The position numbers were made by a program, and so were the translations under genes. A stretch of 48,227 nt of DNA, from the NCBI GenBank assembly GCA_024401535.1, contig JAKSKX010000018.1, positions 1 through 48,227 of the forward strand. The letters run 5' to 3'. The notes under the pieces are model-generated. The model did not search any database. It was not told the origin of the DNA and worked only from the letters and a program-made list of their open reading frames with translations. Of the stretch, positions 1-48,227 are shown piece by piece. This stretch comes from Paludibacteraceae bacterium. Its GTDB lineage: Bacteria > Bacteroidota > Bacteroidia > Bacteroidales > Paludibacteraceae. Every line of letters begins with the position of its first letter. Position 1 is the first letter of the stretch.

Positions 1-495
1 TGTTGGCGATTCGGTTCTCTATTGCTTTATATCTGTTTACGATACTGCGTTGCTCCTCGATGGGAGGAACGGGAATTTCCATATCAATAAAATCATTCCA
101 ATCCAAAGAACCTCTAACTCCTCCTACTGCATAAAACACGGCTTCTCTATCAAATTCCGAACGAGAAAACCACATTTGTAAATAATCGGGAAGAAGGTCT
201 TCTTTGTATATCTCAAAAATGGGATAAGCAGGAGACATAATTGCATCTTCGCCTTTAAATACTGCGATAGGCATTTTCCCGTCTCTACTAACCTGCATAA
301 GACTGCAAGCAAATTGATTTTCCTTTATTACTTTATATTTTGATAAATCCGTTCCTATTGTATTAGCTACAGATGGAATAAAAGCTTTGGCTATAGTAAG
401 TCCGACTAACTTGTTAATTTTTAAGTCAGTATTCCTCACGTCCACCTCACGGATGTAATCCCCGAGACGCCTATATGTAGAGTTGTTATTCATTG
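1..495 (-). CDS. hsdS: Type I restriction specificity subunit HsdS, partial (cut by window edge)
   Basis: The reading frame is open from an ATG at 493-495 leftwards to the window edge, giving about 165 residues and no stop. The protein begins MNNNSTYRRLGDYIREVDVR, and at about residues 145-160 it has IPVPPIEEQRSIV, the conserved region found at the end of an HsdS target-recognition domain. Known for the family: HsdS chooses the DNA sequence bound by the HsdM2-HsdS complex and passes it to HsdR. Only the first recognition domain is visible. It lies 77 bp after hsdM on the same strand, so the two are probably co-transcribed. No hsdR is in the window. Confidence 0.85.
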
Positions 496-572
496 TAAAA
501 AACATTATATTTCTTTCCAATTTATAAAGATTTGGAAAGAATTGGAATATTTTCCAAGATATTGGAAAGAAA
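496..572 (-). repeat. hsdM-hsdS spacer with repeated TTGGAA/TTCCAA units
   Basis: About 60 bp between the two genes hold several copies of TTGGAA(AG) in both orientations. One inverted pair has arms TTCTTTCCAA and TTGGAAAGAA around an AT-rich centre. This could be a translation-control hairpin, a protein site, or a place where hsdS cassettes recombine. The sequence alone does not decide. Confidence 0.4.
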
Positions 573-2150
573 TCATAATTTGTACCCTAATTCCTCAAAC
601 ACTTTCTCCACCGCCTTTTTGCTCTCTTCCCCCTGGGCAAAAAGTTCTCTCAACTCGGTTTGAAGTCTGCTCATCGTCTCTTCGTAGCCGGCATAGTTGT
701 CGCGGTTGACAAACTCGATATATTTGCTTGGCACAAGTGAATAGTCCTTCAAATCGGTAGTTTTTACCGACTTGCAGAATTCAGGCTCGTCTTTATACTC
801 TCCCATATCGGAGCGCTGCCACTGGTGGAACTTTGCGGCGGCTTTGTCGATGTCATCCTGGCTGAATGTGGTGTATTTCTTTTCAAATGGCTCTCCCCAT
901 GTGCGGAGGTCCATAAAAAGGATTTCGCCTGCACGCTCTCGATAGTTTCTCTGCTCGCCATTTATTGTTACAGAGCGTTCATGCTTGTTGCGGTTCAAAA
1001 TCCAAAGTGTGACGCTGATGTCTGTGGTATAGAACATGTTGCGTGGCAAAATCACTATTGCTTCCACCGCATCGTGGTTGGAACTTAACAGTTCCTTGCG
1101 TATTTCCTTTTCATCTCCGTCTCCCGACAATGCACCATTGGCAAGGAGGAATCCGGCAATTCCGTCGTTCGCCAGCTTGGAATAGATGTTCAATATCCAT
1201 GCATAGTTGGCATTGCTAACTGGCGGCACCTTGAATCCGTTCCAGCGTGGGTCGCTTGTCAGTTCATTCTCTGAACGCCAATCTTTCTGATTGAACGGCG
1301 GATTGGCCATGATATAGTCGAACTTTTCCGCTTTATGCTGGTCGTTCTGGAATGTGCTTGCAGCCATCTCTCCGAAATTGGCTGAAATTCCGCGTATGGC
1401 AAGGTTCATCTTGGCCAGTTTGTAGGTAGTAAGTGTATATTCCTGTCCATATACGGAAATGTCACGCTTGTTACCTCCGTGAGCCTCTATAAACTTGCTG
1501 CTCTGCACGAACATACCTCCAGAACCGCAAGCCGGGTCATATACCTTGCCTTTGTACGGCTCTATCATTTCAGTAATAAGGTTTACAATTGATTTTGGAG
1601 TATAGTATTCTCCCTTTCCTTTTCCTTCCTGAAGGGCGAAGTTGGAAAGACAGTATTCATAGACACGGCCGAAGAAATCATCGTCGTCTGTCATGTGCTG
1701 CTCCATATTGTTCACTATGTCAATAAGCGAACCGAGTTTGGCCGAGTCAATACCGATGCTTGAATAGTAGTTGGAAGGCAGTGCGCCCTGCAAAGATTTA
1801 TTGTTGGCCTCTATACCAGCAAGAGCCTTGTCAATTTTCTGTGCAATGTCGGAACTTTTTGCATTGGCCATAATATAGCTCCACCTGCACTCCTCTGGCA
1901 AATAGAATACATTGTCCTTGCCGTAAGCCATAGGAACTTCGCAAAGGAACTGGTTGTCTCCGTACTGCTCGACAAGTTTTTCATGCTGCTTTTCGAATCT
2001 CACGCCGGCATATTTCAGGAAAATAAGGCTAAGCACAACATGTTTGTACTCAGGAGCCTCTATATTTCCACGAAGTTTATTTGCAGCATCCCATAGCTGT
2101 GCCTCAATGGATTTTTCTGCTTTAGCTTTAGTATTGACTTTCTTTGCCAT
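573..2150 (-). CDS. hsdM: Type I restriction-modification DNA methyltransferase HsdM
   Basis: A protein of 525 residues starting at the ATG at 2148-2150 (MAKKVNTKAK); an in-frame GTG 9 bp earlier is less likely. It methylates adenine using S-adenosylmethionine as part of a type I system. The N-terminal helical domain is followed by the SAM-binding motif DPACGSGG (about 205-212) and the catalytic N6-adenine motif NPPF (about 283-286). EYYTP at about 181-185, just before the SAM motif, is typical of HsdM. Length is normal. It precedes hsdS; hsdR must lie outside the window or be missing. Confidence 0.95.
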   Translation of the reverse strand: MAKKVNTKAKAEKSIEAQLWDAANKLRGNIEAPEYKHVVLSLIFLKYAGVRFEKQHEKLVEQYGDNQFLCEVPMAYGKDNVFYLPEECRWSYIMANAKSSDIAQKIDKALAGIEANNKSLQGALPSNYYSSIGIDSAKLGSLIDIVNNMEQHMTDDDDFFGRVYEYCLSNFALQEGKGKGEYYTPKSIVNLITEMIEPYKGKVYDPACGSGGMFVQSSKFIEAHGGNKRDISVYGQEYTLTTYKLAKMNLAIRGISANFGEMAASTFQNDQHKAEKFDYIMANPPFNQKDWRSENELTSDPRWNGFKVPPVSNANYAWILNIYSKLANDGIAGFLLANGALSGDGDEKEIRKELLSSNHDAVEAIVILPRNMFYTTDISVTLWILNRNKHERSVTINGEQRNYRERAGEILFMDLRTWGEPFEKKYTTFSQDDIDKAAAKFHQWQRSDMGEYKDEPEFCKSVKTTDLKDYSLVPSKYIEFVNRDNYAGYEETMSRLQTELRELFAQGEESKKAVEKVFEELGYKL

Positions 2151-2169
2151 ATATAACACTCTTTATACG

Positions 2170-2177
2170 CAAAGATA
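2170..2177 (-). promoter_or_regulatory. Candidate -7 element for hsdM
   Basis: The minus strand reads TATCTTTG, matching the Bacteroidota -7 box TAnnTTTG, 20 bp before the hsdM ATG. There is no good -33 TTTG at the expected distance, so this is a tentative promoter. Confidence 0.45.
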
Positions 2178-2619
2178 GGGATAATATTTTGCTTTTCATA
2201 TCTCTATGTGGTAAATTTCTTTTTCATTTTGTCTTTTCCCTCAAAAGATGTGTAGTCCCTCTTATTTTTTGTAGTTGTCGTTCTTTAGAAAGAATAGAAA
2301 GATGTTTTTGCAGGCTTTGATGCGTTTATATTAGAAAATACAAAGAGCAACTAATCGAGCGGGATAGTCGGGTAGTGAACATACTCATGTCAAGTGTAAC
2401 ACCCTTATGCTATTCTTTTAGCAGTAAAGATGCTGACTTCCTATCTTTCTTCTCAAGGCTGAATCTAATCAAATGAATTGCCTTATAGTGTAAGCTTTAA
2501 TTCTAACTTCAAATGCCGAGGGTTTATTCAATAGTCTATGATTGGCGATGAAAGGAACTGCCATTCCAAATCCTGTTAGTTAAGTTTCAAGTTTCCCCCT
2601 CCCAACTATAAAAGCAAAA
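2178..2619. other. Gene-poor spacer between hsdM and the MBL-fold gene
   Basis: About 440 bp with stops in all frames and no open frame of useful length. I recognise no RNA gene, repeat or mobile-element end. It may be decayed coding DNA beside the restriction locus, but nothing in it identifies a source. Confidence 0.4.
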
Positions 2620-2645
2620 GAGGTACACCTTTATTGGCGCACCTC
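2609..2645 (-). terminator. Rho-independent terminator of the MBL-fold gene
   Basis: On the minus strand a 10-bp stem (GAGGTGCGCC with GGTGTACCTC, two G-U pairs, AATAAA loop) is followed by TTTTGCTTTT. It lies 32 bp past the stop of the upstream gene. Confidence 0.8.
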
Positions 2646-2676
2646 CTGTTTGTTTGACTATTATAGTAGTCTAATA

Positions 2677-3579
2677 CTAAAATATAAAATAGATAATGCC
2701 TGTATGATAGAACCCTGGTTCTGGCAGGTGCATGCCCACCATAGTCAACTTGTTCTCTTTGGCGTAGTTCAGGAATTTCTTTCTTGACTTTACCGCCTCC
2801 TCTGGATTCATGTCGTAAGAGGCGCAGAACTCGGGATGAGCAGTCTGCAAAGCCATACCATGCATCAAGTCGCCTATAATCAAAGCCTTGCCTGCCTGGA
2901 ATACAGTGTGGCCTGGCGTATGTCCGTGCGCGTCCATAGGAATTACGCAAGCAGGCAAAGTGTCGTTGAAGTTGAACAGCTTTATGTTCTCCTCGTAAAT
3001 TTTTGCGAAGGCTGTCTGCATCTGGTTGTTCTCAGTCATTCCCATCCATGCGTCAAATTCCGGTTTAGCTATATAGACTTCTGCGTTGGGGAACACCTTT
3101 TCGCCGTTTGCCATCATTCCGCCAATATGGTCTGGGTGAAGGTGTGTGAGGTAAACTAGCTTAATGTCTTCAGGGTTGAGCCCAATTTTGTTTAGCGAGG
3201 GAACTAGCAGGCTTTCCGGCATGCCAAGTCCTGCATCGCAAAGAATTGTCATGGAGTCCTTCTGAATAAGCACCGCACTCATTGACGAGGGAATGCCTTC
3301 CGCAATTCCAAGGCTGTCAACAATGTTCTGAGGTACATCTCCGAATAGCTTCAAGTCGTTGTTTCTTCGGATTGCATTGTCTCTAATCCAAGTGACTTTG
3401 ACATCGTCAAGTTCCATAGACCAAATTGTGCTGTCTATTCGTACGGGATTTGGGATAGATTCCTCTTCCTGAGTGTTCTCTGTCAAGATCTCTGCCGTGT
3501 TAGTGTTGTTGCCGCAAGCAGTTGCAAGCAAGGCAATGACCGGCAGGAAAAGCCTTAGTTTGTTAATTTTGAAATTCAT
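2677..3579 (-). CDS. Metallo-beta-lactamase-fold hydrolase, lipoprotein
   Basis: A 300-residue protein with a lipoprotein signal peptide (LLATAC, Cys22), so probably anchored facing the periplasm or cell surface. It carries the MBL-fold zinc motif HLHPDH (His146, His148, Asp150, His151), then HTPGHT, then a GD motif that would supply the bridging Asp, and a late GMHLPEPG segment. The HxHxDH form is typical of lactonase and other hydrolase branches of this superfamily. The substrate cannot be told. It is a single gene with its own promoter (3603-3633) and terminator. Confidence 0.85.
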   Translation of the reverse strand: MNFKINKLRLFLPVIALLATACGNNTNTAEILTENTQEEESIPNPVRIDSTIWSMELDDVKVTWIRDNAIRRNNDLKLFGDVPQNIVDSLGIAEGIPSSMSAVLIQKDSMTILCDAGLGMPESLLVPSLNKIGLNPEDIKLVYLTHLHPDHIGGMMANGEKVFPNAEVYIAKPEFDAWMGMTENNQMQTAFAKIYEENIKLFNFNDTLPACVIPMDAHGHTPGHTVFQAGKALIIGDLMHGMALQTAHPEFCASYDMNPEEAVKSRKKFLNYAKENKLTMVGMHLPEPGFYHTGIIYFIF

Positions 3580-3602
3580 GTCTTTAGTTATTGATTATGT
3601 GG

Positions 3603-3633
3603 CAAAATTAAGAAAAATCATGACCAAAACAAA
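3603..3633 (-). promoter_or_regulatory. Consensus Bacteroidota promoter of the MBL-fold gene
   Basis: The minus strand has TTTG (3630-3633), exactly 19 bp, then TAATTTTG (3603-3610), about 24 bp before the ATG. It serves as a reference for the housekeeping promoter form in this genome. Confidence 0.8.
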
Positions 3634-3664
3634 ATAGGCCGTACCAAAATCGGTACAGCCTATT
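3633..3664 (-). terminator. Terminator after the FISUMP-type secreted protein gene
   Basis: On the minus strand a hairpin AATAGGCTGTACC...GGTACGGCCTATT (one G-U pair) with a GATTTT loop is followed by TTGTTTT. It lies about 20 bp past the stop at 3686 and abuts the next promoter. Confidence 0.85.
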
Positions 3665-3685
3665 GTGTGTCAGCACTTGAAGTGC

Positions 3686-6600
3686 TTATTTGGAAACTCC
3701 TCTGACCGGAGAACCAATGTATCGTACTGTTGTTGTCTGGAAGTCAAGCTTGCCTGTGCTTGTGTTTCGTGCGAACAAGTAGTACTCGTCGTCATCCTTC
3801 ATCGAAGCAGTCATGCAGAATGTGTGGCTTGGGTAGAAGATGTCTGCACCCTGAGCCTGTCCGCTTGCCGGGAAGAACAGTGTGTTTCCGTTAATCATGC
3901 TAGTCAGAAGTATTCCCTCTACACCGTTCACCTTTGTCTCCTTTTCAGTGCAGTACTGTATAAGTTCCTTCCACTCGTCAACAGTCGGAACGTACCAAGA
4001 GCCGCCCATGTTTGCGTTTGCCGCATCAAGTCCAAGCGGAAGTGCCTTAGTGTCGCTGTACTCGTAAAGCCAGTCCTTCTCTGTGAAGCAGCTTTTAGCG
4101 CCCTCGAAGTCACCGTCCATGTAGGTAAGCCACAAATATACGTCCTTTGACTTTGTTTCTGCGAAGGCGAAGTATTCGCCAATGTCTGTGCGTGAAGTCG
4201 CACCCACGTTGCGGTTTGCCCACTTAGTTCCGCTTGGAAGTCCCATGTCAACAAACTCGTAGCCGTTGATTTTGCCGTCAGTAGGCTCTTCCCTGCATAC
4301 GACTTCAACCTTGAACGACTTCTTCTTTATGCCCAAATCCACATAGACTATAGTTTCAAAGTTGTCCTTTACCAAAGACTTGAAAATGAACTTGTTGTCG
4401 GCTGTAGTCTCGTATGAAAGAACTCCCGGCTTAGAGAAAGTAATCTTTAGCTTCTCAGTTGGAATTGTGTCCTCGTTCATGCCGAGTGCGTAAAGCTCGA
4501 ACGAGCCGTCACAGCCAATCTTCTTGTCACCTGTCGAAAGGTTAAGCGGGTCTTTTGCATATACAGGGCGAATAGTTTTGCCTTCCTCTCTGTAAAGGTA
4601 GTCGATTGTGTATGTTTTGCGAGGGTCAGTACTAATATCGAAATACTTTGAATAGTAGCCGCTTTCCCCCAACTGCAGTTAGCTGTCTGGTAAACAGCGC
4701 TCTCGCCTTCGTAAATGCGCTTGCTTTCGTGGTAGTAGCCGGCAAAAGGCATGAATATGCTGTTTTCGTTGATTTTGCTTGTAATCTTTGCGCCCTTCAC
4801 GCCGTTCAAAGTAGTGATTACCATCGTGCTGTTGCTCATAAGCTCGGTGAAGTCCTTGTCAGTAGGTATTCTCCAAGACTCGCCCAAAAGCTGTGTTGCC
4901 GCATCGTATTCGGCCGGAAGTATTCCATACCTGTTTGTAGGCGGCACGTAGTCGCGCAATGGGTCTTTTTCTGTTCCCAAATCGTATGGTCCCATTCCTG
5001 CCCCAAGGTAGTAATTAACTGCGAAGCTTGTGCTGCTTTTTATCTCGCCCCAAGCGAAGTAGCCGCCGTATTCCTCAGGCTTTGAAGCCTTTAGGTTTGT
5101 TGTCGCCCACATTGTTCCGCTTGGAAGTCCCATATCTACATAGCTGTATTTGGCGGCCTTCACGTTGATTGTGCATTGCTTTGCCGCGTCGTGGTACTTC
5201 ACTGTCAGAATGACTGTTGCGTCTTCCTTAATGTTCGGGTAGCAGTCTATGTAGCCCTTGTTGGGTTTTATGTTCAGCGCATTTTCCGGATAGACTGAAA
5301 ATTCAAGTTCTTCCATCTGGTTGATTCTGTTTCCGTACTGGTCGTTTGCCCAAACCCAGAAGGTTTCATCGCTTGACACATTGATTTCGTCCTTTGACAA
5401 GGTCAAGCCGTATGGAAGTTCGCAAGTCATGTTCACCACAACACTCTTTACAAGGTAGTAGCCCTTTTGGAAGGTTACGTAAGTTTTTCCGGTTGTTGGC
5501 TTAGATACAGTGAACGTGTATGTCGAGTCCTTGTATTCCATGTCGAAGTTAGGGCAAGAGCAAGTAATCTCTTTTGGCGAAAGCCTTATTCCATGCTCGT
5601 CTCTGACTGTAACCGAGAAGAAGCTGTCGCAGGCAATGTTCACAGTGTCAACCGACAAGTGCAATGCCGGCTGAAGGCACTTGGCTGTAACCCTGCACAC
5701 GTCTGTCATGCCGTTGTACTTGGCTGTAATTGTTACTGTTGTGTCTGCGTCGCCTGTCAATGTAAACCTTCTGTAGCTGTCCCATTTCTGCGAAGTTATG
5801 ACTTTCTCGTCATAAATCCACTCGATTTCGCTTTCCTCGATGGACTCGTCCTTCTCGTTGTGAACCCAAAGGTCAAGGCTGTTGTTGCAGTTAAGGTTTG
5901 CGCTCTTGATGTTGAGCTTGATTCCCGGCTCTGTGTTGAAGGCATTGAATGTGACTGTGCGCTTTACGTCCATGAACGTGAAAGTAACTTTCTCGGTCGC
6001 GTCTTCCTTCGAGATGTTCTTTACAACGATTTCGTTATCTCTAGCCTCGAAAGTTAGTGCTTCGCAAGTCGGTAGAGTTATTTCAGAAGCTGGAATTTCG
6101 TTGCCAAGTTCGTCAGTTGCAACCAAAACCAAGCTGTCCCTGTATGCAATTGAATACGTTTCCTTAGTGAACGAGAAGTCGGGATTCCTCTTGATGCTAA
6201 TCTTGCATACAAGCGTCATTCCGTTGTATTTCACTATGGCTTTTGTTGTTGAGTTTCTTGGCGCTTTGCCTGTTAGGATTAAACTGTTCTCACTTTCCTC
6301 GATGTTGAACATTTCCTCGTCCTCAATTCTCCAGTCAAGCTCTGAAACAGGAATAGCCTTGCCGTCGTCGCCCTTTGCCGAGATTTCGAACGGCTTTCCG
6401 TTTTCAGCGTCAATCAAATACTTGTTTAGCGAGAAGCCCGAATCGGCGCCCTCTGTAATGAACTTCAGGCAAAGGAAGTTCGGGATTTCCGAGTAAAATG
6501 TTTCGTCGCTTGCGCTCATGTAAAGTCCGGCCGCGTCGTTTGTAATTCCCCTTACCGAGAAGCCGTAGTACCTGTAGTAGCTCTTGTCAAGGTAAACGTT

Positions 6601-7221
6601 TCCGTTCTGGAAGTCGAATCTGCGTGCGTAGTCATTGCGCCCCTCTACATAAGTGGCTGTGTAGTATTGGCCGTGGTACGACTTTCCGTCAGCCGAAGGA
6701 GTTCCGGGAAAGAACAGCGTGTTGCCTGTTGACTTTGAAGTCGCAAGCATTCCGACATGCCCGTTTCTCTTTTCCTCTTTCCATGTGCAGGAAGTGTATA
6801 GCTTGGTGAAGTCCGCTTGGGTTGGCATTCTCCATCCCTTGCCCATTTTCTGCGTAGCCACATCGAACTCTGTGCCGGCGATGTTCTTGACGCCCTTCAA
6901 CGGGTCTTTGTCAGTGCCGCATTCTGCAAGCTTGCACATGTATGTTTCCCAGCTGTACGAGTCTTGTGTTTCGGTCATTCCCCATGCGTACTTGTCGCCC
7001 TCCTCGTCCTCTGAGTTTGCACCGACATTGTACTTTGCCCAAAGAGCGCCTGTACCCATGTCAACCGCACTCTGCGAGTTGTTGAAGTAAAGGCTGTCGA
7101 ACTGTTCAACGGGAATTGTGTCGTTTCCCGTAGTCTTCATCAGCACGACGTGCGTGATTTTCTCCTGTGCTGTCGCCATAATCGAGGCGAGTGTAGCTAT
7201 AGCAAGTGCAGTCTTTCTCAT
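3686..7221 (-). pseudogene. Large secreted protein with three FISUMP-like domains and Ig-like repeats, split by a one-base frameshift
   Basis: Two overlapping frames form one gene of about 1178 codons. The N-terminal part (7221 to about 4665) starts with a signal peptide (MRKTALAIATLASIMATAQ). It then has a FISUMP-like domain (about residues 50-230, ALWAKYNVGA...VRGIT), several Ig-like (BIG2-like) repeats and a second FISUMP-like domain (VDMGLPSGTMWA). The frame then breaks at five Cs on the plus strand (4666-4670). A sixth base restores ...NCSWGESGYYSKYFD and leads into a third domain (VDMGLPSGTKWA...VRGVSK). Function is unknown; such proteins are surface or secreted in Bacteroidota. The break may be a sequencing error, a decayed gene or slippage. 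Its ATG overlaps the stop of the gene before it, so the two are coupled. Confidence 0.75.
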
Positions 7222-7664
7222 TTTACCACAACTTTAGTTGACTCTCCGTCAGTTTTTACCAAATATATTCCTGTAGGCACGTTGCTGAACTGCGCAGTTC
7301 CGTTCGTAGCCATGCACTGCCTGATGCAGACGCCGAGCATGTTCACAAGCGAGACATTTCCGGCGACGTTCATGACCTCGATGTTTCTGTCAGCCACCGA
7401 CACAAGCGCTGTGCTGTTCATAGTTGGGAATATGTTTGATGTCGGTGTTTCAGTCGAGTAAACCTTTCTCACATCGCTGATTGGGAAAGCTTCGACTTCC
7501 TCGTTGCAGATTACGACAAACTTGTCGCCCTGGGTTGTTATGAACGGCGCATCGTCAATAAGCCACTCGGACTTGGTGCCGTCGTTCATTTCAAGCACAA
7601 TTCTGTCCTGTGCCTGAGCTATAGTGGCAAGGGAAAGGCCCGCCAATAAAAATATCTTTTTCAT
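7218..7664 (-). CDS. Small secreted protein with T9SS-type C-terminal tail
   Basis: A 148-residue protein starting at ATG 7662-7664 (MKKIFLLAGLSLATIAQAQ, a signal peptide). A short domain (IVLEMNDGTKSEWL) resembles the N-terminus of the 9193-10164 protein. The tail VPTGIYLVKTDGESTKVVVK has the pattern of type IX secretion sorting domains (GIYLVK...K(V)VVK). It is the first gene of a pair: its TGA overlaps the ATG of the large FISUMP-type gene. Function is unknown; a secreted or surface role is inferred from signal and tail. Confidence 0.7.
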   Translation of the reverse strand: MKKIFLLAGLSLATIAQAQDRIVLEMNDGTKSEWLIDDAPFITTQGDKFVVICNEEVEAFPISDVRKVYSTETPTSNIFPTMNSTALVSVADRNIEVMNVAGNVSLVNMLGVCIRQCMATNGTAQFSNVPTGIYLVKTDGESTKVVVK

Positions 7665-7683
7665 ATACAATCTATTTACGATG

Positions 7684-7713
7684 CAAAATTAGTGCTTTGT
7701 TCTGTAAATTCAA
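7684..7713 (-). promoter_or_regulatory. Promoter of the T9SS-tail/FISUMP gene pair
   Basis: On the minus strand TTG (7711-7713), 19 bp, TAATTTTG (7684-7691), 20 bp before the ATG. It matches the Bacteroidota consensus. Confidence 0.75.
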
Positions 7714-7762
7714 CCATTTGCTGACATTTTGTTGCCGAGATTTAACAAACTTTAACTAAACG

Positions 7763-7792
7763 AAAAAAGAGGGCGCACTCACGTACACCCTC
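7763..7792 (-). terminator. Terminator of the small lipoprotein gene
   Basis: On the minus strand GAGGGTGT...GCGCCCTC forms a stem with G-U pairs and is followed by TTTTTT. Confidence 0.75.
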
Positions 7793-7838
7793 GCTTGATT
7801 TTTATAGTACAGTTAAACGCGGTTTAGTCAAAATTCAT

Positions 7839-8294
7839 TTATTCCTCCTTGAACAGATTCTCTACGTTGTTTAGCGCATCGGTGATTTCGTTCGATACGT
7901 TCTTGATGTCCTCCTCGCTGATGCTTTCGCCGAGTCCATCCTTGAAACCGCTCAGGAACGAGCCGTAGTTCTTAATCGCCTTATAGAACTTGTTGCCCAT
8001 TTCCTTTGCAACCTTGGACGAGAGTTTTCCGTACATCTTGCCGACTTCCTTCATCTGTTCCTGGGTGAAAGCGCACGACTGCATCTCGTTGTTGATTTCC
8101 TCGAGGTCGTTCAAAGCCGATTCCCAGTCAGCCTCGTTGAAGTCGTTGCTGTTCTGCTCTATTTTCTGTGAAAGTGTCTCAAGTCTGCTTATTACTTTCT
8201 CTTCCTTTGTATAGCAAGAGGAAAGCGACATGAGTGAAATAAAAAGTGTGGCGACAAATATAGTAGCGCCTATTTGAAGAAGTCTCTGTTTCAT
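7839..8294 (-). CDS. Small helical lipoprotein, unknown function
   Basis: A 151-residue protein starting at ATG 8292-8294 (MKQRLLQIGATIF). The lipobox SLSSC at about residues 23-27 suggests a lipid anchor. The rest is charged and predicted helical (KVISRLETLSQKIEQ, EEINNEMQS), probably a coiled-coil bundle. I recognise no family. It stands alone with its own promoter (TTTG-N20-TATATTTG at 8318-8349) and terminator. An upstream in-frame extension has no better start and would bury the signal peptide. Confidence 0.65.
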   Translation of the reverse strand: MKQRLLQIGATIFVATLFISLMSLSSCYTKEEKVISRLETLSQKIEQNSNDFNEADWESALNDLEEINNEMQSCAFTQEQMKEVGKMYGKLSSKVAKEMGNKFYKAIKNYGSFLSGFKDGLGESISEEDIKNVSNEITDALNNVENLFKEE

Positions 8295-8317
8295 AAGCCT
8301 GTAATTAAATCCAAGAG

Positions 8318-8349
8318 CAAATATAGAGAAAGCTGTCGAAACCTCCAAA
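8318..8349 (-). promoter_or_regulatory. Promoter of the small lipoprotein gene
   Basis: On the minus strand TTTG (8346-8349), 20 bp, TATATTTG (8318-8325), 24 bp before the ATG. Confidence 0.65.
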
Positions 8350-8410
8350 TAAAAACTTCGGCTTTTAAGCGAAAGTGCGGAAAATAATGACAAACGCGAG
8401 GTAATTCATA

Positions 8411-8632
8411 ATTCATAATGCATAATTGGTCGCACCCAGCTCGCACCACGCACGCAATCACATTCATAACACACACGCCATTATGCGCATAGCTACGTAG
8501 TGGCTTTTCTATGTCCAGCCGGGGAATTCATTCTCCGGCTAAGTTCCGAGGAAACAAGGGAACAGCAATTGAATTAATAATTGTAATTCATAATTAGTCG
8601 CGCAACAACGCCACCAATTATGCATTATGAAT
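8411..8632. repeat. About 220-bp spacer bounded by 19-bp exact inverted repeats
   Basis: ATTCATAATGCATAATTGG at 8411-8429 recurs inverted at 8614-8632. Between them lies a 9-bp stem hairpin at 8517-8540 (AGCCGGGGA with TCTCCGGCT, ATTCAT loop). No open frame fits. The end units are the same AT-rich TTATGCATTATGAATT-type sequence found in other gaps of this window, so this may be a small non-coding repeat or MITE-like unit. No target-site duplication was seen. Confidence 0.5.
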
Positions 8633-8652
8633 TGGGTAGGCAAACTCGCAAG

Positions 8653-8684
8653 CAAAAAAATAGGCCTCACATCGTGAAGCCTAT
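8653..8684 (-). terminator. Terminator of the 9193-10164/8728-9162 operon
   Basis: On the minus strand ATAGGCTTCAC...TGAGGCCTAT forms a stem with G-U pairs and is followed by seven Ts. Confidence 0.8.
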
Positions 8685-8727
8685 CTCTTTCAAGTCGTGT
8701 CGATGTGCGCAGTCACGCACACGCATT

Positions 8728-9162
8728 CTATTTCTTTACAAACTTTACAGTTCTGCCCTTGACCTTCAGGAAGTAGATGCCCGAAGGAAGCGAGGCAACG
8801 GAAACCATGCTGCCGTTTGTTCTCACCACATCTGTACCGGCTGTGTTGGCAACAGCAACCGGCTCGCTCTCGTCAATGCCCATGATGTTGAGGTACTCGA
8901 CCACAGGGTTCGGATAGACAAGTACAGAGTCTGCCGCACCGTTGCTGAATCCGGTCAGAGTCTCGTTGAACTTTATCACCGAATAGCCCTGGTCGCCGCT
9001 CTTCTGCGGTGCAAACTTTATGCTTCTGACATTCTCAATCTCGTACTGAGTCGAGTTGCCGTCCGAAGTTATTCCGAACAGCGCAGAAGCGAATGAACTG
9101 CTCGCCATAAGGGAAAGAGCCAACGGCAGAGCAAGTCTTAACTCATTGAAACTTAGTTTCAT
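8728..9162 (-). CDS. Small secreted protein with T9SS sorting domain
   Basis: A 144-residue protein with a signal peptide (LALSLMASSSFA). A short region YEIENVRSIKF matches the start of other T9SS cargo here. The C-terminal sorting domain begins at VLVYPNPVVEYLNI and ends LPSGIYFLKVKGRTVKFVKK, the standard T9SS type A pattern (YPNP...GIYFLKV...KFVKK). The protein is nearly all signal plus sorting domain. It follows the 9193-10164 gene by 30 bp, so the two probably form an operon from the promoter at 10278-10308. Confidence 0.8.
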   Translation of the reverse strand: MKLSFNELRLALPLALSLMASSSFASALFGITSDGNSTQYEIENVRSIKFAPQKSGDQGYSVIKFNETLTGFSNGAADSVLVYPNPVVEYLNIMGIDESEPVAVANTAGTDVVRTNGSMVSVASLPSGIYFLKVKGRTVKFVKK

Positions 9163-9192
9163 GTCGTTGAAATAAAGGTTAGCGAACTATAG

Positions 9193-10164
9193 TTACTTGT
9201 TCTCTACGGCTCTTACAGGCAAGCCATAGATTCTGCTCCAGTCGTAAGTTGCGTACTGTGTCTGAGTGCTTCTCTTGATTAGGCAGTAAGAGGCGTCGCT
9301 TCTCAAGTTCTCTGGTGTAGCCGAAGAAGTCCAAAGATAAGTCTCGCCCTCGCCGAACAATAAGCCGTCCAACTTAGGTCCGTTACCGATGTAGTAGCCG
9401 GCTGAAGGAACGACAAGAATAGAGCCGTTAATCTTGCTCTTGAACAGCATAACGGCAACCTCTTTTCCGTCAACATCGACTACAGACTCCTTGATTTCAG
9501 AGTTCTCGATAAGCTCTACCATCTCGTCGTTAGATGCGATTCTGAAGTTTGCGCCCCAGTTTACGGTAGCGGCGTCATTCTCCGGAGTCAAGTTTCTCTG
9601 CAGGTCAATGATTCCCTTTTCCCTTAGCTCTGGAATAGTAAGTCCGTCAGTATAGCTAATCATGTTGTCAAAGAAAGCCTTTTCCTCGACCTCTCCCCAT
9701 GAGAAGTAGTTACCGAAGTCGTAAGGCTTGGCAGCGCCGACATTGAAGTTCGCCCATTTCACGCTAAGTCCCATGTCGTTCAAAGTGTCGCCGGCGTAGT
9801 ATTCGTTCAATTCTGAAGCCGGAATGATGCTCTTTGACCAAATCTGCGAAGCCAATAGAGGGTTGCCTGCGTTGCCTGCACCGCCCGGAACAGAGCCGCT
9901 GTGGCTTCCTGTTGTGTCACAGTCCTTGCAGCAGTTCTGCTCAAGGTAAGCAACTCTTGCCTCAAGGTCAGTGTACTTCTTTAATAGGTCGGCCAAACCG
10001 ATTACACTGGCACCGTCAGGCGCATCGAAAGTTAGGCTGTCAACTTTGTCTAGTGGGTAACTCTCCGCACTACCATCTTTCATAACCACATAGAACTGGT
10101 TGTCGGCGAATGCGCCAAGACAGCTCATAGCAGCTGTGAAAAGAAACATGAATTTCTTTTTCAT
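9193..10164 (-). CDS. Secreted FISUMP-like domain protein
   Basis: A 323-residue protein starting at ATG 10162-10164 (MKKKFMFLFTAAMSCLGAFA, a signal peptide). Next come QFYVVMKDGSAESYPLDKVDSL, the short N-terminal module shared with the other secreted proteins here, a short coiled coil (LLKKYTDLEARVAYLEQ), a Cys cluster (CCKDC) and a Gly/Ser linker. A single FISUMP-like domain spans about residues 130-320 (DMGLSVKWANFNVGA...YGLPVRAVENK). Molecular role is unknown; a surface or secreted place is inferred. It is first in an operon with the small T9SS protein. Confidence 0.75.
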   Translation of the reverse strand: MKKKFMFLFTAAMSCLGAFADNQFYVVMKDGSAESYPLDKVDSLTFDAPDGASVIGLADLLKKYTDLEARVAYLEQNCCKDCDTTGSHSGSVPGGAGNAGNPLLASQIWSKSIIPASELNEYYAGDTLNDMGLSVKWANFNVGAAKPYDFGNYFSWGEVEEKAFFDNMISYTDGLTIPELREKGIIDLQRNLTPENDAATVNWGANFRIASNDEMVELIENSEIKESVVDVDGKEVAVMLFKSKINGSILVVPSAGYYIGNGPKLDGLLFGEGETYLWTSSATPENLRSDASYCLIKRSTQTQYATYDWSRIYGLPVRAVENK

Positions 10165-10277
10165 AAAAATATAAATTATTAAAAAATCCTTGCCCGGAAG
10201 CAAGATGTATTAGGAATTGCGCTTGAATTATTACTCTTTCATAGAATCAATACGAATCCAGTTCCGAAAATTTTGTG

Positions 10278-10308
10278 CAAATGTAAGAATAAAGAGCAAA
10301 AAGACAAA
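10278..10308 (-). promoter_or_regulatory. Consensus promoter of the 9193-10164 operon
   Basis: On the minus strand TTTG (10305-10308), 19 bp, TACATTTG (10278-10285). The leader is long, about 105 nt to the ATG. Confidence 0.75.
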
Positions 10309-10335
10309 GCATCTGCCAGTTTTTTTAGCAGATGC
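10301..10335 (-). terminator. Terminator of the DUF4832-like gene
   Basis: On the minus strand GCATCTGC pairs with GCAGATGC around an A-rich loop and is followed by TTTGTCTTTTT. The T-run contains the -33 TTTG of the next promoter. Confidence 0.8.
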
Positions 10336-10350
10336 AGCCAATTATAGACG

Positions 10351-11841
10351 CTATTTGTCGTTGCCGTCAAAGAACTTCTTTCCGTTGGAAACGACTATGC
10401 CTCGGTAGTTGTCCGGCACTCTCGTTCCCGAGATTGTGTATTTCTGCCTGCTGTTTGTGTCTGTGCAGGAATTGACATTGCTGATGCCCGACGCAGTTCC
10501 CTCGTATTCGTACTCGATGTTTTGCGTTTCGAGAATATAGTCGCAGACAATCAACGGTTTGGAAATAGCGTTGCCCTTTTCGTCGCATTCAAGAGCGGCA
10601 GGAATGCTGACCTCGATTTCTTCCCCTGGCAGAAGTCCGCGAAGGGACTGAGACGAACGAATGGAGCCTATGGCAAAGTATGCGTCCCGGTAAATAGGTG
10701 CAACGCCGTTGTTAGTGACTTTGATTCTTGTTTCTGTGCCGTCACTCTGGCAGCTTGAGACAGTAAATCTGTAGCCCGTAGCCATACTGCATTCCTTGAA
10801 CCTCTGTGCGTTGTTGTAAGAGTTTTTGCCCGAAGGGTTGTCGTTTGCAATCATGAACGTGATGTGATATTTTGCCGACTGCTCTTCCCAAGTGTAGCCG
10901 TACATTCCATCGGGATTAGTGAAGTTAGTTTGGTCTTTGTCAGTGTAATAGCTAACTTCACCGCCGCACACACCTGTGTTCCATCTGCTTTTGCTCATTG
11001 CATTCCAGCACCTCTCGTTAAATCCCTCGCCCGAGCTGATTTCATGGCCTTCGTGCATAAATGAATCGTCAAACAGACCGAAAGAAAGTCCCATAAGCTC
11101 TTTGTCCTTTGAAAAGGGCGTGTACTGGCTGTCCGAAGCGTCAACACTCACTGCCCATGGAATGTTTGACATTACGTCAGAAAAGTGAAGAAAGAACTCC
11201 TTTTGATATTCCTTTGTCGGGAAGTTCTTGCCAAAGTCAATGTTCACTCCGTTGTCATCATAGATGTGGTACTCCGACCAATGGCCGAATCCAACCTCTA
11301 CGAAAGCAATTCGTACGTCGTTCTCGTATTTCTTGGCAAAGTCAGTATAGAACTGTTTTGTGAAGCGTTTCAGCTCGCTGTTGCTCCAGTCTGCGTAATA
11401 TGTTTCGCCGTCTCCGGCAACTTTTTTGTATGTTTCCTTGTAGTCTGGCAGAGCCTTGATGTATGCCGGAACTCCCGTTGTTCCGGGCTTGTCATCAACC
11501 ATCTTCACGCCCGGGTATTCGTAGAAGAAACGTATTATTGCCTGATGGTTTCTGCTCTTTACATCGTCAAGGATTTTTTCCAGAAAAGTCCAGTCATACT
11601 GTATGTTTCCGTCTGCATCACAACCAGTTACGACTTTGCAAGGAGGCAGGTAAGAGAATTCCATCGAATGGCTTTCCCCGTAGCTCTTGTACCTGGAACT
11701 GGCATTGTCAGGCCAAAGAACCAAGCCGGTCATAGGCTGAACTTTTGTTATGTGAGAGTTGATGGCGATTTCTTTCCAATCAGCCCCAATGCTGTTCAAT
11801 GCGCAAAATATTCCGGAAAGAATTAGCAAAGGTCTTTTCAT
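10351..11841 (-). CDS. Secreted DUF4832-like (TIM-barrel type) protein
   Basis: A 496-residue protein with a signal peptide (MKRPLLILSGIFCALNSIGA). The body looks like the DUF4832/DUF4874 proteins, barrel-fold relatives of glycoside hydrolases: IIRFFYEYPG near residue 100, FVEVGFGHWSEYH near 190, and a late region PIYRDAYFAIGS resembling the C-terminal beta domain. The end (GISNVNSC...YTISGTRVPDNYRGIVVSNGKK) resembles Bacteroidota secretion tails. Its substrate is unknown. It is a single gene with its own -7 box (11873-11880) and terminator; a carbohydrate-related surface role is an inference. Confidence 0.7.
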   Translation of the reverse strand: MKRPLLILSGIFCALNSIGADWKEIAINSHITKVQPMTGLVLWPDNASSRYKSYGESHSMEFSYLPPCKVVTGCDADGNIQYDWTFLEKILDDVKSRNHQAIIRFFYEYPGVKMVDDKPGTTGVPAYIKALPDYKETYKKVAGDGETYYADWSNSELKRFTKQFYTDFAKKYENDVRIAFVEVGFGHWSEYHIYDDNGVNIDFGKNFPTKEYQKEFFLHFSDVMSNIPWAVSVDASDSQYTPFSKDKELMGLSFGLFDDSFMHEGHEISSGEGFNERCWNAMSKSRWNTGVCGGEVSYYTDKDQTNFTNPDGMYGYTWEEQSAKYHITFMIANDNPSGKNSYNNAQRFKECSMATGYRFTVSSCQSDGTETRIKVTNNGVAPIYRDAYFAIGSIRSSQSLRGLLPGEEIEVSIPAALECDEKGNAISKPLIVCDYILETQNIEYEYEGTASGISNVNSCTDTNSRQKYTISGTRVPDNYRGIVVSNGKKFFDGNDK

Positions 11842-12275
11842 ATCGGCGATAAAAATTTTTGTGTTAGTATTTCAAAGTTACAAAGCTAATTCCAAAAAGG
11901 ATTTCTACCAAATTTTTACATTGAAAAATTATTCAACTCTCTTTTTTTGATTTGTGAAAGCAGTAGGGCGGATTTATATCTTTTTATTCGTGCCAAAGAA
12001 AGAAAGTGATAGTTTTTGCAAAAATTATTTTCAGCAAAGCTGAAATTATATTAAGCCAAACAAAATAGATTATATTTTTTAAAAATTTATTTGCAATTAT
12101 AAAAAATATAAATAATTTTGCGGCCGATTTGAAAAATGGTTCGCATAGGAAACGCAACACTATGCTGAATTATTGTTCAGGTTCACAGCTTTTTTAGTAC
12201 AGAATAACAAATAATTAACCCTAAAGTTGTGCTTAATCCTAATATTGAAATGTTGCGTAAAGAAAATTTTTTCTT
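11842..12275. promoter_or_regulatory. AT-rich divergent intergenic region with two promoters
   Basis: About 430 bp. Leftwards, a -7 box TAACTTTG (11873-11880, minus) serves the DUF4832-like gene. Rightwards, a perfect promoter TTTG (12090-12093), 19 bp, TAATTTTG (12113-12120) serves the 12276 operon and leaves a leader of about 150 nt. The leader has no open frame and no riboswitch I can recognise. Confidence 0.75.
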
Positions 12276-13004
12276 ATGAAAAATCTTTTATCTATCATTG
12301 CATTGTCTGCAGTGGTAATGGGTTCTGCGTCTGCGCAAACCTCATTGACTGGAAGTAAACTTACTTTGACTTCCAATTCAGGCACTTACATCACTTGTAA
12401 GACTTCTTCAACATCACCTTACAACGAGATGTTCTATGTTTCTGCCAATGGTACAGCTGCAGCCACTGCGCTAAAACTAAGCGTTGATGCGGCAAACCAC
12501 ACTTACTCACCTAACCTTAACATTTCCTACAACTCGACAGCCACTGACTCGAACCCAAGAGGCTGGATTTTCAACACAAGCAGCTACGGAGGCAACAGAA
12601 CTGTCTATCCGCCTGTAGTGTTCAAGACAGAGGAGTTCGTAATCAAGAACGGAAACTTGAAGGTCGAGGGTAAAATCTCTTGCCAGGACGAGTTGAAGGT
12701 TGCAAGCATCGACGCAGACAACATCATCACAAAGGACATCAACGTCGAGATGAACAATGCTGCAGACTATGTGTTCGATGCAAACTACAACCTAAAGTCT
12801 CTTTCAGAGGTTGAAAGCTACGTTAACGAGCACCATCACCTGCCTGGAATTCCTTCGGCAAACGAGATGGCAGAGAACGGAATGAGTGTTGCAAAGATGA
12901 GCAACTTGCTTCTTGAGAAGGTAGAGGAGCTAACTCTTCACATGATTCAGCTTGAGAAGGAGAACGCTCAGCTAAAGGCTACTGTTGAATCCCTAAGAAA
13001 GTAA
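12276..13004 (+). CDS. Secreted repeat-poor protein with C-terminal coiled coil
   Basis: A 242-residue protein with a signal peptide (MKNLLSIIALSAVVMGSASA). The Ser/Thr/Asn-rich middle looks like a beta-structured fibre. At about residues 150-200 it has the sequence YVFDANYNLKSLSEVESYV, then EHHHLPGIPSANEM. This module is common at the end of many Bacteroidota surface proteins and resembles the ends of phage tail-fibre proteins. A leucine-rich coiled coil (LLEKVEELTLHMIQLEKENAQLK) closes it. It is 4 bp upstream of the C13 protease gene, so the two are almost certainly co-expressed; a scaffold, substrate or partner role is inferred. Confidence 0.7.
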   Translation: MKNLLSIIALSAVVMGSASAQTSLTGSKLTLTSNSGTYITCKTSSTSPYNEMFYVSANGTAAATALKLSVDAANHTYSPNLNISYNSTATDSNPRGWIFNTSSYGGNRTVYPPVVFKTEEFVIKNGNLKVEGKISCQDELKVASIDADNIITKDINVEMNNAADYVFDANYNLKSLSEVESYVNEHHHLPGIPSANEMAENGMSVAKMSNLLLEKVEELTLHMIQLEKENAQLKATVESLRK

Positions 13005-13008
13005 CGAT

Positions 13009-14766
13009 ATGTTTTGCAGAGGTATAGTTACCTTGTTTTTCGTTCTGTTCACTTTCTTGTCATCATTTGCGGCGACAAGTTTGGAACAGGCGAAGAACAG
13101 GGTGAAGGATTACGTGACAAATACTTTGAAGCTAGATGAGTACAGGGTTATGTACACCCAGTCACAGCCTTCAAGTATTTTGTTGATGTTCAATAAGAAA
13201 AGTGTAGCTGTGCCTTCCAATTCATGGGTTTTCTTTATTGACGAGAAACCAGCACAGGATTGGGCGCATGACTGCCGTTACGCTTTTGTTTCAAAGAGTA
13301 CAGGCTCTTTGACTGTAACAAGAAACATTCTGCCGCCATCAACCTTTGACGGTTGGGTTGAATACTTTTCCAAAACAAAGAATGCTGACGGGCGTTTGTC
13401 CGATGGCGTCAACCCTAACCTCATAGACTGGAACTTGTATTCCACAAGGTTGGGCAGTGCCAGTTCCCGTTGCCATGCAATCCTTATAAGCGGAGGATGG
13501 AACAAGTACAACAACAATCAGAGGTACTGGAACAACTGTTCTATGGTTTACCAGATGCTTACAAAGTGCTACGGGTTCTCAACTTCAAACATCAACGTAT
13601 TGATGGCTGACGGAACAAATCCGGCTGCAGACTTGCATTTGTCTAACAACACTTACATCAATTCTCCCGCAGATTTGGATGGAAATGGCAGAAATGACAT
13701 TCAGTATCCGGCAACAAAAAGTTCGCTAACTCACGTGTTCGATTCACTAAAGGTTAAGCTGAATTCCCTTGACGAGCTGTTCATATATGTTACCGACCAT
13801 GGTGACGAAGACGGTTCCATCTGTTTGTGGGGTCAGTCAATCACGCCTGCGGAATTTGCAAGAGAGGTTGACAAGCTAAGTTTCTTGAAGTCCATTTCCA
13901 TTGTGATGGTTCAGTGCTTCAGCGGTGCGCATATTCCGACATTGCAGAAGCCGAACAGAACAATCATTACTGCTGCTCGATCTTGCGAGTCTGCATATTC
14001 GACTTATGACTATAGTCTGTTTGGAAGACGCTGGGTAGAGGCAATGGCAAAGTACGATGCAATTTCTAAGAAAAGCTGCAACCCAGATTTTGACAGCGAC
14101 TATAAAGTGTCTATGCTTGAGTCTTTCGTCTATGCCAATTCGTTCAAGAATTCTGACGATTTCGGTTCAGAGCCACTTTACTGGTCTGACGGTTGTTTCG
14201 GCGAGAAGCAGTTTATGGACGGACTTATGGAGAGAGACCTTATTTACAATTCCAATATCGCATCGGGAAACATTGTCAAGAAGGGCGACAACTACTTGAC
14301 TTCAAAAAGTGTTATCTCTGGCGGTAATGTAAAGTTCCTTTCCTATGGTCAAGTGCTGCTTAAATCGACATTCGCTGTGACAAGAGGTGCTACTTTCACT
14401 GCCAAGATTCTTGACTGTGAAGAAAACAACCACCTTGTTTCCTGCAGCTCTCTACGTTCACTAAGAGAGGATGACGAGGAATTCTATGACGGAAACGAGC
14501 CATTGACTTCGGGAATCGAAGAGACTAGCGCTTCGCTTGTATCTGTATGGCCTAACCCAACAACTGGAATGCTGTATGTTCGCGCATCGGACGAAAGTGC
14601 CGGCTGTAGTGTCACTGTTGTTGACGCTCTTGGCAAGGTCTTGCTTTCAAAGGAGACTGCTGATGCCGAAGTCGAACTTGACTTGACTGGTTTAAATTCC
14701 GGCATCTATTTCGTGAAGGTCGTTTCAGGAAGTGAGTCGAAGATAGAAAAGGTTGTGCTTAAATAA
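13009..14766 (+). CDS. Legumain-like (C13) cysteine peptidase with T9SS sorting domain
   Basis: A 585-residue protein with an N-terminal signal. The peptidase domain (about 150-330) has the caspase/legumain layout: ILISGGW strand (about 158), FIYVTDHGDEDG with catalytic His264, and MVQCFSGAHI with catalytic Cys303. The C-terminal sorting domain starts near VSVWPNPTTGML and ends LNSGIYFVKVVSGSESKIEKVVLK, typical of T9SS cargo. It is therefore probably an exported or surface protease. Legumains cut after Asn/Asp; the specificity here is unknown. It shares an operon with the coiled-coil secreted protein just upstream and ends at a strong terminator. Confidence 0.85.
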   Translation: MFCRGIVTLFFVLFTFLSSFAATSLEQAKNRVKDYVTNTLKLDEYRVMYTQSQPSSILLMFNKKSVAVPSNSWVFFIDEKPAQDWAHDCRYAFVSKSTGSLTVTRNILPPSTFDGWVEYFSKTKNADGRLSDGVNPNLIDWNLYSTRLGSASSRCHAILISGGWNKYNNNQRYWNNCSMVYQMLTKCYGFSTSNINVLMADGTNPAADLHLSNNTYINSPADLDGNGRNDIQYPATKSSLTHVFDSLKVKLNSLDELFIYVTDHGDEDGSICLWGQSITPAEFAREVDKLSFLKSISIVMVQCFSGAHIPTLQKPNRTIITAARSCESAYSTYDYSLFGRRWVEAMAKYDAISKKSCNPDFDSDYKVSMLESFVYANSFKNSDDFGSEPLYWSDGCFGEKQFMDGLMERDLIYNSNIASGNIVKKGDNYLTSKSVISGGNVKFLSYGQVLLKSTFAVTRGATFTAKILDCEENNHLVSCSSLRSLREDDEEFYDGNEPLTSGIEETSASLVSVWPNPTTGMLYVRASDESAGCSVTVVDALGKVLLSKETADAEVELDLTGLNSGIYFVKVVSGSESKIEKVVLK

Positions 14767-14787
14767 CAAATCATAAACAAACTTTTT

Positions 14788-14826
14788 GGGGCAGATAACG
14801 GGTAACTGTTGTCTGCCCTTTTTTTG
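14788..14826 (+). terminator. Terminator after the C13 peptidase
   Basis: GGGCAGA and TCTGCCC form the base of a hairpin, followed by eight Ts. Confidence 0.9.
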
Positions 14827-14933
14827 TAGTGGCGCAAAATCTCAACAAAAGGACCAAAAAGGACTATATATAAATCAAATATATTCCTCAGTTTTGCAAC
14901 GATAAAAGTTTCAAGGACTAAAAAATTTAAATC

Positions 14934-15242
14934 ATGGCAGAAATTACGTTTACTGGCAACAAGACAGTTAAGGGCTTGTGCGCAGACTTCAAGAAAGCGT
15001 TTAACGTAGATATTCGTATCTATTCAACACCTAAGTCAACACGCGAGGCTGACCCAAGTGCTACACTTGCTTCTCTTCGTGCAGAAGGTAAGAAGGGCGG
15101 CGACTTGAAGGTAGGAGGAAACAAGTTGGTAGGAAACTTCGAGAAAGACGTGATGGAGATGTTCGGCATCAAGGTTAATGTGTTGAACAAAGACGGCAAG
15201 CCAATCTCTAATGACGTCACTTTGGCTTCAGCAGGAAAGTGA
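14934..15242 (+). CDS. Conserved-looking small protein, unknown function
   Basis: A 102-residue protein with no signal or membrane segment. It begins MAEITFTGNKTVKGLCADFK and has alternating short strands and helices, with a Lys/Gly-rich loop (EGKKGGDLKVGGNK) and a second strand-helix unit (FGIKVNVLNKDGKPI). I do not recognise the family. The gene 90 bp downstream starts with a similar ITVTG/KTVxG motif, suggesting a paired function. A weak promoter-like CAGTTTTG lies upstream at about 14892. Confidence 0.65.
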   Translation: MAEITFTGNKTVKGLCADFKKAFNVDIRIYSTPKSTREADPSATLASLRAEGKKGGDLKVGGNKLVGNFEKDVMEMFGIKVNVLNKDGKPISNDVTLASAGK

Positions 15243-15332
15243 TTCTAGTACTATCAACACGCACTGAGAACAACTAGGCATTTGACTTGCAAGTGCCTGG
15301 CTATTATTCCCTGTCGCATAACAGTTTAATCT

Positions 15333-16274
15333 ATGGCATATAAAATACACGTAACAGGTTTTGCAAAGAACCGTACCGTAGAGGGCGTTCTGAATGCATA
15401 TACGGTTATTCATCCGGGATGCTCTATAGAGGACATAAACAAGGCATTCCCTAAGTCAATCCACCAGTCAGGCAAGCCTTTGCTAGTTGCTAAAGACCCC
15501 GGCGCAAGCGGTTCTTTGGCCCAAAGGTATATGAAGATAAACATCAATACTGTCAATGGCGGAAAGAAAAGTTCGACTGCGTACATGCTTGGAATGTGGA
15601 ATGACGAGGACACTTTGAAGATGGCTGAACATGCCAAGAAGGCAGACATTGACATCGCGGACTTCAAGAGCCGAAAGTATTTCGTCCCCGGCTCATACAC
15701 TCTGAGCTATTTGAACGGATGGAAACCCGGCAAAGCTGCGCCTGCTCCTGCGACCGGAGGAAAGAAGATGGCTAAGGGCTTTATATTCCTTATTATTCTC
15801 GGTATTCTTCTGTTGGGATTACTGCTTTTCTTGTTGTTCAGACATTTGTCCGAGGAGAAGGAAGTTGTCACTGCTCAGGTCGAGAATGTTGAAAAGGAAT
15901 TCAACAACGTGCAGTTCGAGAAGGCCAAGTTTGACCTTTCCCAAGACGCCAAGGACGTGCTTGACAAGCTAGCCCAGCTGATGATTGCTAACGAGAGGTT
16001 CACCCTAAAAATCGAAGGCCACACCTCTAAGGAGGGCAATGTTGATTTTAACCAGAAGTTGTCAGAGAACAGGGCAAAGTCAACTTACGACTATTTGGTC
16101 GAGAAGGGTGTTCCTAGTGACAGAATCACATACGAGGGAATGGGAAGCTCTAAGCCAATAGACGACACACAGCTTGACATTAACCGTCGAACTGAGTTCA
16201 TCATTTCCGACGGTGAAGTCACTTTCAAGGGAGTTTGGGATGAGCTTATTGATTTCGTAAAGTCGTTCTTCTAA
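15333..16274 (+). CDS. OmpA-domain protein with cytoplasmic N-terminus and one membrane helix
   Basis: A 313-residue protein. An N-terminal domain of about 130 residues has no signal peptide. A Pro/Ala/Gly linker leads to one membrane helix (about 149-169, FIFLIILGILLLGLLLFLLF). The C-terminus is an OmpA-like peptidoglycan-binding domain (FEKAKFDLSQDAKDVL at about 195; KIEGHTSKEGNVDFNQKLSENRA; NRRTEFII). The order is like MotB: cytoplasmic head, inner-membrane anchor, periplasmic wall-binding domain. It pairs with the 102-residue gene upstream. A structural or force-coupling envelope role is inferred; no motor or secretion genes are next to it. Confidence 0.75.
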   Translation: MAYKIHVTGFAKNRTVEGVLNAYTVIHPGCSIEDINKAFPKSIHQSGKPLLVAKDPGASGSLAQRYMKININTVNGGKKSSTAYMLGMWNDEDTLKMAEHAKKADIDIADFKSRKYFVPGSYTLSYLNGWKPGKAAPAPATGGKKMAKGFIFLIILGILLLGLLLFLLFRHLSEEKEVVTAQVENVEKEFNNVQFEKAKFDLSQDAKDVLDKLAQLMIANERFTLKIEGHTSKEGNVDFNQKLSENRAKSTYDYLVEKGVPSDRITYEGMGSSKPIDDTQLDINRRTEFIISDGEVTFKGVWDELIDFVKSFF

Positions 16275-16291
16275 GCCATCCATAAAAGATA

Positions 16292-16330
16292 AGGTGCCTC
16301 GAAACCAACATGGTTCGGGGCACCTTTTTT
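16292..16330. terminator. Bidirectional terminator between the OmpA-domain gene and trxB
   Basis: AGGTGCCTCGAA...TCGGGGCACCT forms a long hairpin, followed by TTTTTT on the plus strand. On the minus strand A-rich DNA precedes it and TTATCTTTT follows, so it can serve the convergent trxB operon too. Confidence 0.8.
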
Positions 16331-16353
16331 ATTTTTTTTGTCAATATAGCGTG

Positions 16354-17316
16354 CTATTTTGCCTGCATAAGGAGGTATTTTTCAGCCTCGAGAGCAGCCT
16401 TACAGCCCGAACCGGCAGCTACAATGGCTTGGCGGTAAACTGGGTCGCAAACATCTCCGGCGGCGAAAACACCATCTATTGCCTGCTTTGTCGAGCTAGA
16501 GACGACTGACTGGGAATTAGCTGCAGTAACGATGAAACCGTTATTGTCCAAGACCAGTTGTCCGTCGAAAATGTCAGTCGCAGGCTTGTGGCCTATGGCA
16601 AGGAACAAACCGTCAACGGCAATCTGGTAGTTGCTTTCGTTGCTTTCTCCCTTGCGCTTCACAACATTTATTCCTTCGACAGCACCATTACCGAATATGC
16701 CGGAGACGTTATGCTCGAAAAGGATTTCTATGTTCTCGTCCTCTTTCACACGCTTCTGCATAATCTCGGAAGCTCTCAAGTAGTTCTTTCTTACCAAGAG
16801 ATAGACCTTCTTGCAAATCTTTGAAAGGTAGAGCGCATCTTCGCACGCTGTGTCTCCGCCGCCTACAACTGCCACAGTTTTCTTTCTGTAGAAGAATCCG
16901 TCACAAGTTGCGCAACCGCTCACACCCATTCCCTTGTATTTCTCCTCGTCAGGCAGACCAAGGTACTTGGCCTTAGCTCCGGTTGCGATGATTATGCTGT
17001 CGGCAGTAACGTCCTTCTCGTCGTCAATTGTAACCTTGTAGGGCTTGCTTCCCAGAGAAATCTTTGTCACTTCTCCGTCACGAATGTCGGCGCCGAACCT
17101 TGCCGCTTGTTCCTGCATGTCGGACATAAGCTGGTTTGCGTCAATGCCTTGAGGGAAACCTGGGAAGTTCTCTATTTCAGTTGTTTGTGTAAGCTGCCCA
17201 CCTGCCTGTATTCCCTGATAGAGTACAGGTGAGAGGTTTGCACGCCCTGCATAGATTGCGGCAGTATAGCCGGCAGGGCCGCTTCCTATGATGAGACATT
17301 TTATGTGTTCTGTCAT
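16354..17316 (-). CDS. trxB: Thioredoxin reductase
   Basis: A 320-residue flavoprotein starting at ATG 17314-17316; a TTG 6 bp earlier is less likely. FAD-binding GSGPAG is at about 11-16, the redox pair CATC is at Cys135/Cys138, and the NADPH site is GGGDTA. It reduces thioredoxin with NADPH. It lies 9 bp after cysK in the pstC-pstA-cysK-trxB unit, so it is inferred to be under the sulfur-regulon promoter at 20118-20187 and, with trxA at 25618, to supply electrons to APS reductase. Confidence 0.95.
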   Translation of the reverse strand: MTEHIKCLIIGSGPAGYTAAIYAGRANLSPVLYQGIQAGGQLTQTTEIENFPGFPQGIDANQLMSDMQEQAARFGADIRDGEVTKISLGSKPYKVTIDDEKDVTADSIIIATGAKAKYLGLPDEEKYKGMGVSGCATCDGFFYRKKTVAVVGGGDTACEDALYLSKICKKVYLLVRKNYLRASEIMQKRVKEDENIEILFEHNVSGIFGNGAVEGINVVKRKGESNESNYQIAVDGLFLAIGHKPATDIFDGQLVLDNNGFIVTAANSQSVVSSSTKQAIDGVFAAGDVCDPVYRQAIVAAGSGCKAALEAEKYLLMQAK

Positions 17317-17325
17317 ACTCAAAAA

Positions 17326-18270
17326 TTAAAGTGGGTATTCGTCAAAGGCGAAAAGCACAGTTGAAAGGTAACGCTCACCTGTGTCAGGAAGAAGTGTTAC
17401 GATAGTCTTTCCCTTGTTCTCTGGGCGCTTTGCTATGATTGTGGCACCGACTGCGGCAGCACCCGAAGAAATACCTACGAGCAAGCCCTCCTTTGCGGCA
17501 AGCTCTCTGCCTGCACGGATAGCCTCGTCATTGTCAATGTCAAGCACCTCGTCAACGTACTCTGCGCTGTAAGTCTTTGGAACGAAGTTAGCACCGATTC
17601 CCTGAATCTTGTGAGGGCCTGCAGGCTTGCCGTTAAGCACCGGAGAAGTGTTAGGCTCGACAGCATAGACCTTGATGTTCGGATTCTTTGACTTCAGGAA
17701 CTTTGCCACACCGCTTATTGTACCGCCTGTTCCCACGCCTGCAACGAAGATGTCAACCTTGCCCTCTGTCTGCGCCCAGATTTCAGGGCCTGTTGTTGCG
17801 AAGTGCTTTGCAGGGTTTGCAGGGTTCTCGAACTGCTGAAGAATTACTGAACCTGGAATGCTGTCTCTAAGCTCCTCAGCTTTCTTAACTGCGCCAATCA
17901 TTCCGTCCTTGCCGCTTGTAAGCACAACTTCCGCACCGTATGCACGGACAAGGTTTCTGCGCTCAATAGACATAGTTTCCGGCATTGTAAGAATAAGGTG
18001 GTAGCCCTTGACAGCGCTGACAAGTGCAAGACCTACGCCAGTATTTCCCGAAGTAGGCTCGATGATTGTAGCGCCCGGTTTCAAGATTCCCTTCTGCTCG
18101 GCGTCTTCGACCATAGCGATTGCGATACGGTCCTTTGCACTGCCTCCGGGGTTGAAAGATTCAATTTTTGCTATTATAGGAGTCTCTAGGCCTCTTGCTT
18201 TCGAGAACTTGCCCAACTCAAGAAGTGGAGTGTTACCCACCAATTCAATCAATGATTTTGCGATTGCCAT
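17326..18270 (-). CDS. cysK: Cysteine synthase (O-acetylserine sulfhydrylase)
   Basis: A 314-residue PLP enzyme. NPGGSAKDR holds the PLP lysine (Lys46), PTSGNTGVGLALV is the substrate/phosphate loop, and GTGGTISG binds the cofactor phosphate. It joins sulfide, or a carrier-bound thiocarboxylate, to O-acetylserine to give cysteine. The full length matches CysK. It lies 35 bp after the pstA-like gene and just before trxB. There is no promoter in the short gap, so expression is probably from the pstC promoter. No serine acetyltransferase is in the window. Confidence 0.95.
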   Translation of the reverse strand: MAIAKSLIELVGNTPLLELGKFSKARGLETPIIAKIESFNPGGSAKDRIAIAMVEDAEQKGILKPGATIIEPTSGNTGVGLALVSAVKGYHLILTMPETMSIERRNLVRAYGAEVVLTSGKDGMIGAVKKAEELRDSIPGSVILQQFENPANPAKHFATTGPEIWAQTEGKVDIFVAGVGTGGTISGVAKFLKSKNPNIKVYAVEPNTSPVLNGKPAGPHKIQGIGANFVPKTYSAEYVDEVLDIDNDEAIRAGRELAAKEGLLVGISSGAAAVGATIIAKRPENKGKTIVTLLPDTGERYLSTVLFAFDEYPL

Positions 18271-18305
18271 AATTTATATATTTTAAATTTTTTACGAAGG
18301 TAATG

Positions 18306-19145
18306 CTAAATTTTGTTTTTTGAGAAATATCTCATGATAAATCTTCCTGTCAGGCTCAATATTAGTATTATTATTGTCAAAACCAGTGCTGCTGCGTATG
18401 CTCTGTTCTGGACTTCCTCATACGGTGAAGACAGCTGAAAGAATACGGCAAGGGGAAGTGTCGCCGCCTTGTCTGACAGAGATTCCGGAATGTAGTCTGT
18501 AAAACCTGCCGTGAACATTACACCGGCCGCATCTCCCATCGCCCTGCCTACAGAAAGCAGAGTTGCTGTTGCAATGGCCGGAGCAATCTGCCTTACAACG
18601 ACACCTATTGTCTCTATTTTTGTAGCGCCGAGTGAATAGGCGGCTTCGAGAAGTTCCTTCGGTATTGTTCGGGCAACTTCGTCCATGCTTCTTATTAGAA
18701 TTGGCACTATTAGCAGTGTTTCCACAATTATACCTCCCAACAGCGAGGCTTTGATTCCCATAATAATCATTATTGTGAAGGCAAACGCACCATACACAAT
18801 GCTTGGAATGCCGAACAGAACATCGTATGCCAGGCGGGCGATGTAGCCAAACCTTGAGTCACTTTTCAAGTAAACATTCAAATAGAAAACTACGGGAATG
18901 CTGATTATGAGACCTATGAATGTTGCGCCCAGAACAATATAGACTGAACCGACAATGGCATTGAGGAAACCGCCGTCTTTCCCTATGTAATAGCCTGAGC
19001 CTGGCAAAGAGCTTACCATTTCCCAAGTAATTACAGGAAATCCCTTCGAGGCTATGCTCCAAAGCACACTTATTACCAAACTCGCCACAATTAGCAGCGA
19101 AAGATACATCAGTACCTTAAAAATCTTTTCTTCCAAGTATTTCAT
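18306..19145 (-). CDS. PstA-like ABC transporter permease (inferred sulfate uptake)
   Basis: A 279-residue inner-membrane permease with about six hydrophobic helices and the permease-ATPase coupling loop EAAYSLGATKIETI (EAA motif, about 168-181). Similarity is to PstA of phosphate importers. It is inferred to carry sulfate rather than phosphate because it sits in one transcription unit with cysK and trxB under the sulfur-regulon operator, and its neighbours encode sulfate reduction. No phoU or phosphate regulator is present. Direct proof of substrate is not in the sequence. Confidence 0.85.
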   Translation of the reverse strand: MKYLEEKIFKVLMYLSLLIVASLVISVLWSIASKGFPVITWEMVSSLPGSGYYIGKDGGFLNAIVGSVYIVLGATFIGLIISIPVVFYLNVYLKSDSRFGYIARLAYDVLFGIPSIVYGAFAFTIMIIMGIKASLLGGIIVETLLIVPILIRSMDEVARTIPKELLEAAYSLGATKIETIGVVVRQIAPAIATATLLSVGRAMGDAAGVMFTAGFTDYIPESLSDKAATLPLAVFFQLSSPYEEVQNRAYAAALVLTIIILILSLTGRFIMRYFSKNKI

Positions 19146-19170
19146 AGTCTGTTGTTTACAATGAATATGT

Positions 19171-20055
19171 TTATTTCTGAGTCAACGTCCTTAAATAGAG
19201 TCTTGCGCCCAGGTTGAATGCCACAACAATGATGAACAGCAGGAATGCAGCGAACATCAATGCTGACTCGTACAGCGGCAAAGAAAGCATTTCCCCGTAG
19301 TTGTGTGCAATAAGCGAGGGAATAGGGTAGCAGGCGTCAAGCAGCGAACCCGGAATAATGTGCAGGTTGCCGCAGACCATCATCACGGCTATAGTCTCGC
19401 CAAGCGCACGGCTAAGCGCAAGAACAACAGAGGCAATGATTCCCGGAAGCCCTTTCCTCAGCACAACATATTTTGTTGTCTGCCACCTTGTTGCGCCAAG
19501 GGCTAGAGAAGATTCTCTGAGGTCGATGCCGATGTTGCCGAAAATCTCTATGAACAGGCTTATTAGCAGAGGAAGCACCATGATGCTTAGCACAATGCCG
19601 CCCGAAAGCAGAGTGTAGCCTGAAGTTGATTTCCCGACAGCAGGGCCGACTATGTCGCTTATGAACGGCACAACTATCAAAGTTCCCCAAACGCCATATA
19701 TTACCGATGGCAGAGAGGCGAGAATGTCAAGCAGAGGATAGACGAACCTTCTTACTGCGCTTCTCATGTATTCGGTTAGCAGTACCGACATTAGCAGCGA
19801 AATTGGTAAAGCTATAATCATTGCAACGCCTGTAACGTAAAAAGTTCCTGCAATGAAGGCAAGAAAGCCGAACTTGTTCTGCATCGGCTTCCATTCCGAT
19901 GTCGTCAGCAAATCATGCCATGAATGCTGTGCCAGTACGTCGCTTGACTTTAACCACAGCCCTATTGCCATCGCAACGACTAGCACCAGAGAAACGAAGG
20001 TGAATGTTGTCATTATTCCTCCTGCAACTTTGTCTTTAGCTATTCTGTACGTCAT
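19171..20055 (-). CDS. PstC-like ABC transporter permease (inferred sulfate uptake)
   Basis: A 294-residue inner-membrane permease with six helices. The coupling loop RESSLALGATRWQTTKYV (about 190-205) and SLPSVIYGVWG are characteristic of PstC. It is the first gene of the pstC-pstA-cysK-trxB unit. The -7 box lies about 60 bp upstream and the palindromic operator about 115 bp upstream. The ATPase partner is on the opposite strand across this shared control region. Phosphate transport remains the alternative, but the context argues for sulfate. Confidence 0.88.
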   Translation of the reverse strand: MTYRIAKDKVAGGIMTTFTFVSLVLVVAMAIGLWLKSSDVLAQHSWHDLLTTSEWKPMQNKFGFLAFIAGTFYVTGVAMIIALPISLLMSVLLTEYMRSAVRRFVYPLLDILASLPSVIYGVWGTLIVVPFISDIVGPAVGKSTSGYTLLSGGIVLSIMVLPLLISLFIEIFGNIGIDLRESSLALGATRWQTTKYVVLRKGLPGIIASVVLALSRALGETIAVMMVCGNLHIIPGSLLDACYPIPSLIAHNYGEMLSLPLYESALMFAAFLLFIIVVAFNLGARLYLRTLTQK

Positions 20056-20117
20056 AATCCCTTTCTTTTTTATATGTATCGATTCTAATAGTTTTATTCG
20101 AACTTCATTTCGGAATG

Positions 20118-20239
20118 CAAAGTTACTGATGGTGAAAAAAGTGGGAAATCCCTTTGATAAGCGTTTCGTATCACTATTATATGTGATAAGAACTACATAT
20201 AAGTGTTATTGCCAATATTTTGCATTGGAAATAACTTTG
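20118..20239. promoter_or_regulatory. Bidirectional sulfur-regulon control region with one central palindrome
   Basis: The palindrome ATCACTATTATATGTGAT (20170-20187) is the centre. Leftwards (minus): 17 bp, GGGATTTC (20145-20152), 19 bp, TAACTTTG (20118-20125), driving pstC-pstA-cysK-trxB. Rightwards (plus): exactly the same 44 bp to TAACTTTG (20232-20239), driving the GT2-pstB-metY genes. At the place of GGGATTTC the plus strand has GTTATTGC (20205-20212, 5 of 8 identical), a weaker copy. One bound regulator could switch both transporter halves together. Confidence 0.85.
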
Positions 20240-20266
20240 CATCGAATTTTAACAAAAGGAATTGAC

Positions 20267-20884
20267 ATGATAAGCGTAATTGTAACATTAAAAAACAAAG
20301 AGAACACGATTATCTCTGCACTGCAGTCAATAGTGGCGCAGTCGGTTCAGAAGTGGGAAGCCGTTATTGTTGACAACGGTTCGACCGATGGAAGCGAATA
20401 TCAAGTGCGTTCGTACCTTATAGATAGGAGAATGAGATATTTAAAACTCGAAAAAGAGGTTTCTGTAGCCGAGGCAAGACAAAAAGGGCTGGAAATGACT
20501 TCCGGCGAGTGGGTTCTGTTTATGGACGGAAGTGATTACCTTGAAGTCAATGCTTTGGAAGCTCTCTATCTCAGCGTCAAAAAATATGGAACTTCTATCG
20601 CAGTTGGAAATTTTTCATTTATAAAAAGAGGAGAAAAGCAGATTCAGAATTTTATTCCGGAAGGCATAATTTCTGCCTCTCAGTTTAATAAAACAAGGCT
20701 TTTGATGGCTACTGGAACAACTTTGATGGGTCGCTCTGTTGCAACTAGACCTGAACTTTGGGAAACGTCTAACGTTGCCTATACAGACCATCTTGTGGTG
20801 ATTAACGGGGAGGGCGAACAACCGCTAATCAAGCCTCGTAGGGCTAGTTTATTCAGTCGTCTGTTCTCTTGGTTTAATAATTAA
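20267..20884 (+). CDS. Small GT2-like glycosyltransferase domain protein
   Basis: A 205-residue protein starting at ATG 20267 (MISVIVTLKN), 27 bp past the -7 box. It looks like the N-terminal GT-A core: VIVDNGSTDGS (about 33-43) binds the nucleotide. The metal-binding DxD site is altered to FMDGSD (about 85-90), and the usual C-terminal half is missing. It may be an inactive or repurposed GT2 fold. It is the first gene of the plus-strand sulfur unit, 12 bp before the pstB-like gene. Nothing in known sulfate assimilation explains it. Confidence 0.75.
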   Translation: MISVIVTLKNKENTIISALQSIVAQSVQKWEAVIVDNGSTDGSEYQVRSYLIDRRMRYLKLEKEVSVAEARQKGLEMTSGEWVLFMDGSDYLEVNALEALYLSVKKYGTSIAVGNFSFIKRGEKQIQNFIPEGIISASQFNKTRLLMATGTTLMGRSVATRPELWETSNVAYTDHLVVINGEGEQPLIKPRRASLFSRLFSWFNN

Positions 20885-20896
20885 AAAGTATTTGTT

Positions 20897-21724
20897 ATGA
20901 GCAGTTTTTTTCATAGAGCAGAAGCAAACGGGCAGTTTGACCCTACAAAAAAGTTTGAAATACTTGAGCATAATGGAATAGAGGTAAGCAACCTTAACGT
21001 CCACATCGGCAGCGCACATATTCTCAAAAATGTCAATGTAACAATACCAAAGAACAAGATTACCTGTATAATCGGTCCTTCGGGTTGTGGAAAGAGTACT
21101 TTGCTTCGTACTTTCAACCGCATAATCGACACTACCGAAGGCGTGAAAATAGAGGGCGACATTTTCCTTGGAACTCGTAACATCGTTAAGAGTCATGGCG
21201 CAGACCTCATTGAGCTGCGCAGACATATAGGTCTTGTGCCTCAGCGTCCTTGTCCATTGCCTATGTCAATCTTTGACAACATAGCTTACGGCTGTCGTAT
21301 TCATGGAATAAGCGGTAAAGAGAAGTTGAATGCTGTGGTTGAACATTACTTGAAAAGCATTGGTCTTTGGGACGAGGTTAAGGAGCGTCTGTCTTCACCT
21401 GCCGCTCGACTTTCCGGAGGTCAGCAACAGCGTCTGTGCCTTGCACGTTCGCTTGCAGTAGAACCTTCAGTTCTTTTGGCTGACGAGAGCACTTCGGCGC
21501 TTGACCCAATTTCATCAAAGAAAGTCGAACAGCTGTTGGTCGAACTGAAGCAGAACTACACAATCGTAATGGTTACGCACACACTTCAGCAGGCACAGCG
21601 AATTGCCGACAATGTCATTTTCATGTATCTTGGCGAGGTTGTCGAGCAGGGGCCTGCCAAAGAAATTTTCAATAATCCGCAGAATGAACTGACTCGCCGC
21701 TATTTGGATGGTGCTTTCAGTTAA
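20897..21724 (+). CDS. PstB-like ABC transporter ATPase (inferred sulfate uptake)
   Basis: A 275-residue ATPase with Walker A GPSGCGKST (about 60-68), Q-loop VPQRP, signature LSGGQQQR, Walker B VLLADEST and switch His (MVTHTLQQA). It belongs to the PstB type. It is separated from its permeases: they are transcribed to the left and this gene to the right, from one shared operator. The metY-like gene follows after 22 bp. Its link to sulfate is inferred from this arrangement. Confidence 0.9.
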   Translation: MSSFFHRAEANGQFDPTKKFEILEHNGIEVSNLNVHIGSAHILKNVNVTIPKNKITCIIGPSGCGKSTLLRTFNRIIDTTEGVKIEGDIFLGTRNIVKSHGADLIELRRHIGLVPQRPCPLPMSIFDNIAYGCRIHGISGKEKLNAVVEHYLKSIGLWDEVKERLSSPAARLSGGQQQRLCLARSLAVEPSVLLADESTSALDPISSKKVEQLLVELKQNYTIVMVTHTLQQAQRIADNVIFMYLGEVVEQGPAKEIFNNPQNELTRRYLDGAFS

Positions 21725-21746
21725 TAATAAGTAAAGTATAGTAAAG

Positions 21747-22955
21747 ATGGAATATACAGATCAACATTTAGATGAACTTCAGTGCGCAACTCTTGCGACT
21801 CTGACCAATTATCAGAAGCCTGACGCCTATGGTGCGTTGAGCATGCCTGTCTATCATTGTGCAAGCTACGAGTTTGCCACAGCCAAGGAGATGAGCGACG
21901 TTTTTTGCGGCAGAGTTCTTGACCCCGAGTATTCGCGCGTCATGAATCCGACCGTTACATTTTTCGAGAATCGTGTGAAGCTGCTTACCGGTGCGGCGAA
22001 TGTGTTTGCCTTTAACTGCGGCATGGCAGCCATCAGCAATGTGCTTTTTGCCCTTGCTTCACAGGGAAAAAATATCGTGACTTCAAGCCATCTGTTCGGA
22101 AACACAGTATCGTTCCTTAGAAACACTCTCGGCAATTTGGGTGTAGAGACAAGAGAAATAAACCTGCTTGACCGTGAGGCTGTAGAGAATGCCGTTGATG
22201 AAAACACGTGTGCCGTGTTCCTTGAAATCATAACAAATCCGCAGATGGAGGTTGCTGACCTTTCTATGCTGGCAGAGGTTGCGCATGCCAAGAATGTTCC
22301 ATTGGTTGCAGACACGACGCTCATTCCCTTCACGCAGTTTGACGGCAAGGCCTTGGGCATAGATGCCCAGGTAGTAAGCTCGACAAAGTACATTTCGGGC
22401 GGAGCGACTAGCCTTGGTGGTCTTGTCATCGACTACGGCACATTCCCAGTCATTAACCGCAGGATTCGCTACGAACTTCTGTTCAACTTGGGCGGCTACA
22501 TGACTCCGCACGCAGCGTATATGCAGACTGTGGGTTTGGAGACTCTTGAAGCACGCTACAAGGTTCATGCCTCGAACGCCCTTGAACTGGCGAAGCGCCT
22601 GCAAAATGTTCCCGAAATTAAGAGGGTGAACTACACTGGACTTCCCGACAACCCTTTTCACGAGATTGCGAGGAAGCAGTTCGGAGAAACTTCTGGTGCC
22701 ATGCTGACGATAGACCTCGAGGACAAGGCTTCGGCGTTGAATTTCATCAATAATTTGAAGGTGGTGCATAGGGCGAGCAATCTGTTCGACAACCGTTCTC
22801 TTGCCATTCATCCTGCTTCCACTATCTTTGGCCCTTTCTCCGGTTCGCAGCGTAGGGCGATGGACGTGCTTGACACTACAATCAGACTGTCAATAGGTTT
22901 GGAAAATATTGACGACATTTTTAATGACATTGTGCAGGCAGTCAGGGCTAAGTAG
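21747..22955 (+). CDS. metY: Cys/Met-metabolism PLP enzyme, probable O-acetylhomoserine sulfhydrylase
   Basis: A 402-residue enzyme with the PLP lysine in SSTKYISGGATSLGG (Lys214), YSRVMNPT, and a conserved C-terminal RLSIGLENIDDI. The family includes MetY, cystathionine gamma-synthase and gamma-lyase. MetY is favoured because the gene is co-regulated with sulfate reduction, and a carrier-protein/JAMM set like the homocysteine system of Wolinella is present in the island. It would make homocysteine from O-acetylhomoserine and sulfide. It is slightly shorter than most MetY proteins, so a gamma-synthase or lyase role is not excluded. It is last in the plus-strand unit. Confidence 0.75.
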   Translation: MEYTDQHLDELQCATLATLTNYQKPDAYGALSMPVYHCASYEFATAKEMSDVFCGRVLDPEYSRVMNPTVTFFENRVKLLTGAANVFAFNCGMAAISNVLFALASQGKNIVTSSHLFGNTVSFLRNTLGNLGVETREINLLDREAVENAVDENTCAVFLEIITNPQMEVADLSMLAEVAHAKNVPLVADTTLIPFTQFDGKALGIDAQVVSSTKYISGGATSLGGLVIDYGTFPVINRRIRYELLFNLGGYMTPHAAYMQTVGLETLEARYKVHASNALELAKRLQNVPEIKRVNYTGLPDNPFHEIARKQFGETSGAMLTIDLEDKASALNFINNLKVVHRASNLFDNRSLAIHPASTIFGPFSGSQRRAMDVLDTTIRLSIGLENIDDIFNDIVQAVRAK

Positions 22956-22975
22956 AACTGGCAGTATAAATATTT

Positions 22976-23019
22976 ATGTCTTGACAAGGAATTAATGAAA
23001 CCTTGCCAAGACATTTTTT
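22976..23019 (+). terminator. Terminator after the metY-like gene
   Basis: ATGTCTTG(A)CAAGG pairs with CCTTG(C)CAAGACAT and is followed by TTTTTT. It lies between convergent genes. Confidence 0.9.
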
Positions 23020-23036
23020 GTCAAATATATTTGCCC

Positions 23037-23702
23037 CTAAATATAGAATTCCGATTCGTCAATCAGTCCTGCACGAAGTGCATATTTGGTAGCGTCGTGG
23101 GCGCTGTTGATGTTGAGTTTTCGGAATATGTTCTTGCGGTGGGAATTTATTGTGTGTATGCTCGAAAATCGTTCTGCAGCAATCTCTTTGGTGGTTTTTC
23201 CCTGAGCTATAAGTTTCAGAACCTCGCGTTCCGTCTGCGTAAGGTCATCCTGGCGGCGCTCCTTTTCAATAGAATTGCGAAGAAGTATTTCTGTGGCGTG
23301 CTGGGAAATGTACCTTTTCCCCTGAATGGTATATTTGAAAGCTTCACGAAGTATGTCTGCCGGCGCATCCTTATAGACAACACCGATTCTGTCCGAGGAA
23401 TATAGAACGAATCGCAGGAAGTCCGGAGTCAGTTCGTCCGACAGCAGCAGAAAAGTGGAGTTCCTATGTTTCTCCACTAATAAAATCAGTTGTTCGGCAC
23501 TTTCAAGGTCAAAGAGGGTAAAGTCCAGAATAACTGCGGTTTCCCTTTCCTCCCTAAGAAAAGCAATTAGTTCGTTTTTGCCTGATGCGTGAAAGAATCT
23601 CGGCTGTTTTTCCGCATATTCGGGAAGACTGCCAATCATCAGCTCCGCACCGTATGCTGTAAGAGCCTGTTTGTCTGCTATTATAATATCCTCTGCTTTC
23701 AT
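23037..23702 (-). CDS. Orphan NarL/FixJ-type response regulator
   Basis: A 221-residue protein. The receiver-like domain (1-125) has the phospho-acceptor Asp60 (AVILDFTLFD) and the conserved Lys111 (VVYKDAP). The acidic pair near the N-terminus is reduced to one residue (IIIADKQ), so phosphorylation is plausible but not certain. The LuxR-type HTH (about 152-212) has LTQTEREVLKLIAQGKTTKEIA. No histidine kinase is nearby. It sits inside the sulfur island but has an ordinary promoter (23806-23835) without the palindrome. It is the only DNA-binding protein in the island and is thus the local candidate for the sulfur regulator. Confidence 0.85.
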   Translation of the reverse strand: MKAEDIIIADKQALTAYGAELMIGSLPEYAEKQPRFFHASGKNELIAFLREERETAVILDFTLFDLESAEQLILLVEKHRNSTFLLLSDELTPDFLRFVLYSSDRIGVVYKDAPADILREAFKYTIQGKRYISQHATEILLRNSIEKERRQDDLTQTEREVLKLIAQGKTTKEIAAERFSSIHTINSHRKNIFRKLNINSAHDATKYALRAGLIDESEFYI

Positions 23703-23974
23703 TATGAATCTTCTTTTGTCTTGACGAGCCTTTACATTATATTGTTGCCTGGGAAGTATTGTTTTTCGATAATTATATCGTTTTATTTCTCCCTATATTT
23801 TTGAGCAAAGTTATAAATAAAGAATTATATACAAATGACAAAGGGCAAATAAAGATAATAATTTTATATATTTCTTGATACATATTGCATTTATTCTAAA
23901 AATCAGATTTAACCCGGAACAATTTAGAATGTTAAAAAGAAAATATATTTTGTATTACCTCTGACATTTGTATT
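23703..23974. other. AT-rich leader and promoter region of the response-regulator gene
   Basis: About 270 bp. A promoter on the minus strand has TTTG (23832-23835), 18 bp, TAACTTTG (23806-23813). The leader is about 95 nt. There is no ATCAC-N8-GTGAT palindrome and no GNGATTTC element here, unlike the other island promoters. Confidence 0.65.
23806..23835 (-). promoter_or_regulatory. Housekeeping-type promoter of the response-regulator gene
   Basis: On the minus strand TTTG-N18-TAACTTTG. The normal -33 TTTG contrasts with TTTC in the sulfur-regulon promoters. Confidence 0.65.
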
Positions 23975-24010
23975 AAAAAAAAGCCCAGGTAGGTTGCGAA
24001 CTACCTGGGC
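23975..24010 (-). terminator. Terminator of the trxA-carrier-moeB-JAMM operon
   Basis: On the minus strand a perfect 10-bp stem GCCCAGGTAG/CTACCTGGGC with an 8-nt loop is followed by eight Ts. Confidence 0.95.
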
Positions 24011-24019
24011 GGAAAGGAA

Positions 24020-24532
24020 TTAAACTATAACGGGGAAACGAGTAACCTCCCCGTTCACTATTCGGAAGGCATTAATGACCGGCTGTCCAGCTGGCACATT
24101 AGGGCTTCCTGATAAGCCAGGAGAAAGAGAACAGATTAGATAGAGAGTGTTCGGGTCTAAAGCCAATCTCTTGTCTTCTTCAGAAGGGCGACTTGGCGAA
24201 GCCGGATGACTATGCCAGTTGCCGATGACCTTGAGCGCATTCTGTCGGGCATACTTTAATGCCGCGAACTGTTCCTTTGGCGCCATAGAGAAATGTTCCT
24301 CTGAATTGTCAATGTTTGTAAGAGGGTAGTTGTGCGTGATAAGAATCTCGCCATTCTCGTCAACCTCTCCCAAAGCATAACCGCAACTCTCTATTGGTGC
24401 GTCTTTTTGAGCTTGTGAAATGATTGATGAATAGGCTTCCTTGGTTATATGAATAACTTTGCCCGATTCTTTCCAACCATATAGGCTTGCTGGCGCATCT
24501 TCAATTTTTATATCTTGTTCTGCTTCTGTCAT
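24020..24532 (-). CDS. JAMM/MPN zinc peptidase of the sulfur-carrier system (HcyD/QbsD/Mec+-like)
   Basis: A 170-residue protein with a complete JAMM zinc site: Glu48 (PIESCGY), His107 and His109 (NWHSHP), Ser117 and Asp120 (SRPSEED). Bacterial relatives next to ThiS-like carriers either trim the carrier C-terminus to expose Gly-Gly (QbsD, HcyD) or release the amino acid formed on the carrier (Mec+ with CysO). The carrier here ends GGG-Gln-Phe, so trimming is a clear need. The gene is 3 bp after moeB and ends the operon. Product release is a second possible role. Confidence 0.88.
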   Translation of the reverse strand: MTEAEQDIKIEDAPASLYGWKESGKVIHITKEAYSSIISQAQKDAPIESCGYALGEVDENGEILITHNYPLTNIDNSEEHFSMAPKEQFAALKYARQNALKVIGNWHSHPASPSRPSEEDKRLALDPNTLYLICSLSPGLSGSPNVPAGQPVINAFRIVNGEVTRFPVIV

Positions 24533-24535
24533 TTC

Positions 24536-25345
24536 TTAATGTTTTTTTAAGTCACAAGTTGCCTGCTCATAGTCGATTAGCTCAGTAAGTGTAGGGTTGT
24601 CTCCACATAGCTTGCAACGGTGGTTGTGACGAATGTTAGTCTTGCGGAAATCCATAGTCTTGGCGTTGAAAGTCAGAAGTTTGTCTGTCAACAGCTCTCC
24701 CACTCCAGTGATGTATTTCAGCGTTTCGGCAGCCTGAATTGTGCCCAACATTCCTGCAATCGCTCCCAATACACCTGCCTGAGAACAAGTAGGCACTGCG
24801 TTAGGAGGAGGTGGTGTGCCGAACACACAGCGGTAGCATGCCGAACCCGGAACGTGTGTGAAGGTTTGTCCCTCGAAGCGAAGAATTCCACCGTGGCTGA
24901 ACGGTTTGCCAGCCATTACACAAGTGTCGTTAATCAGGAACTTTACCGGGAAATTGTCAGTTCCGTCTATTATGAAATCGTAGTCCTTGATAATGTCAAG
25001 CGCATTGTTTGCCATCAAAAGGTCTTGAATGGCATTTACCTTGACATTTGGATTTATTGCAAGCATCTTTTCCTTTGCAGAGATGACTTTTGGCACGTCC
25101 ACGTCCTTAGTGAAGTGAATTACCTGACGCTGAAGGTTTGAAAGGTCAACAACGTCACCGTCAATGATTCCGATAGTGCCTACACCGGCAGCTGCTAGGT
25201 AAAGAGCTACGGGTGCGCCAAGTCCACCGGCACCAACCACAAGGACTTTGGCCTCCTTTATTTTTTCTTGTCCCTCTACACCGACATCCTGAAGCAGAAT
25301 GTGACGGCTGTATCTGACAAGTTCTTCTTCTGAAAAATCAAACAT
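24536..25345 (-). CDS. MoeB/ThiF-type carrier-activating enzyme
   Basis: A 269-residue adenylyltransferase with RYSRH (11-15), the ATP site GAGGLGAP (38-45), DLSNLQRQ (67-74), two zinc-binding CxxC pairs (Cys170/173, Cys244/247) and a conserved Cys187 (PTCSQAGVLG). It adenylates the C-terminal glycine of a ThiS/MoaD-like protein so that sulfur can replace AMP. No rhodanese domain is fused. With the carrier 41 bp upstream, the JAMM peptidase downstream and no thiamine or molybdopterin genes around, its role here is inferred to be cysteine or homocysteine sulfur transfer. Confidence 0.9.
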   Translation of the reverse strand: MFDFSEEELVRYSRHILLQDVGVEGQEKIKEAKVLVVGAGGLGAPVALYLAAAGVGTIGIIDGDVVDLSNLQRQVIHFTKDVDVPKVISAKEKMLAINPNVKVNAIQDLLMANNALDIIKDYDFIIDGTDNFPVKFLINDTCVMAGKPFSHGGILRFEGQTFTHVPGSACYRCVFGTPPPPNAVPTCSQAGVLGAIAGMLGTIQAAETLKYITGVGELLTDKLLTFNAKTMDFRKTNIRHNHRCKLCGDNPTLTELIDYEQATCDLKKH

Positions 25346-25348
25346 AAC

Positions 25349-25385
25349 AATAATTATGAATTATGCATTATACATTATGAATTGA
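25349..25385. repeat. AT-rich intergenic repeat unit
   Basis: Copies of ATTATGAATTATGCATTA and CATTATGAATTG fill the gap between the carrier and moeB genes. The same sequence type occurs at 8411-8632 and 38373-38400. Confidence 0.55.
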
Positions 25386-25386
25386 A

Positions 25387-25599
25387 TTAGAACTGGCCGC
25401 CACCCATGAAGTAAAGGAAGTCAACCGAGTCGCCTTCGTTAATTTGAAGTGTGTCGAAATCCTCTCGCTCGACAAACTCCTCGTTAATTTGAATGCTCAC
25501 CATCTCAGGCTGGAACACCTTGTTTGCCTTGATAAGTTCAGAAAGAGTCAAAGGTAGCTGAACTTCCTGCTCTTCGCCGTTTACTATGATTTTTGCCAT
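25387..25599 (-). CDS. ThiS/MoaD-like sulfur-carrier protein with masked C-terminus
   Basis: A 70-residue beta-grasp protein (MAKIIVNGEEQEVQ, ending FLYFMGGGQF). ThiS and MoaD end at Gly-Gly. Here two residues, Gln69 and Phe70, follow the glycines (66-68), so the protein cannot be adenylated until they are removed. The same design is known for QbsE (two extra residues) and HcyS, which are trimmed by JAMM peptidases. The activating enzyme and a JAMM peptidase are in the same operon. Inferred job: carry sulfide as a C-terminal thiocarboxylate to MetY-like or CysK enzymes. Confidence 0.88.
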   Translation of the reverse strand: MAKIIVNGEEQEVQLPLTLSELIKANKVFQPEMVSIQINEEFVEREDFDTLQINEGDSVDFLYFMGGGQF

Positions 25600-25617
25600 G
25601 TCTTTTTCGTTTTTGGG

Positions 25618-25935
25618 TTATAGATATTTGTCGATAGTTGAAGCAATCTTTAGCTTGTTCACAGCACCAGTAAGCTTGTCAACCACTTCTCCGTTCTTGA
25701 TGAAAAGAATTGTAGGAATGCTCTGAACTCCATATTTTTCTGTCAGAGCCTCGTTGTTTTCTGCGTTGCACTTGCCTACAACGGCTTTGCCTTCGTATTC
25801 CTCTGCAACCTGGGCAATGATTGGGGCAAGCCTCTGGCAAGGTCCGCACCATGTAGCCCAAAAGTCAATCACAACCAACTTGTCAGTGGAAGTTACCTCT
25901 GCGTGGTTGTCTTCTGTAATCTTTAATTCTGCCAT
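25618..25935 (-). CDS. trxA: Thioredoxin
   Basis: A 105-residue protein with the active site WCGPC (Cys30, Cys33), typical length and fold. It reduces disulfides and is the usual electron donor of APS/PAPS reductase. It is the first gene of the trxA-carrier-moeB-JAMM operon under a sulfur-regulon promoter (25980-26049), so it is probably the dedicated donor for CysH, recharged by the TrxB of 16354-17316. Confidence 0.95.
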   Translation of the reverse strand: MAELKITEDNHAEVTSTDKLVVIDFWATWCGPCQRLAPIIAQVAEEYEGKAVVGKCNAENNEALTEKYGVQSIPTILFIKNGEVVDKLTGAVNKLKIASTIDKYL

Positions 25936-25979
25936 TTTGTCTAATTCCTTTTAGTTTCTAACTCGTTTTATTTACAATG

Positions 25980-26049
25980 CAAAATTAGTTGGTTTCCACT
26001 GCGTGGGAAATACCTTTCAGTTGGTAATTGCATCACTAATGTATGTGAT
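25980..26049 (-). promoter_or_regulatory. Sulfur-regulon promoter of the trxA operon
   Basis: Minus strand: palindrome at 26032-26049 (plus-strand reading ATCACTAATGTATGTGAT, identical to the porin site), 17 bp, GGTATTTC (26007-26014), 19 bp, TAATTTTG (25980-25987). The palindrome starts right after the hemL stop codon. Confidence 0.88.
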
Positions 26050-26050
26050 A

Positions 26051-27325
26051 TTACCCGTTGAAACTTTTTGCAACTTCCAGAACTTTAGTGAGTTGTGCCT
26101 TTGTGTGCGCAGTAGAAATGAAGTTACCCTCGAACTGAGAAGGCGAGAAATATATGCCGTTTGCGAGCATGTGCCTCCAGAATCGTGCGAATCGTTCAGT
26201 GTCACTACTTTTCGCATCGTCGAAGTCTTTAGGCGACTTCCCTTCCGTAAAGAAAGGTGTGAACATGTTTTCGACTCTGTTAACAGCAATTCCCTTGTTT
26301 GAAAGGATATCTGAAAGTTCGTCGATAAACCATTTAGCCTTGGCGTTTAGCTCGTCATAGACTTTCGGCTGAGAAAGCACTTCAAGCGTTGCAAGTCCTG
26401 CGGTCATGGCTACTGGGTTTCCCGAGAGAGTTCCAGCCTGATAGACCGGACCTATCGGTGCAAGCATCTGCATGATTTCCCTTCTGCCACCGAAAGCGGC
26501 TGCGGGGAAGCCTCCGCCTACAATCTTTCCCACTGCTGTCAAGTCAGGAGTTATGCCGTAGTATTTTTGTGCGCCACCTAAAGTCAAGCGGAAGCCCGTA
26601 ATCACCTCGTCAAAAATAAGAAGCGAACCGTTTTTCCTTGTAATTTCCCTAATGAACTGCAGGAAGCCGTCTCTTTGTGGCACAACACCCATGTTTGCAG
26701 GAACTGGCTCGACAATAACTGCGGCAATTTCGCCCTTGTGTTTGTCAAATACTTCCTTTAGCTTTTCTTTGTCGTTGAACGGCACTACGAGTGTGTATTT
26801 TACAAAGTCTCGAGGCACGCCGGCTGAACTGCCTATTCCGCAAGTTGCTACACCAGAGCCTGCACTTACGAGCAGATGGTCGGCATGACCGTGGTAACAG
26901 CCGTCGAACTTCACAATATAGTCACGATTAGTGAAGCCTCTGGCAAGTCTGATTGCTGACATTGTTGCCTCTGTTCCAGAGTTCACGAAACGAACCTGTT
27001 CCATTGACGGAATGAGTTCCGACACACGTCTTGCCAAGTCAGTTTCAAGTGTTGTTGGAATTCCGTAGCTTGTTCCGTTTTTCACTGCGTCAATCACAGC
27101 CGACTGAACTTGAGGGTTAGAATGTCCTGCAATGAACACACCCCAAGAGAGGCAGAAGTCAATGAACTTGTTTCCGTCAATATCAGTGAGTTCTGCACCA
27201 TCGGCAGATTTAATAAATAGTGGTGTTTCTCCGACTGAGCGCAAAGCCCTCACGGGGCTGTTTACTCCGCCCGGAATATATTTTTGAGCCTCTGTAAAGG
27301 CTTGTTTGCTTTTTTGCCTGTTCAT
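26051..27325 (-). CDS. hemL: Glutamate-1-semialdehyde 2,1-aminomutase
   Basis: A 424-residue PLP enzyme starting at ATG 27323-27325 (MNRQKSKQAF). PLP lysine Lys267 lies in GKIVGGGFPAAAFGG; FDEVITGFR (about 238-246) is the cofactor Asp region; YHGHAD is present. It turns glutamate-1-semialdehyde into 5-aminolevulinate. It follows hemA by 16 bp, so they form one operon from the promoter at 28236-28306. Confidence 0.95.
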   Translation of the reverse strand: MNRQKSKQAFTEAQKYIPGGVNSPVRALRSVGETPLFIKSADGAELTDIDGNKFIDFCLSWGVFIAGHSNPQVQSAVIDAVKNGTSYGIPTTLETDLARRVSELIPSMEQVRFVNSGTEATMSAIRLARGFTNRDYIVKFDGCYHGHADHLLVSAGSGVATCGIGSSAGVPRDFVKYTLVVPFNDKEKLKEVFDKHKGEIAAVIVEPVPANMGVVPQRDGFLQFIREITRKNGSLLIFDEVITGFRLTLGGAQKYYGITPDLTAVGKIVGGGFPAAAFGGRREIMQMLAPIGPVYQAGTLSGNPVAMTAGLATLEVLSQPKVYDELNAKAKWFIDELSDILSNKGIAVNRVENMFTPFFTEGKSPKDFDDAKSSDTERFARFWRHMLANGIYFSPSQFEGNFISTAHTKAQLTKVLEVAKSFNG

Positions 27326-27341
27326 AATCTTGATTTTTTGG

Positions 27342-28202
27342 TTAAGCTGGTCTTTTGCTGTACTCTTGCCAGTGAACAAGTTTTTCGATTTCCTGCTCTA
27401 TTATTTCTTCGCACTTGCCTATTTCATCCTCTCTTTTTTTCAAATTTTGTTGTGCGAGTGCTTCTATTTCCCCTAGTTTATAAAGTCTTTTGTTTGGACT
27501 TTGTGCAACATTACTTTCAATGTCGTCTGGGTTTGCAAGGTCAATGAGCAGTTGATTTTTTTCTGCTGGCAAATCGTCTCTGCCGATGATTGTGTGCGGT
27601 GCAGAGGTTGCGCTTATCACGACATCAGAGAGAGAAAGAAGTTTCTGCTTTTCGCTTAATGGCAGAGCCACTGCGTTATATTTATCAGCTAATACCTCAG
27701 CTTTTTCAATACTTCGGTTGGCAAGAATGATGTTCGCTGAACCTCTTGCAGTCAGGAAGCCCAAAATCGATTCGGTAAGTTCGTTCACACCGATGATGCT
27801 GACAACTTTTGAAGAAAGGTCGGTCAATTCCTTGCATAGAATGTCAACAGTGACTTGAGAGTATGACACAGCTCCGCGTGCGATGGCTGTCTCTGTACGT
27901 GTACGATGGCCTACGCAAATTGCAGTCTGAAATAGTTTGTTGATTGACGAAGACAGACGGCCTGTTTCCCTTGCTTCGATATATGACTTTTTAATTTGGC
28001 CGAGTATCGCACCTTCGCCTAAAAGCGGAGATTCAAGCCCTGCAGCCACACGAAACAAATGTCTGGCGGTTTGTACCGGAATTTCTCCTTCGCCCCAATA
28101 GAGCTCTGTTCGTGCGCAGGTCTTTATAAGTACGCCGTCTGACCTTTTGGCAACGAGTACAGGTGACTCGCTCCTGTTATTTACAATAATCGAATGTACC
28201 AT
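27342..28202 (-). CDS. hemA: Short glutamyl-tRNA reductase
   Basis: A 286-residue protein starting at ATG 28200-28202 (MVHSIIVNN). It has the catalytic cysteine Cys29 in TCARTELY, SPLLGEGAILGQIK and GVGHRTRTET-like sequence (ICVGHRTRTETAI), an altered dinucleotide site, and the long spinal helix at the end. Ordinary enzymes have about 415 residues. This one lacks about 20 N-terminal residues and the whole C-terminal dimerisation domain. The catalytic core remains, so it may be active as a reduced form. It is the first gene of the hemA-hemL unit. Confidence 0.85.
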   Translation of the reverse strand: MVHSIIVNNRSESPVLVAKRSDGVLIKTCARTELYWGEGEIPVQTARHLFRVAAGLESPLLGEGAILGQIKKSYIEARETGRLSSSINKLFQTAICVGHRTRTETAIARGAVSYSQVTVDILCKELTDLSSKVVSIIGVNELTESILGFLTARGSANIILANRSIEKAEVLADKYNAVALPLSEKQKLLSLSDVVISATSAPHTIIGRDDLPAEKNQLLIDLANPDDIESNVAQSPNKRLYKLGEIEALAQQNLKKREDEIGKCEEIIEQEIEKLVHWQEYSKRPA

Positions 28203-28235
28203 TTCGCAACTTAGTTTAATTCTTATTTCCAAGTG

Positions 28236-28306
28236 CAAAATTACAGGTAGTTGAGCGCCCGTGAAATCGCAGAAAATAGTGCAAAGGCATACCAAATGTT
28301 TGGTAT
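28236..28306 (-). promoter_or_regulatory. Variant sulfur-regulon promoter of hemA-hemL
   Basis: Minus strand: palindrome ATACCAAACATTTGGTAT (28289-28306), 18 bp, GCGATTTC (28263-28270), 19 bp, TAATTTTG (28236-28243). The promoter part fits the regulon, but the half-site is ATACC instead of ATCAC and the first spacer is one base longer. Nineteen bases around the -33 element (GTTGAGCGCCCGTGAAATC, plus strand) are identical to the hemC promoter. Confidence 0.7.
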
Positions 28307-28313
28307 TTTTGGT

Positions 28314-28793
28314 TTATTTTTTGTAAACGGAGACGAAACTGCTTGCCTTTTCACGAATGAGTTCAAAGTTTTCCCTTATAGAGTCACGAATCCTCATGGC
28401 AAGTCGCACATCCGTGGCATTGGATGAAACGGCAACCGCCAAGTTCCCTTCCTTGAAGATTGCAGGCGAAGTGAAGTCGCAGAGCTTCGGGCTGTCGCAG
28501 ACGCTTGCAAGGACGTGTCTTTCCTCGGCGTCTCTCTTTATTTGCTCGTTCAGTTCTGCATTCTCTGTGCAGACATAGACAAGCAGCGCGCCTTCCAAGT
28601 CGCTCGGCTCGTAACTTTTCTGAACGAGTGTGAAGGGCAAAGATTCGAAACCTTCCTTGAATTGGGGAGAAACTATTGTGGCTTCGTCAGTAAATCGAGA
28701 GAGAATAGTTGCTTTGTGCAGTCCGACTCTTCCTCCCCCGACAATGACGATTTTCTTCCCCTCGATGTTTATATTTATCGGCAAGAAGTTCAT
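28314..28793 (-). CDS. Precorrin-2 dehydrogenase (Met8/CysG N-terminal type)
   Basis: A 159-residue protein with an N-terminal NAD-binding fold (IVIVGGGRVGLHKA, about 16-29), TIVSPQF, and CDSPKLCDFTSPAI, the conserved region of siroheme synthase dehydrogenases. It oxidises precorrin-2 to sirohydrochlorin; relatives also insert iron. No separate ferrochelatase (CbiK/SirB) is visible, so this protein may do both or iron insertion is encoded elsewhere. Its ATG overlaps the stop of hemB (ATGA). Confidence 0.9.
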   Translation of the reverse strand: MNFLPININIEGKKIVIVGGGRVGLHKATILSRFTDEATIVSPQFKEGFESLPFTLVQKSYEPSDLEGALLVYVCTENAELNEQIKRDAEERHVLASVCDSPKLCDFTSPAIFKEGNLAVAVSSNATDVRLAMRIRDSIRENFELIREKASSFVSVYKK

Positions 28794-29791
28794 GAAAAGT
28801 ATTGTTTAGCGTAGTAACTTATTATGTATTTTGCTCCAGCTCTGCGAATGGCAGTCAAACTTTCGTGGAAGATTCGCTTCTCGTCAAAGAAGCCCTGCAG
28901 TGCGGCGTTAAGCAGCATTGAGTATTCTCCGCTGACTTGATATGCGACAAGAGGAAATTCTGGGAATTGCACTGAGGCACGGTAAATCACATCAAGGTAT
29001 GCCAAAGCCGGCTTTACCATAATCCAGTCTGTGCCTTCGTTGATGTCTGCCTCAATCTCCTCTATGCCCTGGTTCTTTGTTCTGTAGTCCATCTGGTAGC
29101 TCTTTCTGTCTCCGAAACCAGGTGCAGAGCCAGCCGCGTCTCTGAAAGGACCGTAGTATGCTGAAGCATATTTGGCCGAGTAAGCCAGAATTTTAACGTG
29201 CTTTGTCCTTTCGTCGCTGTCAAGTTTTTCTCTTAGCGTTGTAATCTGCCCGTCCATCATTGCCGATGGCGCAACGAAGTCTGCACCTGCCAGTGCATGC
29301 TGATAGGCCATCTCTGCCAGCAGTGGAAGCGTAGAGTCGTTGTCAACATCGTAAAAGTCCCTTCCTTCCTCGTCCTTGACTTTGGTCAAAAGTCCGCAAT
29401 GGCCGTGGGAAGTGTATTCGCATAGGCAGACGTCTGTAAAAACAATGACTTGTGGAAAGGATTTCTTTATTGCACGCACAGCTCGAGAGATGATGTTGTC
29501 TTCCTTGTAAGCCGCAGTTCCCCTCTCGTCCTTCTCGTTTTGAGGAACTACACCGAACAGCAGCACCTTGTTTATTCCAAGAGAAACAAGTTCCTCTATG
29601 TCAGCTAAAAGCGTGTCTATTGAGAAGCGGAAGATTCCCTTCATCGAAGGGATTTCGGTCTTTATATTTTCACCTTCTTCCACAAAATAAGGGTAGATGA
29701 AGTCTTCGGGCAGAATGGCTTCGACATCTGCGTATTTGTCTCTAGTAAGTTGGGTTGCCCTATATTGTCTGAATCGTTTGAACTGCTTCAT
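28790..29791 (-). CDS. hemB: Porphobilinogen synthase (5-aminolevulinate dehydratase)
   Basis: A 333-residue enzyme. The zinc-binding cysteines are in DVCLCEYTSHGHCG (Cys122, Cys124, Cys132) and the two active-site lysines are Lys207 (YSAKYAS) and Lys260 (MVKPALAYLD). It condenses two 5-aminolevulinates into porphobilinogen. The length is normal. Its start overlaps the end of the upstream fusion gene by 32 bp and its stop overlaps the next start, indicating tight translational coupling. Confidence 0.97.
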   Translation of the reverse strand: MKQFKRFRQYRATQLTRDKYADVEAILPEDFIYPYFVEEGENIKTEIPSMKGIFRFSIDTLLADIEELVSLGINKVLLFGVVPQNEKDERGTAAYKEDNIISRAVRAIKKSFPQVIVFTDVCLCEYTSHGHCGLLTKVKDEEGRDFYDVDNDSTLPLLAEMAYQHALAGADFVAPSAMMDGQITTLREKLDSDERTKHVKILAYSAKYASAYYGPFRDAAGSAPGFGDRKSYQMDYRTKNQGIEEIEADINEGTDWIMVKPALAYLDVIYRASVQFPEFPLVAYQVSGEYSMLLNAALQGFFDEKRIFHESLTAIRRAGAKYIISYYAKQYFS

Positions 29792-31661
29792 AAGTTGTTT
29801 TTCCTTTAGCGATGAATAATAAATGTTTTGAGATATTCTCTCCGTAAAGTTGCTTGAAAGCTTCTACTGTAGAAGGTGAAGTAAAGAGAACTTTGTCAAA
29901 CTTAGTCAAGTCCTGCTTTATAGCTTCCCTGTTTGGTTGGTTTGTATAGACTGGCAAATCGACAACCTCGTGTCCTTGCTCGATAAGTTTTTCTGAAAGT
30001 ATTTTCAAGCCTTTGTTTGAACGAGCGAGCAGTATTTTTGACTTAATTTTGTCAGCAAACCATTCGATGATTCCCTCTGCAGACTCTGTATGTGATTCGT
30101 ATGTCACGTTTGCGCCTCTCTGCCTTAAAGCTTCTGTGGTTGTCGGGCCGACGCTGATGATTTTTGCTCCGTCAAGAGGTTTGTCATAGTATTTCACCCC
30201 GTATCTTGATGTAAATACAATGAAGTCGAAGTCTTTGGTGTCTGGCAGTGGAATGTTGTTTCCCTCGATGCAAATCAGTGGTGTTTGACTTGTTGAACTT
30301 GTGTCATAGACCTTCTCTTTGTGTTCACGAGCCGAGAAACGTACAACTTCGCCGACAACAATCAGTACGGGCGAGTCGTGAAAAACTGCATATTCAAGTT
30401 CTCCGAGCGTTGAATAAATTTCTCTTTGACTTGGAAGCGAGACATTTGTAACCAGAGCAACAGGCGTTTCCTTTCCTCTTCCCTGTTTCAGCAGAGAGCT
30501 TGCAATAGCGCTTATTTCCGAACCTCCCATGTAATAGACAAGAGTGTCAGAGTCAGGTGTTAGCGGTGAAGCTGAATGCCCAAGCACAAAGGCAACACTT
30601 CTTGCAACGCCTCTGTGCGTTAATGGAATTTGAGTAAGCGAGGCAAGAGCATTTCCGCTGCTTATTCCCGGAATGACCTCAACCTCAACCATTCGTGATT
30701 TTAGAAAGTCTATTTCTTCTCTGCCGTGAGCAAAAACCATCGGGTCGCCACCTTTCAGCCTTACAACCTGCTTGCCAGAAATGGCTGCTTGATAGAGAAG
30801 TTCGTTTATCGCGTCCTGGCTATGGCTGTGTTTTCCTGACCGTTTGCCAACATATATTTTTTCAGCCGAAAACCTTTGCAAGTAATCTTCATTCGTAAGA
30901 TCGTCAAAGAAGATTATTGAAGCTTCTTCTAATGCCTTGTTTCCCTTTATAGTAATTAGCTCTGGGTCGCCCGGGCCGAAACCGACGAGCTTGACTTTCC
31001 CGTAACTTTTTCTTATGTCAAGGGGGGTGAAAATCTCTCTTATCCAAGGCTCTACATCACTGCTCGCAGTAACGGCAAGGTTTCCCTGCAGAGGATGAGT
31101 TTTGAAGGGAAGTTCCTCGCTTGCAAGGTGTCGAAGTCCCAGTCTGTCGAGTGCGCAGGTGGCGACAATAAGCGCATCAATGCTTCCGTTGTTAACCTGC
31201 TCGATTCTTTCTTCAATAGTGCCACGAACAGGCACAACATCAAGGTCTGGGCGCAGTGCTAGAAGCTCGGCTTTTCTCTGTGCCGAACTTGTTCCGACTT
31301 TACTGTGTTCTGGTAGGGAATCGAGTGTGTGCCTGTTCTTTGCAATCAGAGAGTCGCTTTTGTTTTCTGCCTTTGTAAGCGCAATGACTTCTATGCCTGC
31401 AGGCAAAGGATAGGGAAGGTCTTTGGCAGAATGTATTCCAATGTCTGCCCTATGTTCAAGTATTGCGCTGTCAAGTTCCCTAGTGAAGAAGTCTGCTGCT
31501 AAAGAAGGTTCCATCAGAGAGATTTCCTTGTGTTGATCTCCGAATGATGAGGTTTTTATTATCTCGTATTCTATATCCTTTTTCAGGAGAGAGAGTACTT
31601 CCTCCACTTGCAGTAATGCCAAAGCACTCTGCCTTGAAATAATTTTTATTATTTTACCCAT
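29760..31661 (-). CDS. hemC: HemC-CobA-HemD fusion: from porphobilinogen to precorrin-2
   Basis: A 633-residue protein starting at ATG 31659-31661 (MGKIIKIISR). Residues 1 to about 215 match hydroxymethylbilane synthase domains I-II, with catalytic Asp81 in HSAKDLPYPLP. About 221-445 is uroporphyrinogen-III methyltransferase (VGFGPGDPELIT; RLKGGDPMVFAHG at about 301-313; PGISSG). About 465-633 is uroporphyrinogen-III synthase. Domain III of HemC, which carries the cysteine that holds the dipyrromethane cofactor, is missing: after PLQGNLAVTASSD the sequence runs straight into CobA. The only Cys in the HemC part is Cys169. It is first in the operon with hemB and met8. Confidence 0.9.
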   Translation of the reverse strand: MGKIIKIISRQSALALLQVEEVLSLLKKDIEYEIIKTSSFGDQHKEISLMEPSLAADFFTRELDSAILEHRADIGIHSAKDLPYPLPAGIEVIALTKAENKSDSLIAKNRHTLDSLPEHSKVGTSSAQRKAELLALRPDLDVVPVRGTIEERIEQVNNGSIDALIVATCALDRLGLRHLASEELPFKTHPLQGNLAVTASSDVEPWIREIFTPLDIRKSYGKVKLVGFGPGDPELITIKGNKALEEASIIFFDDLTNEDYLQRFSAEKIYVGKRSGKHSHSQDAINELLYQAAISGKQVVRLKGGDPMVFAHGREEIDFLKSRMVEVEVIPGISSGNALASLTQIPLTHRGVARSVAFVLGHSASPLTPDSDTLVYYMGGSEISAIASSLLKQGRGKETPVALVTNVSLPSQREIYSTLGELEYAVFHDSPVLIVVGEVVRFSAREHKEKVYDTSSTSQTPLICIEGNNIPLPDTKDFDFIVFTSRYGVKYYDKPLDGAKIISVGPTTTEALRQRGANVTYESHTESAEGIIEWFADKIKSKILLARSNKGLKILSEKLIEQGHEVVDLPVYTNQPNREAIKQDLTKFDKVLFTSPSTVEAFKQLYGENISKHLLFIAKGKTTYEAVQTIQTI

Positions 31662-31693
31662 TTTCGCAACTTTTTTAAGTTTAATTCCATTTG

Positions 31694-31772
31694 CAAAATT
31701 AGTTGTTGTTGAGCGCCCGTGAAATCCCATAAAAATACCACCTATATCACATAAGTTTGTGATATAGGTGGT
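31694..31772 (-). promoter_or_regulatory. Sulfur-regulon promoter of the hemC-hemB-met8 operon
   Basis: Minus strand: palindrome at 31746-31763 (plus reading ATCACATAAGTTTGTGAT), 17 bp, GGGATTTC (31721-31728), 19 bp, TAATTTTG (31694-31701). The palindrome is the core of a longer perfect inverted repeat, 31737-31772, with 15-bp arms and a 6-bp centre. Confidence 0.88.
31731..31772 (-). terminator. Terminator of the cysD-cysN-cysH-sir operon overlapping the hemC operator
   Basis: The 15-bp-arm inverted repeat at 31737-31772 lies 26 bp past the sulfite-reductase stop. On the minus strand it is followed by ATTTTTAT, so the RNA can form a terminator-like hairpin. The T-run is short, so termination may be partial. 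Confidence 0.6.
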
Positions 31773-31797
31773 TAATGAAGATTTTAGTGATAGTATT

Positions 31798-34200
31798 CTA
31801 TTTCTTCTTTATAATTACTTGCCAATAGCCGTCGGTATGCTGTGTTTGTGACAGAATCTCGTGACCTTCAAGCTTAACAGAGCCTGGCACATTTTCGATT
31901 GGCTTGCCGTCATCTAGCAGAATTTCAAGAATATCTCCCGATTTAAGTGTTGCAAGTTCAATCTTTGTGCGAACAAAGTTCATAGGACATAGCACACCTC
32001 TTAAATCCTTGCTTTTTGTTATTTCAATATTTGAAGAAGGGTTTTCTTTGTGAGACTCGGCCTTAGTTTCAATTTTTGCTTGAACTTCGTTGTTTTTTCC
32101 CTCTGCAAGATTCTCTGCAGAAATTTTCTTGAACTGCAAACTGTCGTCCATTCCGGCGTAAAGGGAATTTACTGAAGCGGCAAGTGCATCGGCTTGATTT
32201 TGGTTGTATTCTCCGTTTTCCCCCTCTGTCTTTGCCTTTTCCACCAAAGGTAGAAAGTCTTTTGAAACAAGCTCAGTTTCGATAAACTCCTTGATGAACG
32301 CATCGAACACTTCCGAAGGCTGCTGTGGGTCGAGACCTCTTGTAACCAAAAGCATTCTCGAAGCGTGGAAGATAACTTCGTATAGGCCCTTGCCCTCCTT
32401 CGCATATTTAGTCTGGGCTTCCTTGATTGCCTCCTGGTCAACGGTAATCATGTCGAACAAGCCTGCGGAACACTCTGGTTTTCCTCGTTTTTCTACATTA
32501 AAGACATCATTACTTCCCCAGTCAAAGTAATAGTTCTTGTCAACTGCGAACAAAGGAACTTCAGAGTATTTTTCCACTAGCGAAATAGCGATTTTGTGGC
32601 CTGCTTTGCTTCTTAACCACTTGTTGAAAGTAAGAGGAGAATCTGGAAGAATTGACTCGCTTCGCATCGTCGATATAAACATTGAATTTGCAATTTGACT
32701 CACTTTCGTATCGTCGATTTCCAATTCTGCAGCTTCGATAAATTTAGAAATAAGTGCAACAGCAAAATCTGGAACTTTGTAAGCAGCTATTGTACCTATG
32801 CTCTCAGCCAAAGCCGGAGAGTCAGTATAGTTGGCTGCAACAAACACCTGGTAGGCAGGGTAGGCGTGGTCTGTGTGCAGAACCTTTCCCACAAAACCAA
32901 GGTCAGTCCAAAGAGGCTGACCGCACAAGTTCGGACAGCCGGTAATGTTTATGCGTGCATCGTCCAAATATGAAAGGTCAAGTGCGCTGTTCTCAAGTCG
33001 TGAATAGATTGCGTCGGCAAGTCCTTTTGAAAGACAGATTCCAAGGCGGCAAGTGTCTGCACCCGTACAAGAAACAATATTATTCAGAACTGCCGGCTTG
33101 TCGTAGTCGGAAGTGTAGTTTCTAATTAGTTCCTCAAGTTCAGCCAACTTTTCCGAAGGAATGTTTCTGAGGCGGATATTCTGTCTTGTTGTGAAGCGAA
33201 CAGTATGCTTGCTTATCTTTGCTACAAAGTTAAGCACTGCCTTTAGCTGCTCGACTTTCTCGTCATTGTCAAGCGAGATATTTCCCCATACAAAAGGAAT
33301 GACTACAGTACGGTCATTGTCAGAGCTGTGAGGAAAGTCTCCGAGCTTCACATCAAGTTTTTTGCCTGTAGCTTTCTCCTTTTCAAAGAACTCGTCGATA
33401 AGTTTGAAAGTTTCCTCCTCGCCATTCTTATAGAAAATATATCTTATTCGAGCCTGATGCTTGTTCTTGCGATTGCCATGAGTGTTAAAGAAGGTCTTCA
33501 TAGCCTTTATAAGTGCGTAGAGGTCTTCAGCAGGGATGAACTCTTTGTAAAGCCAGCCCACAGTAGGCTTTGAACCGGCGCCACCACCGATATAGACCTT
33601 GAAGCCACGCTTGCCGTCCTTAATTTTGGCAACAAAACCAATGTCGTTTATTCCAGCGTAGTCCTCGAATTTTTCGTCACTCGAGAATGCAATCTTCATT
33701 TTTCGAGGCATTAGGAATGAGTCTGCCTCTGGCACAAGCACGTCTGTCACTGCCATAGCATATGGCGTAGTGTCGAAAGTCTCTGTCTGCGAAATGCCGG
33801 AGAATTCGCTTACAAGAATGTTTCGCAGAGTGTTTCCTCCACCTCCTTTTGTCGCAAGACCTGCGGCTTCGAGTTCACTAAGCACGCTTTCGACTTCATC
33901 AAGTTCAAGGTTAAGAATCTGAATTTCAGCACGTGTTGTGATGTGAAGCAGGTTAGAGCCGTGACGTTTTGCAATGTCTATTACCTGCAGCAACTGGTTT
34001 GGGGTAATGACTCCGCCAGTAGCACGAATTCGCGCCATATAGACCTCATTCTTTCGCTGTTCGTACACACCCATAGGCACACGAAAAGCTTTGAACTCAA
34101 CACCGTTTACTGTTCCTCCCTGATAGCCTTGAGCTAACTTGCCGAACTTGCTGATGTCGGCAGTTAAAGTCTCTGGTAATTTATATGTTGTATCGCTCAT
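31798..34200 (-). CDS. Siroheme sulfite reductase fused to HEPN-like and TusA-like domains
   Basis: An 800-residue protein. Residues 1 to about 490 are a NirA/CysI-type reductase with two ferredoxin-like halves. The siroheme-4Fe4S cysteines are Cys378, Cys384 (SCTGADTCRLG) and Cys422, Cys426 (TGCPNLCG). About 530-660 looks like the HEPN-type helical domain fused to sulfite reductases in Bacteroidota (my recollection of the family; pattern GKGLYEVIFHASRMLLVTRG). A charged linker leads to a TusA-like domain (about 730-800) with the sulfur-carrying Cys738 in LRGVLCPMN. It makes sulfide from sulfite; the TusA domain suggests the product is handed over as a persulfide. It is 14 bp after cysH and last in its operon. 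Confidence 0.9.
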   Translation of the reverse strand: MSDTTYKLPETLTADISKFGKLAQGYQGGTVNGVEFKAFRVPMGVYEQRKNEVYMARIRATGGVITPNQLLQVIDIAKRHGSNLLHITTRAEIQILNLELDEVESVLSELEAAGLATKGGGGNTLRNILVSEFSGISQTETFDTTPYAMAVTDVLVPEADSFLMPRKMKIAFSSDEKFEDYAGINDIGFVAKIKDGKRGFKVYIGGGAGSKPTVGWLYKEFIPAEDLYALIKAMKTFFNTHGNRKNKHQARIRYIFYKNGEEETFKLIDEFFEKEKATGKKLDVKLGDFPHSSDNDRTVVIPFVWGNISLDNDEKVEQLKAVLNFVAKISKHTVRFTTRQNIRLRNIPSEKLAELEELIRNYTSDYDKPAVLNNIVSCTGADTCRLGICLSKGLADAIYSRLENSALDLSYLDDARINITGCPNLCGQPLWTDLGFVGKVLHTDHAYPAYQVFVAANYTDSPALAESIGTIAAYKVPDFAVALISKFIEAAELEIDDTKVSQIANSMFISTMRSESILPDSPLTFNKWLRSKAGHKIAISLVEKYSEVPLFAVDKNYYFDWGSNDVFNVEKRGKPECSAGLFDMITVDQEAIKEAQTKYAKEGKGLYEVIFHASRMLLVTRGLDPQQPSEVFDAFIKEFIETELVSKDFLPLVEKAKTEGENGEYNQNQADALAASVNSLYAGMDDSLQFKKISAENLAEGKNNEVQAKIETKAESHKENPSSNIEITKSKDLRGVLCPMNFVRTKIELATLKSGDILEILLDDGKPIENVPGSVKLEGHEILSQTQHTDGYWQVIIKKK

Positions 34201-34214
34201 TTGTAAATCTTGTT

Positions 34215-34946
34215 TTATCGTTTATGAAGTCCGCATTCCTTGTGTTCCGGGTCTTCCCACCACCATCTTCCGGCACGAATATCCTCGCCCGGCTCGACAG
34301 CTCTTGTACAAGGCTGACAGCCGATTGAAGGGAATCCCTGGTCGTGAAGCTTGTTGTATGGCACACGATTTGCCTTGATGTAGCTCCATACATCTTCCTC
34401 AGTCCATTTTACAAGAGGGTTTACCTTGATAAGCCTGTTGTTTTCATCCCACTCCACAACTTGTGTGTTTGTTCGAGTAACAGCCTGCGAGGCACGAAGC
34501 CCGCAAATCCATACATCAAGGGTGGACAAGGCCCTTAGAAGTGGCTCTATCTTGCGGCAATGGCAACATCCTTTTCTTAGTTCCACACTTTGGTAGAAGG
34601 CGTTTATGCCGTTGTCTCTAACATACTTCTCTACGCCGTTATGGTCTGGTGAATAGACTTCGATTTTGATGTCGTACTTGTCGTTTGTACGGTCAATCAG
34701 CTGGTATGATTCAGGAAACAGTCTGCCGGTGTCGATGGTAAAGACTCTGCCTTTGCCGGGTTGCTTTGCAATCATGTCGGTAAGCACCTGGTCTTCTAGT
34801 CCAAGACTTGACGCAAGGGCAATTCTGTTTCCGTATTGGGGAAGGAAGTAGGCCAGAACTTCTTCTGGTTTGGCTTCCTTGAATCTTTCGTTAAGTTCCT
34901 TTACGAGTTGCCTCGCTTTCGTTTCGTCAATTTTCAATTCTTTCAT
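34215..34946 (-). CDS. cysH: Adenylyl-sulfate (APS) reductase, iron-sulfur type
   Basis: A 243-residue protein with the substrate loop ASSLGLEDQ (about 45-53) and the catalytic KECGLH (Cys238). The cysteine pairs Cys127-Cys128 (GCCHC) and Cys210/Cys213 (GCQPC) are the 4Fe-4S ligands that mark APS reductases and are absent from PAPS reductases. It reduces APS to sulfite and AMP using thioredoxin. The lack of an APS kinase, either separate or fused to CysN, supports use of APS directly. It lies between cysN and sir in one operon. Confidence 0.95.
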   Translation of the reverse strand: MKELKIDETKARQLVKELNERFKEAKPEEVLAYFLPQYGNRIALASSLGLEDQVLTDMIAKQPGKGRVFTIDTGRLFPESYQLIDRTNDKYDIKIEVYSPDHNGVEKYVRDNGINAFYQSVELRKGCCHCRKIEPLLRALSTLDVWICGLRASQAVTRTNTQVVEWDENNRLIKVNPLVKWTEEDVWSYIKANRVPYNKLHDQGFPSIGCQPCTRAVEPGEDIRAGRWWWEDPEHKECGLHKR

Positions 34947-34948
34947 AG

Positions 34949-34982
34949 AGTTGTTAACTATTAATTATTAATTCATTAACTA
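34949..34982. repeat. AT-rich spacer repeat between cysN and cysH
   Basis: Repeated TTAACTATTAATTATTAATT units, continuing into the end of cysN. A similar TTAATTGTTAAC sequence occurs between cysD and cysN (36300-36330). Confidence 0.5.
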
Positions 34983-36278
34983 TTAATTGTTAACTATCAT
35001 ACCTGCACCTACAGTCTCGTTTGTTCCCTCGTCAACGAATACAAGTGAACCGGTAGTGCGGTTGTTTTCGTAAAGGTCGTACGCTAAAGGCTTTGAGACT
35101 TTTAGTGTTACCTTTGCAATGTCGTTCATGTTTATGGTCTTGTCATCGACGATGTTTTCGAGTGTGTTGATGTTGACCTTGTAGTCTATTGCAGTCACAA
35201 AACCTTGAAATTCATCAGTTGTATGCCTGATGATGTACTTTTGTCTTAACTGCAGAGGACGATGGTTAAGCCAGCATACAAGAAGCTCGACCTGTTGTCC
35301 GACATAAGGAACCTCGCTGCTCTTGACAATCTGAGAGCCACGGCTGACATCAACGTCGTCTGCAAGAGAAATGCTCACACTCTGTGGAGCTTGAGCCTCG
35401 TCGAGCTGTACTGTTCCCTCGTCAATTCGTGAGACTACAGACTCTGTATATGAAGGAAGAACTGTCACCTTGTCGCCAACCTTGATTGTGCCGCTTGCAA
35501 TACGTCCGGCGTATGCCCTATAGTCCGGCCATTCGGCTGTCTGCGGGCGCACAACATACTGGACAGGAAAGCGGAATGGCTGTGCCTCGATGCCCTGCTT
35601 CAAAGGAACTTGCTCGAGAAGGTGAAGAAGAGTCTCGCCCTTGTACCAAGGTGTATTTCCCGAAGCATTGACCACATTATCGCCCTTGAGTGCTGAAATT
35701 GGAATGAAATATACATTCTTGAGGTTCAAAAGTTCCGCAACTTTTGCATATTCCTGCTTGATTTTGTTGTAAACATCCTCAGAGAAGTCAACCAAATCCA
35801 TCTTGTTGATGGCTACGATTACATAGTCTATCTTTAGAAGCGAGGCGATGTAAGAGTGGCGTTTTGTCTGCTCGATAATACCGTTTCTAGCGTCAACAAG
35901 TATGATTGCCGCGTCTGCTGTCGAAGCTCCGGTAACCATGTTTCTTGTGTATTCGATATGCCCCGGAGTGTCGGCAATGATAAATTTGCGCTTTGGAGTA
36001 GCAAAATATCTGTAGGCCACGTCTATGGTAATGCCTTGTTCACGCTCTGCACGTAGTCCGTCAGTAAGTAGTGCAAGGTTTATTTCGGCATTGCCCAAGC
36101 GTTCGGAAGCGGCTTCCACAGCCTCAAGCTGGTCTTCGAATATAGACTTGGAGTCATATAGAAGTCTGCCGATTAGTGTTGACTTTCCGTCATCTACGCT
36201 TCCTGCGGTTGTGAAGCGAAGTAGCTCCATGTCCAGGTAGCCGTTTCCGCTCTGTATGTTTTGTGTTGTATTGCTCAT
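34983..36278 (-). CDS. cysN: Sulfate adenylyltransferase GTPase subunit
   Basis: A 431-residue EF-Tu-like GTPase. P-loop GSVDDGKS (26-33), DTPGHIEY (103-110) and NKMD (158-161) are intact, followed by two beta-barrel domains. It drives APS formation by CysD with GTP hydrolysis. It ends after the barrels: there is no fused APS-kinase (CysC) domain. It lies 56 bp after cysD and 36 bp before cysH. Confidence 0.97.
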   Translation of the reverse strand: MSNTTQNIQSGNGYLDMELLRFTTAGSVDDGKSTLIGRLLYDSKSIFEDQLEAVEAASERLGNAEINLALLTDGLRAEREQGITIDVAYRYFATPKRKFIIADTPGHIEYTRNMVTGASTADAAIILVDARNGIIEQTKRHSYIASLLKIDYVIVAINKMDLVDFSEDVYNKIKQEYAKVAELLNLKNVYFIPISALKGDNVVNASGNTPWYKGETLLHLLEQVPLKQGIEAQPFRFPVQYVVRPQTAEWPDYRAYAGRIASGTIKVGDKVTVLPSYTESVVSRIDEGTVQLDEAQAPQSVSISLADDVDVSRGSQIVKSSEVPYVGQQVELLVCWLNHRPLQLRQKYIIRHTTDEFQGFVTAIDYKVNINTLENIVDDKTINMNDIAKVTLKVSKPLAYDLYENNRTTGSLVFVDEGTNETVGAGMIVNN

Positions 36279-36334
36279 AATTTAATTCCTTATTTTGTCA
36301 GTTAATTGTTAACTCTTAATTATCAACTCATAAT

Positions 36335-37237
36335 TTAGAAGTAGCCTGCCTTCTTCCTGTCTTCCATAGCTGCTTCCGAGCGCTTGTCATCGGCTCTTCC
36401 TCCTCTTTCGGTAACACGTGACGAAGCAATCTCGTCAATGATGTCTTCGATAGTGTCTGCTGTCGAAAGAGTCAGACCGGTACATGTAATGTCTCCGATA
36501 GTGCGGCAGCGAACACGTTTCTTCTCAATCTTTTCATTTGGTTTCAACTGCATGAAAGGGTAGTGCGCCAACCAAACGCCGTCTCTCTCGAACACCTCGC
36601 GCTCGTGAGTGTAGTAGAGCGATGGAAGCGGAATGTTCTCCTGCAGAATATACTGCCAGACATCCATCTCGGTCCAGTTAGATATTGGGAATACACGGAA
36701 ATGTTCGCCAATATTCTTCTTTCCGTTAAAGATGTTCCAAAGTTCAGGTCTCTGGTTCTTTGGGTCCCATTGGCCGAACTCGTCACGATGGCTGAAGAAA
36801 CGCTCTTTTGCGCGAGCTTTCTCCTCGTCTCGTCTTGCACCGCCAAGGGCAGCATCGAACTTGTACTTTTCGAGGGTGTCAAGCAGTGTTACAGTCTGCA
36901 GTTTGTTGCGTGATGCATTGTAGCCTTTCTCTTCTACAGCTCTTCCCTCGTCAATGCTCTGCTGTACAGAACCGACTATAAGCTTGACGTTCAAACGCTT
37001 TACTAGTTCGTCGCGAAACTCTATTGTCTCTATGAAATTATGTCCAGTGTCGATGTGAAGGAAAGGGAATGGTATTGGCGAAGGGTAAAAAGCCTTGTAT
37101 GCCAAGTGTGCAAGCACGATGCTGTCCTTACCTCCCGAGAACAGAAGCACTGGTTTCTCGAACTGAGCTGCAACCTCGCGTATGACGTAGATTGCCTCAG
37201 ACTCTAATTCTTTCAGATGTGTAATTTTCTGTGACAT
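36335..37237 (-). CDS. cysD: Sulfate adenylyltransferase catalytic subunit
   Basis: A 300-residue PP-loop enzyme with LLFSGGKDS (SGGKDS at 34-39), GGARRDEEKARAKERFFSHR and WDPKNQRPELWN, all diagnostic of CysD. It activates sulfate with ATP to form APS. It is the first gene of cysD-cysN-cysH-sir, about 68 nt downstream of the start site inferred from the promoter at 37312-37381. Confidence 0.97.
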   Translation of the reverse strand: MSQKITHLKELESEAIYVIREVAAQFEKPVLLFSGGKDSIVLAHLAYKAFYPSPIPFPFLHIDTGHNFIETIEFRDELVKRLNVKLIVGSVQQSIDEGRAVEEKGYNASRNKLQTVTLLDTLEKYKFDAALGGARRDEEKARAKERFFSHRDEFGQWDPKNQRPELWNIFNGKKNIGEHFRVFPISNWTEMDVWQYILQENIPLPSLYYTHEREVFERDGVWLAHYPFMQLKPNEKIEKKRVRCRTIGDITCTGLTLSTADTIEDIIDEIASSRVTERGGRADDKRSEAAMEDRKKAGYF

Positions 37238-37311
37238 TTTAATTCCTTTCTTTTATTTGTTTTTCTTTATTCTGAATGCAATGTTTATATCGCCGATGAA
37301 TTAATTCGAGG

Positions 37312-37381
37312 CAAAATTACTGCGGTTTGCCAAGGTTGGAAATCGCAGTAATACGCCATTTATATCACATATATTAGTGAG
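37312..37381 (-). promoter_or_regulatory. Sulfur-regulon promoter of the cysD operon, overlapping the end of the binding-protein gene
   Basis: Minus strand: palindrome at 37364-37381 (plus reading ATCACATATATTAGTGAG, last base off), 17 bp, GCGATTTC (37339-37346), 19 bp, TAATTTTG (37312-37319). The right half of the palindrome contains the last codons and stop of the upstream gene. No terminator separates the two, so read-through is possible. Confidence 0.85.
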
Positions 37382-38372
37382 AAGAATCTAACTTCAACAG
37401 AGCAGCGTCAATCTTGTCCTGAGAAATTGAAACATAGCCTACGCCATCGTTAACTTGCTGTCCTTCAGTCAATACATATTTAAGGAAAGCCACTACGACA
37501 GGATTTGTAGGTACGCCGTTGGAAACAAGGTACAAATCGCGAGCAGGTGGAGAAGGGAACTTTCCGTCAGCAATAGCCTTTGTCAACGAGTCCTTGGAAG
37601 CATAGAAGTCTTCTTCTGGGTCAATCTGTCCGTTTTCGTTCACGTCAATAGGCAGAACTCTGATTCCTGGCAGTGGTTCCTTGGTGTTGTTGTCATAGAC
37701 ATAGCCGATGTTGTTCAAGCCAAGCGAGTTGACATTCTTCTGCACTGCATTTGCTACACCTGGGTCACCGTAAACACCATCACCGCCCAAGTCCTCCTGA
37801 TGCTTGCCAAACCATTTTGCGAAAGTCTCGGCGGCACCACAAGCGTCACTACGTGTAAATACTGAAATAGTTGTTGTTTCGCTGTTTCCGACAAACTCTC
37901 CCCAAGTCTTGATTGAGCCGTCAATCCATATCTTCTTTGCCTGCTCGGCAGTAATTCCACGCTTGACTATTTCCGCATATAGAGGGTTTTTCTCGTTTAT
38001 AGTAGGCACAACCGCATCCTTGGCTACAGGGAAACCGACAGCACCCTTCTGGATTTCTGCCTCACTAACCTCACGGCTGACCATTCCGAAATCTACTTGG
38101 CCGGACAATGCGTCAGTCATTCCCTTGCCTGCGCCACCGCCTTCCACTTCAATCCTTACGTTTGGGTGAAGTTTCTGGAAATCCTCTGCCCATTTAACTG
38201 CAAGAGGGTAAAGAGCGAAAGCACCTGAAAGAGAGATTCTTCCCGAAAGTTCCTCTCCGTTGTTTGCTGTCTCTTGGCTGTTGCCTTTGCTATTTCCTCC
38301 GCAAGAAGTTGCGAATATTGATGCTGCAAATAGAAATGCAGCTGCTGATCCTTTAAAAATACTGTTTCTCAT
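37374..38372 (-). CDS. PstS-like substrate-binding lipoprotein (inferred sulfate binding)
   Basis: A 332-residue lipoprotein starting at ATG 38370-38372; an alternative ATG lies 12 bp earlier. Lipobox FATSC (Cys24). The body is a PstS-type binding protein: ISLSGAFALYPLAVKW, GGGAGKGMTDALSGQVDFGMVSR, FTRSDACGAAETFAKW. In phosphate PstS the matching loops bind the tetrahedral oxyanion, and sulfate has the same shape. Neighbouring cysD and a sulfur-regulon promoter shared with the porin upstream support sulfate. It would deliver it to the PstC/A/B-like transporter at 18.3-21.7 kb. Confidence 0.88.
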   Translation of the reverse strand: MRNSIFKGSAAAFLFAASIFATSCGGNSKGNSQETANNGEELSGRISLSGAFALYPLAVKWAEDFQKLHPNVRIEVEGGGAGKGMTDALSGQVDFGMVSREVSEAEIQKGAVGFPVAKDAVVPTINEKNPLYAEIVKRGITAEQAKKIWIDGSIKTWGEFVGNSETTTISVFTRSDACGAAETFAKWFGKHQEDLGGDGVYGDPGVANAVQKNVNSLGLNNIGYVYDNNTKEPLPGIRVLPIDVNENGQIDPEEDFYASKDSLTKAIADGKFPSPPARDLYLVSNGVPTNPVVVAFLKYVLTEGQQVNDGVGYVSISQDKIDAALLKLDSSH

Positions 38373-38400
38373 ATAATTATGCATTAATAATTATGAATTG
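38373..38400. repeat. AT-rich intergenic repeat unit
   Basis: TAATTATGCATTAATAATTATGAATTG, of the same type as at 25349-25385, fills the gap between porin and binding-protein genes. Confidence 0.5.
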
Positions 38401-38401
38401 A

Positions 38402-39454
38402 TTAAAATGTTGCTATTAGTTGTGCCTCAATCAAATTTCCTGATGGCTTGCCGCTGTTTGCATACTCTGTATAAGTGTAGTTCAGCTGTCCGCGAACATA
38501 CTTGATTGGCTGCCAGTTTATGCCGACAGTAAAGTCATGCTGAATGTCTGTGTTGACGGAAGTGTCTTTCTGATAGAAGCCGTAGCTCAAAACTGGCTGA
38601 ATGCCGTGCTTGAACTTGTATGCCGCAGTAACGAAAGCTCCCTGCTGGTCTGTATCTCCCGTTTGTCCGTACAAATACTCGGAGCGAACGAACACATTGT
38701 CGTTCTTGTATGTAAGGCCTGCAGAAGTTCTGTTTCTCTTGATTGCATTGTCATTGACGTGGGCTCCGGCCTTGATTGAGTCAGCTTCAACAGCCTTAGG
38801 TGTGAAGTGACCGATGTATTGGCCTGCACTCAAAGTAAGGTGCTTGACTGGATTTAAAGTTATGAATGCAGCCAAGTTCTTGTATTCGTCATTGTCTTTC
38901 AAGTTGATTCCGTTACCGTTGTAAACTCCGACCTTGTAGCCGAATACGTGATAGTCCTCTTTCTTGCCGACGTTACCGTAAATTCTAATACCTACGTCGC
39001 GAGAGTTTGATGATAGACCGCTGATGTCGTTGTAGCCTGTCAGCTTGTTGATGACTGTCGGATTTTCGATAGTCAGCCATGTTGCTGGGCCGTCCTGTGA
39101 CTCTTGTGAGTATTCAGTCTTGAACTCTCCGACCTGAACATTAAAGGCATCTACCGGTTTGAATCGCACATACACGTCAATAATCTTTACCGAAGTTTCA
39201 TATTCCGCCTGCAGTTTATAGTCGATTGTCTTTCCAAAGTTACCGGTTGCGGCAAGTCTTACTCGTCTCAGGTCGAAACTGTTTGGTTTTGCGGCATCGT
39301 CATTATACGAGTAGCGCGCATTTATCAAACCTGAAACTTTTGGAACTGAAGGAGTATAATCCTTCTTTGGTTTCTTCTCATCTTGCGCATTTGCTATTCC
39401 AGAAGAAAGTAGCAGCGCTGTACTTAAACAGATTAGTTGTTGTTTTGCATTCAT
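38402..39454 (-). CDS. OprO/OprP-type outer-membrane porin (inferred sulfate entry)
   Basis: A 350-residue beta-barrel protein starting at ATG 39452-39454 (MNAKQQLICLSTALLLSSGIANA signal peptide). SGLINARYSY, FDLRRVRLAATGNFGK, FNVQVGEFKTEYSQE and the C-terminal Phe (LIATF) match the Porin_O_P family, known for anion-selective (phosphate) pores. Alternating hydrophobic strands run to the end. It is first in a unit with the PstS-like gene (29-bp gap) under the sulfur-regulon promoter 39545-39614, so it is inferred to admit sulfate. Confidence 0.88.
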   Translation of the reverse strand: MNAKQQLICLSTALLLSSGIANAQDEKKPKKDYTPSVPKVSGLINARYSYNDDAAKPNSFDLRRVRLAATGNFGKTIDYKLQAEYETSVKIIDVYVRFKPVDAFNVQVGEFKTEYSQESQDGPATWLTIENPTVINKLTGYNDISGLSSNSRDVGIRIYGNVGKKEDYHVFGYKVGVYNGNGINLKDNDEYKNLAAFITLNPVKHLTLSAGQYIGHFTPKAVEADSIKAGAHVNDNAIKRNRTSAGLTYKNDNVFVRSEYLYGQTGDTDQQGAFVTAAYKFKHGIQPVLSYGFYQKDTSVNTDIQHDFTVGINWQPIKYVRGQLNYTYTEYANSGKPSGNLIEAQLIATF

Positions 39455-39544
39455 GTCAGTTAACTTTTTAATTGTTTTAATGTTAGACAAATAATTGAGG
39501 AACTGAAAAATTGTTTTTTGTCGTTTTGTTCCCTTTTCTGAGTG

Positions 39545-39614
39545 CAAAATTATTGTGATTCCACCACGTGAGAAATCCCAGAGGAAAGTCAATTTTATCA
39601 CTAATGTATGTGAT
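39545..39614 (-). promoter_or_regulatory. Sulfur-regulon promoter of the porin/binding-protein unit
   Basis: Minus strand: palindrome at 39597-39614 (plus reading ATCACTAATGTATGTGAT), 17 bp, GGGATTTC (39572-39579), 19 bp, TAATTTTG (39545-39552). The leader is about 85 nt. Confidence 0.9.
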
Positions 39615-39946
39615 GTCTATGATTTGTTTAGCAAGAAAAGTAGCAACAAACTAATTCATTTTCAGTAATTTGTGTGTAGAGGTAGTCGAAACCCTATAAC
39701 TATTAGCGAAAGATTACCGTAAATCCCGATTATTTTGCACTGAAAGTATTAGTAATCAGGATTATATTTGTATTTTCAGTTATATTCACTATCTTTGCGT
39801 GTATTCAGGTATAACACAAGGAAACTAAAAGCAGGTGATATATTTACCATGTTATTGGTAAAGGTGCAAAGTGTAGTTAGACAACATGATGTTGAACTTT
39901 GTGCATAATTTTTTAATTTATTAACTATTTAAAATAAGAAGTGAAT
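39615..39946. other. Intergenic region with the promoter of the small-gene set
   Basis: No gene seen. A perfect promoter TTTG (39767-39770), 19 bp, TATCTTTG (39790-39797) points right and gives a leader of about 145 nt. Short inverted pairs (ACCATGTTATTGGT, TGCACAAAGTT-like) occur in the leader; no known riboswitch is recognised. Confidence 0.6.
39767..39797 (+). promoter_or_regulatory. Consensus promoter of the 39947-40576 genes
   Basis: TTTG-N19-TATCTTTG on the plus strand, an exact match to the Bacteroidota form. Confidence 0.75.
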
Positions 39947-40141
39947 ATGAATACAAATAATCAATTAATGGACAAAGTCGTATTAACTGAATCAGAACAA
40001 AAAGAGGCAGATAAATTTACAGAAGAATTCAAAGCACGAGGGGGGATGGATGATGAAGAACTTATATCTCGTCTTGGAGCGATTCCTTTTGAAGATTTTA
40101 TGAATAAAATGAGTGAAAAAATACGAAACTATAAGAGATGA
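39947..40141 (+). CDS. Small acidic protein, antitoxin-like
   Basis: A 64-residue protein starting at ATG 39947 (MNTNNQLMDKVVLTES); a GTG 6 bp earlier is less likely. It is highly charged and predicted mostly helical (SEQKEADKFTEEFKAR, FEDFMNKMSEKIRN). I recognise no family. Its stop overlaps the next start (ATGA), an arrangement common in toxin-antitoxin pairs, where the small acidic protein comes first. Confidence 0.5.
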   Translation: MNTNNQLMDKVVLTESEQKEADKFTEEFKARGGMDDEELISRLGAIPFEDFMNKMSEKIRNYKR

Positions 40142-40275
40142 TAGTATATGTAAGTAGCAGTGTAATATTAAAATTAGATGATTATGTAGAATTTTTAATG
40201 AGAACTTCTCATTATAGTATTGATGAAGCAGAAACTCGAAGATGGGAAGTTGAATATCAAATACAACAACGTTGA
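40138..40275 (+). CDS. Very short protein, possible toxin remnant
   Basis: A 45-residue frame (MIVYVSSSVILKLDDYVEFL) whose ATG overlaps the stop of the gene before it. The start vaguely resembles RelE/ParE-type toxins or the short Bacteroidota proteins beginning MKVIVS...ELVEIL, which are usually about 100 residues. It may be truncated by a frameshift. It overlaps the next gene by 53 bp in another frame. Confidence 0.4.
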   Translation: MIVYVSSSVILKLDDYVEFLMRTSHYSIDEAETRRWEVEYQIQQR

Positions 40276-40576
40276 TAGTCCTCGCGGCGGACATTGCACC
40301 GGAGATGAACTAAAGAAATATCATAAGTCAATAGGTAATCATTACAACCAAGTTTATCCCACAAACAATTGGATTGATTTATACACCTTAAACACTGAAA
40401 ACGGTAAATATGGTGTCTATTTTTCAAATAAGAAAGAAGCTATAGATTGGATAAAAGAAAACGTTTCCGATTCTGAAACCGCAAATATCCTACTATCTGC
40501 TTTGTCTCAATATTGTAAAAGAGGAAACAAAATCAACCGAAAAGACGGAAATTCAGAATACAGGTTTGGGGTATAA
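40223..40576 (+). CDS. Hypothetical protein, third gene of the small set
   Basis: A 117-residue frame from ATG 40223. It is rich in Asn, Lys and Tyr (NNVDSPRGGHCTGDELKKYH, NWIDLYTLNTENGKYGVYF, EAIDWIKENVSD), with no signal or membrane segment. I do not recognise it. Its start lies within the preceding short gene, so it could be a coupled gene or the rest of a frameshifted one. A strong terminator follows directly. Confidence 0.5.
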   Translation: MKQKLEDGKLNIKYNNVDSPRGGHCTGDELKKYHKSIGNHYNQVYPTNNWIDLYTLNTENGKYGVYFSNKKEAIDWIKENVSDSETANILLSALSQYCKRGNKINRKDGNSEYRFGV

Positions 40577-40600
40577 ATTATTTGATTTTATAAAACAGAA

Positions 40601-40636
40601 AACTCCACCTTATCTTTCGGTAAGGTGGAGTTTTTT
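40601..40636 (+). terminator. Terminator of the small-gene set
   Basis: AACTCCACCTTA pairs perfectly with TAAGGTGGAGTT and is followed by TTTTTT. Confidence 0.95.
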
Positions 40637-40909
40637 ATATATACGATTTGGACAACAAGTGTATAATTACCTAAATTAGTGAAGACGAGAAAGTAGCAAC
40701 AATTTCTTTACCTTGTATAAAGTTAAGTCCTCTTGCCTGTTGGTAAAGGGACTTTTTGTTGGGATTTTTGTTAAAAGTAGCAAACTTTAGGCATATAGGT
40801 ATTCTTCTATATCTGTCAAGTTTATTATTTTTCAACTTGATTTATAATTGTTTGTAAAATAGTATTATATTTGTTGCGCATAATTATTGTTAACGCTTAT
40901 CTTAAGTCT
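40637..40909. other. Intergenic region before the serine hydrolase
   Basis: No gene seen. A -7-like TATATTTG (40866-40873, plus) lies 36 bp before the ATG, without a -33 at the normal distance. AAGTCC...GGGACTTTTTG at about 40724-40760 forms an imperfect hairpin. Confidence 0.45.
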
Positions 40910-42268
40910 ATGAACCACAAATTGTTTGTTCCCTTGATGACTGCCATATTATGTGGAGCATCATGTACATCAAGTAGGAGTGATTATGGCCAATCAAATG
41001 GAAATGTTCCACACACCGGTCATGATTTGCAGGACCTTGACGTCTATTTCGATTCCATAACACCGCGTCTTATGGGATCTATCATGATCACTAAAGGTGA
41101 TTCTATATTGTTTTCTAAAAACATGGGATATTCTGACCTTGAATCAAGATCACCAGTTTCTGACACCACGTTGTTCAAGGTTGGATCAATCTCCAAATCG
41201 TTCACTGCGATATTGACTCTGAAAGCGATTGAAGCAGGTAAACTTTCTATGGACGATAAACTTGTCAAGTTTTTCCCTGATGCAAATATTCCTAACGCAG
41301 ACAAGATTACTGTCTATCATTTGCTTCATCATAGAAGTGGACTGTTAGATTATTTAACTGATGTTGAGAGTTGGGAGAAAAACTTGGAATGGATTATCTC
41401 TCCTCAGACCAAGGCTCAAATGGTGCAGCGTATAGCAAAGGATAAAACAACTCATTTTGAGCCAAACGAGATGTTCAGATACTGCAATTCCAATTATTTG
41501 CTATTGGCTTATATACTTGAGCAGATTTATTCCAAGACTTATGCTGAATTGATAGATGAACAGATAGCTAAGCCTATTGGCCTTAAAAATACGTTCTGTA
41601 GTTCAGGCAGGTCTTTAAATCCTAAATCCTATGCGTATAGAGGCGGTTGGCATAATGAAGAGTACTGGCATCCTACAGTTGTGCTAGGAACTGGTTCTAT
41701 TATTTCTACAAATCAAGATCTTCAGAAATACGTTTATTCACTGGCTAATGGAGCTTGGGGTAAATATGTATTTTCGCAAATGACCGATTTTGTCGATGGA
41801 TATGGTTGTGGGTTAATTGTTGACTCTAACAAATCTGTTTTTAATTTCACGCATACTGGTAGAATCGAGAGTTTTATCTCTTACATGAAGTTTGAGGATG
41901 GTGTAGTCACAACTGTCTTGTATAATGGAATGGGTATCAATGCTGGCACTATTGATTGGACAATGAACCAAGCAATAAAAGGCGAAGAATTCCCTATTCC
42001 AAGTTTGACTGTTTTGGAATTGGATAGTATCAAGCTGAATGAATATGTAGGTGACTATCAATGTGACAGCCTTATTCTTAAATTTGAGAATGACGGAAAA
42101 CATTTGATATGTACCGATGCCAATAACTGTAAATCTGTATTTGAGGCAAAGCCTAATGATTTATTCCAGTGCTTTTTCCATGATATGGATGTATCATTTA
42201 GTCCAACTAGAGATTCTATAAGGTTTAGAAAGTGGGGCGATTGGAAACTTTACGTTAAGAAGAAATAA
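40910..42268 (+). CDS. Serine hydrolase (beta-lactamase class C/DD-peptidase fold), lipoprotein
   Basis: A 452-residue protein starting at ATG 40910. Lipoprotein signal with Cys19 (CGASC). The penicillin-recognising fold motifs are present: SxxK as Ser93-Ile-Ser-Lys96 (VGSISKSF), YxN as Tyr191-Cys-Asn193, and HTG (THTGRIES) in place of KTG. About 100 C-terminal residues form a further domain (LNEYVGDYQCDSLILKF). Members include esterases, D-aminopeptidases and cell-wall peptidases; lipoproteins of this kind are rarely true antibiotic-resistance enzymes. The substrate is unknown. It appears to be a single gene. Confidence 0.85.
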   Translation: MNHKLFVPLMTAILCGASCTSSRSDYGQSNGNVPHTGHDLQDLDVYFDSITPRLMGSIMITKGDSILFSKNMGYSDLESRSPVSDTTLFKVGSISKSFTAILTLKAIEAGKLSMDDKLVKFFPDANIPNADKITVYHLLHHRSGLLDYLTDVESWEKNLEWIISPQTKAQMVQRIAKDKTTHFEPNEMFRYCNSNYLLLAYILEQIYSKTYAELIDEQIAKPIGLKNTFCSSGRSLNPKSYAYRGGWHNEEYWHPTVVLGTGSIISTNQDLQKYVYSLANGAWGKYVFSQMTDFVDGYGCGLIVDSNKSVFNFTHTGRIESFISYMKFEDGVVTTVLYNGMGINAGTIDWTMNQAIKGEEFPIPSLTVLELDSIKLNEYVGDYQCDSLILKFENDGKHLICTDANNCKSVFEAKPNDLFQCFFHDMDVSFSPTRDSIRFRKWGDWKLYVKKK

Positions 42269-42384
42269 ATTCATCTGCACTTGTATTTTGAATGTGCAAC
42301 AGTCATGTACTAAGGTATCGAGTCGGGTGTTTTTATGCTTTATACTGCAGGAAATGTTGTTAATTTAGTGAAAACTATTTCGTC

Positions 42385-43241
42385 ATGATACATTACTTTA
42401 TTGATTTTGAAAACGTTCATGAAGCAGGTTTGTTGGCATCGAGACTATCAACGAACCAACTGTCATACATGTGATATATTCTGAAGCCGCAAATAAACTG
42501 CCATTGAAGTTATTTTCGGCAGCATCTTCGTTGTTGGTGTCTTGGACATTCGAGTTAGCTTGCAATGGAGCTCACGATGCTCTAGATATTCAACTTGGGG
42601 TGTATCTTGGATTGTCTATAGCAAAATGTCCGGATGATACCTTTTATGTTGTGACAGCAGATAAGGGCTATGATAGTGCTATCGCTTCACTCATACAGAA
42701 AGGTTTCGCAATATCACGCCAACTGAATATTAAAGGTGATCAGTCTCTCTCTGAAATCGTTCCAACTGTATTGGAAACTCAAGAACCGAAGAACCTCGTT
42801 GTTCTAGATGGAGTAAGACAACAGATACGTAAGCTCATTCCCGAAGAGCTTTGCGACAATGATAAAATAGCTCAAATATCCGTATTGATCACCAGTGCGT
42901 CAAAACTGATTGATGTATATCGAGGCGTCGTTAAGATAGCAGGCGGGTTTCAGCATGGTGGCCAGACATACGGTTGTATCAAGGCATACGTAAATGACTA
43001 TTTCGAGAATAAGAGCAAGAAGACTGAGATGCAGAAAAAGAAAATAGAGAAAGTTACAACAGTTCAGCTACGTCAATACCTTACAGTTCAGGAGTGTTCT
43101 GACAAAACTCTCAAGTCGATTGTCAATATCATTAACAACACCACAAAGCTTCAGCAGGTCAGTCCTCAGATAAACAAAGCATTAGGCAATGACGCAAAGA
43201 AAGGCAGTGCCATTTATAAAAAAAATCAAACCTCTTGTTAA
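42385..43241 (+). pseudogene. PIN/NYN-like nuclease with a one-base frameshift
   Basis: From ATG 42385 the frame reads MIHYFIDFENVHEAGL and soon stops. From about 42432 a shifted frame continues VGIETINEPTVIHVIYSEAA to the stop at 43241. Adding one base after 42432 gives about 285 residues. The PIN/NYN acidic residues are present: Asp7 and Glu9 (FIDFEN), Asp in HDALDIQL, and Asp in VTADKGYD. Such proteins cut RNA. The C-terminal half (basic, KKTEMQKKKIEKV) may bind nucleic acid. The gene is a pseudogene, or restarts at ATG 42471 without the first acidic residues, or the base is a sequence error. Confidence 0.7.
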
Positions 43242-43516
43242 GACGCTTTACTGATTTATAGCTTTATTTGCATCAATATAATGTTAAGTGGAACCTATGG
43301 TCAAAACAATGGTGTTAGGAATGCACGACCTATGCGATATTTTTGTTAAAAAGTATTAACCAGTTGTAAAAATGGGGAGTACTATACTATGTAGTCATGT
43401 CATTTGCCAGAAATAATATTTTGAACGTCAGATGTATAATAAAATTTATGTACTTTAAAAGCATTCTCAATATCAATATTTTGTAAATTTGCTCGACGAA
43501 GAAAAATATTTAGAGT
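43242..43516. other. Intergenic region before the Sel1-repeat gene
   Basis: 275 bp, AT-rich. A -7 box TAAATTTG (43484-43491, plus) lies 25 bp before the ATG, with no clear -33. No terminator hairpin is obvious after the nuclease gene. Confidence 0.45.
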
Positions 43517-46192
43517 ATGGGGCTTATAGGAATAACAAAGTCTAGATTGAGAACTATAATAATTAGTGTAAGTTTCGTTATACTTATTGTTATATCTGTT
43601 CTGTTTAAGGTTTATGATTTGGATCAAGTATGGCAACAGATACTTGCTGCTGTCATTGCTGCGATCATTACAATTATAGTTACTAATCAACTTTTGGATG
43701 CGCAGACAAGTGCCGAAAGTAAGAAAGAGAAGGATTCCAAAGTATTCGAAGAAAAATTGAAAATATATAGCGAATTTCTCGATAAACTTAATCAGATTAT
43801 TGTCGATAATAAAATCTCTTCTGAAGAGGAGAAGACACTTATCGTTCAGGTGTCAAAAATAGCTATGCACACTAATACTGAACATGCAAATGAAATCATA
43901 AGATTGCTACAGGAATGTGTGAATTGTCTGCCTGAAAGGGGAGGAAATATGAGTCCCGCAAGAACTCGCAATTTAGGAGTAGCAGTTCTTAATCTTACTT
44001 CTGCTTTACAGAATGAGCTTTATCAGGATGAACTTATTAGTCATGACAAAAGCAAAAAACCGATAGTTCTTGATACTGATGGCTTTAGGAGTTTTCTTTC
44101 TGATGTTAATGAGATAAAAGAAGATAATGAAGGTCAGAAATTTGCAAATATAGTTGTTCCTGAGAGAGTTGTAGATAGAGATATATTGGTTGAAACTCAA
44201 ACAAAATTTTGGACCGAACTCATTTGTGAAATTAAGAGGTTCGGATTACCTTTCGCAAAAAGAAATAGAGATTTTTCTATTATGGATAATGCTGAAGAGG
44301 TTCGTTCTTTTGTGAATTATTTTTATGGACGATCGTCATTTGACCTTAATGATAATGAAAAAGGTGTTGGTTTCAATCTTATGCTTCCAATTATTTCAGA
44401 TGATAAGGAAATAGAACTTGTATTTAGAATTGAAATAGGTCGAAGTCTTTATATAGGTTTTGCATGGAGCAAAGATCATCGTTATTTTAATAAGTTGTCT
44501 CAGTCACAGAAGAATATAATCAAATCTCTTCGTGCTATAGGTGATGAAATTGATGTTGACCTATATCCTCACAAAGAGTGGGCTTGTCGTCATGAAATAG
44601 ATATAGATTTTTGGACTGGAGAAGCAGAAATTTCAGACTTAGACTCAGCGATAGAAGGATTTGATGCGCTTAAATTCGATATGTCAAGAACGGAATGGTT
44701 GGAAACTGTTCTATGTCCTATGATTTTTCAATTAATGGGTGAGTTCATAATAAAATTTAAGCATAAAGTTCCTGCTAAAGACACCTATGCTATTCTGTTA
44801 GAAGCCTTTGCAGAATTTTATAAAGTTACAAAAGAAGATAATTCAAGTATTCCTAAAGCGATGAAGCTATTTTCTTTGATAGCTTCAGTTAATAGCAGTT
44901 ATCAATTCGTCGCAGGATATTTTTATTATAATGCTTGTTCTTGTATAAAAGATGATGCAACTATAGATAAATATCTTGATACATCGGTTAGTTATCTTAT
45001 AAGTGCTGCTCAAAATGATAGCAACGAAGCTAAGGTTAATATTTTGTATTTGTATATATCCTCCCCACTTTTTAATAATGCTCTAAAAAGAAATGCTGAG
45101 AAGTATAATATTGACCTTAATTTGCTTTTGAAATGGAGTAGGGAAGCGGCAGATGAAGGAGATATTTTGGCACAAAATAATCTTGGTAGATTGTATAGTG
45201 AAGGTTTATATGATTCATTAAGGGATAAAGAAATTATATATCCAAACTATGTTGTAGCATATAAGTATGCAAAAAAGGCAGCAGAGCAGGGGTCAGCTAT
45301 GGCTATGTGTTCCTTATCTAAATTTTATCTTGAAGGTATAGGTACAAAGATAAATTATAAAAAGGCAATAAAATGGATAAATAAGTCAATAGAACAGAAT
45401 GTTCCTCAAGCATATTTGAATTTAGCTATATGCTATGAGATGGGGTATAGCTGTGAACAAGATCTTCCGAAGGCTATTTCTATTTATCAGGATCTTTATG
45501 ATGGTAAGTATGATGCTTATGATCAGGTTTCTGTTAATATAAGTAACACAATGGCAAGTTTTCATTTAGGTGTAATTTATCTTAATGGTAGAGGTGTTGA
45601 AGCAGATGAGGAGAAAGCAATAAGATTTCTTTATGAATCCACAGAATCTAATGCATTTATTACCTATTTTGTACTAGGTATCGTATACCTTGTTGGAATT
45701 GGTGTTGAAAAGGATGAAGAAAAGTCTTTTTCGGTATTTTCTTCAGTTGATGATTTTCATGCTAATTTATTGGTTTCCGTTTGTTATAGATATGGATTAG
45801 GAATCGAAAAATCTCAAGAAATTTGTGAGGAGATCCAAAGTGAATTAAGTATTCATTTAGGAGATTCCGAATTATTTAGTTACTATATAGAAATATTTAA
45901 CACTCTAAAAGTAGTTATTGATAAAATTGATTATTTGTATGATTTAGGTACTTATATTCTTGAAACAGCATTAGACTATGCAAAAAGGAAATCTCCTACT
46001 TCGTGGGCTGAATGTGAAATTCTAAGGTATCTTGCCGAATTAAATCTTGAAAAGGGAGAAGAAGAGCAAGGCTATGGATTTATAGAGCAAGCTCTTGAGT
46101 TGAATAATGGAGAAGATAGACAACTTCAAAAGCAGCTTCTTAATCTTCGTAGTGAATATATTACTAAGAAGACTATACCTCTCAATGATTAA
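43517..46192 (+). CDS. Membrane-anchored protein with unknown central domain and Sel1/TPR repeats
   Basis: An 891-residue protein. Two membrane helices are at the N-terminus (about 13-33 and 40-60), followed by a helical stretch (75-110). A central globular domain of about 200-420 contains FWTELICEIKRFGLPFAKRN, ELVFRIEIGRSLYIGFAW and KEWACRHEIDIDFWTG; it distantly recalls the DUF4268 family seen with nucleases, but this is tentative. From about 530 to 770 come Sel1/TPR-like helical repeats (AAEQGSAMAMCSLSKFYLEGIG, LGVIYLNGRGVEADEEKAIRFL). The repeats suggest protein binding. The codon and base use is AT-richer than in the sulfur island, consistent with accessory DNA. Confidence 0.7.
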   Translation: MGLIGITKSRLRTIIISVSFVILIVISVLFKVYDLDQVWQQILAAVIAAIITIIVTNQLLDAQTSAESKKEKDSKVFEEKLKIYSEFLDKLNQIIVDNKISSEEEKTLIVQVSKIAMHTNTEHANEIIRLLQECVNCLPERGGNMSPARTRNLGVAVLNLTSALQNELYQDELISHDKSKKPIVLDTDGFRSFLSDVNEIKEDNEGQKFANIVVPERVVDRDILVETQTKFWTELICEIKRFGLPFAKRNRDFSIMDNAEEVRSFVNYFYGRSSFDLNDNEKGVGFNLMLPIISDDKEIELVFRIEIGRSLYIGFAWSKDHRYFNKLSQSQKNIIKSLRAIGDEIDVDLYPHKEWACRHEIDIDFWTGEAEISDLDSAIEGFDALKFDMSRTEWLETVLCPMIFQLMGEFIIKFKHKVPAKDTYAILLEAFAEFYKVTKEDNSSIPKAMKLFSLIASVNSSYQFVAGYFYYNACSCIKDDATIDKYLDTSVSYLISAAQNDSNEAKVNILYLYISSPLFNNALKRNAEKYNIDLNLLLKWSREAADEGDILAQNNLGRLYSEGLYDSLRDKEIIYPNYVVAYKYAKKAAEQGSAMAMCSLSKFYLEGIGTKINYKKAIKWINKSIEQNVPQAYLNLAICYEMGYSCEQDLPKAISIYQDLYDGKYDAYDQVSVNISNTMASFHLGVIYLNGRGVEADEEKAIRFLYESTESNAFITYFVLGIVYLVGIGVEKDEEKSFSVFSSVDDFHANLLVSVCYRYGLGIEKSQEICEEIQSELSIHLGDSELFSYYIEIFNTLKVVIDKIDYLYDLGTYILETALDYAKRKSPTSWAECEILRYLAELNLEKGEEEQGYGFIEQALELNNGEDRQLQKQLLNLRSEYITKKTIPLND

Positions 46193-46251
46193 TGTAAACT
46201 AATAAAGAATTCTATTTCTTAGTTGGTTTCTAAGTATTTAGTTCTAAGATT

Positions 46252-47868
46252 TTAGAAAACTTTATCATCTGTGATATTGCCATCCACATCTGTGATACGC
46301 AAATGTGTTATATTGCGTTGCTCACTTGATATGCAGACTCCACACTTAGTAACTTTTCTGCCAGTTGCTTCATAAGGAATAGTATAGCCTTTGTTGTCAA
46401 TCTGAGCTAAAGCATTTTCGACGGAATCATCTACCTTTAACTCGAGCACGAAGATGTCGGTCTTGGTCTTAATCACTACATCGGCACGACCTAAGATACT
46501 TTTGACCTCGGTATCTACCTTGCTATTGAGTAGAGAAAATGCTGTATAGATGACAAGCTTGTAGAAAGCTTCCCGTTTCTTCTTTGCCATCCATTCCTTT
46601 CTGGTGATGATGTCGTAAGGTAGGCTGGCAATCCAAGAGCGCAGATGGATGAGGGCAGAGGAAAGATCACCTTCTATAATAGCCTTTGCCATATTGTATA
46701 TTGCATCATCTCGCTCTAGGTCATCAGTGTCCATTAGGTAATTTGTTAGACCTTCGACCATTCCTTTGCGTACTTCGTAATTAGGGAAATGAAGTCTATA
46801 TGACTTTAAAACATCATCGTAAGACTCGATGGTCAAGTAACCGCTTTGGTAAAGTAGAGGCAACGGAGTACTTGCACTCTCACAAGGAACATTGAATGCA
46901 CCAAGAGAGAGTTCGGCACCATCGAAATCTAAAGGATTGAATTCCGGGTGATGCTTTAGATGGTCAATAAGTGCTGTTGTTGTACTTGATTCAAACCAAA
47001 AGTGATCTGTTGTCCCGTCATTTAATGCTCTAAGCAAACTAAAAGGTGCATATACATCTTTGCTATTGCTTGAGAAATGATAGCCATCATAGTTCTTCTT
47101 TAGCAGGGCATAGGCTTCATCTATAGAGATGTTTAATTTTCCAGCGTAATCTACGACACATGGGCGCAGTACAGTATCTAATTCTTCTTGCGTGATACCG
47201 CACAAGCCAGAATAATTATCGAGCATAGAAATCTGGTAGAGATTATTCAATTCAGAGAAGATGCTGACTTGTGAGAACTTAGTTACACCTGTAATGAAGA
47301 CAAAACGGAGGTAAGCACCATCGAGTTTTACCGTCTGATAGAATCCACGAAGCATTGTGCGAATCCCTTCAAGCATGTCTTCATTATACAAGTTGCGCAT
47401 CATAGGAGTATCATATTCGTCTATTATGACTACAACTTTCTTGTTCAATGAATCATGAATATGACGAATCAATTGGTCGAATCTTGAGCCAAATTCATTT
47501 ATACGCTTCGTTGTTCCATATTGTGTCTCATATTTTTCGAGTAAAGCGGACAAGACTTCTCGCATACCTTCGAGCGAAGTGCAGTTACGCATCTCACTCA
47601 TGTCGAAGTGCAGTACAGGGTAAGTATTCCACTCCTTTTCTAAATCCATTACTTTCAAACCCTCAAATAGATTCTTCTGACCTTGAAAGTAAGCCTTAAA
47701 GGTATTACAGAGCAAAGACTTTCCAAAGCGACGGGGACGAGCCAAAAAGATATATTTATACCTGTTGGCAAGTTCATACATCATGTCTGTCTTGTCAACA
47801 TATAACATTCCTTGCTCTCTTATTTCTTGGAACTGGTCTGTATCTACTGGGTATCTAAATTTGCTCAT
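46252..47868 (-). CDS. AAA-ATPase-like protein with C-terminal PD-(D/E)XK nuclease domain
   Basis: A 538-residue protein. The N-terminal AAA-ATPase-like domain (about 1-290) has FLARPRRFGKSLLCNTF (P-loop RRFGKS) and VVIIDEYDTPM (Walker B). The C-terminal domain has the PD-(D/E)XK pattern ILGRADVVIKTKTDIFVLELKV (Asp...ELK). This family is found in many copies in Bacteroidota genomes and its role is unknown; mobile-element or defence links have been suggested. It is a single gene on the minus strand, convergent with the Sel1-repeat gene. Confidence 0.88.
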   Translation of the reverse strand: MSKFRYPVDTDQFQEIREQGMLYVDKTDMMYELANRYKYIFLARPRRFGKSLLCNTFKAYFQGQKNLFEGLKVMDLEKEWNTYPVLHFDMSEMRNCTSLEGMREVLSALLEKYETQYGTTKRINEFGSRFDQLIRHIHDSLNKKVVVIIDEYDTPMMRNLYNEDMLEGIRTMLRGFYQTVKLDGAYLRFVFITGVTKFSQVSIFSELNNLYQISMLDNYSGLCGITQEELDTVLRPCVVDYAGKLNISIDEAYALLKKNYDGYHFSSNSKDVYAPFSLLRALNDGTTDHFWFESSTTTALIDHLKHHPEFNPLDFDGAELSLGAFNVPCESASTPLPLLYQSGYLTIESYDDVLKSYRLHFPNYEVRKGMVEGLTNYLMDTDDLERDDAIYNMAKAIIEGDLSSALIHLRSWIASLPYDIITRKEWMAKKKREAFYKLVIYTAFSLLNSKVDTEVKSILGRADVVIKTKTDIFVLELKVDDSVENALAQIDNKGYTIPYEATGRKVTKCGVCISSEQRNITHLRITDVDGNITDDKVF

Positions 47869-48227
47869 TTTTTCTGCAAAAACGGCTTTAATAAGAAGCT
47901 TTAGCCGAAGTTGTGTTCAAAGGTACTTATTTTTCTTCAAATATCGTTTATTTCAGATTCATTTCGAGTAAATTTTAAGAAGATTTACAACTAACGCTAC
48001 ATAATGATAATTTGTATTTTATAAATATCGATTATAGAAACTAATTCTCTCTGACTACGCTTTTTTAACTTCATCGTAACATTGACTCAAACCGTAGTCT
48101 AAAGGGTAGGAGAAAAAAACTGTTTTCAAGGAGTGTTGATATTTTGCACTTTACTTTCTCAAAGCTGGATGACAAGAATATCCTACTGCACTGTTTTGCT
48201 GCGGAATACAAAAGAAAGAAAATGCTA
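47869..48227. other. Right-end intergenic region
   Basis: A -7 box for the AAA/PD-(D/E)XK gene is at 47918-47925 (minus, TACCTTTG). CGGCT...AGCCG at 47883-47907 may form a small hairpin in its leader. From about 48069 to the window end one plus-strand frame stays open without a start codon (about 53 codons, ...FSKLDDKNILLHCFAAEY). It may be the remains or the edge of a gene, but it cannot be named. Confidence 0.45.

Follow-up and report, generated by a model that had tools for sequence, protein, structure and literature searches.

The window analysed here, a stretch of 48,227 nucleotides from a Bacteroidales genome (Paludibacteraceae bacterium), carries an island of sulfur assimilation genes, at which seven promoters each contain two precisely spaced dyads. 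The putative target operons, the gene for a LuxR/NarL-type protein and the sites of each promoter are listed in Table 1.

Table 1. Proposed regulator, putative target operons and promoter sites in the window; O1 and O2 are the distal and proximal candidate operators
Feature	Position	Strand	Remarks
LuxR/NarL-type protein, 221 aa, proposed regulator; receiver-like domain then GerE	23037..23702	-	GerE E 2.1e-17
Putative target operon: pstC, pstA, cysK, pyridine-nucleotide oxidoreductase	16354..20055	-	by adjacency
Putative target operon: GT2, pstB, Cys/Met-metabolism PLP enzyme	20267..22955	+	
Putative target operon: trxA, ThiS-like ORF (by eye), moeB/thiF, desampylase-like (JAMM-type) protein	24020..25935	-	
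Putative target operon: hemA, hemL	26051..28232	-	
Putative target operon: hemC-cobA-hemD fusion, hemB, cysG N-terminal domain	28314..31661	-	
Putative target operon: cysD, cysN, cysH, sulfite reductase	31798..37237	-	
Putative target operon: porin, PstS-like binding protein	37374..39490	-	
O1, porin-pstS promoter	39597..39614	-	exact ATCAC-N8-GTGAT
O2, porin promoter	39576..39591	-	weaker dyad 22 bp below O1; core 4/4
−7 box TAATTTTG, porin promoter	39545..39552	-	scan
O1, cysD promoter	37364..37381	-	1 base off
O2, cysD promoter	37343..37358	-	core 4/4
−7 box TAATTTTG, cysD promoter	37312..37319	-	scan
O1, hemC-cobA-hemD promoter	31746..31763	-	exact ATCAC-N8-GTGAT
O2, hemC promoter	31725..31740	-	core 3/4
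−7 box TAATTTTG, hemC promoter	31694..31701	-	scan
O1, hemA promoter	28290..28305	-	TACCA-N6-TGGTA form
O2, hemA promoter	28267..28282	-	core 3/4 by eye; 23 bp below O1
−7 box TAATTTTG, hemA promoter	28236..28243	-	54 bp from O1 centre
O1, trxA promoter	26032..26049	-	exact ATCAC-N8-GTGAT
O2, trxA promoter	26011..26026	-	independently matched as TACCA-N6-TGGTA, 1 mismatch
−7 box TAATTTTG, trxA promoter	25980..25987	-	scan
O1 common to divergent pstC (-) and GT2-pstB (+) promoters	20170..20187	.	exact ATCAC-N8-GTGAT
O2, pstC promoter	20149..20164	-	core 3/4
−7 box TAACTTTG, pstC promoter	20118..20125	-	scan
O2, GT2-pstB promoter	20193..20208	+	core 3/4
−7 box TAACTTTG, GT2-pstB promoter	20232..20239	+	scan

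The original prediction described a rigid pattern for five minus-strand promoters, and both its coordinates and its spacing were found to be correct. The sequence ATCAC-N8-GTGAT, 17 bp, G[GC][GT]ATTTC, 19 bp and TAAnTTTG is exact for pstC, trxA, hemC and porin, and is one base off for cysD. The plus-strand GT2 promoter fits with two mismatches, and the hemA promoter carries, as described, a variant palindrome (TACCAAACATTTGGTA, 28290-28305), one base farther from its −7 box. The number of promoters is indeed seven; the palindromes are six rather than seven, because the one at 20170-20187 is common to pstC and GT2. When the full spaced pattern was scanned with up to three mismatches, six matches were detected in the 2.96-Mb genome, all confined to the island, and none with the reversed control. 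Within the window the same scan gave six matches, against none in every one of 100 dinucleotide shuffles. The claim that the exact spacing is under selection is supported. Equal frequency at unrelated genes, named beforehand as the observation that would speak against a regulon, was looked for and not found in this genome. The exact palindrome occurs five times genome-wide, four times in the window (binomial P 3.5e-7), and at the fifth site (C60:4066) TAnnTTTG was absent from the spaced place in the stretch inspected there. Taken alone with one mismatch, the palindrome is weaker evidence than the full pattern: six were observed in the window against a shuffle mean of 1.19, and six was reached by 1 of 100 shuffles. 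GNATTTC-N19-TAANTTTG was found only five times in the whole genome, four of them in the window, indicating that it does not serve as a general promoter box in this genome.

For detection of a second dyad, sites were aligned on O1 and the core T..C........G..A was scored at every shift, using three groups of non-redundant sites (n = 26, 24 and 23). The core peaked at shift +22 in all three, with mean matches of 0.94, 0.97 and 0.92; the mean over shifts was 0.23-0.25, the next-best shift gave 0.63, 0.44 and 0.45, and the peak was reached by none of 500 shuffles in each group. The left half of O2 matched as well (0.88, 0.96 and 0.85). G[GC][GT]ATTTC, at first taken for a promoter element separate from the palindrome, is thus part of a second, weaker dyad, namely its proximal half. 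The centre of this dyad lies two helical turns (22 bp) below that of the first. This distance is 23 bp at hemA, and the hemA O2 was not returned by the two-dyad scan, which was set for 22 bp. From the O1 centre to the −7 box the distance is fixed at 53 bp (54 bp at hemA). Each promoter is composed of tandem candidate dimer sites near −64 (O1) and −42 (O2), followed by a standard Bacteroidota −7 box, and the upstream dyad retains the class I activator position originally assigned to it. A loose scan gave one weak place outside the island, with a −7 box at 43861 and an O2 core of 2/4.

The operator had been described as not recognised from known CysB, CymR or CRP sites. Its layout, however, is the 7-2-7 arrangement of inverted heptamers 2 bp apart known for NarL of E. 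coli, appearing as TACCA-N6-TGGTA at hemA, where the supposed variant is the plain form, and as TACC-N8-GGTA in relatives. The latter fits the engineered NarL 7-2-7 site TACCCCTAAAGGGGTA given in the accessible part of PMC4549865. Centres of dimer sites 22 bp apart, with the proximal site abutting the −35/−33 region, form a layout that appears similar to BvgA of Bordetella, as far as described in the available portion of PMC7250471. Differences from BvgA are the number of sites (two here, three to six at BvgA promoters), the Bacteroidota type of promoter, the sequence and the targets. The −7 box TAnnTTTG is shared with the sigma-ABfr promoters of Bacteroides (PMC7366714, accessible text); unlike those promoters, the match to the −33 TTTG is poor here, as judged by eye, and O2 occupies that place.

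The two-dyad operator is conserved across genera. Among 300 genomes of the family, 24 sites with the spaced pattern were identified in six, its own genome included, with controls of 0; the 18 sites in the five other genomes are all located before orthologs of trxA, cysD, hemC, hemA, porin or sir. Both the position before orthologs and the confinement to the island support the original view that these genes probably constitute one sulfur regulon. Genus g2 shows both dyads in plain form, with two copies of TACC-N8-GGTA, and 41 matches (including a few double readings of one site) were found in nine genomes against two for the reversed control. The next ORF was a homolog of a protein of the window island at 15 of the 30 loci fetched (14 distinct sites): cysD at seven, cysK at three, pstS at two, pstC at one and porin at one (seen twice). 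At Bacteroides-like loci the dyad was located 53 bp from the −7 box in 40 of 51, mostly before metY, mnmA or cysK (gene names checked on one example each), and the pattern with the Bacteroides spacing gave 11 matches in seven of eight genomes, with controls of 0. For 14 of 29 cysD loci no operator was found at the scan settings used; in some of these cysD may not be the first gene of its operon. At one mismatch or less, neither spacing was detected in 11 of the 51 Bacteroides-like loci and in 7 of the 15 near loci, and in six of these last seven luxR is the only island gene, save for a 27% match to cysN in L041. A strict clade-wise switch between operator forms was rejected, since both forms are present in the window, where hemA differs from the others, and also in L038 and L044.

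The LuxR/NarL-type protein is the only transcription factor among the 39 window ORFs scanned (63 listed); neither other transcription-factor domains, LysR and Crp/Fnr included, nor a sensor kinase was detected among these 39. The GerE-type helix-turn-helix, a domain shared with NarL, is present in 29 of 29 aligned relatives; Response_reg was detected at E<=0.1 in 10 of the 29, but not in the window protein. D10, D60, S88 and K111 are invariant across the 29 aligned members. Unlike in NarL, all 31 rows have N, K, P or R, and none an acidic residue, directly after D10, the first aspartate of the receiver. The gene of the LuxR/NarL-type protein is linked to the putative targets, with orthologs adjoining sulfur or island genes in several Bacteroidales lineages. 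At Tannerella/Rikenella/Alistipes-type loci, luxR is divergent from cysK, and in 13 of 14 the same dyad sits between them, readable both ways, at 30-32 bp from the −7 box. Further copies of the dyad precede luxR in three genomes (G143, G211 and G001). The regulator was detected at E<=1e-30 in 24 of 29 cysD-bearing genomes against 55 of 271 others (Fisher P 2.6e-11, with kinship ignored). One genome with sites (G080) gave no regulator match, and its contig ends just past mov34, the place of luxR in relatives. In the two-dyad scan no operator was recognisable for luxR of the window, and its autoregulation was rejected on this ground.

From the arrangement of sites and genes, we consider it very probable that the seven promoters form one sulfur regulon, in which the paired dyads serve a single NarL-type activator, most likely the protein encoded at 23037-23702. 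This protein would bind the strong distal O1 (about −64) and the weaker proximal O2 (about −42), which abuts the −33 region, the normal −7 box lying at a fixed distance beyond. Under sulfur shortage, adjacent binding of two dimers to the same face of the DNA, as inferred by analogy with BvgA, would recruit RNA polymerase to promoters with a weak −33 match. Binding to the dyads, activation and response to sulfur supply are predicted properties of the protein. Compared with NarL, the predicted system lacks a sensor kinase among the 39 ORFs, is directed to sulfur rather than nitrate genes, and employs two candidate dimers at a fixed 22-bp spacing.

The same protein might instead repress from the same paired operators, blocking the promoters under an ample supply of cysteine or sulfide. 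O2 abutting the −33 region would suit such a role, and NarL represses at some promoters (PMC4549865, accessible part). This appears unlikely, because neither O1 nor O2 covers the −7 box, and a position of O1 near −64, in strict register with the −7 box (distances of 53 or 31 bp, differing by 22 bp), is the layout of an activator.

We also regard it as quite improbable that the dyads are bound by a regulator encoded elsewhere, of LysR/CysB, Crp/Fnr or Rrf2/CymR type, with luxR a mere neighbour. The class I position suits Crp or LysR proteins as well, and this genome encodes a single LysR protein above the Pfam cut-off, on another contig (C5). In addition, G173 (97% complete) and G205 carry two-dyad cysD promoters (L146 and L147) with no regulator match at E<=1e-30; a diverged copy below this threshold is possible in both. 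Against an outside regulator stand the NarL-type 7-2-7 layout, the single transcription-factor domain among the ORFs scanned, and the dyads before luxR and between luxR and cysK described above. T-N11-A is the LysR motif. Recognition of this type, suggested originally, was rejected from the even centre of the dyad and the lack of a linked LysR gene among the 39 window ORFs scanned, and the LuxR/NarL protein of the island is the likelier binder.

A reading of the middle element as a dedicated −33 box of an alternative sigma factor, with the palindrome as a separate operator, agrees with the position of the element 19 bp from TAnnTTTG at about −33, but is highly improbable, because the core repeats at +22 with a matching left half, the element becomes GGTA in g2, the same letters as the right half of O1, it forms half of the opposite-strand O1 in L030, L031 and L044, and the −7 box is an ordinary primary-sigma box.

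CysB in Proteobacteria and CymR in Firmicutes, of the LysR and Rrf2 families, are sulfur regulators. The activator proposed here plausibly performs the same physiological job, but belongs to an unrelated protein family and would use different operators. To our knowledge, no sulfur regulator has been described for Bacteroidales, and none of this kind was found among the open-access papers listed, subscription papers being mostly outside the coverage. The term LuxR is absent from the main text of the B. thetaiotaomicron regulatory-network paper as accessible (PMC12596196), and the available part of PMC9026213 describes no such regulon.

Bacteroides and Prevotella are among the main bacteria of the gut, and the host can be affected by the cysteine that they use and the sulfide that they release. 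The proposed regulon specifies a candidate gene by name and the exact operator, and for culturable Bacteroides it predicts metY, mnmA and cysK as targets. As an annotation aid, the two-dyad operator assigns Pst-type transporters, the porin and unknown genes to sulfur uptake. We tentatively suggest, as a speculative extension, that the master sulfur regulator throughout Bacteroidales, including Bacteroides of the human gut, might be an orphan protein of the NarL type in place of CysB or CymR. It would directly sense a sulfur metabolite through its altered receiver without a kinase, and would act as two paired dimers, one at −64 and one at −42, or, in the region that separates its own gene from cysK, as a single dimer at −42. 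Polycysteine leader peptides, for which nothing was found in Bacteroidetes among the papers listed, might then provide a second, translational check in one genus.

Several minor observations were made in the relatives. A paralog of the regulator with 35% identity is also present in genus g2, where either copy may be the active one. In 28 of 51 Bacteroides-like loci, an additional 26-bp distance was noted on the divergent strand. Some matches precede genes not obviously related to sulfur, as judged by eye, such as ORFs resembling SusC in B. fragilis and a permease in KHT7, and one further match precedes an ECF sigma factor gene.

Contig C10 of a 2.96-Mb genome (69 contigs) makes up the window; its sulfur island spans about 16.3 to 39.6 kb. 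Domain scans covered 39 distinct ORFs among the 63 listed of at least 100 aa, the remaining ORFs often being antisense or overlapping. They identified a porin, a PstS-like protein, cysD, cysN, cysH and sulfite reductase. The haem-type genes (a hemC-cobA-hemD fusion, hemB, the cysG N-terminal domain, hemA and hemL) fit siroheme supply for sulfite reductase. Other members are trxA, moeB, a desampylase-like (JAMM-type) protein, pstC, pstA, pstB, cysK, a pyridine-nucleotide oxidoreductase, GT2, a Cys/Met PLP enzyme and a LuxR-type regulator, the sole transcription factor among the ORFs scanned.

The spaced pattern claimed for the island promoters (ATCAC-N8-GTGAT, 17 bp, the middle box G[GC][GT]ATTTC, 19 bp, the -7 box TAAnTTTG) was confirmed to the base on re-check. 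With up to three mismatches, six matches were found genome-wide, all in the island, and the pattern is thus not equally frequent at unrelated genes of this genome. No match was obtained with the reversed pattern in the genome, or when the window was shuffled 100 times. By itself, the palindrome has five occurrences in the genome, as does the pair of middle and -7 boxes, each with four of the five inside the window. Among 300 family genomes, 24 sites were detected in six (own counted), with none for the controls; the 18 beyond the own genome lie upstream of orthologs of trxA, cysD, hemC, hemA, porin or sir.

The middle box had been taken as a promoter element of its own, a reading that gave way once sites from three groups (the window's clade, Bacteroides-like genomes, and another genus, g2) were aligned by the centre of the palindrome. 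In every group, the core letters of the distal dyad (O1) reappear at a shift of +22 bp, forming the core of a second dyad (O2) whose proximal half is the middle box. The mean matches were 0.94, 0.97 and 0.92, respectively; the mean over all shifts was 0.23-0.25, and the peak was reached by 0 of 500 shuffles per group. As these sites were chosen by O1 and the -7 box lying 53 bp apart, that distance is there by selection; without preselection it was found in 40 of 51 Bacteroides-like loci, where only one other spacing, 26 bp, exceeded five loci (28 loci). The 26-bp spacing runs from the same dyad, on the divergent strand, to a TAnnTTTG-like box that precedes lipoprotein-like ORFs (28 of 51; L046-L092). 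The O2 of trxA was also found independently as TACCA-N6-TGGTA with one mismatch. In three loci (L030, L031, L044) with overlapping divergent promoters, the first dyad of one strand is the second of the other. For cysD, the operator was detected in 15 of 29 loci at the settings used, both dyads being flagged in eight of the 15.

In L030-L032, L036-L039, L043 and L044, genes of the island are next to a close ortholog of the LuxR protein. The Bacteroides-like loci have the ortholog close to promoters whose TACCA-N6-TGGTA stands 53 bp upstream of the -7 box; most of these promoters serve metY, mnmA or cysK (L054, L053 and L066 verified by NCBIfam). In 13 of 14 Tannerella/Rikenella/Alistipes-type loci, the dyad stands between luxR and cysK at 30-32 bp from the -7 box on either side (exactly 31 bp on both sides in seven of 13), a spacing about 22 bp shorter than 53 bp. 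The dyad was also found upstream of ORFs named by eye as metY-like, cysK-like or luxR in further genera (L176, L177, L178, L179, L224, L045); no dyad was found in 19 of the 30 loci of this set, most of which were picked for having failed earlier. Eight whole genomes, taken from other loci, yielded 11 matches to the TACCA form with its spacing against 0 for controls; these precede metY, mnmA, cysK, a uroporphyrinogen-III C-methyltransferase (L134) and, by eye, a second luxR copy (L133) and SusC-like and permease-like ORFs. At E<=1e-30, the regulator is detected in 24 of 29 cysD-bearing genomes versus 55 of 271 others, a comparison that ignores shared ancestry; in G173 and G205, the operator is present and no regulator match was found at that cut-off. 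Of 295 genomes sampled across the class, four (own counted), all of the same order, exceeded 250 bits; the remaining matches, below 140 bits, resemble generic response regulators.

The primary sigma factor of Bacteroides uses this same -7 box (PMC7366714). Counting from its centre at -7, the midpoint of O1 falls near -64 and that of O2 near -42. Two regulator dimers would bind 22 bp apart on one DNA face, strongly at O1 and more weakly at O2. This is the layout of BvgA (PMC7250471), and the operators predicted here match the 7-2-7 dyad layout of NarL (PMC4549865). The receiver pocket retains D10, D60, S88 and K111 and lacks the usual second acidic residue, and no kinase was detected among the 39 window ORFs scanned; candidate signals are therefore a ligand, acetyl phosphate and an unlinked kinase. 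We conclude that the sulfur regulon is real and is probably a variant of NarL-type control, not a new sort of promoter; its regulator and operator are proposed here, no earlier description having been found.

In nine g2 genomes, the two-dyad pattern gave 41 matches, a few being double readings of one site, versus two for the reversed control. The next ORF was a homolog of a window-island gene in 15 of 30 loci fetched. Other operators precede a ThiS-family protein, DUF2061, DUF4395 and Ser_hydrolase proteins, an ECF sigma factor, outer-membrane-receptor-like ORFs or short leader ORFs; no ORF was called downstream of the main L207 site. Small ORFs ending in Met-Cys runs sit upstream of PstS-like or outer-membrane-receptor-like genes, and are possible cysteine-sensing leader peptides.

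A Pst-type transporter (PstSCAB-like) and the porin lie inside the sulfur regulon both in the window and in g2, and this membership suggests that the transporter may carry sulfate rather than phosphate. One operator stands over trxA, a ThiS-like ORF (by eye), moeB and the JAMM-type protein, and the g2 counterpart of the ThiS-like ORF matches ThiS. Mycobacterial CysO/Mec is a sulfur-carrier route to cysteine, and by analogy this gene set suggests a similar route.

Locations of features in the window and in loci of genus g2
Feature	Location	Remark
LuxR-type candidate regulator	window 23037-23702 (-)	GerE domain after receiver-like domain
Pst-type transporter and porin	window 18306-21724 and 37374-38384	
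Set under the trxA operator	window 24020-25935	
O2 of trxA	window 26011-26026	
Lone exact TACCA-N6-TGGTA dyad	window 39845-39860	neither usual spacing leads to a -7 box
DUF2061, DUF4395, Ser_hydrolase proteins after operator	L193, L194, L187, L205, L192, L209	L194, L209 by similarity of printed start
ECF sigma factor after two-dyad operator	L213 3221-4024 (genome G001)	then 1203-aa outer-membrane-receptor-like ORF
Small ORF after operator	L201 1612-1788	end STRMCCCCMPC
Small ORF after operator	L211 1492 (-)	end MRMCCCSVAC
Small ORF after operator	L191 1647-1820	end STRMGCCM
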